A DNA stretch of 64,000 bases from Agromyces sp. Leaf222. Lineage in GTDB: Bacteria; Actinomycetota; Actinomycetes; Actinomycetales; Microbacteriaceae. Location: positions 681,651-745,650 of the forward strand of contig NZ_LMKQ01000001.1 of assembly GCF_001421565.1 (NCBI RefSeq), given 5' to 3'. This document shows, piece after piece, positions 1 to 64,000 of the stretch; position 1 is the stretch's first letter, and every line of letters starts with the position of its first letter. Below the pieces are notes generated by a model. The model searched no databases. It worked only from the letters and a program-made list of their open reading frames with translations, and had not been told where the DNA came from. A program made the translations under genes and the position numbers.

Positions 1-1
1 T

Positions 2-124
2 CTGGCTCGTGAGGCCGGCCCGTTGGTGGCGATCCCGCAGGACTCGATCGACCGGTTGTACGACCGGTACCAGAACGTCTACGGACAGAGCACCGACGCC
101 AGACGAACGCCGGCGCGCACCTGA
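2..124 (+). CDS. araD: L-ribulose-5-phosphate 4-epimerase, C-terminal tail (partial)
   Basis: The first 40 codons of the window are the end of a gene whose 5' part lies outside. The visible tail reads ...[19 protein letters not shown] followed by a short basic extension and TGA. AraD-type epimerases end in a conserved YGQ motif after a helix of this kind, so I read this as the C-terminus of L-ribulose-5-phosphate 4-epimerase, which converts L-ribulose-5-P to D-xylulose-5-P in arabinose breakdown. The sugar ABC transporter genes follow 170 bp downstream on the same strand, which fits an arabinose locus. The call rests on a short tail; a carbohydrate kinase C-terminus is the main alternative. 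Confidence 0.55.
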
Positions 125-291
125 CGGGCTTCGACCCGGGCACCACCCGCGCCGAAAGGCGCATAACTCAACAACACAAGCTTGCGGCATCCGTTCTCGG
201 GTGGCGCGGGGGAGCGGCGTTCATGGACACCGCCGCTCCGACTGTCACCAAGACGATGACGTCCATGAATGACACAGTGAAAGGAAACACC

Positions 292-1422
292 GTGAAGAAC
301 ACGAAGAAGGTGCTTCTCGCAACGATGGCGGCAGCTTCCATGCTCGCACTCGCGGCGTGCTCGGGCGGCTCCGGCGACAGCGGGAGCGGCGATGGCGGTG
401 GCGACGGCGGCCTGATCGGCGTCGCGATGCCGACCAAGAGCTCGGAGCGTTGGATCCAGGACGGCGACGCCGTCAAGGCGCAGCTCGAGGAGCAGGGCTT
501 CAAGGTCGACCTGCAGTACGCAGAGGACGACATCCCCACGCAGGTCTCGCAGATCGAGAACATGATCACCAAGGGTGCTGAGGCCCTGATCATCGCGTCG
601 ATCGACGGCACCACGCTGTCGCAGGTGCTCCAGGACGCGGCCGACGCCGACATCCCGGTGATCGCCTACGACCGCCTGATCCGCGACTCCGAGAACGTGG
701 ACTACTACGCCTCGTTCGACAACTACGTCGTCGGCGTGCAGCAGGCCACCTCGCTGCTGAACGGCCTGGGCCTGACCGATCTCGAGGGCGCGCCGGCTGC
801 CGACGCACCCAAGGGCCCGTTCAACATCGAGCTGTTCGCCGGTTCGCCCGACGACAACAACGCCACGTTCTTCTGGAACGGTGCGATCGACACCCTGCAG
901 CCGCTGATCGATGACGGCACCCTGGTCGTCAAGTCGGGTCAGACCGAGTTCGAGCAGGCCGCCACCCTCCGTTGGGACGGCGAGGTCGCGCAGGAGCGCA
1001 TGGAGAACATCCTGACCTCGACGTACTCCGACGGTTCGACGGTCAACGCGGTCCTCTCCCCGTACGACGGCCTCTCGCGAGGCATCATCTCGGCCCTGAC
1101 CGACGCCGGTTACACGGTCGGCGAGGGCTGGCCGATCATCTCGGGCCAGGACGCCGAGCTCGACTCGGTCAAGGCGATCAACTCGGGTGAGCAGTACGCG
1201 ACCATCTTCAAGGACACCCGCCAGCTCGCAGAGGTCGCCGTGAACATGGCCGCCGCGATCCTGAACGGTGACGAGGTCGAGGTCAACAACGAGACCGACT
1301 ACGACAACGGCGTGAAGGTCGTCCCGTCGTACCTGCTCGAGTCCCAGATCGTCGTCAAGGACAACATCACCGAGGTCCTGGTCGACAGCGGCTACTGGAC
1401 CGAAGAGGAAATCAACGGCTGA
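292..1422 (+). CDS. Multiple-monosaccharide ABC transporter, substrate-binding lipoprotein (ChvE-like)
   Basis: A 376-residue periplasmic-binding-protein-like lipoprotein that captures a monosaccharide outside the membrane. The GTG start at 292 is chosen because AAAGGAAA lies just upstream and because it places the signal peptide ([23 protein letters not shown]) at the N-terminus with a lipobox LAAC, followed by a Gly/Ser-rich linker. The body has the features of the ChvE/xylose-binding group: [17 protein letters not shown] near the N-terminus, [12 protein letters not shown], and PVIAYDRLI. It is followed by the ATPase and permease genes of the same system. With the araD-like tail upstream, arabinose or a related sugar is the likeliest ligand; this is inference. 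Confidence 0.9.
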
Positions 1423-1551
1423 TCGACCCCCAACCGGGTTGACCCGCTGATGGGATGACGCGGCCGGAGCCTGGGGCGGGAGTAGTCTCGCCTCAGGTCC
1501 GGCCGCGGCATCCGCGTCCGACAGGGCACCGGCGATGAAGCAGGAGCGAAT

Positions 1552-3081
1552 ATGACCACCAACATTCTCGAGATGCGCGGCATCACGAAGACCTTCCCCG
1601 GCGTGAAGGCACTGTCCAACGTGACCATCGAGGTCGAGCGCGGCGAAGTCCACGCCATCTGCGGTGAGAACGGCGCGGGCAAGTCCACGCTGATGAAGGT
1701 GCTTTCGGGCGTCTACCCCCACGGCACCTATGACGGCGACATCGTCTTCGAGAACGAGACGGTCGAGTTCAAGGACCTCACGGACAGCGAAGCCAAGGGC
1801 ATCGTCATCATCCACCAGGAACTCGCGCTCAGCCCGTACCTGTCGATCGCCGAGAACATCTTCCTCAACAACGAGTTGAAGGGCCGCGGCGGCCTCATCG
1901 ACTGGAACAAGACGAACTTCGAGGCGTCCAAGCTCCTCGCCCGCGTCGGCCTCCGCGAGAACCCGACGACGAAGATCATGGACATCGGCGTCGGCAAGCA
2001 GCAGCTCGTCGAGATCGCGAAGGCGCTCTCGAAAGAGGTGAAGCTGCTCATCCTCGACGAGCCGACCGCCGCCCTGAACGACGAGGACTCCGACCACCTG
2101 CTCGACCTGATCCTGCACCTCAAGGGGCAGGGCATCACGTCGATCATCATCAGCCACAAGCTGAACGAGATCAAGAAGGTCGCCGACTCCGTCACGGTCA
2201 TCCGCGACGGCAAGACGATCGAGACGATCGCCAAGCAGGAGGTGACCGAGGACCGCATCATCAAGGACATGGTCGGCCGCGACCTCGAGCACCGCTACCC
2301 CGACCACACCCCGAACCTCGGCGACGAGCTGCTCCGGGTCGAGGACTGGACCGCGCACCACCCGCAGGACCCGTCCCGCGTCGTGGTCGACAAGGTCAAC
2401 CTCAACGTGCGCGCCGGCGAGATCGTCGGCATCGCGGGCCTCATGGGCGCCGGCCGCACCGAGTTCGCGATGAGCCTCTTCGGCCAGAGCTACGGCTCGC
2501 GCATCTCGGGCAAGGTGTTCCTCCGCGGCAAGGAGATCAAGACCCGCACCGTCTCCGAGGCCATCGACCAGGGCATCGCGTACGCGACCGAAGACCGCAA
2601 GACCTACGGCCTCAACCTCATCGAGGACATCAAGCGCAACATCTCGATGGCGTCGCTGAAGAAGCTCGAGAGGTTCGGCCTCGTGCACGACAACGAGGAG
2701 TACAAGGTCGCCACCGAGTTCAAGCAGTCGATGAACATCAAGGCGCCGAACGTCCTGGTGAAGACCGGCAAGCTCTCGGGCGGCAACCAGCAGAAGGTCG
2801 TGCTGTCGAAGTGGATCTACTCCGACCCCGACGTGCTCATCCTCGATGAGCCGACGCGAGGCATCGACGTCGGTGCCAAGTACGAGATCTACACGATCAT
2901 CAACAAGCTCGCCGCGCAGGGCAAGGGCATCATCGTCATCTCTTCCGAGCTGCCCGAACTGCTCGGCATCTGCGACCGCGTGTACGCCCTCTCCGAGGGT
3001 CGCATCACCGGAGAGCTCCCCATCGCCGAGGCCACCCCCGAGTCGATGCTCAAGCTCATGACCATGGAAAAGCCGCGCTGA
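1552..3081 (+). CDS. Sugar ABC transporter ATP-binding protein (two ABC domains)
   Basis: A 509-residue cytoplasmic ATPase with two fused nucleotide-binding domains, as in RbsA/XylG/GguA. The first domain has Walker A GENGAGKS and Walker [12 protein letters not shown]; the second has the degenerate GLMGAGRTE and a signature region LSGGNQQKV followed by [13 protein letters not shown]. The start is ATG with AGGAG 5 nt upstream. It powers uptake through the permease encoded 32 bp downstream and is part of the same operon as the binding protein. The family is GguA/MmsA-like (multiple-monosaccharide transporter). Confidence 0.93.
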
Positions 3082-3113
3082 CGCCCGGGCGCGCGCGAAT
3101 CACAGGAGACCCC

Positions 3114-4358
3114 ATGTCCAACCCATCTCAGGTCCCGACCACCGAGTCGATCCAGGCCGGCGGCAACGTGAACCCGCCGAGCAACAAGTTCACCGAGCGC
3201 CTCAGCCACGTGCTGGCCGACCTCGGCAAGAACGGCATCTTCATCGCGCTCATCGCGGTGGTCGTGCTGTTCGCGATCCTCACCGACGGCATCCTCCTGC
3301 GCCCGCAGAACATCTCCAACCTGGTGGTGCAGAACGGCTACATCCTCGTTCTGGCCATCGGCATGGTGATGGTCATCATCGCGGGCCACATCGACCTGTC
3401 GGTCGGTTCGGTCGCCGCCTTCGTCGGCGCCTGCTCGGGCGTGTTCGCCGTGCAGTGGGGCCTGCCGTGGTGGCTGTCGGTGATCCTCTCGCTCGGCATC
3501 GGCGCGCTCGTCGGCGTCTGGCAGGGCTTCTGGATCGCGTTCGTCGGCATCCCGGCGTTCATCGTGACGCTGGCCGGCATGCTCATCTTCCGCGGCCTTG
3601 CCCTCGTGGTGCTCGGCAACGCGAACATCGGCTCGTTCCCGGCCGAGTACCGTGCCCTCGGCAACGGCTTCCTCACCGACCTGTTCGGAGAGTTCGAGAT
3701 CGATCCGCTCACGCTCGGCGTCGGCGCGCTCGCGATCATCGCCCTCGTGGTGCAGCAGATCCGCACCCGCCGCGGTCGCCAGAAGTACGGCCAGGACGTC
3801 GAGCCCATGGTGTGGTTCGCCATCAAGCTCGTGCTCATCTCGGCCGCGATCGGCTTCTTCGCGTACTCGCTCGCCTCGTACAAGGGCATCCCGATCACGC
3901 TGATCATCCTCGCCGTGCTGATCCTGGTGTACGGCATCGTGATGAACCGCACGGTCTTCGGCCGCCACATCTACGCGATCGGCGGCAACCGCCACGCGGC
4001 GGAGCTCTCGGGCATCAAGACGCGTCGCGTCGACTTCTGGCTGTTCGTCAACATGGGCACGCTCGCCGCACTCGCGGGCCTCATCTTCACGGCCCGTCTG
4101 AACCTCGCCGGCCCGAAGGCCGGTGACGGCTTCGAGCTCGAGGCGATCTCGGCGGCCTTCATCGGCGGCGCAGCGGTGCAGGGCGGTGTCGGCACCATCG
4201 GCGGCGCGATCATCGGTGGTCTGATCATCGGCGTGCTGAACAACGGCATGTCGATCATGGGCATCGGCATCGAGTGGCAGCAGGTCGTCAAGGGCCTCGT
4301 GCTGCTGCTCGCGGTCGCCTTCGACGTCTACAACCGCCGTCGCTCCGGCGGTCGTTGA
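3114..4358 (+). CDS. Sugar ABC transporter permease (GguB/XylH-like)
   Basis: A 414-residue inner-membrane permease with about ten hydrophobic segments, preceded by a 40-residue cytoplasmic N-terminus. The stretch GHIDLSVGSVAAFVGA and the loop IYAIGGNRHAAELSGIKTRRV are hallmarks of the RbsC/XylH/GguB permease group. An AGGAG ribosome site precedes the ATG. It is the last gene of the sugar uptake operon and is followed by a strong terminator. Confidence 0.93.
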   Translation: MSNPSQVPTTESIQAGGNVNPPSNKFTERLSHVLADLGKNGIFIALIAVVVLFAILTDGILLRPQNISNLVVQNGYILVLAIGMVMVIIAGHIDLSVGSVAAFVGACSGVFAVQWGLPWWLSVILSLGIGALVGVWQGFWIAFVGIPAFIVTLAGMLIFRGLALVVLGNANIGSFPAEYRALGNGFLTDLFGEFEIDPLTLGVGALAIIALVVQQIRTRRGRQKYGQDVEPMVWFAIKLVLISAAIGFFAYSLASYKGIPITLIILAVLILVYGIVMNRTVFGRHIYAIGGNRHAAELSGIKTRRVDFWLFVNMGTLAALAGLIFTARLNLAGPKAGDGFELEAISAAFIGGAAVQGGVGTIGGAIIGGLIIGVLNNGMSIMGIGIEWQQVVKGLVLLLAVAFDVYNRRRSGGR

Positions 4359-4387
4359 GTGAGGCCGAGCCTCACGGCGTGACCTGA

Positions 4388-4423
4388 ACGAAGGGGCGGA
4401 TGCTGCGGCATCCGCCCCTTCGT
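4388..4423 (+). terminator. Intrinsic terminator of the sugar transporter operon
   Basis: A perfect 16-bp stem (left arm ACGAAGGGGCGGATGC) with a 4-nt loop lies 29 nt after the permease stop. The right arm runs TTCGTC into sequence without a long U-tract, as is common in high-GC actinobacteria. It also lies downstream of the convergent gene ending at 4491 and may serve both. Confidence 0.8.
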
Positions 4424-4490
4424 CGCGTTCGGGGCGAGCGGATGTCGCGAGCCGGCCGCGCGCGTCGGTGCGCGACGCGGTGTCGGCCCG

Positions 4491-5183
4491 TCAGGCCTTC
4501 GGCGCGGGGCGGGGCGCGGTGTCGCTGCGCCCGTAGAGGAACAGCAGGATCTCGGCGGCCGTGCCCTGCAGTACGGGGCCGTGGCCGAAGCTCCAGTCGG
4601 CGTCGGTCGCGGCGAGCGTGCAGCCGCGGGTCACCGCCTTGATCTCGGTGGGGGCCTCGAGTGCGCGGCGCAGCGCCACGGCTCCGGAGGCGCGCTCGGG
4701 CACCGCGATCGGCACGTCGAGCGAGGCCGCCACGTCGACGGCCGCGATGACGGCCTCGGCGAGGGCGCCGATGCCCGTCTGCACGGCGTCGCCACCACTC
4801 CCAGCAGCCGCGGCATCCCGCAGTCTGGTGAGGTCCATGACGAGCGCGGCGGGCGAGGCATCGACGGATGCCGCGGTGCGACGCGCGATCGCGAGCTCGG
4901 CGGCCGCAGCGCTGAAGCCCTGCTCGGCGAGCGAGCGGGCGCTCGTGCGCCAGCGCTCGCCGCGCGCGGTCGAGAGCCGCCACGCGAGGTGCGCCACGAC
5001 ATCGTGCACGCTCCACCCGGGGCGTCGGCTGTCACCGGCCCATGCGGTGTCGGGCAGCGGGGCGAGGGCGGCGGTGAGCGCGCCCAGCACGTCGGCGAGT
5101 TCGGCGTTCCACGTGTTCGTGACGGCGGACTCGTCGTGCTTCGGCCGGTTCGAGAGCGGCAGGAAGCGCGAGAGGTCGGACAT
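4491..5183 (-). CDS. Maleylpyruvate isomerase family / mycothiol-dependent DinB-like protein
   Basis: A 230-residue protein with the N-terminal four-helix fold of the mycothiol-dependent maleylpyruvate isomerase family. The signature is the segment GWSVHDVVAHLAW, in which the His residues bind a divalent metal, after an N-terminal helix of the type LADVLGALTAALAPLP. Members are thought to use mycothiol as cofactor; the actual substrate cannot be read from sequence. It converges with the sugar operon and lies just downstream of the VOC gene on the same strand. Confidence 0.75.
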   Translation of the reverse strand: MSDLSRFLPLSNRPKHDESAVTNTWNAELADVLGALTAALAPLPDTAWAGDSRRPGWSVHDVVAHLAWRLSTARGERWRTSARSLAEQGFSAAAAELAIARRTAASVDASPAALVMDLTRLRDAAAAGSGGDAVQTGIGALAEAVIAAVDVAASLDVPIAVPERASGAVALRRALEAPTEIKAVTRGCTLAATDADWSFGHGPVLQGTAAEILLFLYGRSDTAPRPAPKA

Positions 5184-5251
5184 GCATGCAGCCTACGCGC
5201 GCGGGTGCGGCGCGGCATCCGCCCCCTCGCCTCTGCGGACGACGGCGTCGC

Positions 5252-5635
5252 CTACGACTGCTGCGAATAGTCGGGCAGCTCCTGCAGGGTCCAGCGGTTG
5301 CCGTCGGGGTCCTTGACCGTGACGAAGCGGCCCCAGGCCTGCTCGTCGACGCCGTCGGCCTCGACGCCCTTCGCACGGAGGTCGGCGAGCACGGCGTCGG
5401 CGTCGGGGATGACGACCTGGATGGAGTCCTGCGTTCCCGGGGCCATCGTGAGGCCGAGGCCCGTTCCGATCGCGATCGAGCACGCGGATCCGGGCGGAGT
5501 GAGCTGCACGAATCGCAGGTCGTCGCTGACCCGCTGGTCGTGGTCGGCGTTGAAGCCGAGCTTCTCGACGTAGAAGGCCTTCGCGCGATCGACGTCGGTG
5601 ACGGGCACGAAGATGAGTTCGATCTTCCAGTCCAT
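5252..5635 (-). CDS. VOC family (glyoxalase/bleomycin-resistance-like) protein
   Basis: A 127-residue protein of the vicinal oxygen chelate fold. It starts MDWKIELIFVPVTDVDRAKAFY, the typical first beta-alpha unit of a single-domain VOC protein, and ends with the second-module motif FVTVKDPDGNRWTLQEL. The frame stays open far upstream, but GAGGAGT sits 6 nt before the ATG at 5635, and the fold begins there. Such proteins act as dioxygenase-like or antibiotic-sequestering proteins; the substrate is unknown. Confidence 0.85.
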   Translation of the reverse strand: MDWKIELIFVPVTDVDRAKAFYVEKLGFNADHDQRVSDDLRFVQLTPPGSACSIAIGTGLGLTMAPGTQDSIQVVIPDADAVLADLRAKGVEADGVDEQAWGRFVTVKDPDGNRWTLQELPDYSQQS

Positions 5636-5785
5636 GGTGTGACTCCTCGTAGGGTGTTCGCGATCCGTTCCATCGAATCGCCTCAGGCCAGTCTCGCCAA
5701 GCATGCGGTCAGGTCCTGTCCGGAATGGCGGGCGAGTGCGAATGGGGTTCCGGATGCCGCGGGCGGCCGGTGGGAGGATGGATGC

Positions 5786-6361
5786 ATGCCACTGCACATC
5801 ACCGGAGACCCCGCCGCCGACGAACTGCTGAGCGACGATGCGTTCGCGCTGCTCACGGGCATGCTGCTCGACCAGCAGGTCACCATGGAGTCGGCGTTCG
5901 CCGGGCCCGTGAAGATCCGCGACCGCGTCGGCTCGATCGATCCCGCCGTCATCGCGGACGTCGCGCCCGACGCGTTCGTCGAGGCGTTCAAGCAGACGCC
6001 CGCCGTGCACCGGTTCCCCGGATCCATGGCCGAGCGCGTGCAGACCCTCGCCACCGCGGTGCGCGACGAGTGGGGCGGCGACGCGACGGCGATCTGGACC
6101 CGCGGCGAGCCCACGGGCGCCGAGGTGCTGAAGCGCCTCAAGGCGCTGCCCGGGTTCGGAGACCAGAAGGCCCGCATCTTCCTGGCGCTGCTCGGCAAGC
6201 AGTGCGGCCTCGAGGCGCCCGGCTGGCGCGAGGCCGCAGGCGCCTACGGCGAGGCCGACGCCTACCGGTCGGTCGCCGACATCGTCGACCCCGAGTCGCT
6301 CGCCAGGGTGCGCGCCACGAAGCAGGCGGCCAAGGCCGCCGCGAAGGCCGCCAAGGGCTGA
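5786..6361 (+). CDS. HhH-GPD-type base excision repair family protein
   Basis: A 191-residue protein resembling the actinobacterial HhH-GPD family glycosylases. It starts MPLHITGDPAADELLSDDAF, continues with ALLTGMLLDQQVTMESAF (first helices of the glycosylase core) and has the helix-hairpin-helix LKALPGFGDQKARIFLALLGKQ. The C-terminus is a basic Lys/Ala-rich tail. GGGAGG lies 8 nt before the ATG at 5786, inside a longer open frame. Presumed role is recognition or excision of damaged bases; activity is not proven for the family. Confidence 0.8.
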   Translation: MPLHITGDPAADELLSDDAFALLTGMLLDQQVTMESAFAGPVKIRDRVGSIDPAVIADVAPDAFVEAFKQTPAVHRFPGSMAERVQTLATAVRDEWGGDATAIWTRGEPTGAEVLKRLKALPGFGDQKARIFLALLGKQCGLEAPGWREAAGAYGEADAYRSVADIVDPESLARVRATKQAAKAAAKAAKG

Positions 6362-6494
6362 GCGCGCGGCGGCGCCTGCTCTCGATCGGCGCCGGCCCCC
6401 GGCATCCGCTCGCCCGGCACCCATACCTGCGAGGGATGCCGCAACCGGCCCACGGAGGGATGTGCGCGCCGCGCGTGCGTGCCAGAGTGACGGC

Positions 6495-7934
6495 ATGGTC
6501 ACCGCATCACGACCGGGTCCGCCCGTTCCACCTCCGCCGCCCTCGCCCTCCGACGTCGCCGCTGCGCGACCGGGTGCCCTGCGGCCTGGAGCCGGCCGCT
6601 CCGACGCCGGCAGCTCGGACGAGGCCCGGTCGCGTGGCGTGTTCGCCGGGCCCTCGCTCGGCGTCGAACCGAAGACCGTCATGTGGGTGCTGACCGTCTT
6701 CGTCGCGGTCGTGCTCTACGCCGTGTCCGTGCCGATCGACGCAGCCGTCTATCACGTGCACGTCGCCGCCGCCTTCGGCATCGCGCTCGTGCAGGTCGGG
6801 TCGCTGCTGCTCGCCATGTGGAACGGCTGGGCTGCCGCCGCCGCGTTCCTCGCCGGGCAGGCGGCGTTCGGGCTGCTGGGCTCCGCGGATCCCGGCCTGC
6901 CGTGGCCGGTGACGGTTCCGCAGCTGATCCTGCTGTGCGCGGTGCTCGCGTTGATGGTGCTGCGCGGCTCCAAGCAGGCGGCGGTCGCGCTCTGGCTCGG
7001 CGCCATCGTGGTGCCGCTCGTCATCGCGTTCGTGCCGGGGCACGGCGCGACCCCCGACGGTGTCATCGCGAACCTCGTCACGAGCGGTGCGGTGAGTGCG
7101 CTCGTGCTCGGTGCGGCATTCGCGGTCACCGCCGGGCGGGCCAGGCTCGACGCCGCGCTCGACGAGGAGCGCCGCTCGAGCGCCGTCGAGCACGAGCGCC
7201 GGCTCATCGCCGAGGAGCGCACGCGCATCGCCCGCGAGATGCACGACGTCATCGCGCACGGCATGTCGATCATCCAGGTGCAGGCGTCGAGCGCGCCCTA
7301 CCGGCTCACGGGGCTCGATGAGGCGGCGACGGCCGAGTTCGCCGAGATCGCGGCATCCGCCCGGTCGGCGATGGCCGAGATGCGGGCGCTGCTGGGCGTG
7401 CTGCGCGACCCCGCGGGCGAGCCCGAGACCGCGCCGCAGCCCGGACTCGCCGAACTGCCCGAACTCGTCGCGAGCGTCGAACGCGCCGGCGTGCCGGTGT
7501 CGCTCGAGCTCGCGCCCGGGCTGCTCGACGGCGGCCCGGCCGCCCGCGCCGCTTACCGCATCGTGCAGGAGTCGCTCAGCAACGTGCTGCGGCACGCGCC
7601 CGGTGCGGCGACCCTCGTGAGCGTCGACCGGGCGAGCGACGGGCGCGCCGGCCTCGAGCTCGTCGTGCGCAATGCCTCGTCGACGGATGCCGCGGTCGAC
7701 GCCGGTGCCGGCGCCGGTGCGACCGGAGCCGGGGAAGCGGTCGACCCGTCCGCCGCCCGGCGCGAGCCCGGCGCCGGTCACGGCCTCATCGGCATGCGCG
7801 AGCGCGTGCGCATGCTCGGTGGCAGGATCGAGAGCGGTGAAACCGTCGACGGCGGTTTCGAGGTGCGTGCCACGCTGCCGCTCACGGCCGACACCGACAT
7901 CCGCTCGGCGGCCGATCGATCGGGGGACTCGTGA
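6495..7934 (+). CDS. Two-component sensor histidine kinase (NarL/DesK type)
   Basis: A membrane histidine kinase of about 480 residues. A Pro/Ala-rich N-terminus is followed by several transmembrane helices (roughly residues 50-200), a short coiled segment and the HisKA_3 dimerisation motif ERTRIAREMHDVIAHGMS with phospho-acceptor His about residue 250. The C-terminal HATPase domain shows RIVQESLSNVLRHAPGA (N box) and GHGLIGMRERV (G box). Its stop overlaps the start of the response regulator (GTGA). The start is uncertain: GTG at 6462 follows GGAGGGA with almost no spacing; ATG at 6495 is preferred. Confidence 0.88.
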   Translation: MVTASRPGPPVPPPPPSPSDVAAARPGALRPGAGRSDAGSSDEARSRGVFAGPSLGVEPKTVMWVLTVFVAVVLYAVSVPIDAAVYHVHVAAAFGIALVQVGSLLLAMWNGWAAAAAFLAGQAAFGLLGSADPGLPWPVTVPQLILLCAVLALMVLRGSKQAAVALWLGAIVVPLVIAFVPGHGATPDGVIANLVTSGAVSALVLGAAFAVTAGRARLDAALDEERRSSAVEHERRLIAEERTRIAREMHDVIAHGMSIIQVQASSAPYRLTGLDEAATAEFAEIAASARSAMAEMRALLGVLRDPAGEPETAPQPGLAELPELVASVERAGVPVSLELAPGLLDGGPAARAAYRIVQESLSNVLRHAPGAATLVSVDRASDGRAGLELVVRNASSTDAAVDAGAGAGATGAGEAVDPSAARREPGAGHGLIGMRERVRMLGGRIESGETVDGGFEVRATLPLTADTDIRSAADRSGDS

Positions 7935-8602
7935 CGATCTCGGTGCTCATCGCCGACGACCAGGCGATGGTGCGCGCCGGGTTCGCCGCGGTGCTCGACG
8001 CCCATGAGGGCATCAGCGTCGTCGGGCAGGCCGCCGACGGCGCCGAAGCCGTGATGCTCGCGCACGAGCTGCGTCCCGACGTCGTCGTCATGGACGTGCG
8101 CATGCCCGGCATGAACGGCATCGACGCGACGCGGGCGCTGCAGACCCCGCCGCGATCGAGCGACTACGTGCCGCGCGTGCTCATGCTCACGACGTTCGAC
8201 ATCGACGACTACGTCTACGCGGCGCTGCGGGCCGGTGCGAGCGGATTCCTGCTGAAGGACGCCCTGCCGGCCGACGTCGTGAACGCCGTGCGGGTCATCG
8301 CCGCGGGCGAGGCGCTGCTCGCGCCGAGCGTCACCCGCCGCCTCATCGAGGACGTCGCGCGCACGGCGCCGGCCCCGCGCGTCGACGAGCACCTGCTCTC
8401 GTCGCTGACGGCCCGCGAGCGCGAGGTGCTCGAGCTCATCGCCCGCGGACGCTCGAACCAGGAGATCGCCGGCGACCTCTTCATCGCCGAGCAGACCGTG
8501 AAGACGCACGTCGGCAAGATCCTCGCCAAGCTGCACCTGCGCGATCGCGTGCACGCCGTCGTCTTCGCCTACGACATCGGCCTGGTGCAGCCCGGGCGCT
8601 GA
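7931..8602 (+). CDS. LuxR/NarL-family response regulator
   Basis: A 223-residue DNA-binding regulator, partner of the kinase encoded immediately upstream with a 4-nt overlap. The receiver domain has the acidic pocket ADDQ and phospho-acceptor Asp55 in VVMDVRMPGMNG. The C-terminal LuxR helix-turn-helix reads LTAREREVLELIARGRSNQEIAGDLFIAEQTVKTH with the usual LHLRDRVHAVVFAYD end. Target genes are unknown; the downstream acyltransferase gene is a candidate by position only. Confidence 0.92.
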   Translation: MTISVLIADDQAMVRAGFAAVLDAHEGISVVGQAADGAEAVMLAHELRPDVVVMDVRMPGMNGIDATRALQTPPRSSDYVPRVLMLTTFDIDDYVYAALRAGASGFLLKDALPADVVNAVRVIAAGEALLAPSVTRRLIEDVARTAPAPRVDEHLLSSLTAREREVLELIARGRSNQEIAGDLFIAEQTVKTHVGKILAKLHLRDRVHAVVFAYDIGLVQPGR

Positions 8603-8632
8603 CCCGCGAGCGCTCGTCGCCGGCGAGCTGCG

Positions 8633-8715
8633 GCGCAATTCCGGAGGGGCGCGCCGCCACGCCGCGGCACGCCGGGGCTCGGGCGGCGTGTCGTGCGTGC
8701 GATCCGGAGTTGCGC
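8633..8715. repeat. Imperfect inverted repeat in the response regulator-acyltransferase gap
   Basis: GCGCAATTCCGGA at 8633-8645 is repeated in inverted form at 8703-8715 (12 of 13 match), with further GC-rich complementarity between the arms. It could be a REP-like element or a long terminator for the two-component operon. Confidence 0.45.
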
Positions 8716-8857
8716 ACGTGCGGCGCGCGGCCGCGGCATCCGCTCGCCCGTACCGGGGTAGGGGTGCGAACCGCACCGGCGGGTGATGCCCGCGCAGGCA
8801 CCGCGTTCGTAGCCTGCCCGCACGGGCGGAGGTGCCGCCCCGGGGAGGAGCGTCATC

Positions 8858-10330
8858 GTGACGCTGAACGCAGAGCGCATCGCCGTGATCGGGCGGGCGC
8901 CGACCCGAGACCGCCGTCAGGGCCCGTCGGGTCGCGGTCCGGCAGGTCACGAGCAGGTCGGCCAGCGCAGGGATGCCGCGATCGACGCCGCCCGAGCCGC
9001 ATGCCTCGTCGTCGTGTTCGCGCTGCACGTCACGATGGTCGGCGTCAGCGTGGGCGCGGGCGGCCCGGTGCTCGAGAACGCCCTCGAGCACTGGGCGGGC
9101 TTCGCAGCCGCCACCTGGTTCGTGCAGATCATGCCCCTCTTCTTCGTGATCGGCGGCTACTCGGCCTGGTCGCAGTGGCGGCGCATGCAGCAGCGAGGGG
9201 CGGATGCCGCGAGCTACGTGCGCGGTCGCCTCGCCCGTCTCGTGCGGCCGGCGATCGCCCTCGTCGTCGTCGTCGGGCTCGCGCTCGCCGTGCTGGCGGC
9301 CGCCGGACTGCCCGCCGAGGTCGTCGCCACCGCCGGATACCGCATCGGGCAGCCGCTCTGGTTCCTCGCCGTGTACCTCGCCTGCACCTCGCTCGTGCCG
9401 CTCATGGCACGGGTGCACTCGCGGCATCCGTTCGCGACCGTCGGGGTCCTGCTCGCGGTCGTCGTGGCGGTCGACCTCGTGCGCATGGCCACCGGCATCG
9501 ACGCCATCGGGTTCGCCAACCTGCTCGCGGTGTGGCTGCTCGTGCAGCAGGGCGGGTTCCTCCTCGCCGACGGCACGGTCGAGCGGATGTCGCGTGCCGC
9601 ACGCCTCCGGGCGGCGCTCGCCGCGCTCGCGGTGCTGCTCGTGCTGACGAGCGTCGGACCGTACTCGCCCGACCTGCTCATGAACCTCAACCCGCCGACC
9701 GTGTGCCTCGTGGTGCTCGGTGTCGTGCAGCTCGCGCTGTTCTCGCTCATGCGGCCGTCGCTGCGGCGATGGGCCGAGCGACCGCGCCCCGCCCGCGCGA
9801 TCGCGAGCTTCGGCGAGTGGGGCATGACGCTCTACCTCTGGCACATGCCCGCGCTCATCGCGCTCGCCGGGGTGCTGCTGTGGCTGAACAGCGCCGTCGG
9901 CCTCGCACTGCCGGTGCCGCTCACCGACGAGTGGTGGGCGAGCCGGCCGAGCTGGCTCGTCGTCGCGGCGGTCGTGACGGCGGGGTTCGTGCTGGTGTTC
10001 CGGCGCTGGGAGCGCGGAGGTGCGCCGGTGCCGGTGCCGGTGCCGGTGCCGGTGCCGTCGGTGCGGTCGGTGCCGGCGTCGTCGGTGGTCTTGCGTGCGA
10101 TCGGGTCTCGATTCGGGCGGCTCACCGCCGTGCGGGTGCCCGTCGCGGTCGCGGTCGTCAGCGGCATCCTGGGCGTCGGGCTGGTGCTCGTGTTCGGCTT
10201 CGGCGTGTGGATCGCGCTCGCCGCGGTCGGGCTGCTCGGCATCGCGTTGCTGGGCTCGCGCGACACGCGCACGACGCCCGCCGCGATGTCGGTGGGTGGT
10301 GGCAGCATGGAGCTACAACACAACATGTAG
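8858..10330 (+). CDS. Acyltransferase-3 family membrane protein
   Basis: A 490-residue polytopic membrane protein. After a 40-residue polar N-terminus comes RDAAIDAARAACLVVVFALHVTM, the first helix and catalytic-type His of the acyltransferase-3 family, followed by roughly ten helices; MPLFFVIGGYSAW and MTLYLWHMPAL are further typical segments. Such enzymes O-acylate cell-surface sugars or other extracytoplasmic acceptors. Start GTG at 8858 follows GGGGAGGAGCG. The segment VPVPVPVPVPS is encoded by five GCCGGT hexamers in a cytoplasmic or periplasmic loop, a tract prone to slippage. Confidence 0.82.
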   Translation: MTLNAERIAVIGRAPTRDRRQGPSGRGPAGHEQVGQRRDAAIDAARAACLVVVFALHVTMVGVSVGAGGPVLENALEHWAGFAAATWFVQIMPLFFVIGGYSAWSQWRRMQQRGADAASYVRGRLARLVRPAIALVVVVGLALAVLAAAGLPAEVVATAGYRIGQPLWFLAVYLACTSLVPLMARVHSRHPFATVGVLLAVVVAVDLVRMATGIDAIGFANLLAVWLLVQQGGFLLADGTVERMSRAARLRAALAALAVLLVLTSVGPYSPDLLMNLNPPTVCLVVLGVVQLALFSLMRPSLRRWAERPRPARAIASFGEWGMTLYLWHMPALIALAGVLLWLNSAVGLALPVPLTDEWWASRPSWLVVAAVVTAGFVLVFRRWERGGAPVPVPVPVPVPSVRSVPASSVVLRAIGSRFGRLTAVRVPVAVAVVSGILGVGLVLVFGFGVWIALAAVGLLGIALLGSRDTRTTPAAMSVGGGSMELQHNM

Positions 10331-10521
10331 GGGTCGTCGCATCCTGTACCCCCCAAGTGTCGTTCTCGGCGACACGCCCGGGGTTTCATCCACAAGCAGT
10401 GAATCGGGTCGGTTTCCAACTGTGGATAACCTCGGCGGCCTCCGCGAGAATCCGCGGATCACCGGGGCATCCGATTGGGGATGGACTGTGGATGAAGCGG
10501 TGGAAAACTACAGGAATGTAA

Positions 10522-10569
10522 TTACTGCATGTTGTGTCGGGTGAGTTCGTCAGCCACTAGATGTAGTAT
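10522..10569. promoter_or_regulatory. Tandem NrdR boxes upstream of nrdH
   Basis: Two 16-nt sites, 10522-10537 and 10554-10569, match the NrdR consensus acaCwAtATaTwGtGt well (the second has the inverted core ACTAGATGTAGT). Their centres are 32 bp apart, about three helical turns, as expected for cooperative NrdR binding. They lie 62-110 bp before nrdH and should repress the operon when (d)ATP is high. The rest of the 300-bp gap from 10331 contains no gene that I can support. Confidence 0.7.
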
Positions 10570-10631
10570 TGAAACCGCTAGAAATCACGGGGGCGGGCTC
10601 CTCCGGAGCCTGAGAAAGAACAGGGGAGAAC

Positions 10632-10865
10632 ATGACGGTCACGGTCTACACCAAGCCTTCCTGCGTGCAGTGCAACGCGACGTATCGCGCACTCGACAGC
10701 AAGGGCATCGAGTACGAAGTGCTCGACGTCTCGACCGACGAGAGTGCACTCGCACAGGTCAAAGAGCTGGGCTACCTGCAGGCCCCGGTCGTCATCACCG
10801 ACGAAGACCACTGGTCGGGCTTCCGTCCCGACAAGATCGCTGAGCTCGCCTCGCGCCTGGGCTGA
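10632..10865 (+). CDS. nrdH: Glutaredoxin-like protein NrdH
   Basis: A 77-residue glutaredoxin-fold electron donor for class Ib ribonucleotide reductase. It has the CVQC redox motif (Cys11, Cys14), and the SGFRPDKI segment near the C-terminus that is typical of NrdH. An SD-like AGGGGAGA precedes the ATG. First gene of nrdH-nrdI-nrdE-nrdF. Confidence 0.96.
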
Positions 10866-11319
10866 TCCTCGACCCGCATGGCACCGGTGAGCTCCACGGA
10901 GTGAACCGAAGCCGCGAAGGGAGAGCACCCAGCATGACGAACCTCGTCTACTTCTCGAGCGTGTCGGGCAACACCGCACGCTTCATCGAGAAACTCGGAC
11001 GCCCCGCCAGCCGCATCCCGCTGCATGCGAGAGATGCGCCGCTCGTGGCATCCGAACCGTATGTGCTCGTGCTCCCCACCTATGGCGGGGGCGACGGCAA
11101 CGGCGCGGTGCCCAAGCAGGTCATCCGGTTCCTCAACGACGAGCACAACCGGTCACTGATCCGCGGGGTCATCGGCGCCGGCAACACCAACTTCGGCACG
11201 GGCTACTGCCTGGCCGCAGACATCATCGCGGCCAAATGCCATGTGCCGCCGCTGTATCGCTTCGAAGTATTCGGAACACCTGACGACGTGAACGCCGTCA
11301 ACGAGGGATTGGACGCATT

Positions 11320-14542
<3,223 letters not shown>

Positions 14543-14543
14543 G

Positions 14544-14548
14544 CGTGG
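14544..14548. repeat. Left target-site duplication CGTGG
   Basis: CGTGG directly abuts the first base (TGTGAGCC) of the transposon and is repeated exactly at 59625-59629 after its last base. Five base pairs is the target duplication size of Tn7 and its relatives. Confidence 0.85.
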
Positions 14549-14632
14549 TGTGAGCCGTCGCGATAGTTGATCCGGCGATACATCCAAGTTGATCCCGTTC
14601 AAACTACTTGATCCTTGAGAGGTAGTTGATCC
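14549..14632. repeat. nrdF-proximal transposon end with four transposase-site repeats
   Basis: Four 10-bp repeats lie in the same orientation: TAGTTGATCC (14564), AAGTTGATCC (14586), TACTTGATCC (14605) and TAGTTGATCC (14623), spaced 18-22 bp. They resemble the closely packed TnsB sites of the Tn7 right end, which is also the end next to its target gene. Confidence 0.8.
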
Positions 14633-14678
14633 ATGGAAATGCTGGGATGTACGCCGGATCGCTGTGAGGGGCCCTGAG

Positions 14679-14954
14679 ATGGGCAGAACTCCCCGCGAGA
14701 GTCCGCGGGAGCTCACGAGTTCGTGGCCCGACGTTCCTTGCGACGATCCGGCCGGGGAGATCGCGCGCCAGTTCGTGCTCAAGCTTGTGCAGGCCACAGA
14801 CGGACAGAGCATTCGAGCGGTAGCCGAAAAGGCCGGTGTGAATGAAGGAACAATCCGACGGGTGATCGCGGGGGAGTCCTGGCCGGATCTCCGGACGATC
14901 GCTCGTGTGGAGATCAGTTTGAAGAAACGGCTGTATCGCTCTTCGGCCATTTGA
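14679..14954 (+). CDS. Small helix-turn-helix protein at the transposon end
   Basis: A 91-residue protein with a Cro/XRE-like helix-turn-helix: the segment SIRAVAEKAGVNEGTIRRVIAGESWPDLRTIARVE contains the two helices and the GxxWPDxxT turn seen in such domains. The ATG at 14679 has GAGGGG 8 nt upstream. It is the first gene inside the transposon, and a broken copy of the same gene is found in the relict end at 59.8 kb, so it is a conserved part of this transposon family rather than random cargo. A role in controlling transposition is possible; it is not shown. Confidence 0.65.
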   Translation: MGRTPRESPRELTSSWPDVPCDDPAGEIARQFVLKLVQATDGQSIRAVAEKAGVNEGTIRRVIAGESWPDLRTIARVEISLKKRLYRSSAI

Positions 14955-15234
14955 TCCTCGGGATCGCTCGACGCCAGAAGGACGAGCCTCGAGGCCCGCT
15001 TCAAGTCGATGCTCAGTCCCGAACGTCGAGCGCGTAGCTCTTGTGGTTGCCGCGTTAAACGTCCCTTCATCGGGCTGTTTCTCCGGCGGGTCTTACGGGA
15101 ATGCACATGATGCTGGATTGCGTCGGCGCCCGCATGCGCGGCATCGAACGGAGGTTATGCCGACTGCGGACCGGCTTGCGGGCGGCGATACCTCGAGGCA
15201 TATTCTTCGCGTTGAATGACCGGAGTGGTTTCGG
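14955..15234. other. Intergenic stretch, no gene seen
   Basis: I see no coding region or clear signal here. It separates the transposon-end gene from the convergent metal-resistance block. Confidence 0.5.
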
Positions 15235-15885
15235 TTACTCGGTGAGTGCGGTGTCCAGCGCTTTGCGGAGGTCGTCGGGCGAGGTGAGTGGGATGTACTC
15301 GTCGTTGACGAAGATCGTCGGGGTGCCGGTGGCGCCCAGCGCGGTCGCGGCGTCGTAGTCCTGCTGGACTCTTGCTTCGGTGGCCGGGTCGGCAACTGCA
15401 TCGTCGTAGGCGGCGAGGTCGAGTTCCAGCTCTTGGGCGAATTCGCGGAACCGATCGGCCGCGGAGACCTGTTGTTCGCCCCATTCGGCCTGGGTCTCGA
15501 ACATGCGGTGGTACATCTCCTCGAACTTGCCTTGCTGGGCGGCAGCTTCAACCGAGATCGCCGCGGTGCGCGAGTTGAAGTGCCCGGGCAGGGGGAAGTA
15601 GCGGGTTACGAAGGTGACGCGGCCCGCGTACTCCTCGCGGAGTTCCTCGACGACCGGGTAGACGGCACCGCACACTTCGCATTCGAAGTCGAGGAACTCG
15701 GTGAACGTGACGTCACTGGTCTCAGCGACGTCGAGGCGGTGGCTGTTCTCAGCGACGACCGTCGAGATCGCTGGCGTATTCTGCGCGGCTCCGGGCTGGT
15801 TGAGCGCGATCGCGACGATGCCGGCTCCGCCAGCGAGGACGACTCCGGCAAGGATGCCGGCCTGGATCTTCGTGCTTCGCTTCAA
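15235..15885 (-). CDS. DsbA-like thiol-disulfide oxidoreductase, membrane-anchored
   Basis: A 216-residue thioredoxin-fold protein with one N-terminal transmembrane helix (residues 9-29) and the rest outside. The redox motif is CEVC (Cys69, Cys72) in FTEFLDFECEVC; the cis-Pro loop is GTPTIFVN near the C-terminus. This matches the DsbA/ActR-type thioredoxin_4 family that oxidises or isomerises exported proteins. It is the last gene of a leftward set with the CDF exporter and CmtR-like sensor, and may protect exported thiols against metal damage. Confidence 0.85.
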   Translation of the reverse strand: MKRSTKIQAGILAGVVLAGGAGIVAIALNQPGAAQNTPAISTVVAENSHRLDVAETSDVTFTEFLDFECEVCGAVYPVVEELREEYAGRVTFVTRYFPLPGHFNSRTAAISVEAAAQQGKFEEMYHRMFETQAEWGEQQVSAADRFREFAQELELDLAAYDDAVADPATEARVQQDYDAATALGATGTPTIFVNDEYIPLTSPDDLRKALDTALTE

Positions 15886-15946
15886 TGGATTCCTTGTGTC
15901 AGGGTCGTCGGTTCGACCGGGCCGTGGTGGGTGTCAACGGGACCCA

Positions 15947-16629
<683 letters not shown>

Positions 16630-16633
<4 letters not shown>

Positions 16634-16968
16634 GCGCAGGTGCAGCTCTCTCCGGCGCAGCAGTCGGGATCGACGAAGAGCACGACCTGCAGCAGCTCGT
16701 TGAGCGCGGGTGCGAGGTGCGGGTCGGCGAGGCGATACCAGGTGCGGCGCCCGTCCGGCACCGCTTCGACGAGACCGCATCCGCGCAGGCAGGCCAGCTG
16801 GTTCGACATGACTTGGCGCGAGACGCCGAGCGCGTCGGCGAGGTCGGATGGGTAGGCCGGGGCCTCACGAAGCGCCAGAAGGACACCGGCACGGGTCGCG
16901 TCCGAGAGCGCGTACCCGAGCCGGGCCAGTGCGGCGGTGTGCGTCACGGACGCGGTGGCGGTCGACAT
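16630..16968 (-). CDS. ArsR-family metal sensor, CmtR-like
   Basis: A 112-residue winged-helix repressor. The recognition region ALGVSRQVMSNQLACLRGCGLVEA carries Cys60 and Cys64, the same CxxxC spacing as Cys57/Cys61 of mycobacterial CmtR, and the Cys-rich C-terminus DCCAGESCTCA supplies the third ligand. CmtR senses Cd(II) and Pb(II). It is translationally coupled to the exporter gene, so it most likely represses its own operon and releases it when metal binds. Confidence 0.87.
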
Positions 16969-17040
16969 GCGAACGACTGTACAGGAATCACTGAATTAAG
17001 GAAACGCTGTATCTGACGGTTCCGCTCTCGAGCGTGCACG

Positions 17041-17080
17041 GAACGGGCGGGGCAACCTGAGGTTGGCCCCCGCCCCTTCC
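17041..17080. terminator. Hairpin between DUF305 gene and the ArsR/CDF operon
   Basis: GGGCGGGGCAACC and GGTTGGCCCCCGCCC form a long GC-rich stem with a 3-nt loop and one bulge, starting 40 nt after the leftward DUF305 gene stops. Probable intrinsic terminator. Confidence 0.65.
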
Positions 17081-17119
17081 GCCGCTCGGCAAGTGGCCGA
17101 GCACGCATTCGTGACGGAA

Positions 17120-17728
17120 TCAGCTGGACGCGAGCAGGCTACGCATTTGCTGGATCTCGGCGGTCTGGTCGGTGATGATCTTCTCGGCCAGAGCCGTCGC
17201 GTCCGGATTCTGGCCTTCTGCGGCTTCGGTCTCGGCCATGTCGATAGCGCCTTCGTGGTGGACGATCATCTGTTCGAGGAACAGGGTCGAGCCTTCCTCG
17301 CCAGTGGCGGATTCAAGCGCCGCCATGTCATCCTCGGACATCATCATTCCGCCGTGGTCCATGCCTTCCATGCCGGATGACTCCACAGGCTGGCCCCAGT
17401 CGTCGAGCCATTCGGTCATGGTGTCGATCTCGGGCTGCTGGGCGTCCTTGATGGTCTGTGCGAGGTCGGCTACGGCCGGATCGACGCCGTCTTTTTCGAG
17501 CAGCATGTCGGACATCTCGATCGCCTGCTGATGATGGGCGATCATGCCCATCGCGAATGCAACATCTGCGTCATTGAAGTCGGCGGCCGCGTCGCTGTCG
17601 GAGGGCGCGGGCGAGGAGCCGTGGTCCATGCCGGACATGTCGCCGCTCGAGCCGGTACCGGAGCAGCCGGCGAGGAGGACGGTGGCGAGGAGCCCGATGG
17701 CGGGCAGCATTGTGGTGCGGAGTTTCAT
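17120..17728 (-). CDS. DUF305-family lipoprotein, Met/His-rich
   Basis: A 202-residue secreted lipoprotein (lipobox LLAGC at residues 18-22) with two DUF305-type halves: FAMGMIAHHQQAIEMSDMLL and LEQMIVHHEGAIDMAETEA. Met- and His-rich linkers (DMSGMDHGSS, GMEGMDHGGMMM) suggest copper or silver binding outside the membrane. DUF305 proteins are regularly found in copper-resistance loci, as here beside CsoR and CopB. Confidence 0.88.
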   Translation of the reverse strand: MKLRTTMLPAIGLLATVLLAGCSGTGSSGDMSGMDHGSSPAPSDSDAAADFNDADVAFAMGMIAHHQQAIEMSDMLLEKDGVDPAVADLAQTIKDAQQPEIDTMTEWLDDWGQPVESSGMEGMDHGGMMMSEDDMAALESATGEEGSTLFLEQMIVHHEGAIDMAETEAAEGQNPDATALAEKIITDQTAEIQQMRSLLASS

Positions 17729-17833
17729 GAGGAGTCTCTCTGTTCGATCAGTCGAAGGTGGGCCGTACGAGCACGAGGCTCGAACGGTGGTGTGGGTGTG
17801 ATGCGGCCGCGTTGGCGGGCGGCCGCCGCCCTT

Positions 17834-18280
17834 TCACGTGCGACTGATCGAGAGAGCGATGAGTGATGGGGGGCGCGGTTCAGTTGGTGCCGGTACGAAG
17901 CGCCCGAGGAATTGGATCGGGCGCAGCGTCCAAGCTCCTCGGTGGGCCCGGGCTGCGGCGAGGAGCGTCAGGGCGGCGACGAGTAGGGCGAGAAGGCAGG
18001 CCATGGCGAGCATCTCGTGGTCCTGTCCGCATGCGGGGCCGCAGGCCGCCGAGTTCGCGGGGTCCTGGTCTGCTGCCCCGTGGCCGCCGGCATGATGGGT
18101 TGTGTCTTCAACGGCGGCGACGATGACGGTGTGGTGGTTGAGTGCACTCGTTTGGTTGGCAGTGCCCGAGAGCACGTGCATGGCCAGGAGGCCGATCAGG
18201 ATGCTTGGGATCGCGAGGGCGATGAGCAGGACGCGTGCTCGTGCATCAGTGCTGGCCATTCGGCGCAGATGCATCAGCAT
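17834..18280 (-). CDS. DUF6153-like membrane protein
   Basis: A 148-residue protein with an N-terminal hydrophobic helix (about residues 16-38), a His/Cys-containing extracytoplasmic loop (TTHHAGGHGAAD, CGPACGQDHEM) and a second helix (ACLLALLVAALTLLAAARA). This layout matches the DUF6153 family commonly found with DUF305 proteins in actinobacterial copper loci. Function unknown; metal binding by the loop is plausible. Confidence 0.65.
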   Translation of the reverse strand: MLMHLRRMASTDARARVLLIALAIPSILIGLLAMHVLSGTANQTSALNHHTVIVAAVEDTTHHAGGHGAADQDPANSAACGPACGQDHEMLAMACLLALLVAALTLLAAARAHRGAWTLRPIQFLGRFVPAPTEPRPPSLIALSISRT

Positions 18281-18341
18281 GGTCGTCTCCTCGGGGTTCC
18301 CTCAGGCTAACTGGGCTCGTCGCGCGGGGTTGGAGTGGTTC

Positions 18342-18650
18342 TCAGGATCGCACCAGCCGGGCGATCGCTTCGGAGGCTTCCTTGATCTTCTCGTCGGCTT
18401 CGGCGCCGCCCCGGACGGCCGCGTCGACGACGCAGTGCTTGAGGTGGTCGTCCAGGAGGCCGAGTGCGACGGATTCGAGCGCGGAGGTGAGTGCGGAGAT
18501 CTGAGTCAGGATGTCGATGCAGTACTTTTCCTCATCGACCATCCGGTGGATCCCGCGGGTCTGGCCTTCGATGCGGCGAAGCCGTGCCAGGTACTTGTCC
18601 TTGTCGGTGATGTACCCGTGCGACTCATGGGTGTGAGAGGTGTCGGTCAT
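18342..18650 (-). CDS. csoR: Copper-sensing transcriptional repressor CsoR
   Basis: A 102-residue all-helical repressor. The Cu(I) ligands Cys44, His69 and Cys73 have exactly the spacing (25 and 4) of Cys36-His61-Cys65 in Mycobacterium CsoR, within YCIDILTQ and HLKHCV. LARLRRIEGQTRGI is the conserved DNA-binding helix. It lies 26 nt downstream of copB. CsoR-type palindromes in front of copZ and of the MFS gene at 24.2 kb are its probable targets. Confidence 0.95.
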   Translation of the reverse strand: MTDTSHTHESHGYITDKDKYLARLRRIEGQTRGIHRMVDEEKYCIDILTQISALTSALESVALGLLDDHLKHCVVDAAVRGGAEADEKIKEASEAIARLVRS

Positions 18651-18676
18651 GATGTGCTCATCTCGGTGAGGTGGGG

Positions 18677-20935
18677 TCAGGCCCGCGCGTGGTCCGGTTC
18701 CTTGACGGTTGCTTCTCCGAGTGTGCCTGCCCGGTCGCCGAGGAGCGCCCTGGTGCTGGCCTCGGGTCGGAGGTCGAGTCGGCGCAGGAGTTGCGCGTTC
18801 AGGGCGACGATGATGGTCGAGAGGGACATCAGGATCGCTCCGACGGACATGGGCAGGACGAATCCGATGGGTGCGAGCACGCCTGCGGCGAGCGGGACCG
18901 AGATGAGGTTGTACCCGGCGGCCCACCAGAGGTTCTGCTTCATCTTGCGGTAGCTCGCCCGGGACAGCTGGATCACCGAGAGGACCGAGCGGGGGTCGTC
19001 GCTGGCAAGGATCACCCCGGCCGACGCGATCGCGACGTCGGTGCCGGCACCAATTGCGAGGCCCACATCTGCCTGCGCGAGTGCCGGGGCGTCGTTCACG
19101 CCGTCGCCGACCATGGCGACCTTCCGGCCCTCGTCCTGCAGCTCCTTGACCTTTGCGGACTTCTCCTCGGGTCGTACGCCGGCGAAGTACCGGTCGATGC
19201 CGAGTTCGGTCGCGACCGAGTGCGCGACCGCGTCAGCGTCGCCGGTGATCATCACCACCTGCACGCCGAGCTCGTGGAGCGCCGCGATGGCTTCACGGGA
19301 CTCGTCACGGATCGCGTCGGCGAGCTTGAGCGCGCCGATGACTCGACCGTTCTCGAGGACGTGCAGGATGATCGCGCCGTCCTGCCGCCACTGGTCGGCG
19401 ATCGGCAGCTCTGTGACGTTCTCCTCGGACAGCAGGTGCGGGCCGCCAACGCGAATCTGGGCTGATTCGACCATCGCGGTCACCCCGACGGCGGGCGCGG
19501 AATCGAAGTCGGTGGCTCGAGGAATGGTGAGTCCTCGATCGGTTGCGGTCGCGACGATCGCGCGAGCGAGCGGGTGCTCGGAGTCGGCCTCGGCGGCGGC
19601 GGCCAGGGCGAGGACCTGGTCGGCGTCCCACCCGTCCACGGTCTCGATGCTGCTGACAGTGGGCTCGCCCTTGGTGAGGGTGCCGGTCTTGTCGAACAGG
19701 ACGGTGTCCACGGTGCGCATGCTCTCGAGCGCGAGGCGGTCCTTGATCAGCACACCACCACGGGCCGCGCGCTCCGTCGCGATCGAGACGACGAGCGGGA
19801 TCGCAAGTCCCAAAGCGTGGGGGCAGGCGATCACCAGGACAGTGATGGTCCGGACGACTGCTTCGTCGGGGTTACCGACGACAAGCGTCCAGACGATGGC
19901 GGTGAGAACCGCGGCCCCGAGCGCGAACCAGAACAGCGCCGCAGCGGCTTTATCGGCGATCCGCTGGGCACGGGAGGAGGAGTTCTGCGCGTCGGTGACG
20001 AGGCGTTGGATGCCAGCGAGTGCGGTGTCGTCGCCGACGGCCGTGACTTCGACGCGGATGCCGGAATCCGTCGCGACGGTCCCAGCGACGACCGGGTCAC
20101 CTTCGCTGCGGCGGACCGGCTTGGACTCGCCGGTGATCATCGACTCGTCCACGCTCGCCGACCCCGCCACGACTCGGCCATCGGCGGGGACACGGCCGCC
20201 GGGGCGCACGACGACGACATCGCCGACACGGAGATCGCCCGGCGACACGGTGACGGTCGTGTCGCCGTCGACGCGTTCGGCCTCGTCGGGCAGGAGCGCG
20301 GCGAGGGAGTCCAGCGCCGAGGTGGTCTGCGCGAGGGAGCGCATCTCGACCCAGTGGCCGAGCAGCATGATCACGATCAGCAGCGCGAGCTCCCACCAGA
20401 AGTCGAGCTCGTGATCCAGCAGTCCAAGGCTCGCGCCCCAGGATGCGAGGAACGCGACCGTGATCGCGAGCCCGATCAGGAGCATCATGCCGGGCTTGAG
20501 CGCCCGGATCTCCGAGACGGCGCCGGTGAGAAATGGTCGCCCGCCCCACACATACATCACGGTTCCGAGGATCGGCGAGATCCACGCGAGCCAGGGCTGG
20601 TCGGGCAACTCGTAGCCGAGCACCATGGCGAACATCGGCGAGAACACGATGACCGGGACGGCGAGGATCAGGTTGATCCAGAACAGGCGCCGGAACTGAC
20701 CGACGTGATCGCCGTGTCCGGAATGCCCGCCATGGCCGGTGTGACCGGTGTGGCCGGCGTGCTCACCGTGACCAGTGTGTTCGGCGTGCGCAGCGGTCGC
20801 GGAGTTGTGCCCGACGTGGGCGTCGTGCATGTCATGCCCGTGGGTCTGCTCATGCCCTCCGTGCGCGTGCGTGCCGGCGTCGTGAGGAGGCGCCGCAGCG
20901 GCTGGGTCACGATGGTGCTGGTGCTGGTCGTTCAT
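18677..20935 (-). CDS. copB: Copper/silver-exporting P-type ATPase, CopB type
   Basis: A 752-residue P1B ATPase. The His-rich N-terminus (repeated HTGH/HGGH units up to about residue 90) replaces the CxxC domains of CopA. The membrane metal motif is CPHALGLAIP, the CPH form of the CopB subgroup. Catalytic motifs: TGES, DKTGT, HP in DSEHPLA, and GDGVNDAPAL. The ATG at 20935 begins the His-rich segment; the longer open frame upstream overlaps the YHS gene and is not used. It exports Cu or Ag and is the central gene of the block. Confidence 0.95.
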   Translation of the reverse strand: MNDQHQHHRDPAAAAPPHDAGTHAHGGHEQTHGHDMHDAHVGHNSATAAHAEHTGHGEHAGHTGHTGHGGHSGHGDHVGQFRRLFWINLILAVPVIVFSPMFAMVLGYELPDQPWLAWISPILGTVMYVWGGRPFLTGAVSEIRALKPGMMLLIGLAITVAFLASWGASLGLLDHELDFWWELALLIVIMLLGHWVEMRSLAQTTSALDSLAALLPDEAERVDGDTTVTVSPGDLRVGDVVVVRPGGRVPADGRVVAGSASVDESMITGESKPVRRSEGDPVVAGTVATDSGIRVEVTAVGDDTALAGIQRLVTDAQNSSSRAQRIADKAAAALFWFALGAAVLTAIVWTLVVGNPDEAVVRTITVLVIACPHALGLAIPLVVSIATERAARGGVLIKDRLALESMRTVDTVLFDKTGTLTKGEPTVSSIETVDGWDADQVLALAAAAEADSEHPLARAIVATATDRGLTIPRATDFDSAPAVGVTAMVESAQIRVGGPHLLSEENVTELPIADQWRQDGAIILHVLENGRVIGALKLADAIRDESREAIAALHELGVQVVMITGDADAVAHSVATELGIDRYFAGVRPEEKSAKVKELQDEGRKVAMVGDGVNDAPALAQADVGLAIGAGTDVAIASAGVILASDDPRSVLSVIQLSRASYRKMKQNLWWAAGYNLISVPLAAGVLAPIGFVLPMSVGAILMSLSTIIVALNAQLLRRLDLRPEASTRALLGDRAGTLGEATVKEPDHARA

Positions 20936-20984
20936 GGTTCGACCTTCTCTCAGAAGCGAGTGGGCGTCGAGGGGATGCCGCCGG

Positions 20985-21239
20985 CTACGCGGCGATGTAG
21001 GCAGCCGGGTCTGCGTCGAACTTCGGTCCGCAGCCGGCGCAGCAGAGCCAGTACCGGACGCCGTCGACGTCACGGTACAGCCCCGCCGCCTCAGCGGTGG
21101 ACTTCAGCACGGTGCTGCCCTTCATGACCGGGCATTCCGCGAGGTCTTCCGGGGCGGACTGGCTCAGCAGATCGGTGGCGTGAGCGGGCTTGGCCGCGGG
21201 GTGTGATGCACCGGGGACGCTGCAGCAGCTGTCGTTCAT
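20985..21239 (-). CDS. YHS-domain metal-binding protein
   Basis: An 84-residue protein ending in a YHS domain: AECPVMKGSTVLKSTAEAAG and YWLCCAGCGPKFDADPAAY. The N-terminus MNDSCCSVPGASH adds a Cys pair. YHS domains bind copper or silver and accompany P1B ATPases. It lies between copZ and copB in the same direction. Confidence 0.85.
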   Translation of the reverse strand: MNDSCCSVPGASHPAAKPAHATDLLSQSAPEDLAECPVMKGSTVLKSTAEAAGLYRDVDGVRYWLCCAGCGPKFDADPAAYIAA

Positions 21240-21322
21240 GTCCGTGGTCCTTTCATGGTCGGGCGCTTGCCCGAGTAGCAAGTCGAGGGTGGCGCGAGGC
21301 CCTACCGGGTGTCGTGTTCCTG

Positions 21323-21535
21323 TTAGGCCCGGACTGCCTGGTAGCCGGCTTCCTGGACTGCCGCGAGCACTGCCGCGTCTTCGATCGGCTCACCACTATC
21401 CGAAACGACAAGACGTCCCGTCGCGGCCGACACGTCGACCCCGGACACGCCCAGCACCTGCTGCACTTCTTCGCGCACCGACGCCTCGCAGTGCCCGCAC
21501 GTCATGCCGGTCACGGTGTACTCAACGGTTGCCAT
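21323..21535 (-). CDS. copZ: Copper chaperone, heavy-metal-associated domain
   Basis: A 70-residue HMA-fold protein with the Cu(I) motif GMTCGHCEASV. It starts MATVEYTV at 21535; the frame continues upstream into the operator region but the fold begins here. It delivers Cu(I) to the ATPase or CsoR. First gene of the leftward operon copZ-YHS-copB-csoR. Confidence 0.93.
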   Translation of the reverse strand: MATVEYTVTGMTCGHCEASVREEVQQVLGVSGVDVSAATGRLVVSDSGEPIEDAAVLAAVQEAGYQAVRA

Positions 21536-21552
21536 CACACTCTCCAAATCTG

Positions 21553-21600
21553 ATACCACTGGGGGGTATACGTCACCAACGATATACCCCCCGGGCGTAT
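21553..21600. promoter_or_regulatory. Two CsoR-type operators before copZ
   Basis: ATACCACTGGGGGGTAT (21553-21569) and ATACCCCCCGGGCGTAT (21584-21600) are pseudo-palindromes of the CsoR type (TACC...GGTA with G/C centre), centres 31 bp apart, 18-65 nt before the copZ start. Confidence 0.8.
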
Positions 21601-22034
21601 TCCTCAACGCGCGAGACCGGGCGGAAGACTAGCGGGCGGTGGCTTGGTTCTCGCGACGGATGGCTCGATTCGCCCACGGCGTCATGCCGCGGGGCTTGAC
21701 TACGGAAAGCACGGTCGCCAGGGCAAGTACGACGAGTGCGGCCGCGGAATCCACCACGAGCTGCGTGCGAAGCGCGTCGAAATGCCGGCCGCCGTCGCGC
21801 GCAGCTTCGGCTGCGGCGCCGACAGCGCCGGTGTGCAGTAGCAGTATCACGGTCGCGCCCACGGTGAGCAGGAGCTTCGCGCCGATCCAGTAGTAACGAA
21901 GAAGCCCCCAGGGCGTTCCGATCGCCTGCGCGATCCCGGAGATCAAGGACAGCCCAGCTATGGGCACGATGAGCACCCAGACCAAAATGTCCAGCGCCGC
22001 ATAGATACCAATCAAGGCTTCCCGATCGGCTAGC

Positions 22035-23129
22035 TGTAGTTCCCCGGCAGGTTGTGAACATCTGAGATAGGCGAAGACCTCCGCGGCAGGATGTGGGTTA
22101 CCACACTCACCATCCGAACCACGGAGGTCTTCGTGACTCACGCTAACGCGCCTTTGACGCCGGAAGGGCGTCGTCGTCTGGCTGTTCTCATCGTCGACAA
22201 GCGATGGTCGCTGCGTCGCGCCGCGGAACGCTTCCAGTGCTCGCCCGCGACCGCGAAACTATGGGCTGATCGGTACCGTGCCGGACTGCCACTGACGGAT
22301 CGCAGCTCTCGACCCCATCGCACCCCGAATCGGTTGCCCCGACGGACGGAGCGTCGGATCATCGCGCTGCGATTCACGCGCCGGTGGGGTCCGCACCGGA
22401 TCGCGTATCACCTGCGGTTGCACCGCTCCACGGTCGGCCGCGTTCTGGTCCGGCACCAGGTACCACTGCTGGCACACCTCGATCAATCGACGGGCCTACC
22501 AGTGCGTAGGCCGAAGCCGGTGCGTTACGAGGTCTCGCGACCCGGGCAGCTCGTGCACGTGGACATCAAGAAGCAGGGACGGATCCCGGATGGTGGCGGG
22601 TGGCGGATGCACGGACGCGGATCCGCGCAAGACCGCACGGCCGGCACCGCCCGCATCCGCGCGAAACGTGCCGGAGCGGCAGGCTCACGCGGATACCGGT
22701 ACCTGCATCACGCGGTCGATGACTATTCACGGATCGCGTACTCCGAGATCCTCGACAACGAACGCAAGGAGACCGCCGCCGGCTTCTGGACCCGCGCGAA
22801 CCTGTTCTTCGCCAGCATCGGCGTGACCGTGACTGCGGTGATGACTGACAACGGCGCCTGCTATCGCTCACACGTCTTCGCGGATGCCCTCGGCGAGAGC
22901 GTCACGCACAGACGAACCAAGGCGTATCGGCCGCAGACCAACGGGAAGGTCGAGCGTTTCAACCGCACCCTCGCGACCGAGTGGGCCTATGCCGCCGTCT
23001 ACGACAGCGAGCAAGCTCGAGCAGCCACCTACCAAGACTGGATCCATCACTACAATCACCACCGACCCCACACCGGCATCGGCGGCCTGACACCCTCAGC
23101 CCGCGTTCACAACCTCACGGGGAACTACA
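22035..23129 (+). mobile_element. IS481-family insertion sequence
   Basis: A 1,095-bp element bounded by TGTAGTTCCCCG... and ...CGGGGAACTACA inverted ends, which continue with AGGTTGTGAAC on both sides. It is flanked by the direct repeat GCTAGC (22029-22034 and 23130-23135). It carries one transposase gene whose stop codon is supplied by the flanking target sequence. Confidence 0.9.
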
Positions 23130-23134
23130 GCTAG
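22133..23134 (+). CDS. IS481-family transposase
   Basis: A 333-residue DDE transposase. An N-terminal helix-turn-helix (SLRRAAERFQCSPATAKLWADRYR) is followed by a second DNA-binding part and the rve catalytic core: VHVDIKKQG, MTDNGACY and GKVERFNRTL give D, D and E. GTG at 22133 has GGAGG 5 nt upstream. The last codons read AAC TAC AGC TAG, of which only the first seven bases belong to the element; the TAG lies in the GCTAGC target duplication. Confidence 0.93.
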   Translation: MTHANAPLTPEGRRRLAVLIVDKRWSLRRAAERFQCSPATAKLWADRYRAGLPLTDRSSRPHRTPNRLPRRTERRIIALRFTRRWGPHRIAYHLRLHRSTVGRVLVRHQVPLLAHLDQSTGLPVRRPKPVRYEVSRPGQLVHVDIKKQGRIPDGGGWRMHGRGSAQDRTAGTARIRAKRAGAAGSRGYRYLHHAVDDYSRIAYSEILDNERKETAAGFWTRANLFFASIGVTVTAVMTDNGACYRSHVFADALGESVTHRRTKAYRPQTNGKVERFNRTLATEWAYAAVYDSEQARAATYQDWIHHYNHHRPHTGIGGLTPSARVHNLTGNYS

Positions 23135-23250
23135 CAGGCGGCCGGCAATGGCGATCGCGAGAAACGCGGCCACGGCCCCAAACCAGCCGACCGATACTAG
23201 GACGTGCAGCGTCAGGAACGTCTTGCGGGTCTTTGCGCCGAAGAGCGGCA

Positions 23251-23373
23251 TCAGTGCATTCCGGCCATGCCGAAGCCGGCCAGGTGAAGCACCACGAAGC
23301 CCAGCACGAGCAGGGCCACGGCTGCGGCGCTTACGGTAACCCACCTCGGCGGGCGGTTTCCATCTTCGGTCAT
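23251..23373 (-). CDS. 40-residue single-span membrane peptide
   Basis: A short gene encoding MTEDGNRPPRW, one long hydrophobic helix (VTVSAAAVALLVLGFVVLHLAG) and the end FGMAGMH. The stop overlaps the start of the interrupted membrane gene (TGATG), which supports translation of both from one transcript. It is divergent from the TetR gene. Met and His at the C-terminus might bind metal; function unknown. Confidence 0.6.
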   Translation of the reverse strand: MTEDGNRPPRWVTVSAAAVALLVLGFVVLHLAGFGMAGMH

Positions 23374-23395
23374 GGCTCGATTAAGGCATGCCGCC

Positions 23396-23410
23396 GTTTG
23401 GGAGTCAAAC
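23396..23410. promoter_or_regulatory. Candidate TetR operator
   Basis: GTTTG-N5-CAAAC inverted repeat in the gap between the membrane peptide gene and the divergent TetR gene. Confidence 0.4.
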
Positions 23411-23437
23411 TGTATTGAAAAAGGTAGGATCTGGTAC

Positions 23438-24022
23438 ATGCCCAAGCTGTGGAGCGCGACGATCCAAGAGCACCGGTCCGCGGTGCTGGACGCGATCCTC
23501 GACGCGACTGGGCACCTGGTGCATCGGCACGGGATGACCAGCCTCACGATGACAGCTCTCGCCGAGGAGGCCGGCGTCGGCCGGGCCACGCTCTACAAGT
23601 ACGTTCCGGACACCGCCGCCGCGATCGCGGCATGGCAGCAGCGCGAGATGGGCCGACATCTCTCACGACTTCGGGAGATCGCAGCGCAGAGTCCGACCGA
23701 GGTCCGCCTCGAGAACATGCTCGAAGCGTACGCACGGCTCCGCTACCACCGCCACGGCGCCGGTGCCGGCGAAGACCTGCATAGTCCCATCCGCCTTGCA
23801 CCGGCCGAGTCGGAGCTGCGCGAGCTCTTCGCTGCCGTCATCGCGACCGAGGTCGAGGCCCGCCGGGCTCGCGCCGACGTGCCCCCCGATCAGCTGGCCG
23901 CCTACGTCGTGGCCGCTATCGGGGCTGTCGGCAATGTGCCCGACATGGTTGCGGCCCGACGCATCGTCGCCCTCGTGACGAATACGGTCCGAGACACCAG
24001 CACTGCTGCTCGCGCCGTCTAG
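23438..24022 (+). CDS. TetR-family transcriptional regulator
   Basis: A 194-residue repressor. The N-terminal helix-turn-helix is MTSLTMTALAEEAGVGRATLYKYVPDTAAAIAAW, typical of TetR. The start ATG at 23438 follows AGGTAGGA. It is divergent from the membrane peptide/membrane protein genes and lies upstream of the first MFS exporter, either of which could be its target. Confidence 0.9.
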   Translation: MPKLWSATIQEHRSAVLDAILDATGHLVHRHGMTSLTMTALAEEAGVGRATLYKYVPDTAAAIAAWQQREMGRHLSRLREIAAQSPTEVRLENMLEAYARLRYHRHGAGAGEDLHSPIRLAPAESELRELFAAVIATEVEARRARADVPPDQLAAYVVAAIGAVGNVPDMVAARRIVALVTNTVRDTSTAARAV

Positions 24023-24150
24023 CAACTCGTCTCCTTGGCGAGGACCCGGCGGTTCACGGCCCCATTTCGCCCCATTGCGGGCTGGTTCCACCGCAGCTGC
24101 CACTGCGCGAGGTCGACGGCCCTTCTCTCAAGAAGTTGCGCAGCTTGGGA

Positions 24151-24190
24151 ATACCCACCGGGGGTATACGGTAATACCCCCACAGGGTAT
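24151..24190. promoter_or_regulatory. Two CsoR-type operators before the MFS exporter
   Basis: ATACCCACCGGGGGTAT (24151-24167) and ATACCCCCACAGGGTAT (24174-24190) have the same form as the pair before copZ. They end 23 nt before the MFS start and place this exporter in the copper regulon. Confidence 0.78.
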
Positions 24191-24212
24191 CTACTGGAAG
24201 AGAGAACCGATC

Positions 24213-25643
24213 ATGTCATCACGCACAACTCCAGCCAAGCGGCGGTGGCTCGGGCTCGCGCTCATCGCCGCGGCCCAGTTCGTCGTCATCATGGACACAT
24301 CCATCATCGGCGTGGCCCTGCCTGACATACAGGCAGAACTCGGGTTCACGCCCGAGTCGCTGTCGTGGGTGTTCAACGCCTACGTCGTCGCGTTCGGGGG
24401 GCTCCTGCTGTTAGGCGGCCGGCTCTCTGACCTGCTCGGCGCCCGCAAGGTCTTCGTCAGCGGTTGGGTGATCCTTGCGCTTGGATCCGTGCTGGCCGGC
24501 GCGGCCAGCAACGTCGCACTCGAGATCGCCGGACGCGCCGTTCAAGGTGCCGGAGCTGCCCTGATCGCGCCAGCCGCCCTCAGCCTGCTCATGGCGCTCT
24601 TCGGCGGCACGAACGAGTTGCCTCGAGCGTTCGCCGTCTACGGTGCGGCTGCCCCGATCGGCGGCACCGCGGGCGTGTTCCTCGGCGGCGTGCTCACCGA
24701 GTACGCCAGCTGGCCATGGGTGTTCTACATCACCATCCCGATCGCCGCGCTCGTCATCCTTCTCACGCCGCGGGCCCTGCCCCGCGTCGCGGGGCAGCAC
24801 GGCTCAGTCGACATCCTCGGAGCGATCACCGGCACCGGCGGCCTCGCGGCCATCGTGTACGGCGTCGTTCGCGCACCAGAAGTCGGTTGGGCGACGACTG
24901 AGACCCTCATCGCCCTCGTTGGCGGGGCCGTGCTCCTTGGGTTGTTCTTCATCGTGCAGGCACGCTCCCGCCAGCCGCTGTTGCGTCTGGGCATCTTCCG
25001 CGCCCCACAGCTCGGGGCAGCGAACATCGCCCAACTCCTGCTGGGCGCGGCATGGATCCCGATGTGGTTCTTCCTGAACCTCTACCTACAGCAAGTCCTC
25101 GGCGCGGGCGCCTTCGCCGCAGGCGCCGCCCTACTGCCGATGACGGTCCTCATCGTGCTGGGCATGACACTGGTCGCACCCCGGCTCCTGGCGAGATTCG
25201 GCGCCAAGCCACTCATCGTCGCCGGGTTCGCTTTCCTCGCAATAGGTCTCGTCTGGCTCGCGTTCGCGCGACCCGACGGCACCTACGCCACCGACGTACT
25301 GCCAGCTTCTCTGCTAGCGGCGTTCGGCATGGCTCTGGCCTTCGTGCCCTCACTCGGCACAGCCATCGGTGCTGCCCGACCCGAGGAGACCGGCGTCGCG
25401 TCAGGGCTTGTGAACACCAGCTACCAGATCGGCTCCGCTGTAGGACTCGCGGCCCTCACCGCACTGAGTTCGATGGTCGCAGCCGGTGGCACCGGCGCCG
25501 AAGACCTCACCGCCGGCTACTCGGCCGCATTCATCGGTGCGGCCGTCGTCGCGGCCCTCGGAGGCGTCATCGCCACCGCCACACTCCGCGGCCAACGGCG
25601 GGGAATCGCCACGGACGCCGAACCGGAAATGGTCGACGCCTAA
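24213..25643 (+). CDS. DHA2-type (EmrB/QacA) MFS exporter
   Basis: A 476-residue 14-helix drug:proton antiporter. Motifs: VIMDTSIIGVALPDIQAELGF in helix 1, GGRLSDLLGARKVFVSG (motif A), and GRAVQGAGAALIAPAALSLL (motif B/C region). ATG at 24213 follows GGAAGAGAG. The CsoR-type boxes upstream suggest copper-dependent expression, an unusual link for this family. A terminator follows. Confidence 0.92.
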   Translation: MSSRTTPAKRRWLGLALIAAAQFVVIMDTSIIGVALPDIQAELGFTPESLSWVFNAYVVAFGGLLLLGGRLSDLLGARKVFVSGWVILALGSVLAGAASNVALEIAGRAVQGAGAALIAPAALSLLMALFGGTNELPRAFAVYGAAAPIGGTAGVFLGGVLTEYASWPWVFYITIPIAALVILLTPRALPRVAGQHGSVDILGAITGTGGLAAIVYGVVRAPEVGWATTETLIALVGGAVLLGLFFIVQARSRQPLLRLGIFRAPQLGAANIAQLLLGAAWIPMWFFLNLYLQQVLGAGAFAAGAALLPMTVLIVLGMTLVAPRLLARFGAKPLIVAGFAFLAIGLVWLAFARPDGTYATDVLPASLLAAFGMALAFVPSLGTAIGAARPEETGVASGLVNTSYQIGSAVGLAALTALSSMVAAGGTGAEDLTAGYSAAFIGAAVVAALGGVIATATLRGQRRGIATDAEPEMVDA

Positions 25644-25660
25644 CACAGAGAAAGGCGAAA

Positions 25661-25696
25661 AAGGGGAGCGCGGGAACCGAAACCCGCGCTCCCCTT
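25661..25696 (+). terminator. Intrinsic terminator after the MFS gene
   Basis: AAGGGGAGCGCGGG and its complement CCCGCGCTCCCCTT form a 14-bp stem with an 8-nt loop, preceded by an A-rich run and followed by TCGTCC. It also faces the convergent membrane gene. Confidence 0.85.
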
Positions 25697-25707
25697 CGTC
25701 CTTAGGA

Positions 25708-26187
25708 TCAAGCCGCCGCCAACACCACGCGACGATGAGCCGTTATCTGCGACGCCACGAAGGCAGCGGCGAATCCGAGCATGACCATGCTGGCCAGAGC
25801 TTCCACCACGCCGGTGGCCTCGTAGAACGCCGCGCTTGTGCTCGCGGACCCAAGGGAGTAGAAGGTGGCGACGACCTCGGCTTCGCCACCGGGAAGGAAC
25901 GTCAGGTTCTCCAAACCGAGTGCCTTGAGGAGATGATCAAGCACACCGTCCACAACACCGAACCAGACGAAGATCAGGGCGACCAGCGCAGCGAACACGA
26001 CTGAGGCCACGAGGCTCCTACGAGCCCGTGCCACGACAAGCAGGACCACCGGAAGCGCGACCAGGATGACACCCGGGACGATCAGCTCCGGTCCCAGGCG
26101 GAAGATGTGGTGCACAGCCACGGCGACGGTGGTCACGGTCGTGCTCACCAAAGTGGGCCACCAAAACCGGGGGACGGGCGACGTCAT
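25708..26187 (-). CDS. Small integral membrane protein, unknown family
   Basis: A 159-residue protein (start MTSPVPRFWWP; 27 nt longer if an upstream ATG is used) with four predicted transmembrane helices, including IVPGVILVALPVVLLVV and SLVASVVFAALVALIFVWFGV. No family was recognised. It is divergent from a MarR gene with shared inverted repeats between them, so it is the likely target of that regulator. Confidence 0.7.
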   Translation of the reverse strand: MTSPVPRFWWPTLVSTTVTTVAVAVHHIFRLGPELIVPGVILVALPVVLLVVARARRSLVASVVFAALVALIFVWFGVVDGVLDHLLKALGLENLTFLPGGEAEVVATFYSLGSASTSAAFYEATGVVEALASMVMLGFAAAFVASQITAHRRVVLAAA

Positions 26188-26228
26188 GCGATTCTCATCT
26201 CTCTCAGCGGGCAAACAGTTGCGCGTTA

Positions 26229-26277
26229 CAACTGTTAGTAGTTGCGACCATAGTCGCTATAGTTGCAACACACAACT
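26229..26277. promoter_or_regulatory. Inverted repeats in the MarR/membrane protein promoter
   Basis: CAACT-N6-AGTTG (26229-26244) and AGTTG-N7-CAACT (26261-26277) lie in the divergent promoter and are candidate MarR operators. Confidence 0.5.
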
Positions 26278-26295
26278 GACGGCGGGAGACTCGCG

Positions 26296-26748
26296 TTGAC
26301 ATCGGATCTACTCCACGAACTCGAGGAGGGCCTCCGCCAGCTCGTGCGCTTCGGATCGGTCCTCGACGGTGCTGGACTGCAAGCAGGCATCACCGCTTCC
26401 ATGTCGGAGTCTCTGACCTTGCGGCGGTTACTGCAGGCTCCGGCCAGCCAGAACGAGCTCGGCGAGCATCTCGGCTTGGAGAAGAGCACGGTCAGCAGGT
26501 TGGTGGACACACTTCATCGAAAGGGCTGGGTGACGAGGTCGGCGGACCCCTCGAACGGGCGGGTTCGAATCATCGCGCTGAGCGAGAACGGGCTCGAGGT
26601 CGCGACACAGATCGACCAAGCAATTCATCGCGCACACCTACGCATGGTCGAGCAGCTCTCCGAAGACGAGCGAATCGCAGTGGCGGTTGCCCTCCCAGCA
26701 TTGGTTCGGGCGATGTCCGCCACGGCGGCCATGGCGCAGCAGGCGTAG
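26296..26748 (+). CDS. MarR-family transcriptional regulator
   Basis: A 150-residue winged-helix regulator. The DNA-binding part reads ASQNELGEHLGLEKSTVSRLVDTLHRKGWVTRSADPSNGRVRIIAL, with the wing at SADPSNGR. The TTG start at 26296 is preferred because GGGAG lies 7 nt upstream; an in-frame TTG at 26263 would overlap an operator repeat. Probably controls itself and the divergent membrane gene. Confidence 0.88.
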   Translation: MTSDLLHELEEGLRQLVRFGSVLDGAGLQAGITASMSESLTLRRLLQAPASQNELGEHLGLEKSTVSRLVDTLHRKGWVTRSADPSNGRVRIIALSENGLEVATQIDQAIHRAHLRMVEQLSEDERIAVAVALPALVRAMSATAAMAQQA

Positions 26749-26837
26749 CCCCACGCCAGGCCGACGATTCCGGCTAGCGCCTGGGACCTCGGGGCGCCCA
26801 GGGCTCATTGTGAACTTCCGCGGTTTCGACGGTTCGA

Positions 26838-27401
26838 TCACTCGGTGCCGGGATTGCGTAATGCGGGCAAGATCGTCGCCACGATCGCTCTGGCGGCGTC
26901 GGTGGGGTCTAAGCGACCTGCGGCGATCTCCTCGGTCGCTCCGTGAATGATGCTGTGCACGACCCCGGCAAGCCAAGTTTCGGAGAGATCGTTTCTGAAT
27001 GCGCCCTCGGCCTGCCCTCGTCGTATGAGTTCGGTAACCCGTAGGCGAGGGCGATGGTGCTCTTCGCGGATCTGGCCGGGTGGAAGCTCGGCCTGTGCGG
27101 CAAGAAGCAGCGCCCGATTGCGGTCGACGATCAGCCAGCTCGATTCGATCAAGCGAGTGAGGGCTTGCGACGGGTCGCCGGAGAGGTCGATCTTCGCGAG
27201 GTGTTCCTCCCCGTCGATCATGGCCTTGGCAAACGCAGCCTCAACCAAGGCCTCCCGCGTGGAGAAATGGCCATATAGCGTCATCCGACCCATGCCGGCC
27301 GCGCGAGCGATGCCTGCCACGCTGGCGTCAGGGTCCTGAGTCAGGGCGTCGATCGCGGCCTCTAGCAACCGTTCGCGGTTGCGTACGGCATCAGCGCGCA
27401 T
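26838..27401 (-). CDS. TetR-family transcriptional regulator
   Basis: A 187-residue repressor with the helix-turn-helix ASVAGIARAAGMGRMTLYGHFSTREALVEAAF. It is divergent from the second MFS exporter, with a perfect inverted repeat between them, the classical arrangement of a drug-efflux repressor. Confidence 0.92.
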   Translation of the reverse strand: MRADAVRNRERLLEAAIDALTQDPDASVAGIARAAGMGRMTLYGHFSTREALVEAAFAKAMIDGEEHLAKIDLSGDPSQALTRLIESSWLIVDRNRALLLAAQAELPPGQIREEHHRPRLRVTELIRRGQAEGAFRNDLSETWLAGVVHSIIHGATEEIAAGRLDPTDAARAIVATILPALRNPGTE

Positions 27402-27419
27402 CGCATGCCCGCATCTTGT

Positions 27420-27435
27420 CGTACACCGCTGTACG
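27420..27435. promoter_or_regulatory. TetR operator CGTACA-CCGC-TGTACG
   Basis: A 16-bp inverted repeat with 6-bp arms in the 80-bp divergent gap; a further CGTGTACG lies at about 27462-27469. Confidence 0.7.
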
Positions 27436-27482
27436 GGTTATAGTCTCCATACTCCATCATACGTGTACGAGATAGGGAGCTC

Positions 27483-28898
27483 ATGTTTTCCCAACCAACC
27501 ACCACAAGGAATCCGCGCCGTTGGCAACTGCTGTGGTTGCTCGCGGTCGCGCAATTCATGCTCATCCTTGATGTCACTGTGGTGGCGCTTGCGCTGCCAC
27601 ACATGCAGGCGGATCTCGGGCTCAGCAGGCAGGAGGTGACCTGGGTGGTCGCCGGCTACACGGTGATGTTCGGTGGCCTGCTGCTCTTGGGCGGGCGCAT
27701 CGCCGATCTGGTGGGCAGTCGCACGATCGTGATGCTGGGACTTTCGATCTTTGTAATCGCCTCCCTGGCCACAGGGCTCGCTGAGGGATCGACGATCGTG
27801 ATCATCGGCAGACTCGGCCAAGGCCTGGGCGCGGCGTTGCTCTCACCCGCAGCACTGTCGATGCTGCCCAAGCTGTTCGAAGGCGCGGAGCTCGGTAAGG
27901 CACTCGGTATCTGGTCCGGCGTCGGTGGTGCGGGCTCGGCAATCGGGGTCCTGCTTGGTGGCGTTCTGACCGCTGGGCCGGGCTGGCCATGGGTCTTCTT
28001 CCTGAACGTGCCCGTTGGGCTCATCCTGCTCATCATGCTGGCGAGACTGCTGCCGAGGCTGCCTCGCGGACCACGGACCGGGTTGGACGTGTTGGGAGCT
28101 TTGCTCGTCACGCTCGCCACCGGCGCAGCAGTGTACGGCGTGGTGATGGCTGGCGAAACCGGATGGCTCTCACCAGAGCTCTGGATCTCGCTGCTGATCG
28201 CTGTGGTCCTCTACGCCCTGTTCGCACTCCGTCTCAAGATGGCCCGGTCGCCGCTGATTCGGCCCGGGCTCCTCAGGCAACGTCCGGTCGCAGCCGGCAT
28301 GTTCGTCATCTGGGCCGCAGCCGCCCTGATGATCGCCGTGTTCTTCCTCGGCTCCTTCCTACTTCAAGAACACGCCGGATACGGACCCCTGGTGACAGGC
28401 CTGCTCTTCCTGCCCGTCGCAGTCGGTGCCATCATCGGCGCCCAACTCGCCGGCCGGCTCGTAGCGACGATGGGACTGCGCAGACTCGCTGGAAGCGCCT
28501 TCGGGCTGAGCGCCGCCGGACTGGCCGTCCCCTACTTCACCAACGAGACCATCGCGCTCGTGACCGCACTCGCAATCGGCGCCGTGGGCCTCGGAGGTCT
28601 CTTCGTCGTCTCCTCAATCTCCGCGTTCAGCAGTGTCGCCCCCGAGGAAGCGGGAGTCACATCCGGCGCACTCAGCACCTTCCACGAGCTCGGTGCCGCG
28701 ATCGGCGTGTCAGCGGCATCCAGCATCGCAGCGACAAGCCTCACCGGATCCGGGATAGGGGGCATCGCCACCGCGTTCGGCATTGCTGCCCTAGTCGCCC
28801 TCGCAGCCGCGATCATCGCCACAGCAGCACTACCAGGACGGGCTCCGCGCGCAGAACGGACCGACCACAACGCCGACCATGCTGACGTTGCGACCTAA
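27483..28898 (+). CDS. DHA2-type MFS exporter
   Basis: A 471-residue 14-helix exporter of the EmrB/QacA group: LILDVTVVALALPHMQADLG, GGRIADLVGSRTIVMLG and GRLGQGLGAALLSPAALSML are the usual motifs. The start follows AGGGAG. Controlled in all likelihood by the divergent TetR gene. Substrates cannot be told from sequence. Confidence 0.92.
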   Translation: MFSQPTTTRNPRRWQLLWLLAVAQFMLILDVTVVALALPHMQADLGLSRQEVTWVVAGYTVMFGGLLLLGGRIADLVGSRTIVMLGLSIFVIASLATGLAEGSTIVIIGRLGQGLGAALLSPAALSMLPKLFEGAELGKALGIWSGVGGAGSAIGVLLGGVLTAGPGWPWVFFLNVPVGLILLIMLARLLPRLPRGPRTGLDVLGALLVTLATGAAVYGVVMAGETGWLSPELWISLLIAVVLYALFALRLKMARSPLIRPGLLRQRPVAAGMFVIWAAAALMIAVFFLGSFLLQEHAGYGPLVTGLLFLPVAVGAIIGAQLAGRLVATMGLRRLAGSAFGLSAAGLAVPYFTNETIALVTALAIGAVGLGGLFVVSSISAFSSVAPEEAGVTSGALSTFHELGAAIGVSAASSIAATSLTGSGIGGIATAFGIAALVALAAAIIATAALPGRAPRAERTDHNADHADVAT

Positions 28899-29605
28899 AC
28901 CCTCCGGCGATACCGAGGATTGATCCTGACGCCGCGGTCTCGAATTGCTGGCTATGTCAATCACTTCGGACCCACCGTGGCAACGTAGCCAGACCCACCG
29001 ATGGCGCATCGGCGACACCGAACCCGTAAGTCAGCGTGTGGATGGGAGCGACGAGCGGACGGGGTTTTCGCAGCGCTAATCGTCACTCTTGGTGCCCGGC
29101 CACCGATCCGTCCAGGGAGCTCCGCTGGCGACGCTCATAGCTCGGCGAACAATGTACGCTTCGGCCGGCGGGTGGATCGGGCAGACTCGTGAGCGTTGTG
29201 ATGGTCCTCTATGGCAGGCGGTAGTTGTGACATCCAGGACTACGACGTGAGGGCGTCTCACCCTGCATAAGCGCCCGGCTTAGTGATCTCGGCGAGGTGG
29301 GCTGGGGCGACCGGCGCATCCGCAGTAGGGCGACGCGGACGGATATCTCGATCATGCGTTGGCTGGCTCGATAAGCGCCTGGCCGACCTTGAATGGGCCG
29401 CACCGTGTAGACCTCGAGCTGCTCGGCGAGTGGGAGTGCGGCTTTCACGGCCTCGTCGACCATGGCGTGGCCAATACGGAAACTGGATTCCCACCAAGTC
29501 TGCTCCGGGGAATTGCCACTGAAGACAATTGACCTTGCCAATCCCGAGTTGGGACCATGCGGATGGCCCGGCCACGAGGACAGGCTGGAAAGAGAAGAGG
29601 AACCC
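28899..29605. other. Gap holding the left inverted repeat of the IS21-type element
   Basis: No supported gene in about 700 bp. The only clear structure is the 32-bp inverted repeat at 28968-28999 (begins GGACCCACCG, ends AGCCAGACCCACC). Short open frames on both strands here have no recognisable product. Confidence 0.5.
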
Positions 29606-30931
29606 TTGAGAACGAGAAGTCAGAAGAAAACCGGAGTCGCGACAGCAGCTTGCATCACGCTCCTGGCTCTGGCGATCGCGGTACCCGCAACCGCACAAGC
29701 CGCGCCCGCAGATCCCGATCCCACCGCGGCGGCGACAGTCCTGCGTCCGGTCGACAAGCCGCGCGATGGCAAACCGCTCCCCGAGACCGGCGGCATCCCG
29801 TCGGATGTGCGGCAGAAGATTCAGCAACTCGTCGAGGGACCCGATGGTGTACACATCAACGATCTCGTCTGGGATCGCGAGACCAGAACTCTCGAGGTCC
29901 ACGTCCTCGAGGGCGAGGCGGCCGAGGTCGAGGACGACGTACGAGCCGCCGTCGGTGACAGCTTCCGTTTCGTCCAGGATGCCTACGACGTAGACCGCCT
30001 CGAGGCGGAGGCGTTCGAGCTCGCGAAATCCGCAGTGGCGGCCGGCGTCCCGGTCGTCTCTGTCCGCACCACGCAAGACAATAGCGGCCTCCTGGTGTCC
30101 GTCGCCGATCCGTCGACGACGGCCGACCAGACCACGACCCAGAAGCTGGCCTCGTTGGCAGAGGACACCGGCATTCCCCTCGCTGTCGAAACGACGACAG
30201 ACGAACCGGAGACCACCAGCGGTTGGCGCTGGGCCGACCAGTCACCGTTCTACGGTGGCTCGCGAATCTACAAGCCCGGCGCTGGGGCATGTACGTCTGC
30301 GTTCCCGGTGGTCGCGCCCGTGACCGGCGGGTACCAGACCGCGATGCTCACAGCCGATCACTGTGGTGCTATCGGCGACGTCTGGCGGTCCGGTCAAGCG
30401 GGTGCCGACAATTGGGCTTTGGGCACCATGACCGACGGGAACTCCGGCGGCTCGGACTTCAAGCGAATCGCCCTTGCGAATGGTGCCGGCATTCAGGGGC
30501 GCGTGTACACGGGGGCAGAGTACAGCAGCACCTCCCTCCCAGTGAAGGCACGCTCCTACCCCGTCACCGGCGACGTCATCTGCCCGAGTGGTGCATACTC
30601 CGGACTGAATTGTCTCGCAGAAGTCCAGTCCACCGGAGATGTGCTTTGCTTCGTCGCCGATGGCGGTCTCTGCTACAACAACCTCGTCACCGTGCACTCG
30701 ACCAGCGACACCCCGCTCTTCGGCATGGGTGACAGTGGCGGCCCCGTCGTCGCAGGCTGGAACGGTGGCGTGGTCGGGTTTGGCGTTATCACGGGCGTCA
30801 ACACCGGCGGAAACAACGTGAAAACCTGTGTCGGGGTGCAGGGCGCACGCGAGTGCTCCGTCGTCGGGTACATCGCTAATATCAAGGCATTCTTCGACAA
30901 CAACCCCACCTGGAACCTACTCGGGGGCTGA
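29606..30931 (+). CDS. Secreted trypsin-like (S1) serine protease
   Basis: A 441-residue exported protein. TTG at 29606 has GAGG upstream and gives a Sec signal peptide (LRTRSQKKTGVATAACITLLALAIAVPATAQA). An acidic 170-residue pro-region precedes the protease domain. Catalytic residues: His252 in TADHCG, an Asp in GGSDFKRI, and Ser377 in GDSGGP; four Cys in the domain can pair. This resembles the streptogrisin/alpha-lytic-like group with a pro-region that folds the enzyme. It sits between the inverted repeats of the IS21-type element. Confidence 0.85.
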   Translation: MRTRSQKKTGVATAACITLLALAIAVPATAQAAPADPDPTAAATVLRPVDKPRDGKPLPETGGIPSDVRQKIQQLVEGPDGVHINDLVWDRETRTLEVHVLEGEAAEVEDDVRAAVGDSFRFVQDAYDVDRLEAEAFELAKSAVAAGVPVVSVRTTQDNSGLLVSVADPSTTADQTTTQKLASLAEDTGIPLAVETTTDEPETTSGWRWADQSPFYGGSRIYKPGAGACTSAFPVVAPVTGGYQTAMLTADHCGAIGDVWRSGQAGADNWALGTMTDGNSGGSDFKRIALANGAGIQGRVYTGAEYSSTSLPVKARSYPVTGDVICPSGAYSGLNCLAEVQSTGDVLCFVADGGLCYNNLVTVHSTSDTPLFGMGDSGGPVVAGWNGGVVGFGVITGVNTGGNNVKTCVGVQGARECSVVGYIANIKAFFDNNPTWNLLGG

Positions 30932-31258
30932 CCACCAACTGCTGGCGGCGCGGTCAACCTCGCCGCGCCGTCGGCGCGTCAGGCGCGGAGTGGGCACCCC
31001 CGCCGCCAGCGCGACCACGACTCCCGCACTGAACCAGAGCAACAGGGCGCCCGCGATCAACGTTGAACCGAGCGTGTTCTGGTAGCCCTCGTCGCCGAGA
31101 AAGAAGTGGTCCGAGCAGCGGATTCCTTCGGGCTGTTCGCATGCCATAACCAACACGTTGTCGTTCGTGAGCGCGATGATCGCGAATACCGCCGCTGTGC
31201 TGCCCACGAGAGCGAGCGCCAGGGCTCCGACCAGGGCCACTATGCGGTGAGCGTTCAT
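30917..31258 (-). CDS. Small membrane protein, unknown
   Basis: A 113-residue protein with an N-terminal helix (ALVGALALALVGSTAAVFAIIAL), an extracytoplasmic loop with two Cys (VMACEQPEGIRCSDHFF) and a second helix (TLIAGALLLWFSAGVVVALAAG). The basic C-terminal tail is cytoplasmic. It overlaps the upstream gene by 4 nt and its 3' end overlaps the end of the protease gene. Family not recognised. Confidence 0.6.
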   Translation of the reverse strand: MNAHRIVALVGALALALVGSTAAVFAIIALTNDNVLVMACEQPEGIRCSDHFFLGDEGYQNTLGSTLIAGALLLWFSAGVVVALAAGVPTPRLTRRRRGEVDRAASSWWSAPE

Positions 31259-31587
31259 GCGGCGAACTGTAACGGGCCGGCCCAGATCACCTGAACGTGC
31301 GGCTGCTCGCCCCTGACGGGCCAGTAGAAGAAGCAGTAGTCCTCGCCTAAGTGCACGCCGATGAACTTACCGTACACAGCTTGGGTGCTGATGTACCGCG
31401 ACCCGGGGACGACGCGGTCGCGGGGCGGGACATCAAAGACCGCCAGGCCGGTCGACTCGGCCGCACCCTCGGAAATGACGCGTCCACCGATGATGAGCAG
31501 AACAACCGCCGAAGCGACGGCAAGACTTACCAAGACTCGTCGGCGCATCGGCACTGAGCCCGCGCCAGCGCGGCGAGTTGATCCCAT
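31255..31587 (-). CDS. Membrane-anchored small protein, unknown
   Basis: A 110-residue protein with one N-terminal transmembrane helix (VLVSLAVASAVVLLIIGG) and an extracytoplasmic domain rich in aromatic residues (KFIGVHLGEDYCFFYWPVRGEQ). The start at 31587 has GGAG upstream; ATG at 31548 is possible. Stop and next start overlap (ATGA), so it forms an operon with the gene ending at 30917. Family not recognised. Confidence 0.55.
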   Translation of the reverse strand: MGSTRRAGAGSVPMRRRVLVSLAVASAVVLLIIGGRVISEGAAESTGLAVFDVPPRDRVVPGSRYISTQAVYGKFIGVHLGEDYCFFYWPVRGEQPHVQVIWAGPLQFAA

Positions 31588-31645
31588 GTCACCAGTATCT
31601 CCGCGGCCACTCGCGGTCATGCAAGTATTCGCGGACCTTGTCGGT

Positions 31646-32449
31646 TTAGGTGCTGGTTGCGAGTTGTTGTTTGGTGTGGGCGAGTCGGTAGGAGTCGGTG
31701 CCGGTCTCGATGATGGTGGCGTTGAAGGTGAGGCGGTCGACGATCGCGGCGCACAACCTGGGGTCGGTGAAGGTGCGGCCCCAGTCGCCGAAGGATTGGT
31801 TGGACGCGATCGCGACAGAGTTCTTCTCTTCGCGTTCGGTGAGGACTTGGAAGAGGAGCTCGGCTCCTTGTCGGTCCAGTTCCATGTAGCCGAGCTCGTC
31901 GATCATGAGGAGATCGACGCGGCCGTAGCGGGCGATGGTGCGTGCCAGAGTCTTCTCGTCGGCGGCTTCGACGAGTTCGTTCACGAGCCTGGTCGCGAGG
32001 GTGTACTTCACCCGGAATCCTTTCTCCGCGGCCGCGGTGCCCAATCCGATGAGGAGGTGGCTCTTTCCCGTTCCGGAGTCCCCGATCAGGCAGAGGGGTT
32101 GGCCCTTCTGAACCCATTGGCCGGTGGCGAGGGTGTTGACGGTGGCGGGGTTGATGTTCGGGTTCGCGTCGTAATCGAAGTCACCTAACCACTTGTCGCG
32201 GGGGAATCCGGCTGCTTTGACTCGGCGGACCGAGGAACGCCGGTCGCGGTCATCGCATTCGGCGAGCAGCAGCTCGGCGAGGAACCCGTGATAGGAGAGC
32301 TGTTCCTTCTGCGCGATTCCGACGGCTTGATCGACGAGGGCGCGGATGGTTGGCAGGCGTAGACGTCTGCAGGCCTGATCGACTGCGGCGGTCGCGGCTT
32401 GCTCGGTCATCCCGCGCCGTCGGCGCAGGGTCGGTGCGGCCATGCTCAT
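31646..32449 (-). CDS. istB: IS21-family helper ATPase IstB
   Basis: A 267-residue DnaA/DnaC-like AAA+ ATPase that helps IstA select targets. Walker A is GDSGTGKSH, Walker B LLMIDELGYM, and sensor-1 is VAIASNQSFGDW. Starts one base inside the istA stop (TGATG), the normal IS21 arrangement. Confidence 0.95.
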   Translation of the reverse strand: MSMAAPTLRRRRGMTEQAATAAVDQACRRLRLPTIRALVDQAVGIAQKEQLSYHGFLAELLLAECDDRDRRSSVRRVKAAGFPRDKWLGDFDYDANPNINPATVNTLATGQWVQKGQPLCLIGDSGTGKSHLLIGLGTAAAEKGFRVKYTLATRLVNELVEAADEKTLARTIARYGRVDLLMIDELGYMELDRQGAELLFQVLTEREEKNSVAIASNQSFGDWGRTFTDPRLCAAIVDRLTFNATIIETGTDSYRLAHTKQQLATST

Positions 32450-34137
32450 CAGGCAGTCTCCTCGGTGGCAGTGGCAGTGGCAGTGGCAGTGGTGCGTCGG
32501 GTGAGCAGTTCGTCGTATTTCGCTGTGGACGGCATCGGTCTGGTGTCAGGAGGCAAGCCTGCGATCACCGCAGCCGGATCGGCCAGGCGACGTTGAGTGA
32601 TACTTACGACCCGGGACCGGCTCGATTGCCCGTCGTGTTGCTCGTGCTCTGAACCGTGAGCGACGAGATCACGGTTCGACTCGGACCCACCGGCGGCGTG
32701 GCGTCTGGCTTCGACCGCGACGACGTCTGCGGTCACCGCACCTACCCGCAGCGCAGCTTGTAGTCCCGCGATCACGTGGACGGCGTCCATCGTGCGGTGC
32801 AGGAGGAGCACGTCGATGAGTTCCCGTGTCGCCGCGGCATCCCCGTCGGTTCGTCGTGCTGCAGCCCAGAACGCTTCATGCGTCGTCGTGAACGTGCCAG
32901 CCGAGCGGGCCTGTGCCAACGCGGTCGAGCCCGGCAATGCGCCAGGCTTCGTCTTCAACACTTCCAGGTAGTGATCCAGATCCACGGACTGGCCGTGCAG
33001 TTGGGTGACGCGCGGGTGCCGGGCGATCTCGGTTCGGCCATCGAACACGACCACCTCTGATGCCCGCAACGACACCCGCACCGGCCGGTTGATGAACCGG
33101 ACAGGGACGGAGTATGACGCCATCCGGACCCGGATCAGGCTCGACCGATCAACCCGCGGCGTCAACGTCAATCCGGGATCGAACCGCTCCGCCGGGAGTG
33201 CTGCGAGCAACGATCGCTCGAGGGTGAAGTCCTCACCGACCGTGCGGATCCGGTTATCGACCCGGCGCGCTTCGTCGGCGATATCCCAGCCGCGAACCTT
33301 CTCATTCAGTTCCGCGAGCGTGTCAACGACAGGCATCGGTGACAGGCGATTCCGGCGAAACCGCCCCACCTCACCCTCAACGCCGCCCTTCTCGTGCGCA
33401 CCCTCGATTCCGGGCTGGCAGTAGAACGCATCGAACCCGTAATGCGAGCGGAACAGCACCCACCGTGGATTCTCTGTCCGTCGCCGCCCCGTGCCGTAGA
33501 TCACGGTCGTCACAGCCGAAGTCAGGTTGTCGTACTTGATGTGCCGGACAGGCACCCCGCCGATGTCGTCGAACGCGTCGATATGGCCCTCGAGGAACGC
33601 TTCCTGCCCCTGCGTGGAATAGACCCGGTGAATCGCCTTACCCGAGTACGAGAGACGGAACGTGAACATGTGGCATTTCGTCTTCACTCCGGCCAAGACC
33701 ACCCAGACCTCACCGAAGTCGACCTCGGCTTCTGCCGCGGGGGCATGTAGTTGGGGGACGAAGGCCTCGAGTTGGCGGCCGGCCACCGCGTCGATCTCGG
33801 GTCGGCGGCGACGAACGTAGTTGCGGACCGTGGAGTACGACAGCTCGGTCGCACCGTGCTCTTCAATGAGCCTTGCGAACACCCGACGGGCGGTATGTCG
33901 CTGTTTCCTCGGCGCCGTCGTATCCTCAACCAGCATCGCGTCGATCGCGGGCTTGAACTTGTCCAACCGTGGTGCCGGCCGGACCTTCGGTACTGCCTCT
34001 GGTGGTGCCGCCTGCATCAACGCCAACCGCACTGTTGGACGGCCCACCGCATGGCGTCGAGCGAGCTCCCGGATCGAGAGCCCCTCCACCCGCGCATCAC
34101 GCCGGATCGCCGCGAAGACATCCACCCGAGACCTCAT
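32449..34137 (-). CDS. istA: IS21-family transposase IstA
   Basis: A 562-residue DDE transposase. An N-terminal helix-turn-helix (LSIRELARRHAVGRPTVRLAL) is followed by the catalytic core: AEVDFGEVWV, IKYDNLTSAV and KGGVEGEVGRFRRN. The C-terminus ends in TATATATEETA, encoded by four GGCAGT hexamers (32467-32490), a slippage-prone tract. Confidence 0.95.
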   Translation of the reverse strand: MRSRVDVFAAIRRDARVEGLSIRELARRHAVGRPTVRLALMQAAPPEAVPKVRPAPRLDKFKPAIDAMLVEDTTAPRKQRHTARRVFARLIEEHGATELSYSTVRNYVRRRRPEIDAVAGRQLEAFVPQLHAPAAEAEVDFGEVWVVLAGVKTKCHMFTFRLSYSGKAIHRVYSTQGQEAFLEGHIDAFDDIGGVPVRHIKYDNLTSAVTTVIYGTGRRRTENPRWVLFRSHYGFDAFYCQPGIEGAHEKGGVEGEVGRFRRNRLSPMPVVDTLAELNEKVRGWDIADEARRVDNRIRTVGEDFTLERSLLAALPAERFDPGLTLTPRVDRSSLIRVRMASYSVPVRFINRPVRVSLRASEVVVFDGRTEIARHPRVTQLHGQSVDLDHYLEVLKTKPGALPGSTALAQARSAGTFTTTHEAFWAAARRTDGDAAATRELIDVLLLHRTMDAVHVIAGLQAALRVGAVTADVVAVEARRHAAGGSESNRDLVAHGSEHEQHDGQSSRSRVVSITQRRLADPAAVIAGLPPDTRPMPSTAKYDELLTRRTTATATATATEETA

Positions 34138-34406
34138 CCCGAACCTCCACCTTGAGCAACCGAAACATCAATTGCCCTAACCGTGGAGGTGGGTCCAGCA
34201 ACGCTACCCGCGACACTCCGAACGCGGTGAGGTGGGTCTGGCTACATTGCCCCGGTGGGTCCCACCAACGCTGCCATAGTCAAATTGCAGTGCACCGGGG
34301 TTGCACCCTCTGAGCGCTTCACGGTAGCAAAGCTGCCTGGGTCGACGGTGCAGTCCGGGCCCGCTGGGGGATCGCTCACCGGGCTGCCTGCCGCGTGCAG
34401 GATCGG

Positions 34407-34865
34407 TCACACCTCTTGGGATCGGTGCTGGGCACGAGCTCGGCTGAGGGCCAACGGCAGCAATCCCCACAGCACGAGCAACGGGCTCACAGCGGCGAGG
34501 GGGCTGATGCCGCCAGCACCACGGGACATCGATTCGCTTCCGATGAGGATCCAGACGGACGCGGCGACCGCGGACAGTCCGGCGCTGAAGATGATCGCGG
34601 CGGGCGTTGCGTCGGGGCTGGTGATGGCCGACGTTGCAAGAGCGCTGCAAACCGCGCTGATCACGATCGCGCCGAGCGCGACGACCCAGCCGGGCATGGT
34701 CGATATGACGTCGTCGCCGCTCCAACGGGTCGGAAGATCGAGCGCGAGCAGCTCCGACCAAGTCACGGTGAACACGATCGCGATCGCCGGTGGCACCCAG
34801 CAGAGCGCGATCGCGAGCGTTGTCGAAACGCGCGAGCGCCGAGCGGCGAGACGTACCTCGTTCAT
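34407..34865 (-). CDS. Membrane protein with four helices, unknown
   Basis: A 152-residue protein starting MNEVRLAARRSRVSTTLAIAL with four predicted transmembrane helices. The frame is open further upstream, but that part is not protein-like. No family recognised; lies just outside the IS21-type element. Confidence 0.55.
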   Translation of the reverse strand: MNEVRLAARRSRVSTTLAIALCWVPPAIAIVFTVTWSELLALDLPTRWSGDDVISTMPGWVVALGAIVISAVCSALATSAITSPDATPAAIIFSAGLSAVAASVWILIGSESMSRGAGGISPLAAVSPLLVLWGLLPLALSRARAQHRSQEV

Positions 34866-35060
34866 CTCGTCCACGCTATGGCAATCCACGCCACGCCCAC
34901 GGTGTTCCGTCGCGCCCGTAGTCGATCCACAAGTGACCTCGCCACCCAATGAGCGCCGCGCATTGAACGTCCGTGCAATATGGTCCACCGTTGTTGTCGT
35001 ATCCGAATCGTTGCAGCTCGAACCGCCGACGGCATTGCCTGCCCAAGTAGGTTCAGCATC

Positions 35061-35537
35061 GTGAAGGCAGTCAAGCGAGGCGCGACTGGGTGCGTCGTGA
35101 CCGCACTGGTGGTGGCGTTGACAGGGTGCGTACCCTCTGCGACTGGGTACGCAGGCCTGTATCTCGACGATTCGGGCGACATGCACGGAGTTGTGCGCGC
35201 ATGTCGCTCGGCTCCCACCGCGTTCTCCGGCCGACAGGTCACCGAAGCTGCGGCGCCACTTGGCTCCTGGGATCTTCCGGAACCAGATGGTGGGACGACA
35301 AGTGCGCGCATCGGAAGCCAGACCGAGCTCGTCGGCCTCATGGACGGACGCTCCGCGAGCTTTGCTGCGTCAACGCCGGGTAAGGCGGACAGCACCCTCA
35401 CGTTGTGGATCTCCGCGGACGAGGTCGCGGAAATGCAGCCCGGGCAAGTGACGTACTCGACGATGCAAGATGGCTCCGCGAGCTTTCCAACCAGCTACGA
35501 GAAGTTCGAGAGGCTATCGTGCGATCCGTTTGAGTAG
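35061..35537 (+). CDS. Putative lipoprotein
   Basis: A 158-residue exported lipoprotein; GTG at 35061 gives the signal peptide MKAVKRGATGCVVTALVVALTGC with lipobox ALTGC. The mature part is about 135 residues with two Cys (ACRS, LSCDPF). Resembles the many unassigned actinobacterial lipoproteins; function unknown. Confidence 0.65.
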   Translation: MKAVKRGATGCVVTALVVALTGCVPSATGYAGLYLDDSGDMHGVVRACRSAPTAFSGRQVTEAAAPLGSWDLPEPDGGTTSARIGSQTELVGLMDGRSASFAASTPGKADSTLTLWISADEVAEMQPGQVTYSTMQDGSASFPTSYEKFERLSCDPFE

Positions 35538-35597
35538 AGGCGTGCGCAAGACGTCGGCTCGATGAGCGATCCCCTGTGGGGGCCGCTGCGCTTCCGC

Positions 35598-36077
35598 TTA
35601 GGAGCCGCGGATCATCTCGACCAATTCATCAGGGTTGGCTTCCGGCGGGAGCGCAATCACGGCGGTGTCGCCCTGCATCGGTTCGACCACTGTGACGGCC
35701 GAGAGCACCTCATCGCCTGCCTTGATCACCAGGCGTGCGGTGCTTGCAGATTCGGCTGCCGCAGCGGTCAGCTTCTCGAAGACGGCTGCTCCGTCCTTGT
35801 CGAACTTCACATCAACCGCATTTGTATTGCCATCCGAAACAGCTTCTGCCGTTTCGACGCCAGCATGAACGAAGTCCGATTCGAGGATCATCACGTACTC
35901 GCCATTCACCGAAACGCACTCTGGTGCGGATCCCGAAGCACAGGTCTGCGAGACGGCCATCTCGATGCCACCCCCGCCCGCCGGCTTGCCCTCACTTGGA
36001 CCGTCGCCTGCGGAGCATCCACTCATCGCCACGATGACAAGCCCGACGGCTGACAACTTCCAGACCAGAGAACCCAT
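35598..36077 (-). CDS. Lipoprotein with SecDF head-like domain
   Basis: A 159-residue lipoprotein (signal ending VAMSGCS). The C-terminal part, FEKLTAAAAESASTARLVIKAGDEVLSAVTVVEPMQGDTAVI, has the pattern of the SecDF P1 head domain (helix, then strand with GDEVLSAPxV-like motif, then gly-asp turn). Such stand-alone lipoproteins are known; their role is unclear. Confidence 0.6.
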   Translation of the reverse strand: MGSLVWKLSAVGLVIVAMSGCSAGDGPSEGKPAGGGGIEMAVSQTCASGSAPECVSVNGEYVMILESDFVHAGVETAEAVSDGNTNAVDVKFDKDGAAVFEKLTAAAAESASTARLVIKAGDEVLSAVTVVEPMQGDTAVIALPPEANPDELVEMIRGS

Positions 36078-36241
36078 CGACGCTCCTCCTCGAGCCCCTA
36101 TCCAGAGCGATCTCGCTCAGAAACACAACGCTACCTTTCGACCACGCCGAGACCCGTGTCGCAGAGCGGGATCCGGTTGCGGGCGCTCGATCGCCGACTG
36201 AACCGGCTGGGTGCGGCGCTCACAACTGGTCCGCCCCGCGG

Positions 36242-36364
36242 TCAGTGGAAGATCACAGCGACCTTGCATGTCCGGCAGTATGGAATGCCCGCGAGCCCCG
36301 GCGTGCACCGGGTGCCGCAGTTCGGACAGTCTGGCTCAGTCGCGAGGAGAACGTCTTCAGCCAT
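36242..36364 (-). CDS. 40-residue zinc-ribbon protein
   Basis: Read on the minus strand: ATG at 36364, stop at 36242. The peptide contains CPNCGTRCTPG and YCRTCKVAV, two CxxC knuckles suited to binding one zinc. Too short for standard gene callers. No function assigned. Confidence 0.5.
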   Translation of the reverse strand: MAEDVLLATEPDCPNCGTRCTPGLAGIPYCRTCKVAVIFH

Positions 36365-36543
36365 GGTGAGGAGCCTACGCGGACGAGTTGCCAGCAATCG
36401 TCCGCTGTGGTGCCGGCTGTGAACCCACGGATCGCACGAACATCAGCTCAAGCGACCCGCGTTGCGCGACTGTGCACAGGTGCGCTCCAGTTCCCTTTGC
36501 CGCCAATAGGATTTAGCCCACGTGCGCAGAACTTAGGGGAGTG

Positions 36544-36819
36544 ATGGCGGACCTCACGATCGAGCGGTCATCGCTTCAGCAACTCTCCGCTGATCTCCAA
36601 CGGTCCGCCGACCTCCTCGCATACCGACGCGATCTCGTTCATGTCGATTCCCGCGTTCTTGGGTCTGCGCTGGTCGAATCGGCGCTCGTCGAGACCGTGT
36701 CGTTGCTCGAGGCCCGCCGATCCGTCGTTGAACGGATGCTGAGCGAGCTGGTGGCTCATCCGACGAAGGTCGTCGACGATTTCGATGATCTTGACGCCGT
36801 GCTCGCGGGCGGTGCGTAA
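36544..36819 (+). CDS. Small helical WXG100-like protein
   Basis: A 91-residue all-helical protein without a signal peptide (MADLTIERSSLQQLSADLQ...). Length, position and the following large protein fit the small partner proteins of type VII secretion substrates, although the WxG turn itself is not present. ATG at 36544 follows GGGGAG. Its stop overlaps the next start (TAATG). Confidence 0.55.
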   Translation: MADLTIERSSLQQLSADLQRSADLLAYRRDLVHVDSRVLGSALVESALVETVSLLEARRSVVERMLSELVAHPTKVVDDFDDLDAVLAGGA

Positions 36820-38612
36820 TGGCGTGGTCCTGGCAGGATCCTGGTGCGGGCTCGCCGGCGGGTATCCATGAGATCGCCGGCGCGAGATCCGATGCGGCGA
36901 GCGATGCACGCGAATCGCGTCGTCGCGTCTCTGCGGCGGAGGATGTCGGCGATGAGGTGTGGGCTGGTGCGGCGAAGGCCGCCTTCGTGTCGAGGGCTTC
37001 CGCGGTTGTGCCTGAGCTGACGTTGTTGGCGGACGGGCTCCGCGAGCAGGGCAAGGTGCTGGCGCAGTATGCCAACGACCTGGAGGCGCTGCGTACGAAT
37101 CAGGCAGCGATCGAGCGTGACCGGTGGGGCAACGAGGCCGAGCTGGAAGGTCTCCAGACCGAACTCTCGATGGCGTCCTCCGACGAGTCGTTGATGCTGA
37201 AGGACCCGGTGCTCTACGCCGGCTGGGAGCGCAACCGCGACGACGTGCAATGGCGAATCTCGCAGGCAGAACAGCGCCAGGCCGAACTCTCTGCTCGATG
37301 GAGCCGGCTCGTTAGTGAGCGCGAGGACCTGGATCAACGCACGGTCGCGGCGCTGCAGTCGGCCGAGGTCCTCGGCTCGCTCTGGGGCTTTGGCGGCACG
37401 GGACAGGCGCCGGCCGGCCGCGCGCTGCTCGAACGGCTGTCCGACCTCTCGGCTACCGATCTTGCCGTCCTCTTTCAAGCTCATCCGGAACTCCTCGAAC
37501 AGCACGAGACAGTAGACCCAGCCACGGTCGCGGAATGGTGGGGAGCACTCGACGACGGTCAGCGCACAGCATTGCTCGTGAGCGGTGCCGCGCTGTTGGG
37601 CGCGCTGAACGGGCTGCCGGCCCTGGTGCGTGTGGCGGCCAACCGGCGGAACGCGGTGACCCTACTCGCACAATCGAAGGAACGTCTCCACTCACTTGAA
37701 ACGCGTCGTGAGATCCGTGGTCGAGTGCCGCACGGGGGACGAAACGAGGAACGTCTCATCCTCGAGAAAGAGATCGCCTACCTGAAGCAGGTGGTGGCAG
37801 GCAACGTGCAGTTGTACCTCTACGACCGCGACGCGTCCCGCGTCATCGAGATGGTCGGTACCCCGACCACCGAAACGACGAGAGTCGTGACCTACGTGCC
37901 GGGCACCTTCACGAGCCTCTTCGACTTCTACAAGGGCGGGGTCCAGCAAATCTCCGCGTACCTGAACGGCAAGGACTCGAGCACCGTGGCGTTCGTCTAC
38001 AAGGACGGCGTCTTCCCCGGCGAGAACCAGACCTCCGGCGACATGAACCTGCTTCGCATCGGAGAGGCCAACGACCAAGGCCTCGGCAGCCAGTCAGGAA
38101 AGACTCTCGCCTCTTTCGAACAAAGCATGCGATTCGACCCGATGCTCGGCGGTCGGGAGCAAATCGCCATCGGCCACAGTTGGGGACTCGCGAACATCAC
38201 TTCATCCGAAGTGGCCGGCGCCCACTACGACAAAGTCGTCTCGCTCTCCGGAGCGGGCATGCCTCCAGGATGGGAACGAGACCCGAGCACCCAGTACTCC
38301 GATTTCTCCTATCGGGATCTGCTCCAAACGGCACAGCATCTCGGCGTCGTCTGGGAAGGCAGCAACCCACGCGAAGACCCCGCCTTCGAGCATGGCGGTT
38401 ACTATCGAGGCCCTGACGATGAGATCCTCGACGGGATTGCGCTCGACCCAACGGCTAGCGTGCTGGACAACAGCGCGCACGTCCTCAACGCAACGAACGC
38501 CGCCCCGTACGAAGTGCTTCTCAACAACCACAACCTCGTCGCGACGGGGCTTGAACAAAGTAGCGACAACGCCAGAATGCTCCGTGACCTCGAACTGTGG
38601 TTGAACAAATGA
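36819..38612 (+). CDS. Large protein with helical N-terminus and alpha/beta-hydrolase domain (DUF1023-like)
   Basis: A 597-residue protein. Residues 1-200 are helical (WXG/LXG-like bundle with coiled coil, DEVWAGAAKAAFVSRA), followed by a hydrophobic stretch near residue 250 (TALLVSGAALLGALNGLPALV). The C-terminal half is an alpha/beta hydrolase: TTRVVTYVPGTFTSLFDF, then GHSWGL with nucleophile Ser454. This matches actinobacterial DUF1023-type proteins, thought to be type VII secreted lipase/esterase-like proteins. Coupled to both neighbours, which suggests one functional unit with the small helical protein and the lipoprotein. Confidence 0.7.
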   Translation: MAWSWQDPGAGSPAGIHEIAGARSDAASDARESRRRVSAAEDVGDEVWAGAAKAAFVSRASAVVPELTLLADGLREQGKVLAQYANDLEALRTNQAAIERDRWGNEAELEGLQTELSMASSDESLMLKDPVLYAGWERNRDDVQWRISQAEQRQAELSARWSRLVSEREDLDQRTVAALQSAEVLGSLWGFGGTGQAPAGRALLERLSDLSATDLAVLFQAHPELLEQHETVDPATVAEWWGALDDGQRTALLVSGAALLGALNGLPALVRVAANRRNAVTLLAQSKERLHSLETRREIRGRVPHGGRNEERLILEKEIAYLKQVVAGNVQLYLYDRDASRVIEMVGTPTTETTRVVTYVPGTFTSLFDFYKGGVQQISAYLNGKDSSTVAFVYKDGVFPGENQTSGDMNLLRIGEANDQGLGSQSGKTLASFEQSMRFDPMLGGREQIAIGHSWGLANITSSEVAGAHYDKVVSLSGAGMPPGWERDPSTQYSDFSYRDLLQTAQHLGVVWEGSNPREDPAFEHGGYYRGPDDEILDGIALDPTASVLDNSAHVLNATNAAPYEVLLNNHNLVATGLEQSSDNARMLRDLELWLNK

Positions 38613-39121
38613 CCTCCAGACTTAGCCCGGCGTTGCTCGCCATCGCCCTACTCATTCCGTTGGCAACGCTCGCTGGATGCGCAACCACTCAACCTGAGGT
38701 GGACGAATCGATGACATGGCAAGAGGCCAAGAAGTCCGCGCAGCAAACAGAGAATGAGATCGTCGCCCTCATCCCAAGCGACCAGATCGTCACCACCACA
38801 CAGGGCGCAACCGGAACGCTGCTGAGTTGTGACGACACGCAGTACCAATGGACCGGGCGAACCACCGTAAAGCTCGCCCCGGGCGCGGACGTCGAGCCCC
38901 TCGTCACCACCATCGCCGAGCACTACGACGAGAACGGCGACCTCACGCCAGAACAGTACGCCGACATCAACGGGGACCTGACAGTTCAGCTGATCGCCCA
39001 CGACGGCAAAGAGAACTACCTCGTCGGCGCCGGAACGAAGAGCGCTGAAGAACTCGAAGTGACATCGTTCTCTGCATGCTTCGTCCTGCCGGACGACGTT
39101 TACCCTGGCGGCGAGTTCTGA
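38609..39121 (+). CDS. Putative lipoprotein paired with the hydrolase
   Basis: A 170-residue lipoprotein (signal ending LATLAGCA). Start overlaps the upstream stop (ATGA). The mature domain has a Cys pair (LLSCDDTQYQW ... FSACFVLP). A surface lipoprotein encoded directly after a secreted lipase-like protein fits an immunity or chaperone role; inference only. Confidence 0.65.
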   Translation: MTSRLSPALLAIALLIPLATLAGCATTQPEVDESMTWQEAKKSAQQTENEIVALIPSDQIVTTTQGATGTLLSCDDTQYQWTGRTTVKLAPGADVEPLVTTIAEHYDENGDLTPEQYADINGDLTVQLIAHDGKENYLVGAGTKSAEELEVTSFSACFVLPDDVYPGGEF

Positions 39122-39757
39122 GGGTCAACCCCACGACGCGCGGCCAGAGGTCCGAGCCGCGAGCGAGGCCAGTTCGTTTCATGCGTGAGCGGGCTGCCAC
39201 GTCGAACGCTGTCCGGAGACTTCCTAGCGGCGGAGCCAAAAGAGGGGAGTCTTCGTTGGGTTGTTGCCTGGGTTCCCGTCGTCCGCTGTTCGCGTCACCA
39301 GGAGGACGCGATCAACGGCGTTGTCGAATTGAACTCGGAGCGTTCTTGCGCCATTAGGCTCCATGCTCCACCTATGGGCGACCAGCTGAAACGGAGCAAC
39401 CATCACCTGCATGATGGCTTCCCCTTGAGTTGCGAGCGTTGCTGGGTTCTCTCGCGGCTTGCTGTCGAGCATCTCGACGATCCACGGGGTCAGTCCCTCA
39501 CCGACTGACTGAAGCCGGATGAATTCACGCAGACTGAGAGGCGGGTGGCGGGCTTAAAGTTCGCGTCGCATCCGAATCGTGTCCTGGTGCATAGAAGCCG
39601 TCGCCGATGGCCAGTTGTATCGGGCGAACGGGTCGTGGCTGTCCAGCGCACGCGCCGCACTAGGACAAAGTATTGGTACGCATCGGCTCGGGCGGATCTG
39701 ACATGTCTAGTCCGCGTGCCTGATCGCTACGTTGGACGGTAAAAACGGGAGGCACTC
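39122..39757. other. 636-bp gap, no firm gene
   Basis: The only protein-like frame is a minus-strand one at 39224-39472 whose later part (FQLVAHRWSMEPNGARTL... to FWLRR) could be a small or decayed gene; it lacks a good ribosome site. Nothing else is supported. Confidence 0.35.
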
Positions 39758-41152
39758 TTGGCCGCGGTCTATCTGTGGGACGCGAATGATCGGCTCGAAG
39801 AGAGTCGCGAACGCGATCGTGACTACGTTACCGAGATCGTCAACACGCACCACGTGCCAACTCATGGCGCCGTCCTAGTCGGAATCGTGACCAATGAAAA
39901 CGGGGGACGGGCTGTTGAGGCGCTTGGTATCGTCAAGTCGGCGACTCATGTCGCACAGGGAAGACGACGCATTCGAGTCGAACCGCTTTTGTTCGTAGAG
40001 GCGATTGACGTAGATGGCCTCCTGGCCAAGCTCGACCTGCGGGTCGCCGGACGGGTTACACGAGCCGGTTGGCCCGCGGAATTGCGCCCCACAAAGCTTC
40101 CGCCGACCGCTGCCAGCGGCATTCTTGCAGGACTTGCGGAGAATCCAGATATTCGCTCGTGGCTCGAGTCGTTGGCGGTCGAGGCACCGGCAGATTCATC
40201 ACGACTGCAGGAGGTTCAGGAGTCACGCGATGCGATCGGTCTGGCCATCGAGATCGCTGACATTCCTGGTCTCGACAAGTCAGTCTTCTCACGCCCCACG
40301 AAGAGTCTCGTGCCGAACGATGTGATCGCGTCGGTGGTTAAGAACGCCCACCTTGCGGACAACGAGGAGGACCTGATTCCCGAGGAGCTTCGGCGATTCG
40401 AGAAAGGCACCATCACGCAGATGGTGGCGGGACACGTCGCCAGGTTCCAAGGGCGGGGCTACGAGCTCCTGGTCTTCAACGTAAACAAAAAGCCGCTCGA
40501 GGTGGCTCTTGGAGTGGACCTCGTGTACTGGGACACCGTCAACAACGTCTTCACGTTAGTTCAATACAAACGCCTCGAAGCCGAAGAGAGCCCCGGCCGG
40601 GCCAAGGAATGGGTATACAAGAATGAGGGCGAGATTCGGCGGCAGCTCAAACTAATGGTGACCCCGACAGGCGAGGCGGTGAACGCATCTGACTGGAGGA
40701 TGACCTCGCCGTACTGGTTCAAGTTCGTGCGCCGCGACGCCGCTCGATTCTATGACGCGAGGCTCCTCAAAGGAATCTATGTCCCGGCCGACTACCTCCG
40801 TCTCGCGATCGACGACGACAGCCTGCGTACCGGACCAAAGAACGGGTTCCGCATCACCTACGACAACGTCAAGCGCATTACCCGCGCAACGTTCTCCGAA
40901 CTCATCCGTAGAGGGCTAATCGGAACCCGAGAAGCACAGTCGGCTGACCTCGCACGCATTATCGACGACCTTGGTGCTTCTGGCCGAAGCGCAATTGTCG
41001 CGGTAAAGGCCAAGTGGCAGGAATCAGATGAAACCGAAATCGTCCAGAACCTTGGCGACATTCTCGACTCAACTCGATCCCGCGATGGTGCGGCCGGCCC
41101 TCTGACCTTCGAAGAGCTCCTGGGCGAAGAAAGCAACGATTCTCGGCGTTGA
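39758..41152 (+). CDS. Unknown protein with possible PD-(D/E)xK nuclease motif
   Basis: A 464-residue cytoplasmic protein beginning with TTG at 39758 (GGGAGG 5 nt upstream). No family was recognised. In the middle, GRGYELLVFNVNKKPLEVALGVDLVYWDTVNNVFTLVQYKRLE has the spacing of a PD-(D/E)xK nuclease core: a Glu helix, Asp in GVDLVYW, then QYK after a beta turn. An Arg/Lys-rich middle and C-terminal acidic tail follow. A nuclease in a mobile element near unknown genes may belong to a defence system; this is inference. Confidence 0.5.
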   Translation: MAAVYLWDANDRLEESRERDRDYVTEIVNTHHVPTHGAVLVGIVTNENGGRAVEALGIVKSATHVAQGRRRIRVEPLLFVEAIDVDGLLAKLDLRVAGRVTRAGWPAELRPTKLPPTAASGILAGLAENPDIRSWLESLAVEAPADSSRLQEVQESRDAIGLAIEIADIPGLDKSVFSRPTKSLVPNDVIASVVKNAHLADNEEDLIPEELRRFEKGTITQMVAGHVARFQGRGYELLVFNVNKKPLEVALGVDLVYWDTVNNVFTLVQYKRLEAEESPGRAKEWVYKNEGEIRRQLKLMVTPTGEAVNASDWRMTSPYWFKFVRRDAARFYDARLLKGIYVPADYLRLAIDDDSLRTGPKNGFRITYDNVKRITRATFSELIRRGLIGTREAQSADLARIIDDLGASGRSAIVAVKAKWQESDETEIVQNLGDILDSTRSRDGAAGPLTFEELLGEESNDSRR

Positions 41153-41172
41153 CGGGTGGGCTTCACGGCTGG

Positions 41173-41490
41173 TCAGGATCGGCGTCGAACGGCGTTGGCG
41201 TACACCCACACGTATTGATCGCCGTCGCCGTTGGGCTCCTGGTACTTCACGAGGACCGCTCCGTGTGACCATGCGATCGCCTCACCCTCGACGGTGCGCG
41301 GTTCCTCGAAGCTGACTCGGTATCTGACTGTCGCGATGACAGGGACTGGGTCAGGTGCGTCCTTACGTGGGCCAGTGGATCTGATCTCTGTAGTCGTCAG
41401 CGAAACGGGAGTGCCACGTTTGGCGCGCTCGAGGGCGATGCGGTCGCGGTTCTCGTCGGCGAGGTCGGGGTATCTTCGGTTGCCTCCCAC
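41173..41490 (-). CDS. Hypothetical protein in LexA-box operon
   Basis: A 105-residue protein with a charged N-terminus (MGGNRRYPDLADENRDRIALERAKRG) and a beta-rich C-terminus (ATVRYRVSFEEPRTVEGEAIAWSHGAVLVKYQ, YVWVYANAVRR). It begins 2 nt after the stop of the upstream gene and so shares its promoter. Family not recognised. Confidence 0.55.
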   Translation of the reverse strand: MGGNRRYPDLADENRDRIALERAKRGTPVSLTTTEIRSTGPRKDAPDPVPVIATVRYRVSFEEPRTVEGEAIAWSHGAVLVKYQEPNGDGDQYVWVYANAVRRRS

Positions 41491-41492
41491 GG

Positions 41493-41771
41493 CTATTCGA
41501 AGATCCGCTCTGCTACCCAGCCGGTGGGGTTGAGGCGGAGGTCGAAAACCAGCAGGTCATCATTTTCAGACCGGCCCGTTGCGCGCCATCCGAGCGAGAG
41601 CACGACGTCTGCCGGTGGATGTGAGATGCCGCTCGGCCATTCCGGTTCGCGGGGGAGCGGGGTTGGTGTGTCGATAACGCGGTAGCGGGTGCCTTTGTAG
41701 ACCAGTCGCGTCGGTAAATCAGACGCGTCCAGCCAGACGGCGACGGGCTCCGCATCGCGTGCCAGGAGCAT
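41493..41771 (-). CDS. DUF6504-like small protein under a LexA box
   Basis: A 92-residue protein: MLLARDAEPVAVWLDASDLPTRLVYKGTRYRVIDTPTPLP followed by a short beta-rich end with W and F residues. The pattern (a V-W, then L..RLVYKGTRYRV, then a Trp pair) resembles DUF6504 proteins that accompany DinB/ImuB-type polymerases. ATG at 41771 lies 17 bp from a perfect LexA box, so DNA damage should induce it together with the following gene. Confidence 0.55.
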   Translation of the reverse strand: MLLARDAEPVAVWLDASDLPTRLVYKGTRYRVIDTPTPLPREPEWPSGISHPPADVVLSLGWRATGRSENDDLLVFDLRLNPTGWVAERIFE

Positions 41772-41787
41772 GATGGCTCTCCCAATA

Positions 41788-41805
41788 TTCGAACGTGTGT
41801 TCGAA
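41788..41805 (-). promoter_or_regulatory. LexA (SOS) box TTCGAAC-GTGT-GTTCGAA
   Basis: A perfect 7-bp-arm palindrome containing the actinobacterial SOS consensus TCGAAC(N4)GTTCGA, 17 bp upstream of the gene starting at 41771. Confidence 0.8.
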
Positions 41806-41916
41806 GGATACGCCTGGTGCCTCGTCGAGCCAAGTCGCAGTCGCTGCGGTTGCCGACTGCGCATCTCATCACGTCGTGCGGCTACGGACACATGGAACGT
41901 GGACCAGGGCGTCAGG

Positions 41917-42165
41917 TCACTGATCAGGCGACACGTTTGGTTCACCCGGGAGTTGCGTGTCAACGCTGAGCGTCTGATCCGGCGGGAGTCTCAGGAGCTT
42001 CGCGAATTCGTCGGCTGGGATTCCTTCCGATCCCGCTCGTTGAGCGTCGCGCATGCTTGCGATGAGGAGCGAGATCACGTCACCGACGTCAGCCCCGAGC
42101 TCGGCTGCCCGTTCTGCAAGCCAACGAGCATCATTATCTGGCAGATCGATCTCTAGATCCGGCAT
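41917..42165 (-). CDS. Small hypothetical protein, possibly ribbon-helix-helix
   Basis: An 82-residue protein. MPDLEIDLPDNDARWLAERAAELGADVGDVISLLIASMRDA reads as a strand followed by two helices, similar to ribbon-helix-helix antitoxins. No toxin partner is recognisable beside it. Starts at 42165 in a longer open frame. Confidence 0.4.
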   Translation of the reverse strand: MPDLEIDLPDNDARWLAERAAELGADVGDVISLLIASMRDAQRAGSEGIPADEFAKLLRLPPDQTLSVDTQLPGEPNVSPDQ

Positions 42166-42416
42166 CGCCCGCCTTTTGATCGACCACGGCGCCTGGCCGC
42201 CTCGAGTGTCAGGGCTCGGAAGACGGGAGTGGATCGCACCCAGAGGAGCGCGCTTGGAGGCTGTTCGCAACGGTACATCGTTGGGCCTTCCCGCGGCGCG
42301 AGCTTCACCTTGTGGTCGCCATCGGAGTCCAGCTGGCTTTCGAGATGATCATCGGTCTGGAGCCGGAGGGAGTCGATCCACCACATCGTTCAGGCGCGCT
42401 CTCATCCCAGAGTCTG

Positions 42417-43196
42417 TCAACGGACCAGAGCCTCACGAAGGGCTCGCATGACGGGCATCTCCCGAAGCCAAGCTGTCGCGGACTGGCCGGCGGCACGGGG
42501 GTAGCCGAACTTGTCGGCCTTCTCTAGCAAGGTCGGGGCGGCTCGGTGGATTTGGGAGGTTGCAGTGAGTATGTCTGCCATCGTGAACGTCGGATCTGCG
42601 ATCTTGCGGATGCGACCGAATATGTCGACCCAGTAGGTCGTCTGGGTAAAGATGCCAGGAACGAGATAGCCAGGGAGAAAGGCGTCCTGGACGAAGCGAT
42701 CCTCGTAGGTCCAAAGGCCTCGGCGGTGGGCCCGAATGAATCGTTGATGGAGCTCGCCGGCGGTGACGTCTGCCGCGATTGCTTCGCTCACGAGGAGAGT
42801 GTCATCGAGGCCGGCAAGGAACGCGTCGAGGCGGACGCCGCCCCACCAATCGTGGCGTGTGCCTTCCTCGAAGTCCGGGTCGAACTGCGCCCAGAAGATC
42901 TCCTCGATCTTCGTCGTCTTGCGAGTGGTCAATGGCGCGTTCTCGTCACGACGGAAGAACACCACTCCGTCGTGGCCGAGCTTGAGGCTGGCGATGACGC
43001 ACGTGATTTCTGTGCCGTCCGCGTGGAGGGAGCGGCGTTCGAGATATCGGGTGAAGACAGCGGGCTGTCGGCGCATCATCGTACGCTCCGCGGCGACCGT
43101 GAACTGGTAGCTGCTGCCGCTCTCGGTGCGAACCGTCCAGACGCCCTCCCGCTCGACATCCACCTCGATGAGGTATTCGTCAGTCATCATCATCAT
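42417..43196 (-). CDS. Hypothetical protein, partner of the upstream gene
   Basis: A protein of about 260 residues. The start has four ATG in a row (43196, 43193, 43190, 43187), inside the last 17 nt of the upstream gene, so the two are translationally coupled. Visible features: beta-rich N-terminal half, then KTTKIEEIFWAQFDPDFEEGTRHDWW and a helical C-terminal half. No family recognised. Confidence 0.6.
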   Translation of the reverse strand: MMMMTDEYLIEVDVEREGVWTVRTESGSSYQFTVAAERTMMRRQPAVFTRYLERRSLHADGTEITCVIASLKLGHDGVVFFRRDENAPLTTRKTTKIEEIFWAQFDPDFEEGTRHDWWGGVRLDAFLAGLDDTLLVSEAIAADVTAGELHQRFIRAHRRGLWTYEDRFVQDAFLPGYLVPGIFTQTTYWVDIFGRIRKIADPTFTMADILTATSQIHRAAPTLLEKADKFGYPRAAGQSATAWLREMPVMRALREALVR

Positions 43197-44190
43197 TCGT
43201 TCTTCGGATGTGGCGAATGCACGTCGTCGCAGCCCAGTAGTAGTCGATGAGGAAGTCGTCCGCGTACAGGGTGATGAACCCGTGCTCGCCGAGCCGGAAT
43301 GACTGGAATGTGCGGATGCGCTCCCCGAGCCCTGGAAATGGATTGGCCCGTGGCCCAGGGACACGCGTCCAGAGCCCTCGATCAAGATCGATGATGTGCG
43401 TGGAGTGAGCCGTCAAGACCTCCCATCGACCGTCGGACACGTCGTCGAGGTCGATCACTGGCGATGGAAGCTCGCGTGTGCGGCCATCAGCCTCGACCGT
43501 CACCACGTCGAGAGTTTCAGGGTCAAGTATCGCGACGCTCGGAGTCGAGCCGTAGGCCGGGCCGAGGCGCACTGTTCGAGTGATGTATCCGGCCTCGCCG
43601 ACTTCGTACCCGATCGCGTCTGCGACGAGTGCATCGCCCCTGGAGATTGTTAGCCGAGGGGTACTGAGTGTCATTGACTGAGTCGGTGCGCCATCAGGTG
43701 ACATACCGGCGATGAACAGCACGTCCAGCGATCTACTCGAGACGGACGAGGTCTTCTGTGACGGGCTCGCGTCGGCGGGGCCGGTCACTGCGTGGTCAAG
43801 GTCTTCCTTGTGAGGAGCGGATCCGGCCACACCAAAGGTGCGACCGCTTGAGAATCGACTGCTGAATCCTGTGGACAGGTAGCCGATCGTGTCCGGTACG
43901 GCCCAGCGGACTCCTTCGGGGTCGGCGGGGAACTCGTCAGAGGCCGTGGTCCCTTGCGCAGAATCGGCATCCCGGGGCTCACTGATGATGAGCAACCTTG
44001 AGTGCAGAGCCTGAAGTTGTCGTGCGGTCGCGGCCATGCTCGCGCCGGCGGGCGGGAACCCGCCAGCGACTTGCCCCACGAGTACGAGGTTTCGTGCGTC
44101 GTGGTCTGCGAGCAGCTTTGTGGTCCGCAGGAGATCCGCGGAACTCTTGACGTACCCGATCAACCCAACAGGTCCATCGAAGTGCAACAT
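43180..44190 (-). CDS. Hypothetical protein with Rossmann-like N-terminus
   Basis: A 336-residue protein. The N-terminus MLHFDGPVGLIGYVKSSADLL and NLVLVGQVAGGF looks like an alpha/beta fold; the C-terminal two-thirds is beta-rich (IDLDDVSDGRWEVL, HIIDLDRGLWTRVPG). It ends in DDDD, encoded by the CATCATCAT run that also gives the next gene its start codons. No family recognised. GGGGGG precedes the start and a palindrome covers the promoter. Confidence 0.55.
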   Translation of the reverse strand: MLHFDGPVGLIGYVKSSADLLRTTKLLADHDARNLVLVGQVAGGFPPAGASMAATARQLQALHSRLLIISEPRDADSAQGTTASDEFPADPEGVRWAVPDTIGYLSTGFSSRFSSGRTFGVAGSAPHKEDLDHAVTGPADASPSQKTSSVSSRSLDVLFIAGMSPDGAPTQSMTLSTPRLTISRGDALVADAIGYEVGEAGYITRTVRLGPAYGSTPSVAILDPETLDVVTVEADGRTRELPSPVIDLDDVSDGRWEVLTAHSTHIIDLDRGLWTRVPGPRANPFPGLGERIRTFQSFRLGEHGFITLYADDFLIDYYWAATTCIRHIRRTNDDDD

Positions 44191-44212
44191 CTCATTGCCA
44201 CCCCCCTAATAG

Positions 44213-44333
44213 TGCGCAATATAATACGCAGTTAGCTTGCCCGCAAGGGTGCCGGGTCGTCGAATCGCTCTTGTCCGCCGAGTGTGGTTGATAAAGTTAT
44301 CGCCGCTCCGAGCGCGGCGATAAAGTTATCGCC
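44213..44333. promoter_or_regulatory. Palindromes upstream of the 44190 gene
   Basis: TGCGCAATATAATACGCA (44213-44230) is a near-perfect palindrome covering an AT-rich -10-like region. GATAAAGTTATC occurs at 44290-44301 and, within the perfect palindrome GGCGATAAAGTTATCGCC, at 44316-44333. The repeats are 26 bp apart. They look like operators, possibly for the XRE-type protein encoded next to them. Confidence 0.55.
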
Positions 44334-44465
44334 GATCGATTCACGGAGTCCTGTTCGCGACGCTGGCGAATCCTTGCGATCCCGATAGCTGCGTAATACA
44401 ATCCGAGAATGTCGCGCGTCGTGTGCGACGATCAACGACCGATTCGCTGTATCGCCCGCATCAGT

Positions 44466-44855
44466 TCACCGCCCGCTCCGTTTCCCCTGAGCTGGCAGAG
44501 GCAGACGTGGCGATGGAACGGTGCCGCGTTTGCGAACCATCGACCGGTCGAACTCAATTCCAAAGGCGAGCCGGAACCGGGCGATGTCCTCGAGACGCAT
44601 GAGGACGTGCCCTGCGAGCAATCGCTGCAGCCGGTCGGGCTTCACGCCAATCTCAGTGGCGAGCGCCTTCGTCGTGCGAATCATGCGCCTGGCCATGAGT
44701 TCTCGAACGTGCCAGGAGATCTGATGCTGCAGGACAGACGCATCGAACTCGATCTCGTCGGATGGCTTTGTGGTCCGCCATTGGATGTCTTCGACCAGTC
44801 CGAACAGCTCGGGCCGGATGGCGAATTCATTGGGCCGAAAGCGCGGGTTGGTCAC
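44466..44855 (-). CDS. XRE-like helix-turn-helix protein divergent from tnsA
   Basis: A 129-residue DNA-binding protein, GTG start. The helix-turn-helix is RTTKALATEIGVKPDRLQRLLAGHVLMRLEDIARFRLAFG. The C-terminus is basic (RKRGTVPSPRLPLPAQGKRSGR). It is divergent from the transposition operon with a 108-bp gap, so it is a candidate regulator of transposition genes. Confidence 0.7.
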   Translation of the reverse strand: MTNPRFRPNEFAIRPELFGLVEDIQWRTTKPSDEIEFDASVLQHQISWHVRELMARRMIRTTKALATEIGVKPDRLQRLLAGHVLMRLEDIARFRLAFGIEFDRSMVRKRGTVPSPRLPLPAQGKRSGR

Positions 44856-44963
44856 CGCAAAACACTAGCGGGCACCGGGCTATTGGCTCGGCTTTGGGCC
44901 ATTAGGCACTCTATTCGCCGAACGTGATGCGCGTGGCATCAACGCCGCCCATGGGGGCAATCG

Positions 44964-45716
44964 ATGAGACCGAAGAAACCAATTACGAAGAAACTCGCCC
45001 TCCAGGACGGCCGGGACGAGCTGCACTGGCGGGCGGACGGGGAAGCGCACAGCGCTCCGATCGATCGCGCAGCGAGGATGTTCGCGGACCAGGCACTCGA
45101 CTTCGCCAGACTGCCGCGAAAGTTTCCAGGTCAGAGCAACTACCACGGCAGTTACTGGTTCGCGGGCATGGGGGCATCGATCTGGCACGAGTCGCTTACC
45201 GAGTACCTGGGGCTCATGCTCATCGACCATCTCCACGAGGTCCGCGCCGTCTACCCGCAGCCGTTTCTCATCACCTTCGCTGATGGCCGAAGCCACTATC
45301 CGGACTTTCTGGTGGTCCACGCGGACCAGCGGCGCACGGTGATCGACGTGCACCCAACAAGCACCACCACGGAAGCAGACAAGGTCACGTTCGAGAACAC
45401 CCGAACTCTGCTCGAACGCATCGGATGGCGGTACGAGCTGCTGACCGAGATGGACCCGGTCCATCAGGCCAACTTCGAGTTCATCGCTGGCTACCGTCAC
45501 CCGCGATATCGCCCGACCGACGAACTCGAAGCGAAGCTGCTCATGGCAGCGGCCCGTCGACCGACATTCGGAAGCCTCCGGGAGGCGCTTCGCAGCGATC
45601 GCCCCGGAGAGCACCTGCCGGCGGTGTACCACCTCATGTGGCGTCGCCAGATCGGGCTTGATCTCACGACCCCCTTCACTGATCGAACACAGCTCTGGAA
45701 AGGAGCATCACGATGA
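44964..45716 (+). CDS. tnsA: TnsA-like transposon endonuclease subunit
   Basis: A 250-residue protein of the TnsA N-terminal endonuclease family, which cuts the 5' transposon strand together with TnsB. Core residues: Glu76 and Glu80 in IWHESLTEYLGLM, Asp114 in SHYPDFLVVHA, then VIDVHP. In the family the last motif normally has Lys (Q/DVK); here it is His130. The C-terminal part (residues 170-250) would contact TnsC. First gene of an operon; stop overlaps tnsB start (ATGA). Confidence 0.85.
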   Translation: MRPKKPITKKLALQDGRDELHWRADGEAHSAPIDRAARMFADQALDFARLPRKFPGQSNYHGSYWFAGMGASIWHESLTEYLGLMLIDHLHEVRAVYPQPFLITFADGRSHYPDFLVVHADQRRTVIDVHPTSTTTEADKVTFENTRTLLERIGWRYELLTEMDPVHQANFEFIAGYRHPRYRPTDELEAKLLMAAARRPTFGSLREALRSDRPGEHLPAVYHLMWRRQIGLDLTTPFTDRTQLWKGASR

Positions 45717-47692
45717 TCCCCAACATGACGCAACTGCGAATCGGATCGACCATCGAACTCGACGGCGGCGAGTACCGGGTCGTCGAGTACGGGGGAGGGT
45801 TCTTCAAGCTCAGAGGGGAGCTATCGGACGAGTACCTCATCATCGACCACCTCGAGCTCGCCCGTCGGATCCCGAGGTCAGTGCAGGAAGGCTCGGTCGA
45901 AAACGCAGCGCCGGAACCAACGATCGCTGTACTCGTGGACAAGCTCGACGAGTTCGGTCGACGCCTTGTGCCTCATCTCCAGGAACTCATCGACGCCACC
46001 CCAGCGGTCGGCTCCGCCCCACGGGCTGAGTACGACCTCTCACAGCCGATGACCTGGCGCCTTGAGGCGAAGCTGCTCGAACTGCACCGTGAAGGCATCG
46101 ACATCGAGATCGCGACACTCAAGCGGAAACTCAAACGGTACAAGCAGTCCGGGCCAGCAGGCCTTGTCGACCGTCGTGGCTTGCGGTCCGAGCCGGCGCT
46201 CGGACGAGCCGACGAACGTGTCGTCGAGTGCCTCGCGGCGATCTTGGCGGAGTCAATCGACAAGTCGACGTCGACGCTGACGAAAGTCCGGGCGGAGCTC
46301 GCGGAGCGCCTCATGGTCGACCACCCCGGAGCGGGTGTTGAGCTGCCGTCGGTCGCAACGATCCGCAGGTATGTGAACATCCTCGATGGAGGTCGGAAGG
46401 TGCTCGGCAGTGCGGTGCAGAGGCAGAGCATCAGCAATGTTCCAAAGCGTGCGTTCAGTGCGCGCCTGGCGACCGCGCCGGGTCAAGAAGTTCAGGTCGA
46501 CTCAACCAAGCTCGACGTCTTCGTCCGCACATCTGGCGGGGTTGAACGACCAACGCTGACCATCATGATCGACAAGGCCACCCGCTCGATCATCGCTTCA
46601 AGCATCCGACTGGGAGCAGCCACAGGTCACGACCATGCCGTGCTTCTCGCGCGCTGCCTGGTGCCGAAGCCGCTCAGACCCGGTACTGAGTACTACAGCG
46701 AGCACGATCTCCCAGAACTCGAGTGGAGCCGGTACCTCACCGCGGAGCAGCGCCTCGAGTACGACGTCCGACGTCCGTACATCGTGCCTCAGCGGATCAT
46801 CACCGACAACGGTGCAGACTTCGTCTCCGACGTGTTCCGGTCAGCGTGCGCACGGTACGGAATCTCGCTCACGGAGTCGGCCCCGGGAACCCCCACCGAC
46901 AAGGCCCAGGTCGAGCGGATGTTCGGCACGATCCGTACGAAGTTCTCACAGTTCCTCCCTGGCTACTCCGGCGGGCGGACGGAGTTCCGCGGTACTGCCC
47001 CCGAAGGAGAGGGGGACCTCTTTGATCTCGACACCCTCAATGAGCTCTTCGATCGATGGGTCGGAGTTGTGTGGCAGAACCGCCGCCACGACGGGCTCGT
47101 CGATCCCCGAGCGCCGCACATCAAGCACACGCCGAACACCATGTACTCGGCCCTGCTCGACCTGACCGGCTACATCCCCGTCGCGCTCGTCGAGGAGGAC
47201 TATGTCGAACTCCTTCCCCGGGAGCGCCGAACCATTCAGACCGATGGCATCGAGTTCCGCAGCCGAATGTACGACTCCGTGCACCTCGGACCGCATCGCA
47301 GCCACCGCGATGACCGCGGCCGTGCCCTCCTGTACGACGTCCACTTCGACCCCAACAACCTGCAGCAGATCTGGGTCAGACCCGAACTCGAAGACGACTG
47401 GATCACCTGCGAGTGGAAGGAAGCGGACGGGCTCTCGCGACCTCACCTGGCAGCGACCATGCGGAAAGCGCACCAGCTCACCCTTCAACGCGGTGGATTC
47501 ACCGACGACGAAGCAGACGACATCACGATCGCCGCCGTGAAGGACGCACATGCCGTTTCGGCTCAGCGAGACCTCGACCAACTCAATCAGCTCCGCGAAA
47601 CCATCCACGAGCACGGGCTGAACACCACGTCGCCGGCCCCGACCGAACCCGACTGGGCGGACGACGACTTCACCGAGCTCGACACATTCTGA
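45713..47692 (+). CDS. tnsB: TnsB-like DDE transposase
   Basis: A 659-residue transposase of the Mu/Tn7 group. N-terminal small beta domain (residues 10-50), helix-turn-helix DNA-binding domains (residues 110-240, e.g. IEIATLKRKLKRYKQSGPAGLVDRRG), catalytic core with Asp263 (EVQVDSTKLD), Asp365 (IITDNGADF) and Glu401 (KAQVERMF; D-35-E), then a beta-barrel and an acidic C-terminal tail that would contact TnsC. It should bind the TA(G/C)TTGATCC repeats at the transposon ends and cut and join the 3' strands. Confidence 0.93.
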   Translation: MIPNMTQLRIGSTIELDGGEYRVVEYGGGFFKLRGELSDEYLIIDHLELARRIPRSVQEGSVENAAPEPTIAVLVDKLDEFGRRLVPHLQELIDATPAVGSAPRAEYDLSQPMTWRLEAKLLELHREGIDIEIATLKRKLKRYKQSGPAGLVDRRGLRSEPALGRADERVVECLAAILAESIDKSTSTLTKVRAELAERLMVDHPGAGVELPSVATIRRYVNILDGGRKVLGSAVQRQSISNVPKRAFSARLATAPGQEVQVDSTKLDVFVRTSGGVERPTLTIMIDKATRSIIASSIRLGAATGHDHAVLLARCLVPKPLRPGTEYYSEHDLPELEWSRYLTAEQRLEYDVRRPYIVPQRIITDNGADFVSDVFRSACARYGISLTESAPGTPTDKAQVERMFGTIRTKFSQFLPGYSGGRTEFRGTAPEGEGDLFDLDTLNELFDRWVGVVWQNRRHDGLVDPRAPHIKHTPNTMYSALLDLTGYIPVALVEEDYVELLPRERRTIQTDGIEFRSRMYDSVHLGPHRSHRDDRGRALLYDVHFDPNNLQQIWVRPELEDDWITCEWKEADGLSRPHLAATMRKAHQLTLQRGGFTDDEADDITIAAVKDAHAVSAQRDLDQLNQLRETIHEHGLNTTSPAPTEPDWADDDFTELDTF

Positions 47693-47730
47693 CCCGCAGT
47701 AGCCCATCACCTGAACGAAAGAGCACCAAC

Positions 47731-48822
47731 ATGAACGAGCCCACCGACCGCGACGACGAGCACGGCTACGGACACTTCGACCGCCGCGAAACGTTGCTCG
47801 CGCTCCTCACCGAAGAACGCCCCGGAAAGCCTGAAGCGAGCCTCGCCGAGTACTTGACGATGACCGAAGACCAGCGGCTCGAGTTCAACGACGACCGAAT
47901 CGACTTCATCATCCACGGAAAGGTGGTCAAGACCCCACCGCTGCAGGAACTTGGCCGTCTCCTCGAACGCGCTCTCCGTATCGCACGCCGCCCGGTCGGG
48001 CGCGGAGGACTGATCCTCACCGGCCCCCCGACCATGGGTAAGACCACTGCGTCACTCCAAGCAATGCGAAGCGCCCTGCATCGCCATGAAGCGGAGTACC
48101 CGGAATGGCGATCGCTCGACCACACGCCCGTCGTCTACATCGAGGTTCCGCCCGGTTCGACGGCCAAAGCACTCATGGGCCGAATCCTCGGGTTCTTCGG
48201 GCATCCCGTCCCACCCCGCATGACGCTCGAGGAACGAACGCAAGCCGTGGTCTACCACCTCAACCGAGGCCGGACGAGCCTGCTCGTCATCGACGAGATG
48301 CAGAACCTGGCCAAGCTCACACAGGGCAGCTTCGAGACCGCGCAGGCGATCAAGGACCTCACCAACGGCATCCGCGCCGTACCCATGCTCGTGGGTATCG
48401 ACCTCGATAAGACCATCATCACGACCGGGACCCTCGGCGAACAGTTCGCCTCGCGATCGAAGACGGTGAGCCTGGGCCGCCTGGGTTGGGCGACCGACGA
48501 AGAACGGAAGGTGTGGCTCGGTGCCATCTACGCGTTCGAGACCAACTTGTGCCTACTCGCTCACCCGCCGCGTGCGCTGTTCCCGCACGCCGAGCTCCTC
48601 TGGAACCTCACTAGGGGGTCGATCAGCGCACTCGCGAGCCTGCTCACCACCGCCGCGATGGATCTCATCGACGCCGACGACCCAGAGAACGAGACGATCA
48701 CCCCGGATGTCATCGCTGGGATCAGGCTCGACCTCACCACGGAACGAGAGATTGCCCGGGTCGTCGAACTGGAGGCCAAGGTCGGAGCCAAGAGGCAGAA
48801 GAAGATTCGCGATGCTGCCTGA
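47731..48822 (+). CDS. tnsC: TnsC-like AAA+ regulator
   Basis: A 363-residue AAA+ ATPase. Walker A GPPTMGKT at residues 98-105, Walker B LLVIDEMQN at 184-192, and an arginine-finger region around FASRSKTVSLGRLGW. It links the target selector to TnsAB and enforces target immunity in Tn7. ATG at 47731; its last 11 nt overlap the tniQ start. Confidence 0.92.
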   Translation: MNEPTDRDDEHGYGHFDRRETLLALLTEERPGKPEASLAEYLTMTEDQRLEFNDDRIDFIIHGKVVKTPPLQELGRLLERALRIARRPVGRGGLILTGPPTMGKTTASLQAMRSALHRHEAEYPEWRSLDHTPVVYIEVPPGSTAKALMGRILGFFGHPVPPRMTLEERTQAVVYHLNRGRTSLLVIDEMQNLAKLTQGSFETAQAIKDLTNGIRAVPMLVGIDLDKTIITTGTLGEQFASRSKTVSLGRLGWATDEERKVWLGAIYAFETNLCLLAHPPRALFPHAELLWNLTRGSISALASLLTTAAMDLIDADDPENETITPDVIAGIRLDLTTEREIARVVELEAKVGAKRQKKIRDAA

Positions 48823-50953
48823 CCTCGGCCGGCCGTTCCCTGTCCGGGTCCGTCCCCATCGAGGCGAGACCTCCGACAGCTACACCGTGAGGCTCTGCGC
48901 CGCCAACCACGTCGGAACCCTCGAATGGGGATACCTCATTGGTCAGCTCAGCAGGCAGCTCGGGGACTCCGATCACAGCAGTGTCTCCGAGTTGCTCGCC
49001 GAACGGAAAGGCTCGCTTCGGCAGGGACACTTCGCTGCCGAACGCGCTGCAATGCCGCATCATGCGGACGGGAGCCGGTGCGCGCAATGCGATACCGGAA
49101 ACCGAACCCGGTATGCATGCCAGCTGTGCGTCGAAGGCGCCCTCATCCCCGTGTACCCGCATCGGCGAGGCCACGTGTGCACGCGGCACCGAATCTGGAC
49201 TGGGCCAGACGCAGACCTGGTCGCACAGGTCACTGTTGGTGACAACGTCCTCGAAGCTGACCGCGCCTACCGGAAGCTCATCCGACGCGGACACCTCGAC
49301 GCCCACCGGCTCGCAGAACTCGAAGGTTGCATTGACGCGTGGCGTCGCGCCGAGGACGAGGTCCTCGGGGCCCCGGAACGATTCGCGTACGCGATCCGGG
49401 TTGCCGCCCGCATCGTCGAGTACGGGCGTTGCCTGGGCGCTCAGCCGACACATGCAGCTGATTTGTATGGCCTTCTCGACGGGCTCCTCGATGCGGCCGT
49501 CGGCGCCGAGCATGCAGTGCTCACCGACCGCGTCTGGTTGCTCCTCGAAACGACCGACGCATCGGATGCCGAGCCGCGGGGAGCATCCGGTCTGCACACG
49601 TTCCTGCCGAGCCGCCGCCAAGCCCTGGCGGAACCGGGGGAGCGGACCGACGCGCTCCGTACCAGTAGCTACCCACGCGGTCTGCACCTGCATCACACAC
49701 AGTTCCACTCCTCGACGCGCGCGGAAACTCGCGACCAGATCGCGGCCCGATCCGACATCGAGGTTGAGTACCGATGCGCACGGGGCCACGATTTCGTATC
49801 AACCCCCGCGATTCTCCGCGCGGCTGGCACAGGTGGGGCAGACGGCTGCCCGTATTGCAGCAACCGCCTACCGCTCAGCGGATTCAACACACTCGATGAC
49901 CGGTACCCCAACCTCGCCGCCCAATGGCACCCAACCCGAAACGGCAACCTCCACCCAGACCAGGTGCTGCCCGGCAGCGGCATCAAACGCTGGTGGCTCT
50001 GCCCTGACGGCCACACCTACGACGCCACCCCGAACACCCGAACCACGTCGGGTACCGGCTGCGGCTACTGCGCCAACCAACGCGTCGACCCTGCCATCAA
50101 CTCGCTCGCACACACCCATCGGCACCTGGTGCTCCAATGGGATGCATCGAAGAATGGCGATCTCACGCCCCAGGACGTCGTCGCCGGATCGGAACGCCAA
50201 GTGTGGTGGCGGTGCGCACACGGGCACAGCTACCGAACCGCCGTCACCAACCGTGCCGCAGGTCGCGGATGCCATTACTGCACCGGTCAGCACGTCGACC
50301 CGGAACGTACGAGCTTGGCGGCCAAGCGACCCGACATCGCCGCAATATGGCACCCGACCAAGAACGGCACACTGACCCCTGCCGACGTCATGCCTGGCTC
50401 GCAGAAGAAGGTCTGGTGGCGGTGCGACAACGGCCACGACTACGACGGCGCAATCGCGTCCCGTGTCAAAGGCGTCGGATGCCGGTACTGCTCCAACCGC
50501 GCACGATCAACGACGAACACGATGGCCGTCGCCCGCCCTGACCTTGCCGCGCAATGGCACCCGACAAAGAACAACACCCTCACCCCTGCCGACGTCGTAC
50601 CCGGCACCAGCAAACGCATCTGGTGGATCTGCCAACACCAGCACGAATGGCAAGTCAGCGGCGACAACCGGGTCCGCCAGCAAACCGGATGCCCCTACTG
50701 CTCGAACAAACGTGTCTGGCCAGGCTTCAACGACCTCGCCACCACCCACCCACATCTCGCCGTCGAGTGGCACCCCACCAGAAACGGAGACGTCACCCCA
50801 GACGCCATCGTCGCCGGCACCGCGAAGAATGTCTGGTGGCTCTGCCCCACGGGCCATGAGTACCGTGCCAGTGGAGACCGCCGCGTCAGCAAGAGCGCGG
50901 GTTGCAGAGAGTGCCAGCGAAACCGCCGCGAAGCCCAAACGCCCGCGGAATGA
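48812..50953 (+). CDS. TniQ/TnsD-like target selector with six zinc-ribbon modules
   Basis: A 713-residue protein. The N-terminal part (1-130) is TniQ-like: PVRVRPHRGETSDSYTVRLCAANHV, with zinc ligands Cys90/Cys93 (CAQC), Cys103/Cys106 (CQLC) and the C-x2-H at 123-126. A helical middle follows (140-300). From about residue 316 to the end are six repeats of about 65 residues with the pattern WHPTxNGxLTPxDVxPGS, WWxCxxGHxY, and GCxYC, i.e. probable zinc ribbons of the DUF4379 type. In Tn7, TnsD binds the chromosomal attachment site; I infer this array reads the nrdF end. Start ATG at 48812 is used because the TniQ domain begins there. Confidence 0.85.
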   Translation: MLPDLGRPFPVRVRPHRGETSDSYTVRLCAANHVGTLEWGYLIGQLSRQLGDSDHSSVSELLAERKGSLRQGHFAAERAAMPHHADGSRCAQCDTGNRTRYACQLCVEGALIPVYPHRRGHVCTRHRIWTGPDADLVAQVTVGDNVLEADRAYRKLIRRGHLDAHRLAELEGCIDAWRRAEDEVLGAPERFAYAIRVAARIVEYGRCLGAQPTHAADLYGLLDGLLDAAVGAEHAVLTDRVWLLLETTDASDAEPRGASGLHTFLPSRRQALAEPGERTDALRTSSYPRGLHLHHTQFHSSTRAETRDQIAARSDIEVEYRCARGHDFVSTPAILRAAGTGGADGCPYCSNRLPLSGFNTLDDRYPNLAAQWHPTRNGNLHPDQVLPGSGIKRWWLCPDGHTYDATPNTRTTSGTGCGYCANQRVDPAINSLAHTHRHLVLQWDASKNGDLTPQDVVAGSERQVWWRCAHGHSYRTAVTNRAAGRGCHYCTGQHVDPERTSLAAKRPDIAAIWHPTKNGTLTPADVMPGSQKKVWWRCDNGHDYDGAIASRVKGVGCRYCSNRARSTTNTMAVARPDLAAQWHPTKNNTLTPADVVPGTSKRIWWICQHQHEWQVSGDNRVRQQTGCPYCSNKRVWPGFNDLATTHPHLAVEWHPTRNGDVTPDAIVAGTAKNVWWLCPTGHEYRASGDRRVSKSAGCRECQRNRREAQTPAE

Positions 50954-51173
50954 GGGGTCTGCTTCAACCGCGCGAGCTCCGCCACCAACACCTTGGCCGC
51001 CGCACGACCCGACCTCGCCGCCGAATGGCGCCCCACCAAGAACGATGAACTCGAGCCCACCGTGGTCGTCGCTCGCTCCGCCAACGCGTTTGGTGGCAGT
51101 GCAGCCGTAGTCACGAGTGGCAGAGCAGCGGCGACAACCGCGTCGCCAAGGGCTGAGGATGCCGCGACTGCGT
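50954..51173 (+). pseudogene. Decayed additional zinc-ribbon module after tniQ
   Basis: After the tniQ stop, one frame reads NTLAAARPDLAAEWRPTKNDELEP, and a second frame then reads WQCSRSHEWQSSGDNRVAKG, a stop, and GCRDC. Together these reproduce one more repeat unit, broken by a frameshift and a nonsense codon. The array was therefore longer in an ancestor, or units are gained and lost by recombination. The remaining bases to 51414 hold nothing clear. Confidence 0.75.
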
Positions 51174-51414
51174 TCGCGCCGATAAGTGACCCGGTTCACT
51201 CACGTCTGAGAACGAGAAGGCGCCACCGCCGCGCGAGATCAAGGAGGGCTCAAGATCGCCTCCGCGATGGCGGAGAAAATCGGCGGTGGCGTCTCGGAAT
51301 GCGTACTTGGACCGGGCAACGAGGAGAGTCCCGCATAGCGAAGCCACACGAGCGAGTTCCGATGGATGGGGTATCAGCGAGGCGAGCGTGGAACGGCCGG
51401 AGAGCGCTGCGAGG

Positions 51415-53220
51415 ATGCAGGGTGTGGATGTCGAAGCACTGGCAGTGGCCAAAATACAAGGCATGGTCGGGCGCTGCCCGCATCTGAAGCCGTTCATTGC
51501 GTCGAACGACAAGACGCCGTTCACAGATGGTCATATCGACGTCTATAACGGGGCGGGCCAGAAGAAGACGGATTGGATTGGCCGAGTTACCGTGCAGGTC
51601 AAAGGTCGCACCCGCTCCGGAAAACAGCCCCTTGACCCGACGTTCAGCATTTCCCGAACGGACTTGCTCGCCTTCCAGCGCGACTCAGGTGTGCTGTACA
51701 TCTATGTCGCTGTCAGCAAAGAAGGCCGCTGTGCTCCCTACTACGCACTCCTTTCGCCGTTCACCATTGAGCACTATCTCGGCCAAATACCGGTCGATCA
51801 GAAGACGATTTCGGTTTCGTTCAAGAAGCTCGGCAACGATCCACGCGAGATCGAGCGGATCGTCGGCGTCGCGCTCAAGACGAAGAATCAGAGCCTGTCA
51901 TTGGGATTTGAGCCTGCCCTCTTCGAACAGATGAAGAGCCTTACGTTGTACTCGGCAGCTGACCTGAACTTGGATGAACCGATTGTCCTCACACCAGGCG
52001 AGGTCGATTACGCGCTCGAGATGACCACCGAGGGCGGGATGTCGGTGCAGCTCGGGGGCGTCCTTCACATCATTCCCCAGCAATACACCGAGCAAACGCT
52101 CGACGTAAGAATAGGGGCCGGCGGTGTGACGTTCGAACAGGCCACCGTGCGTCGAATCGACGCATTGACCGTTGAGGTTCGCCTCGGCGAGTGTCTCACC
52201 CTCGTTATGAGGGATACCGATCAAAAGCGGATGTGGAACGTGAGTTTCGTGGCTCAAAGCAACTTTGCCGCTCGCCTCAAGGCCGCAGAATTCCTCATTG
52301 GCCTTGTCGAAAGTGGAGCGATAGAAATCAACGGCGAGGTCACTCCGCTCGGGCAGCGGGCTCTCGATATGCGCCGGGAAATCGGCCAATTCCGCGGGCA
52401 CCTCGCGTCCCTTTCGCAGTTGCGCGAATTGTTCGAGCGCCTTGGCGTCGACGGTAGTCTCGTGGACCTCGACGAACTCGAGAGTGAGCAGATCATCAAT
52501 CTTCAGGCCCTGCATCGCTCCTTCGTGGGAGGAGAGGAGATACACAACGACAACGGAGAAGTCACTCGAAGCGTTCTCAATGTCGGACGCTGGGCTCTCA
52601 TGATTCTGACAGTTCCTGGAAGCAAGCCGAACACGTGGCGATATGTCGACCCATTCGACCCCGAGGCGCCGCACATGTTTCGCTGGAGCGCCGACGGCGA
52701 TGACGAGAACAGTGGTTTTCCGGTCACGGCCTACGACACTATCGAAGAGGAATACCTCCCGATCCTCTTGAACCTCCACCTCGATTCAATCCTCGACGCG
52801 TATGAGGCAATTGCGGATCAGGAGCCGACGATGGGGCTAGCAAATCAACGCGTACTCGCATTGATTCTGGCTGCGGATGCTTCTGAACTTCGTCGCAATG
52901 AATTCCTGAGAGCCGCTGATCTGGTGAACGAATGGGTCATCCGTCACGTTGGGGAGAAGACCGCACATCTAATCAACAAATGGCAGATCCTCTGGCGGAG
53001 GAATGAACTGACGCCTGCGGACCGCAAGTCGATTCGAGCCCTGAAAAGCCAGATGTCGAGGCGGCTGGATCCAATGTCGGAGGAAGCTGAGCTTGCTTGC
53101 GCGCTGCTCCTCGGCGACGACGATGAAGCCGACTATCTCATCGGTCAGATGGCAGCGACGAAGCTGGGGGCGGTGCAGAGTTGGCCGATCTGGAAGCTCA
53201 AACGCGGCGAAGATGCCTAG
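51415..53220 (+). CDS. DUF4365-like protein (candidate defence nuclease)
   Basis: A 601-residue protein; the frame is open 129 nt further up but MQGVDVEALAVAKIQGMV begins the fold. The N-terminal 150 residues contain FTDGHIDVYNGAGQKKTDWIGRVTVQVKGRTRS, the D...VQVKG signature of the DUF4365 PD-(D/E)xK-like domain. The rest is a long unknown region with beta-rich and helical parts. DUF4365 proteins often occur in bacterial defence islands. Located directly downstream of the transposition genes. Confidence 0.6.
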   Translation: MQGVDVEALAVAKIQGMVGRCPHLKPFIASNDKTPFTDGHIDVYNGAGQKKTDWIGRVTVQVKGRTRSGKQPLDPTFSISRTDLLAFQRDSGVLYIYVAVSKEGRCAPYYALLSPFTIEHYLGQIPVDQKTISVSFKKLGNDPREIERIVGVALKTKNQSLSLGFEPALFEQMKSLTLYSAADLNLDEPIVLTPGEVDYALEMTTEGGMSVQLGGVLHIIPQQYTEQTLDVRIGAGGVTFEQATVRRIDALTVEVRLGECLTLVMRDTDQKRMWNVSFVAQSNFAARLKAAEFLIGLVESGAIEINGEVTPLGQRALDMRREIGQFRGHLASLSQLRELFERLGVDGSLVDLDELESEQIINLQALHRSFVGGEEIHNDNGEVTRSVLNVGRWALMILTVPGSKPNTWRYVDPFDPEAPHMFRWSADGDDENSGFPVTAYDTIEEEYLPILLNLHLDSILDAYEAIADQEPTMGLANQRVLALILAADASELRRNEFLRAADLVNEWVIRHVGEKTAHLINKWQILWRRNELTPADRKSIRALKSQMSRRLDPMSEEAELACALLLGDDDEADYLIGQMAATKLGAVQSWPIWKLKRGEDA

Positions 53221-53343
53221 CGTTAGGCTGCACGAAAGCACTGAGAGCGGGCTAATGGCGGACTGGGATTGGAAACACCACGAGCGCACCCGCTGCGCGG
53301 AATCGAGAATGGATCGTTCCCCGGGAATTAGGTCGCGGAGCGC

Positions 53344-53376
53344 GCGTGGCCCCTTCGCCCTGCGGGCGAAGGGGCC
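53344..53376. terminator. Bidirectional terminator
   Basis: A perfect 15-bp stem (GTGGCCCCTTCGCCC) with a 3-nt loop between two convergent genes. Confidence 0.85.
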
Positions 53377-53390
53377 ACGGAGTCGAGCAG

Positions 53391-54314
53391 CTAGTAGGTG
53401 ATTCGGATTGCGTATGCGCGGGCACCCGGACGGGCTTCCGAGATTGGCTTGCTCGCAGCGAGGGACCAGTTCCACTTTCGATCGATTTGGCTGGGCTCGC
53501 GTTGTGTCACGAGGACGGTGCCGTCGCTGCCGAATCCGGTCACGACGGCTGTGTGGTCAAGAATGCCGTCCGGCTTTCCTTCCCAGTCGTACATGATCAG
53601 GTCTCCCAGTTGGACGCCGGGGTTCTTCGAGCTCAGGGAAACCTCGGCAATCGTCGCGACTTTCCGCTCGTTCACGAGGTAGTTCTTGAGGTAGTCGGCG
53701 TTCGCCCAGCGCTTTGTCGGGCCGTAACGCTGAAGCAGGTAGAGTGGCCGGCTGGCCTGGTCGTTGATGTCCGTGCCACCGGCCTGCCAGTTCGTCGTTA
53801 CAGACAAGCCGCCGCCAACCAACGCCTGCGAGGCGAAGTACGTGCAGTCGGCGATCAGCGGAACGTCTTCGCCCTTGTGATGCGCGCGTGCCGCGGTCAC
53901 AGCACCCGCACGGTTGTACTTGCTCGTCGATGGCGCGGGGCCGGGTGGGGCGGCATCGCACCGTGCCACGCCGGGCGTCCAGCCGTTGGCGCCGGTCTCG
54001 ACGAAGACGTTCGGCACGAACGTGCCGTTAGCGAGTCTCTCCCAGATCGTGCTCGTACCGATGTCGCTCGTGACCGAAGCGCCTGCTGTTTCACAGACAA
54101 CGCTGACCGATGCGCCGTCCGGGAGCGCGCCACCCACTTTCGCTGCGGACATGGACGGCGCCGACCGCGGATATATGCCGATGTGCGTCCAAGCGATCCT
54201 GAAGTTGCTGGCAGCGTGGGCGGGGGCAATCGCACCCAGGGCAATGAGCGCGAAGCTCACGATCACGATCGACGCTGTTCGAGTGGCCAGCGACAACCTT
54301 TCAATGGTTTGCAT
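53391..54314 (-). CDS. Secreted amidase-like protein (Amidase_6)
   Basis: A 307-residue exported protein. Start ATG at 54314 has a perfect AGGAGG upstream; signal peptide MQTIERLSLATRTASIVIVSFALIALGAIAPAHA. A beta-rich SH3-like segment (residues 35-120) precedes the Amidase_6 domain: YNRAGAVTAARAHHK, DCTYFASQALVGGGL (catalytic-type Cys), GDLIMYDWEGKPDGILDHTAVVTGF (His). Such enzymes are Cys/His papain-like amidases of the NlpC/P60 superfamily; cell-wall action is likely. Confidence 0.85.
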   Translation of the reverse strand: MQTIERLSLATRTASIVIVSFALIALGAIAPAHAASNFRIAWTHIGIYPRSAPSMSAAKVGGALPDGASVSVVCETAGASVTSDIGTSTIWERLANGTFVPNVFVETGANGWTPGVARCDAAPPGPAPSTSKYNRAGAVTAARAHHKGEDVPLIADCTYFASQALVGGGLSVTTNWQAGGTDINDQASRPLYLLQRYGPTKRWANADYLKNYLVNERKVATIAEVSLSSKNPGVQLGDLIMYDWEGKPDGILDHTAVVTGFGSDGTVLVTQREPSQIDRKWNWSLAASKPISEARPGARAYAIRITY

Positions 54315-54370
54315 TTCGGTCCTCCTAGATTCAATTCGTTCGCGTGAGCAGCAAGCAGATTTATACGTCG

Positions 54371-54390
54371 AATCTGCTGTACAGCAGATT
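54371..54390. promoter_or_regulatory. Perfect 20-bp palindrome AATCTGCTGTACAGCAGATT
   Basis: Lies in the 140-bp divergent gap between the amidase and the AAA-like gene; a half-copy GCAGATTTATA is at about 54354. Likely operator for one or both genes. Confidence 0.7.
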
Positions 54391-54456
54391 AGCCGTGATA
54401 ATCGGTCGCCACAAGATGTACGACGAGATTGGTGTATGATTCCCGTGGAGGTAGTC

Positions 54457-56673
54457 GTGCTGGTTTCGTCTGACTTAGGGGCGACTTCGCTCGAGATAGT
54501 TGAGCGCATGGCTCAGTTCTTCCGCGGCGGGCCGCCTCGGAACACCTTGGTGCTCGGTACGTTCGGATCGGGCACAACCAGCGTGGTTAGCGATGCAGTT
54601 GAGCGAGGTCGCGATCAGGGCGTCGTGGTCGAGTTGTCGAGTAGAGCGATTCTGGCCTCAAATCTCGACGAAATTGCGGACCTCGTTCGCGCTCAGCTTG
54701 GGGCTGACGGTCGGGATGTAGGCCCGGCTGCTCGTGTTGTTGTTGTGGTCGAGAACATTGACGCGATGCTTGAGAATCTGCCGGACTCCCACATGCATGA
54801 TTTCTTCGCCCTCTTCAGGGATCCGAGTCGACTTGGCGTTAGCGCTGTGCTGTTGGTCGGTTCGGCTCGTCCTGCGGTGCGCCTCCAACAGCAGGAAGGC
54901 ATCGAGTGTCTCAGGCTTGCGCCGCTCCCAGTCGAAGACGCCATCCGGCTAATCGGTCGGATCGCTGCCCGCGACCCTTGGATCGGGGACGCCTTCGATG
55001 AGCGTCGACTGGAGATTGAAGGCGCGCTGCGGCAAATCAATCCCATCATTCGGGGAAATGCACGCTTTTGCTCGCTTATGGCCACCCATCTCAGCGAAGG
55101 AGATATGTCGCGAATTGTCGGCCGCGCCCGGGCGAGCTGGCGAGCACATATGGATACGTACGTCAGGGAGCGGCTGGGTTCACTGGCGCCAGCTGAGCGG
55201 AGGATTGTTGCGCGGCTCGCGGTGTCTGGTCGACCTCAGACTGTCACGCAAATTGCGGAGCGGATCGGCACCAGCAATCAGTCCGCCGCCACAGCCCTCG
55301 GCCGGCTCTCCAGCGCTGGGTGGGTCTCGGTTATTGCCCCTGTCGAAGGCGCAGACCGGCGCAGGAGTTGGTATGACCTCGTTGATCCTTGTGTGCGACT
55401 TTTCTTCCAGGATGACGACGCCCTCGACTTCACAGAAGTCATCGCCGAGGGATCGAGACTCAGGCAGGGAACTAACGAGAGTCAGCCTCTGGGGTTGCTT
55501 CGGCGAGATGTGGACGCTCACGAAAACAGTGCTCGCATTAGAAGCGTGTTCGGCGATTGGGTGAGTGGCCGTGATCTCTATCGCCAACTGGTAGTCGAGC
55601 GAGCTCTGGAAGTTGGCCTCGATGACGAGCGAACGTCGCGGGCGCTTCGCGAGCATATCCGTCTCTCGGCTGAGCTCGGCGACCGTGAGGCAGCAGCAAT
55701 CGCGTTCGACGCAGCTATCCGCGCTTCTGACCGAATGCTCGGCAGCGACTCAGCGGAAGGCGTCGCGCTGCGACTGGACGCAGCCTGGAACTTGCTTGAG
55801 CTTGATCGACCGGGTGAAGCCATACGAGTGTTTGAGGAAGCACTTGCGGCTCTTGGCGATAGCGATGAGAACGATCGCAATACAGCGCGTCTGGACGCTC
55901 TTCAAAACCGAGCCCGTGCGCTTGGCCAACTCGGGGATGTGGATGCCGCCGTCCATGCTTTCGAAGATGTGCTTGAGCAGCGACGGCGTCTGCTGCCAAA
56001 CGACCACGAGTCGATCCGAGGCTGTCTCAACGGATTGGCCTGGTGGACGGGAGTCGGCGGGAAAGCGCACGAGGCTGTGCGGATTTACGAGGAGCTTGCG
56101 ACCACACCGGAGGCAACTGCCCTCGAGCGTTTGAGATATCGCGAGTCCGAGGCGTACTGGATTGCGCAGGATCCGAGCGCTGGGCCCGGCATAGCGTCCG
56201 CTCGGCTGTTGAATCTGGCATCGGAATTTGGCGAGGCAGATGGCCGAGATGCGCAGCGCAGCGACGCGCGTCGCCGAATCCTTCGAGAAGCATTGAAATG
56301 GCACCTCGTTGCGAGTCCCTCGGGGTTCGAGGACGCGCCGGTGCGTGACGTGGATCCGAAGGACCTCGCCGAAGTGGTTCTCAGTCACGTCCGCGAACAT
56401 AGGGACGACCCCGCCGCGCTGGCACGCCTTCCATCTGCCACCACCGAGTTGCAGTTACTCGGAATTGTCCTTCGAGCTGCCTTTTCGCCTTCTTCGCATG
56501 ATGTGTACTGGCGTGCGACGGCGATCAGTTCGCTTGCGTCGCGTTTTCGCGGCGAGCTTGCCGGTCTGTTCGGAGATCTGGAGGCGGCGCTCGTTGGCGA
56601 TGCCGCCGCAGAATCAGGGCTGCCGGTCGAGTGGCGGCGAATCGTTTCCGAGATCCAGTCTGGACCGAGCTGA
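54457..56673 (+). CDS. AAA-like ATPase with winged helix and TPR repeats
   Basis: A protein of about 738 residues (GTG at 54457 has GGAGG 5 nt upstream; ATG at 54436 would add 7 residues). The N-terminal P-loop-like domain has LVLGTFGSGTTSVV in place of Walker A, with Thr where Lys is normal, and VVVVVENIDAML as Walker B. A winged helix follows (SLAPAERRIVARLAVSG ... IGTSNQSAATALGRLSSAGWV), then about 350 residues of helical TPR-like repeats (AGEAIRVFEEALAAL, VDAAVHAFEDVLEQRRRLLP). This is an ORC/STAND-like layout seen in regulators and defence proteins. Activity may be lost or altered by the Walker A change. Confidence 0.65.
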   Translation: MLVSSDLGATSLEIVERMAQFFRGGPPRNTLVLGTFGSGTTSVVSDAVERGRDQGVVVELSSRAILASNLDEIADLVRAQLGADGRDVGPAARVVVVVENIDAMLENLPDSHMHDFFALFRDPSRLGVSAVLLVGSARPAVRLQQQEGIECLRLAPLPVEDAIRLIGRIAARDPWIGDAFDERRLEIEGALRQINPIIRGNARFCSLMATHLSEGDMSRIVGRARASWRAHMDTYVRERLGSLAPAERRIVARLAVSGRPQTVTQIAERIGTSNQSAATALGRLSSAGWVSVIAPVEGADRRRSWYDLVDPCVRLFFQDDDALDFTEVIAEGSRLRQGTNESQPLGLLRRDVDAHENSARIRSVFGDWVSGRDLYRQLVVERALEVGLDDERTSRALREHIRLSAELGDREAAAIAFDAAIRASDRMLGSDSAEGVALRLDAAWNLLELDRPGEAIRVFEEALAALGDSDENDRNTARLDALQNRARALGQLGDVDAAVHAFEDVLEQRRRLLPNDHESIRGCLNGLAWWTGVGGKAHEAVRIYEELATTPEATALERLRYRESEAYWIAQDPSAGPGIASARLLNLASEFGEADGRDAQRSDARRRILREALKWHLVASPSGFEDAPVRDVDPKDLAEVVLSHVREHRDDPAALARLPSATTELQLLGIVLRAAFSPSSHDVYWRATAISSLASRFRGELAGLFGDLEAALVGDAAAESGLPVEWRRIVSEIQSGPS

Positions 56674-56694
56674 AGGTCGTCCACCTCCGTCGCA

Positions 56695-57420
56695 GTGCTC
56701 GTCAGCTCTTTTCATCAAACCGCTCGTGGACATCCAAACCAGGAACGCCGCTTTCCTGAACATGGTCGCGGTGTTGGAGATGGACGCCACGTACGAGGCG
56801 CAGGCAGCGTGCCTCCGTCGGCCTTTGACGAATCTGGGCCGGCTACCGCACCTGGATGTGCTCGAAGAGATCGCTGTGACGCAGCAGAAAATCGAGACAC
56901 CGATGACGAGTCCGAATGGACGAAACTGCTCGATCAACTGACGCCCGTCGGATTGCCTGACACACTCCTCAAGATCCTTATTGCTGCATTGTTCAAAGCC
57001 CTCATCGATGCGGGGAGGCGAGTGTACGACCGTTCCAAGTCGAGCTTCAAGACGCAAGATCCAACCTCGGATCAGGCGGAGAGCACCGAGATCCACACGA
57101 TGACAAGTGACGCGTTCGACAGGGTGCTCTCAGAAGGTTCAGGTCTTGATGTGACGCTGCCTGATGAGCCGCGCAACAACGATCTTCTGAGCATCCCGGT
57201 CATGCACGATTTACACCCTGAGACTGTCGCCCAGGTCCGCGCGGCAGCGGAAGACGGTCTGTGGGACGTCCTCCACCGGCAGGAAGGCCTACAGGACCCG
57301 AGCCTAATGACGCGTCCCATAGTTGAGGGATTCGATCAGCTCGTGTACCGAACCGTCGAACAAAGAAGCGACGGACTCGGTGCGGCGCGCCAAGTGAATG
57401 GCTGGCAAAGAGGGCGACTA
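56695..57420 (+). other. Protein-like stretch with frame break, possible pseudogene
   Basis: Two overlapping forward frames each look protein-like over part of the length: one to 56941 (RNAAFLNMVAVLEMDATYEAQAACLRRPL) and another from about 56890 (EWTKLLDQLTPVGLPDTLLKILIAALFKALIDAG). One frameshift near 56890 would join them. Either a broken gene or two small genes; no family recognised. The second frame runs into the antisense of the next gene. Confidence 0.35.
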
Positions 57421-57864
57421 CCGCCTGGTCGGCTGCCCCTTCAGGTAGAGCTGCCGTCCGGTCATGACGAAGAAGAGGATGCCGAGGAGCCCGGGGATGA
57501 CCGCTACGCCGTAACCCCAGTTCAGGAGGATCCACAGAATGATCATTGCTGACGGGATCCCGTACAGGGCGAGGTAGCCCGGACGGTAAACATGCCACGC
57601 GCCGCGCTTGTCGGTCGGTTCGGGGACCGTTGAGCGGGCTGCGTAGGCGGCGGCTCCTTGCCGGTATGCCAGCGCAGTGGTCGGGTCGAAGTCGTCGACA
57701 GGTTGGGGCGTCTTCGGGGCGGCAGCGGCCGTCTCTGCACCTTGGATGTACGCCGGCGCGGTGGTCGGGTCGAATTCTTCGACCAACTTCGGTTTCCTGC
57801 GAGGTCCTGCCGAGCCCTCAATGTAGGCCGGCGCGGTGGTGGGATCGAATTCGTCAGAAGCCAT
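57418..57864 (-). CDS. Membrane protein with three FDPTTAPAY repeats
   Basis: A 148-residue protein. The N-terminal half has three units of about 28 residues: EFDPTTAPAYIEG, EFDPTTAPAYIQG and DFDPTTALAYRQG, joined by Ala/Pro-rich linkers. The C-terminal half has two transmembrane helices (YLALYGIPSAMIILWILLNWG and YGVAVIPGLLGILFFVMTG). ATG at 57864 follows GAGGAAGAG. Family not recognised; the repeats look like short linear binding motifs on the cytoplasmic side. Confidence 0.65.
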   Translation of the reverse strand: MASDEFDPTTAPAYIEGSAGPRRKPKLVEEFDPTTAPAYIQGAETAAAAPKTPQPVDDFDPTTALAYRQGAAAYAARSTVPEPTDKRGAWHVYRPGYLALYGIPSAMIILWILLNWGYGVAVIPGLLGILFFVMTGRQLYLKGQPTRR

Positions 57865-58005
57865 TGACTCTTCCTCGTGTTTGTCTTTTCTATACATAGG
57901 GGCTTGGCTGGAGATTAGACACCGAACCGATTCTGTCCTGAAACACTGGGCTGCACTCCACAGAATGCCTTACTGGCTGCTTCGGGCTTCAGGTACAGCC
58001 GGGCG

Positions 58006-58338
58006 CTAGACCGAGGGCGCCTGTCCTCGGGGCTTCCATCCGAGCAACGGGGCGTCAGCCGGCACGTACAGCGGATGCTGCGGGTGCCCGAACTTGGTGA
58101 CCCCGAGCGCGTGGAGCGGGGGAAGGAGCGCGACCACTTGGGCCACACGGTCTTGGTCGGCATTCGTGCCCCAGCCGGCCACGACCGTCCCGGTGATCTC
58201 AGTGAGAATACGATCGTTGTCCGGCCCGACAGGATCGCCAGTCGCCTTCATCACCTTCGGATCCTTGGTCCGGAACGCGTATAGGTTCGCGACCATGCCG
58301 ACGAACCCCTCACGCTTCGCGCTCGCAGAGGGGTTGTT
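58006..58338 (-). pseudogene. DUF1643 remnant, 5' truncated
   Basis: The segment VANLYAFRTKDPKVMKATGDPVGPDNDRIL ... LGVTKFGHPQHPLYVPADAPLLGWKPRG is the C-terminal two-thirds of a DUF1643 protein. The conserved N-terminal part with the LNPSTAD motif is missing; upstream codons in frame do not look like it and run into the next gene. Probably decayed. Confidence 0.65.
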
Positions 58339-58411
58339 TTGAGCCAATCCAACGCGACCGCAAGCGATCGGTCCCGAGGAAGCACCGCCGCTAGATCCTC
58401 GAACTCGCGGA

Positions 58412-59200
58412 TCAGATTGGCTCGTCCACATCCCCGACATCAACGTTGAGCGCTTCGGAAAGATCCAGCCACTTGCCCAGCATGAACAGCCACTCGCGTC
58501 GAAATGCTTCACCGGCGCGCGTCACGCCGTCGTTCCTCAGCATTGACCAGAGCGCCTCAGCGTCGAGATTGCCGAGCTCGGGCCCGGTGGGATCGCGTCC
58601 TAGATCGATGAAGCCCCGCGCTGTCTGGTGTATTACCGACTGGGGCATGTGTCGTTCCTCGTCGGGCTCGAGAAAATCGATTCCGCGTGATGCGCTATTC
58701 AGGGCGACGTCCGCCTCGTCTGCGAAGAAGTCGAACTCGTCAGCTGCGTTCAAGTATTCGATTAGCGCGTCCAACTGGCTGGAATGAAGGACATCGTTCC
58801 ACGCTTGGAGCGGCTTGTCCTCGATCCTCTCCCGGATCTTGCCGACCCCGTACCCCACCAGTCGCAGTGAAGAGGGGTTGTATACATAGCCTTGGCGGAC
58901 CGCGCGCGCCAGTTGCTCTCGAATGACATTCCAGTCACTCTCGACCGCGGCGATAGCTTGACGGCGGCCCGAAGCGACCTCGACTCGCCAGAGGACGAAC
59001 CCAACTGCGAGGCCCGTGAAGCCACCAACGATAAGGTCCGGGAGGAAGGTGGACCAATCGAATCGCCAGACTGCCTGCGCGCCGAGAATGATTGCGATTC
59101 CGCTCAGAAGGCCAGCCGCCAGGCGCAGGCGATTTTGGCGGTAAAACGGAATCATGATCCGGAACATATGGCCTAACAGGCGCTCGGCTACTGCCGACAT
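58412..59200 (-). CDS. Hypothetical membrane-anchored protein
   Basis: A 262-residue protein with two N-terminal transmembrane helices (LRLAAGLLSGIAIILGAQAVW and LPDLIVGGFTGLAVGFVLW) and a helical cytoplasmic domain rich in acidic residues (AADEFDFFADEADVAL). Last intact gene before the right end. Family not recognised. Confidence 0.6.
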   Translation of the reverse strand: MSAVAERLLGHMFRIMIPFYRQNRLRLAAGLLSGIAIILGAQAVWRFDWSTFLPDLIVGGFTGLAVGFVLWRVEVASGRRQAIAAVESDWNVIREQLARAVRQGYVYNPSSLRLVGYGVGKIRERIEDKPLQAWNDVLHSSQLDALIEYLNAADEFDFFADEADVALNSASRGIDFLEPDEERHMPQSVIHQTARGFIDLGRDPTGPELGNLDAEALWSMLRNDGVTRAGEAFRREWLFMLGKWLDLSEALNVDVGDVDEPI

Positions 59201-59520
59201 GCCGAGTAAGTAGCCTCGATCGGAGAGGACGCCCTGTCTTTCTTAGTGGCGGAGGTTCCGGAACTGTCCCACCGAGAATGTCCTGCACGTCGCGTCTAGG
59301 TCGTCGAAGCGCGCTCCGACTCGGCGCGGACGGAGCTCGACCCTAGGTAACTTGAGAAATTGCACGATATGCGAAGCCAGACCCGTGCGATCTGCGCGGC
59401 GGACTTGCACGTTGACACTGGCGGAATTAATCGAGCCTAGGCCTCCCCAATCGAGATGCGGGCGGAGAACCTAAGCTGACCCATCCGGTTAGGCCGGTTC
59501 TCGCCGGACACGTCCGCACG
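59201..59520. other. Subterminal region of the right transposon end, no gene
   Basis: No coding region is supported. The stretch is less GC-rich than backbone and leads into the right-end repeats. Confidence 0.45.
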
Positions 59521-59624
59521 GGATCAAGTAGTTTGAACAGCACTGCCGGACAAAGTGCTCTGTCGCGCAGATGGCTCATGGATCAAGTAGCGCGCGGCCA
59601 GATCAAGTACCGAGATGGGTCACA
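59521..59624. repeat. Distal transposon end with three transposase-site repeats
   Basis: GGATCAAGTA at 59521 and 59580 and AGATCAAGTA at 59600 are inverted copies of the left-end repeats. The outer two are 20 bp apart; the third is 59 bp further in. This dispersed set of three resembles the Tn7 left end, the end away from its target gene. The outermost bases are GGGTCACA. The first site extends to an 18-bp match (GGATCAAGTAGTTTGAAC) with the reverse of the left end. Confidence 0.8.
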
Positions 59625-59629
59625 CGTGG
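59625..59629. repeat. Right target-site duplication CGTGG
   Basis: Exact copy of the five bases at 14544-14548; it sits between the right end of the large element and the relict left end of another. Confidence 0.85.
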
Positions 59630-59938
59630 TGTGAGCCGTCACGATAGTTGATCCGGCGATACATCCAAGTTGATCCCGTTCAAACTCCTTGATCTTTGAG
59701 AGGTAGTTGATCCATGGAAATGCTGGGATGTACGCCGGATCGCTGTGAGGAGCCCTGAGATGGGCAGAACTCCGCGCGAGCGTCCGCGGGAGCTCACGAG
59801 TTCGTGGCCCGACGTCCCTTGCGACGATCCGGCCGGGGAGTGAATGTAGGAACGATCCGGCGGGTGATCGCGGGGATTCCTGGCCGGATCTCCGGACGAT
59901 CGCTCGAGTGGAGATCAGTTTGAAGAGACGGCTGTAGA
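59630..59938 (+). mobile_element. Relict left end of an older copy of the transposon
   Basis: The sequence repeats 14549-14945 with a few substitutions (TGTGAGCCGTCACG..., the same four TTGATC repeats, one altered) and a deletion of roughly 80 bp that removes the middle of the helix-turn-helix gene. The start codon of that gene (59760) remains, but the frame is broken, so it is a pseudogene. No matching right end was found after it. It records an earlier insertion at the same nrdF site. Confidence 0.85.
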
Positions 59939-59955
59939 TCGACGCCCTGACCCCC

Positions 59956-60597
59956 TCACCAGCCGTCGATGTGCAGGACGTCGTCCAGCGGCGCACGATG
60001 GGCGGGTCGGAAGTCCGTTCCAACGGTGTACGCGACGGGCAGCAGCACGCCTTGGCGCACGGTCGGCGGGATGCCGAGGAGCTCAGCGATCTCGCGCTCG
60101 TACGCGAGATGCAGGGTCGTCCAGGCGCTGCCGAGGCCCCGTGCCCGCAGCGCGAGCTGCAGACTCCAGGCGGCAGGGAGAAGCGACCCCCACAGGCCGG
60201 CCTGACTTCCGGGCTCGAACACCTCGGCGCCCGTGAAGATCGCGCCGATCACCAGGACCGGGACCTCGCCCATGTGCTCGGCGAGGTAATCGGCGCTCGA
60301 TGAAACCCGCTGTTGCACTGCCTGGCGCGTCGGGTCGGCGTGGGTCCGGGCACCCGACGCGCGATACCGCGCGAACGATCGCGCGTACAGGCCGGCGATA
60401 GCCTGGCGCTTCTCCGGGTCGGTGACGACGATCCAGTGCCAGGTCTGGGCGTTGCCCCCGGTCGGCGCCTGAAGCGCGACCTCGAGCGCTTCTCGGACGA
60501 CGTCGATTGGGACGGGTCGTTCGAGGTCGAGCCGTCGCCGCACTGAGCGGGTCGTCGTCAGCAGTTCGTCGGGGCTCAATGGGAGTACGCCGCTCAT
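59956..60597 (-). CDS. Nitroreductase family protein
   Basis: A 213-residue FMN-dependent oxidoreductase: TTTRSVRRRLDLERPVP at the N-terminus (FMN phosphate contacts), APTGGNAQTWHWIVVTDPEKR, and the C-terminal GIPPTVRQGVLLPVAYTVG. Probable substrates are nitroaromatics or quinones. First backbone gene after the insertion. Confidence 0.9.
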   Translation of the reverse strand: MSGVLPLSPDELLTTTRSVRRRLDLERPVPIDVVREALEVALQAPTGGNAQTWHWIVVTDPEKRQAIAGLYARSFARYRASGARTHADPTRQAVQQRVSSSADYLAEHMGEVPVLVIGAIFTGAEVFEPGSQAGLWGSLLPAAWSLQLALRARGLGSAWTTLHLAYEREIAELLGIPPTVRQGVLLPVAYTVGTDFRPAHRAPLDDVLHIDGW

Positions 60598-61098
60598 AGC
60601 CCGACACTATCGGGCGTTCGGAATCCCTCGGCGCTCCTTGGCCTCCCAGGGAGGTAGGCCGGTGTCGCAGGGAGCGAGTTCCCTTGTGGCGGCCCAGTTG
60701 TTCACGGTAACATCGGAGCGAAGTCGCGGTTTATCGATCTACCGTGCAACGCGAGGGTTGGCGCCCGCGCTTCGGCTTGATCAAGGAGGATCAGTGTCGT
60801 CTACGACGTGCCCGTCGATATCGGTTTGTCATCCATCTCACGCCCGTCATCCATTCGCGACCGGCCGACCGGCGCTTGATGCCGGCACTGTGAGCGATGC
60901 CCGTCCATCCGAGGGCGGCACTTCGGTGGCCTCCAAGTAGAGCAGGCTCCCGAGCGGTTGCGGCGAATTCGACCCCGCCGTGCCCGTCCGGGGATCCGTC
61001 GCGCCCAGAAGCCCGAGTGGGGTCCGCAAGAGGACCTCCGCAGCGTGACGGTCAGCAGGATAGCTGGGGTCGATCTCGTCAAGAGAGGGAGTAGTTCA
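60598..61098. other. 500-bp gap upstream of the GH27 gene
   Basis: A perfect AAGGAGG (60783-60789) precedes a GTG at 60794 that opens a 48-codon frame to 60940; its product has no recognisable feature, so I do not call it a gene. No clear LacI-type operator was identified, although the regulator encoded beyond 63.4 kb probably acts here. Confidence 0.4.
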
Positions 61099-63411
61099 AT
61101 GTTCGAACGATCCACAAGAAGAGCAGGTTGGCGACACCGATTGCTCGGAATCGTGGCCGCGGCTGCAGTCACCGTCGGGTCTCTCCTGGCGATCTCTCCA
61201 CCGGCACCCGCCGAGGCGCTCGACAACGGCCTGGCGGACACGCCCCCGATGGGGTGGAACAGCTGGAACCAGTTCTACTGCAACGGGGGAAACGGTCTCA
61301 CGGCCGCCGCGCTCATGAACGTGGCGGACGAGATCGTCGAGAAGGGATTGCAAGAGGTCGGATACGAGTACGTCGTGCTCGATGACTGTTTCCAGAACGG
61401 ACGCGATGCGAACGGCGTCCTGAAGGTCGACCCGACCCGCTTCCCGAACGGTATCAAGCCGGTCGCTGACTACGTTCATTCGAAGGGGCTGAAGTTCGGC
61501 ATCTACAGTGTCCCCGGGACGAAGACCTGTGCGAACCTTTACAACGGATACACGCCGAACATCGGGTCGTATGGACACGAGCAGATCGACGCCGAGACCT
61601 TCGCGGCCTGGGGGGTCGACTACCTGAAGTACGACTGGTGCTACCCCGACGGAAGTCTCAACCTGACCAAGCAGCAGGCCTTCTCCAAGATGCGCGATGA
61701 GCTCGCCAAGGTGGACCGGGACATCGTCTACGCGATCTCCGAATACGGCGACAGCGCTCCGTGGACGTGGGCCGAACCCATCGCCAACCTCTGGCGAACC
61801 ACCGGCGACATCGCGCCCAACTGGGGATCCATCACGAGCATCATCGACCGGCAGGCGGAACTCCATCCGTACTCGGGTCCGGGACACTGGAACGACCCCG
61901 ACATGCTCCAGTTCAGCAACGGGTCGCTCACCTACGCCCAGAACAAGAGCCACCTGGCGATGTGGTCGATGCTCGCCGCACCGCTCTTCCTCGGGACGGA
62001 CATCGGTGCGCTCAGCGACGCCGAGGTTGCTCTGCTCACCAACAAGGAGTTGGTCGACATCGACCAGGACCCTCTGGGCGAGCAGGCACGCCGGATCAGC
62101 AACGGCGACGGTCTTCAAGTGTGGACCCGCGAACTCGCTGACGGCGACCTCGCGGTAGCCCTCCTGAATACGACCGGTTCGAGCGCCACGGTCTCGACCT
62201 CTCTCGGCGCATTGGGGGCGCAGGACGACGTCTACGTCGTGCGCGACGTGTGGTCGCACTCCGACCTGTACAACACCGCTGCGGCGATCTCGGCGACGTT
62301 GCCCGCATACGAAACCGCCGTGTACCGGCTCTCCGCGGGCATGGACGAACATCTCCCCGGTGTCGTTGGCGCGTCGGGTTCAGGGCGAGTCGAACAATCC
62401 GGGAGTACGACAGTTCCCGTCACGGTGCACAACCTCCTCGAGGTGCCCCTCGTCGGCTCGCGACTGGAGATCGGTACCGCTGGCGGAGTCACCGCCGCAT
62501 CACCGGTCAGCGTTCCGGAGATTGCCGCCGGTGGCTCGGCGACCGTGACGGTCGATATCGAGGCGGGCGCGACCGCGACCATCGGAGATGTGTCCTTGCC
62601 GGCGCAGATCGTGTGGGAAGGCGGTTCGGAACCGGCATCGGTGGTCGTCAAGGTCACGCCGAGTGCTCCAACCGGCGAAACCTATCTCAGCGACCTCCCG
62701 TGGCTCGCGACGACGAACGGATGGACCGGGACCCCGCGCCGCGACCTCAGTCAGGACGACCACCCGCTCACGGTCGACGGAACGGTCTATCCGAAGGGAA
62801 TCGGATCGAACGCGGTCTCGACCGTCGACGTCTGGTTGGGCGGGAACTGCACCGTCCTGTCTGGCGCGCTCGGGGTGGACGATGAGACCAACAACGGCAA
62901 TACGACCCTCAAGCCGTCCATCAGCGGTTCGGTGACCGGGGACGGGTCGACGCTCTGGAGCAACTCCAGCGTCATCCGTTACAAGCAGAAGGAAGCGTTC
63001 ACCATCGACGTCACCGGCGTGGACCGCCTTCGGCTCACCGCGGATATCGGCGGCGACACGAATGCCTACGACCACGCGGATTGGCTCACGATGAGCTTGT
63101 CGTGCGCGGACATCGAGGACCCTGAGCTGAGTTCGGCGGTCTCGGTCGAGACTCGCTGCGTTGCCGGGAAGGGCGTACTCGCGGTGCGCATCGACAACGA
63201 GAACGACGTGCCCGTGGACATCGGAATCGACACCGACTACGGAACCAAGTCCTTTGCCGACATCGCATCGGGGAAGTCGGGGTTCCAGGTGTTCTCGACG
63301 CGGCAAGCCACGGTCTCGGGCGGCAACGTCTCAATCGTGCTCAGCGCTGAGATGAACGGTCGCACGGTCACGACCGAAAAGGAGGTCCCATACTCCGGAA
63401 AGTCCTGCTGA
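61099..63411 (+). CDS. Secreted GH27 alpha-galactosidase-like enzyme with NPCBM domain
   Basis: A 770-residue exported glycoside hydrolase. Signal peptide to about residue 40 (LLGIVAAAAVTVGSLLAISPPAPAEA). GH27 barrel: LADTPPMGWNSWNQF, VLDDCFQ, YLKYDWCY with nucleophile Asp179, and WRTTGDIAPNW with acid/base Asp237; then the beta-sandwich, a CARDB/NEW3-like spacer (about 420-530), an NPCBM domain (YLSDLPWLATTNGW ... VYPKGIGSNAVSTVDVWLGG) and a C-terminal beta domain. Hydrolyses alpha-galactosides or beta-L-arabinopyranosides outside the cell; the family has both. GAGGGAG precedes ATG at 61099. Confidence 0.92.
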   Translation: MFERSTRRAGWRHRLLGIVAAAAVTVGSLLAISPPAPAEALDNGLADTPPMGWNSWNQFYCNGGNGLTAAALMNVADEIVEKGLQEVGYEYVVLDDCFQNGRDANGVLKVDPTRFPNGIKPVADYVHSKGLKFGIYSVPGTKTCANLYNGYTPNIGSYGHEQIDAETFAAWGVDYLKYDWCYPDGSLNLTKQQAFSKMRDELAKVDRDIVYAISEYGDSAPWTWAEPIANLWRTTGDIAPNWGSITSIIDRQAELHPYSGPGHWNDPDMLQFSNGSLTYAQNKSHLAMWSMLAAPLFLGTDIGALSDAEVALLTNKELVDIDQDPLGEQARRISNGDGLQVWTRELADGDLAVALLNTTGSSATVSTSLGALGAQDDVYVVRDVWSHSDLYNTAAAISATLPAYETAVYRLSAGMDEHLPGVVGASGSGRVEQSGSTTVPVTVHNLLEVPLVGSRLEIGTAGGVTAASPVSVPEIAAGGSATVTVDIEAGATATIGDVSLPAQIVWEGGSEPASVVVKVTPSAPTGETYLSDLPWLATTNGWTGTPRRDLSQDDHPLTVDGTVYPKGIGSNAVSTVDVWLGGNCTVLSGALGVDDETNNGNTTLKPSISGSVTGDGSTLWSNSSVIRYKQKEAFTIDVTGVDRLRLTADIGGDTNAYDHADWLTMSLSCADIEDPELSSAVSVETRCVAGKGVLAVRIDNENDVPVDIGIDTDYGTKSFADIASGKSGFQVFSTRQATVSGGNVSIVLSAEMNGRTVTTEKEVPYSGKSC

Positions 63412-63492
63412 CGTCAGCGGCTGCGGTCGGGTCCCACCGGGCCCGACCGCAGGGCCCGGCGAACGACGGGTGATCGGTTCGGCCGAGCGCCG

Positions 63493-64000
63493 TCAGTTCG
63501 CCTTCGTGCCCTGCCGGGGCCCGATCGTGGATTCACGTTCGATGAGCGTTGCGGGGTGCACGATGACGCGGCGTTCGAGATCACCGCGCGGATGCGTCAT
63601 CCGGCTCATGAGCAGATCGACGATGGCGTCGGCGCGTGCCTCGTTCGCGGGCTCGATCGTCGTGAGCCTCGGCACGCTGTAACGGCCGGCCCGCATGTTG
63701 TCGAAGCCGACCACCTGCACGTCGTCGGGCACTCGAACCCCGGCATCCGCGAGCGCCCGGAGTGCACCGATGGCGACTGAATCGGTCATGGCGAACACCC
63801 CGTCGAAAGCGCGACCCTGTTCGAGAAGGCGGCTGATGGCTTCGTAGCCGGCCTCCATTCCGAAGGTCGAGGGGACGATCAGGGCTCTGTCGACGTCAAT
63901 GCCGACCGTCGCGTGCGCGTCGAGGTAGCCACGGGTTCGGAGCGCCGGCATGGACTCTTCGTCGGAGCCGATTCCGCCGAGCGCGACGATCCGGAGCGCA
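63493..64000 (-). CDS. LacI-family transcriptional regulator, ligand-binding domain (partial)
   Basis: The C-terminal 169 residues of a LacI/GalR regulator; the DNA-binding domain lies beyond the window edge. Motifs: FDGVFAMTDSVAIGALRALADAGVRVPDDVQVVGFDNMRAGRYSVPRLTTIEP, the standard end of the ligand-binding domain. It converges on the GH27 gene and likely controls it in response to a sugar. Confidence 0.92.
   Translation of the reverse strand, partial: ALRIVALGGIGSDEESMPALRTRGYLDAHATVGIDVDRALIVPSTFGMEAGYEAISRLLEQGRAFDGVFAMTDSVAIGALRALADAGVRVPDDVQVVGFDNMRAGRYSVPRLTTIEPANEARADAIVDLLMSRMTHPRGDLERRVIVHPATLIERESTIGPRQGTKAN

Follow-up and report, generated by a model that had tools for sequence, protein, structure and literature searches.

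Tn7 is moved by TnsA, TnsB and TnsC together with a TniQ-family selector. It has TGT...ACA ends with several repeats, makes a 5-bp duplication and inserts closely behind the stop codon of a conserved gene; its end upstream of tnsA adjoins that gene. All of these traits are shared by the element described here. Tn7R adjoins glmS, and Tn7 has four and three TnsB sites at its ends. TnsD of Tn7 binds the terminal 36 bp of glmS, and the transposon inserts about 20 bp past the stop (PMC2918618). The element found in the window (the whole 64,000-nucleotide stretch of Agromyces sp. Leaf222 DNA that was analysed) differs from Tn7 in that it appears to target nrdF, 5-6 bases past the stop, and in that its selector ends in a DUF4379 array and not in the TnsD DNA-binding part.

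The selectors TniQ, TnsD and TnsF are modular. A TniQ core is joined to varying target-reading parts, and tRNA genes are sites for some of them (PMC10293859; PMC11406308), a use that resembles a sister element at a tRNA-Gly gene in genome G292. A survey from 2021 described a Tn7-like clade dominated by Actinobacteria and without a characterised member (PMC8649781). The nrdF element is likened to this clade through its tnsA, which belongs to NCBIfam TnsA_like_Actin (NF033179), a likeness of family and not of tree placement. In the main text of that survey a word search returned 0 matches for nrd and 0 for ribonucleo, and neither an nrdF site nor a DUF4379 selector was found.

The actinobacterial clade itself is already known. 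What looks new is nrdF as an attachment site and a TniQ that ends in six DUF4379 treble-clef modules. Use of nrdF as a Tn7-like site was not found in the literature searched, among the matches listed, and no paper was found that joins TniQ to a treble clef or zinc-ribbon; both searches covered sources other than subscription journals and supplements. By title and abstract start, none of the papers found to name DUF4379 deals with transposon targeting, and those naming both nrdF and Tn7 are concerned with gene essentiality or fitness. The original prediction knew of no described nrdF-directed Tn7 element, and these searches likewise returned neither an nrdF site nor a selector that contains DUF4379.

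The element and its genes

The features of the locus are as follows.

13562..14542, + strand: nrdF, class Ib ribonucleotide reductase beta subunit, with the proposed attachment site at its 3' end (TIGR04171, 489.8 bits, cut-off 355)
14544..14548, no strand: target duplication CGTGG, left copy (sequence)
14549..59624, + strand: Tn7-like element (ends, duplication and tns genes)
14549..14635, + strand: nrdF-proximal end, named the right end as in Tn7, carrying four TTGATC repeats (repeat positions)
14664..14954, + strand: small HTH protein gene adjoining the end (Pfam HTH_3, 22.6 bits, below the cut-off of 23; tblastn)
44964..45716, + strand: tnsA (NF033179, 161.4 bits, cut-off 110)
45713..47692, + strand: tnsB, DDE transposase (Pfam Mu-transpos_C, 28.8 bits, cut-off 21.7; PADLOC TnsB, E 2.5e-13; motifs)
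47731..48822, + strand: tnsC, AAA ATPase (Pfam TniB, 62.3 bits, cut-off 22.4; PADLOC TnsC, E 2.6e-4)
48812..50953, + strand: tniQ, 713 aa, proposed target selector (PADLOC TniQ, E 9.8e-5 over residues 10-129; six DUF4379 stretches; model pLDDT 92)
59522..59624, - strand: far end, named the left end as in Tn7, carrying three GATCAA repeats (repeat positions)
59625..59629, no strand: target duplication CGTGG, right copy (sequence)
59630..59936, + strand: second, truncated copy of the nrdF-proximal end that lacks about 75 internal bases (97% over its first 211 bases, 92% over 101)

The extent of the element, 45,076 bp, was read from the sequence. The nrdF stop, TAA at 14540-14542, is followed by G, by the left CGTGG and then by the element, which begins with TGTGAGCC, 6 bases past the stop. 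The far end is GGGTCACA, and the right CGTGG comes directly after its last base, so that the 5-bp target duplication flanks the element on both sides. Both termini are of the TGT...ACA type, and as an inverted repeat they have 9 matches in the outermost 12 bases and 15 in the outermost 20. TTGATC-type repeats are found at 14567, 14589, 14608 and 14626 in the nrdF-proximal end and are probably TnsB sites. The GATCAA repeats of the far end are at 59522, 59581 and 59601. A blind scan took in 2,753 TG..CA pairs that span the tns genes and have a 5-bp repeat at both sides, and ranked the element's pair second by a crude score. The top pair (9996/61261, 8/12) was a host pair carried by repeated 8-mers. 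With the anchor set no more than 60 bases from the nrdF stop, the element's pair was first of 9. An IS481 and an IS21 element also lie inside 14549-59624.

By motif reading, the candidate DDE residues of TnsB are D263, D365 and E401. TnsA has the motif IDVH, whose last place is K or R in 17 of 20 aligned relatives. The start of tnsC was taken as the ATG at 47731. With TnsA, TnsB and TnsC, a TniQ-family selector, TGT...ACA ends with repeats and a 5-bp duplication, the element is Tn7-like. It is not Tn7 in the strict sense of an insertion behind glmS, as the gene that flanks it is nrdF.

The original prediction had placed a CGTGG-bounded 45-kb element 6 nt past the nrdF stop, with related inverted-repeat ends, internal repeats and genes for TnsA, TnsB, TnsC and a TniQ-like protein. 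Coordinates, duplication, length and repeats bear this out, and profiles match all four proteins. One correction concerns the naming of the ends: by the convention of PMC11406308 the nrdF-proximal end is the right end.

Among the 39 ORFs of the element, Pfam scans found no Cas domain, no TnsF-like protein and no TnsE. PADLOC, run on 10 ORFs, gave one weak Csa3 match only (E 0.0013, in 53914-56673). A CRISPR-associated transposon was rejected at the protein level on the Pfam result. The element thus differs from CRISPR-associated and TnsF systems, and its reader would be treble-clef repeats.

Relatives of the small HTH gene adjoin element ends in G004 and G239 (tblastn). They also occur away from recognisable ends in G147, in G033 and as a second copy in G239. 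The gene was tried as a marker of nrdF elements and dropped.

Insertions behind nrdF in Agromyces and other genera

Of 60 genomes of the genus, 58 contain nrdF. A total of 59 full-length nrdF flanks were read, two of them in G021; partial nrdF copies in G038, G044 and G045 were excluded from the count. The nrdF-proximal end of the element is present in six of the 59 flanks, the window's own included: G000 (the window; score 240, 6 bases from the stop), G004 (172, 5 bases), G002 (99, 6 bases), G011 (85, 5 bases), G025 (74.5, 5 bases) and G048 (52.5, 6 bases). The highest null score was 49 among 5,900 dinucleotide shuffles; among 8,000 real windows from fetched loci it was 48. G053 (46.5) and G003 (40.5) were rejected as further filled sites, their scores being within the null range and their offset not fitting. 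All six ends share one orientation at 5-6 bases past the stop, which is comparative evidence for a common site. G048, the weakest by score, has a decayed far end about 2 kb away that scores 96 versus 38.5-49 in other genomes; both of its ends are decayed and no matching duplication flanks them. In 56 of the 59 flanks, nrdF has the nine bases TGGGACTTC immediately ahead of its stop, and the five bases preceding the end vary from genome to genome.

A 160-base query of the end gave six matches in the 60 genus genomes. Three are strong and all of these are at nrdF (G000 twice, G004). Of the three weak ones, two correspond to far ends, one in the window's element and one in the G048 fossil, and the third lies in G011, 33 kb from nrdF (E 0.077). 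This search missed the nrdF fossils and is insensitive to decayed copies, at nrdF or elsewhere. Among 398 family genomes, strong matches were again those in G000 and G004 only. The pattern TAGTTGATCCN{9,13}AAGTTGATCC matched genome contigs three times, once in an actinobacterium (Agromyces allii); the other two matches, in a Clostridiaceae MAG and in Sediminibacillus, may be chance.

G002, G011, G025 and G048 carry decayed ends that belong to a single family, and tnsB was not found in these genomes or in G004. This could be expected of one old insertion behind nrdF that was inherited and decayed in the genus, with no repeated targeting. Such common descent is nevertheless unlikely. G008, a 99%-identical neighbour of the window, carries no such end behind nrdF; its sequence at this point is TAAGCGAGGTCATT, against TAAGCGTGG-TGTG in the window. 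The pentamer that precedes the end is not the same in all genomes, the window alone carries two ends in tandem, and separate elements with duplications of their own lie behind nrdF in G239 and G443.

These last two are divergent elements from two other genera of the family. The G239 element is 14,862 bp long, has the duplication GAAAG, lies 19 bases past the nrdF stop and matches at 12 of 12 terminal bases. The nrdF terminator follows it at once. Its flanks rejoin on a single GAAAG and then resemble the genus mate G187, in which nrdF and its terminator stand without an element as an empty site. The G443 element (14,268 bp, duplication CTGGC, 24 bases past the stop, 11 of 12 terminal bases) has tnsA, and no tnsB or tniQ match was found in it. 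Its cargo, viewed by eye, presumably includes genes like those of CBASS and type I restriction. The flanks of its genus mate G137 are too different to serve as an empty site.

A tnsA gene of the NF033179 type is present in 34 of 398 family genomes and in 42 of 396 order genomes, with six genomes common to both lists. The nrdF search among the 34 left out G197, G235, G341 and G358; 21 of the 34 have a close class Ib nrdF and nine have distant relatives only. In 3 of the 21, tnsA shares contig and strand with nrdF and lies downstream of it, at 30 kb (G000), 8 kb (G239) and 12 kb (G443). Contig breaks hide this linkage in some family genomes, and in G313 the break is at nrdF itself. None of the 27 further order genomes with a close nrdF (of 36 further genomes) has tnsA within 200 kb downstream of it. 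In G683, G595 and G504, all of one genus, tnsA is 24-41 kb away on the upstream side, which suggests elements near another site.

Other attachment sites were sought by duplication and inverted repeat at 12 further tns loci (20 kb) and at ten loci (20-60 kb). Believable end pairs were found only in G423 (duplication CGAGA, intergenic), G292 (CCAAT, at the 3' end of the tRNA-Gly gene) and G147a (GGTGT). No believable pair came to light in G065, G060, G147b, G161, G430, G441 or G356. Sister elements with a TniQ-DUF4379 protein are mostly not at nrdF, and their other sites also look specific.

The six flanks, G239 and G443 support the original prediction of a distinct Tn7-like family with the nrdF terminus as its attachment site. 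The checks that it proposed gave three results. The same end does recur at 5-6 bases past nrdF in 6 of 59 flanks, but a constant distance holds only inside a lineage, with 5-6, 19 and 24 bases in the three. An empty site does rejoin at one copy of the duplication in the pair G239 and G187, and the window can be compared on its left side only, with G008. Homologues at random places would have counted against it; sister elements do lie elsewhere, but at sites that look specific, and three lineages use nrdF.

Two other observations were made behind nrdF. By eye, arrays of TAGTTGG-type repeats closely follow the gene in G349 (about 31 bases) and in G804 (about 5 bases). Neither a tns gene (tblastn) nor a matching far end in 80 and 60 kb was found, and these are leads and not evidence. 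In other genomes nrdF also seems to be followed by a second copy of its own 3' end, an arrangement that integrase-type elements produce.

Selection of the site

A Tn7-like transposon of the actinobacterial TnsA-TnsB-TnsC-TniQ kind lies 6 bases past the nrdF stop, with the end upstream of tnsA towards nrdF, and it probably came there because its TniQ recognises the 3' coding end of nrdF. Judged from sequence, homing to the nrdF terminus is likely, and its probable guide is a targeting protein with several zinc-finger modules in a row. An insertion just past a conserved gene with that end towards it is the pattern of Tn7, and by analogy TniQ would bind nrdF codons. TniQ would contact the conserved codons for the C-terminal end of NrdF, with its six DUF4379 modules as the probable means of contact, and would hand the site to TnsC. 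TnsA and TnsB would then insert the element beside nrdF and before its terminator. As the insertion falls between the two, the NrdF protein would be unchanged.

TniQ consists of a TniQ-like N-terminal part and a C-terminus of six DUF4379 treble-clef modules. Its fold matches have modest Z scores of 4.0-5.5, in a range where an unrelated dehalogenase scores 5.4. The proteins of the window and of G239 share no more than 29% identity, over a 185-residue stretch of the N-terminal part. Pfam TniQ gave no match in the N-terminal part of 13 relatives, with the first 90 alignment columns excluded, and a PDB sequence search with the TniQ part returned only one OmpH-like chain (E 0.35). DUF4379 is represented in the PDB, by sequence, by three mitoribosomal protein sequences, and one relative was found in viral contigs. 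TnsD proteins have long C-terminal parts that are thought to recognise DNA (PMC10293859). Since the DUF4379 row is placed where TnsD proteins carry this part, it is probably the DNA reader of TniQ.

More tentatively, actinobacterial Tn7-like transposons may have swapped the DNA-reading part of TnsD for rows of DUF4379 treble clefs that read DNA piecewise, in the manner of TAL effectors. Exchange or recombination of modules could then open new safe sites, of which the codons of the NrdF C-terminus would be one, reached several times. Should the array prove to be the reader, a testable role would follow for a domain of unknown function, and such repeats could place very large DNA in actinobacteria with protein only, perhaps programmably. 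The TniQ with its DUF4379 array is in any case a selector design from a clade that the 2021 survey called experimentally uncharacterised (PMC8649781). The known safe sites of Tn7-like elements are also extended by the end of nrdF, which is protein-coding and highly conserved.

Several points count against a TniQ that reads nrdF. Sister elements are mostly elsewhere, the offset differs between lineages, the TniQ similarity between the window and G239 is low, and G443 and the Agromyces fossils are without tnsB. Selectors that each read their own part of one gene end would account for the varying offsets, yet these also leave room for rivals. The site could instead be chosen by the nrdF terminator region or by the small HTH protein. 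Insertions at 6, 19 and 24 bases, all between stop and terminator, would agree with this, as would the HTH relatives adjoining ends in G004 and G239 and the integrase-style duplication of the nrdF 3' end. Choice in this way is quite improbable, however. Terminators are common, yet the strong end matches in 60 genomes are at nrdF only; the HTH relatives also stand apart from recognisable ends; and in characterised Tn7 it is the TniQ-family TnsD that selects the site (PMC2918618). A patchwork of several insertions and deletions, with two ends that are not of one mobile unit, might be read from the IS481 and IS21 elements and the neighbouring remnant with its deletion, but it is highly improbable given the exact 5-bp duplication, the matching end repeats, the tns genes between them and the same plan in G239.

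The remnant beside the element

The truncated end copy, overlooked in the original prediction, begins directly after the right CGTGG and is the remnant of an older insertion. Two ends in tandem point to two insertions at the same base. Beyond the copy are a nitroreductase gene and then DNA that is 99% identical to the close relative G008 over 3,328 bases. G008 has about 4 kb of host DNA between nrdF and this shared block that is absent from the window, a comparison which suggests that a deletion took the far portion of the older element along with the host flank.

Tn7 resists a second insertion near itself (PMC11406308). A full element beside a remnant at the same base suggests either that immunity was gone with the older copy or that it is weak in this clade. 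The tandem remnant makes target immunity in the actinobacterial Tn7-like clade testable. The G147a element also abuts an end-like repeat.

Partial copies of the nrdF 3' end and repeat arrays behind nrdF

There are four other genomes in which parts of the nrdF 3' end are present again.
G044, C25:221649-227053 (L124): 5-10 kb downstream of nrdF
G045, C1:481797-482435 (L128): on a contig other than that of nrdF
G814, C1:2702958-2703041: 48 kb downstream of nrdF
G313, C68:32987-33130: on a contig other than that of nrdF
These copies look like attachment-site duplications from integrase-type elements. Thus, nrdF may be a hotspot that is common to different element types.

Arrays of TAGTTGG-type repeats, resembling transposon ends, lie directly behind nrdF, within the first 150 bases, in two further genomes, G349 (L120) and G804 (L280). 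No tns genes and no matching far end were found with these arrays in the 80 kb (G349) and 60 kb (G804) that were searched.

Cargo and insertion sequences

The window's Tn7-like transposon carries cargo on its nrdF side, two large proteins downstream of tniQ, and two insertion sequences.
15235-21073: DsbA-like protein, CopM-type DUF305 protein, and heavy-metal (copper-type) P-type ATPase
22091-23134: IS481 element
31646-34137: IS21 element
51286-53220: large protein, no family assigned
53914-56673: large protein with TPR repeats
The two large proteins are possibly defence cargo. In G443, a genome of another genus, the element behind nrdF (L228 with L227) appears by eye to carry a CBASS-like set as well as a type I restriction system.

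TnsA motif and tandem TniQ-DUF4379 genes

The window's TnsA (44964-45716) has the motif IDVH. In an alignment with 20 relatives, the majority show DVK or DVR at this place. Among these relatives, the H is shared by G161 only.

In genome G147 (L101 with L237 and L238), a single tnsABC is followed by two TniQ-DUF4379 genes in tandem. An end-like repeat follows immediately on the far duplication there, GGTGT.
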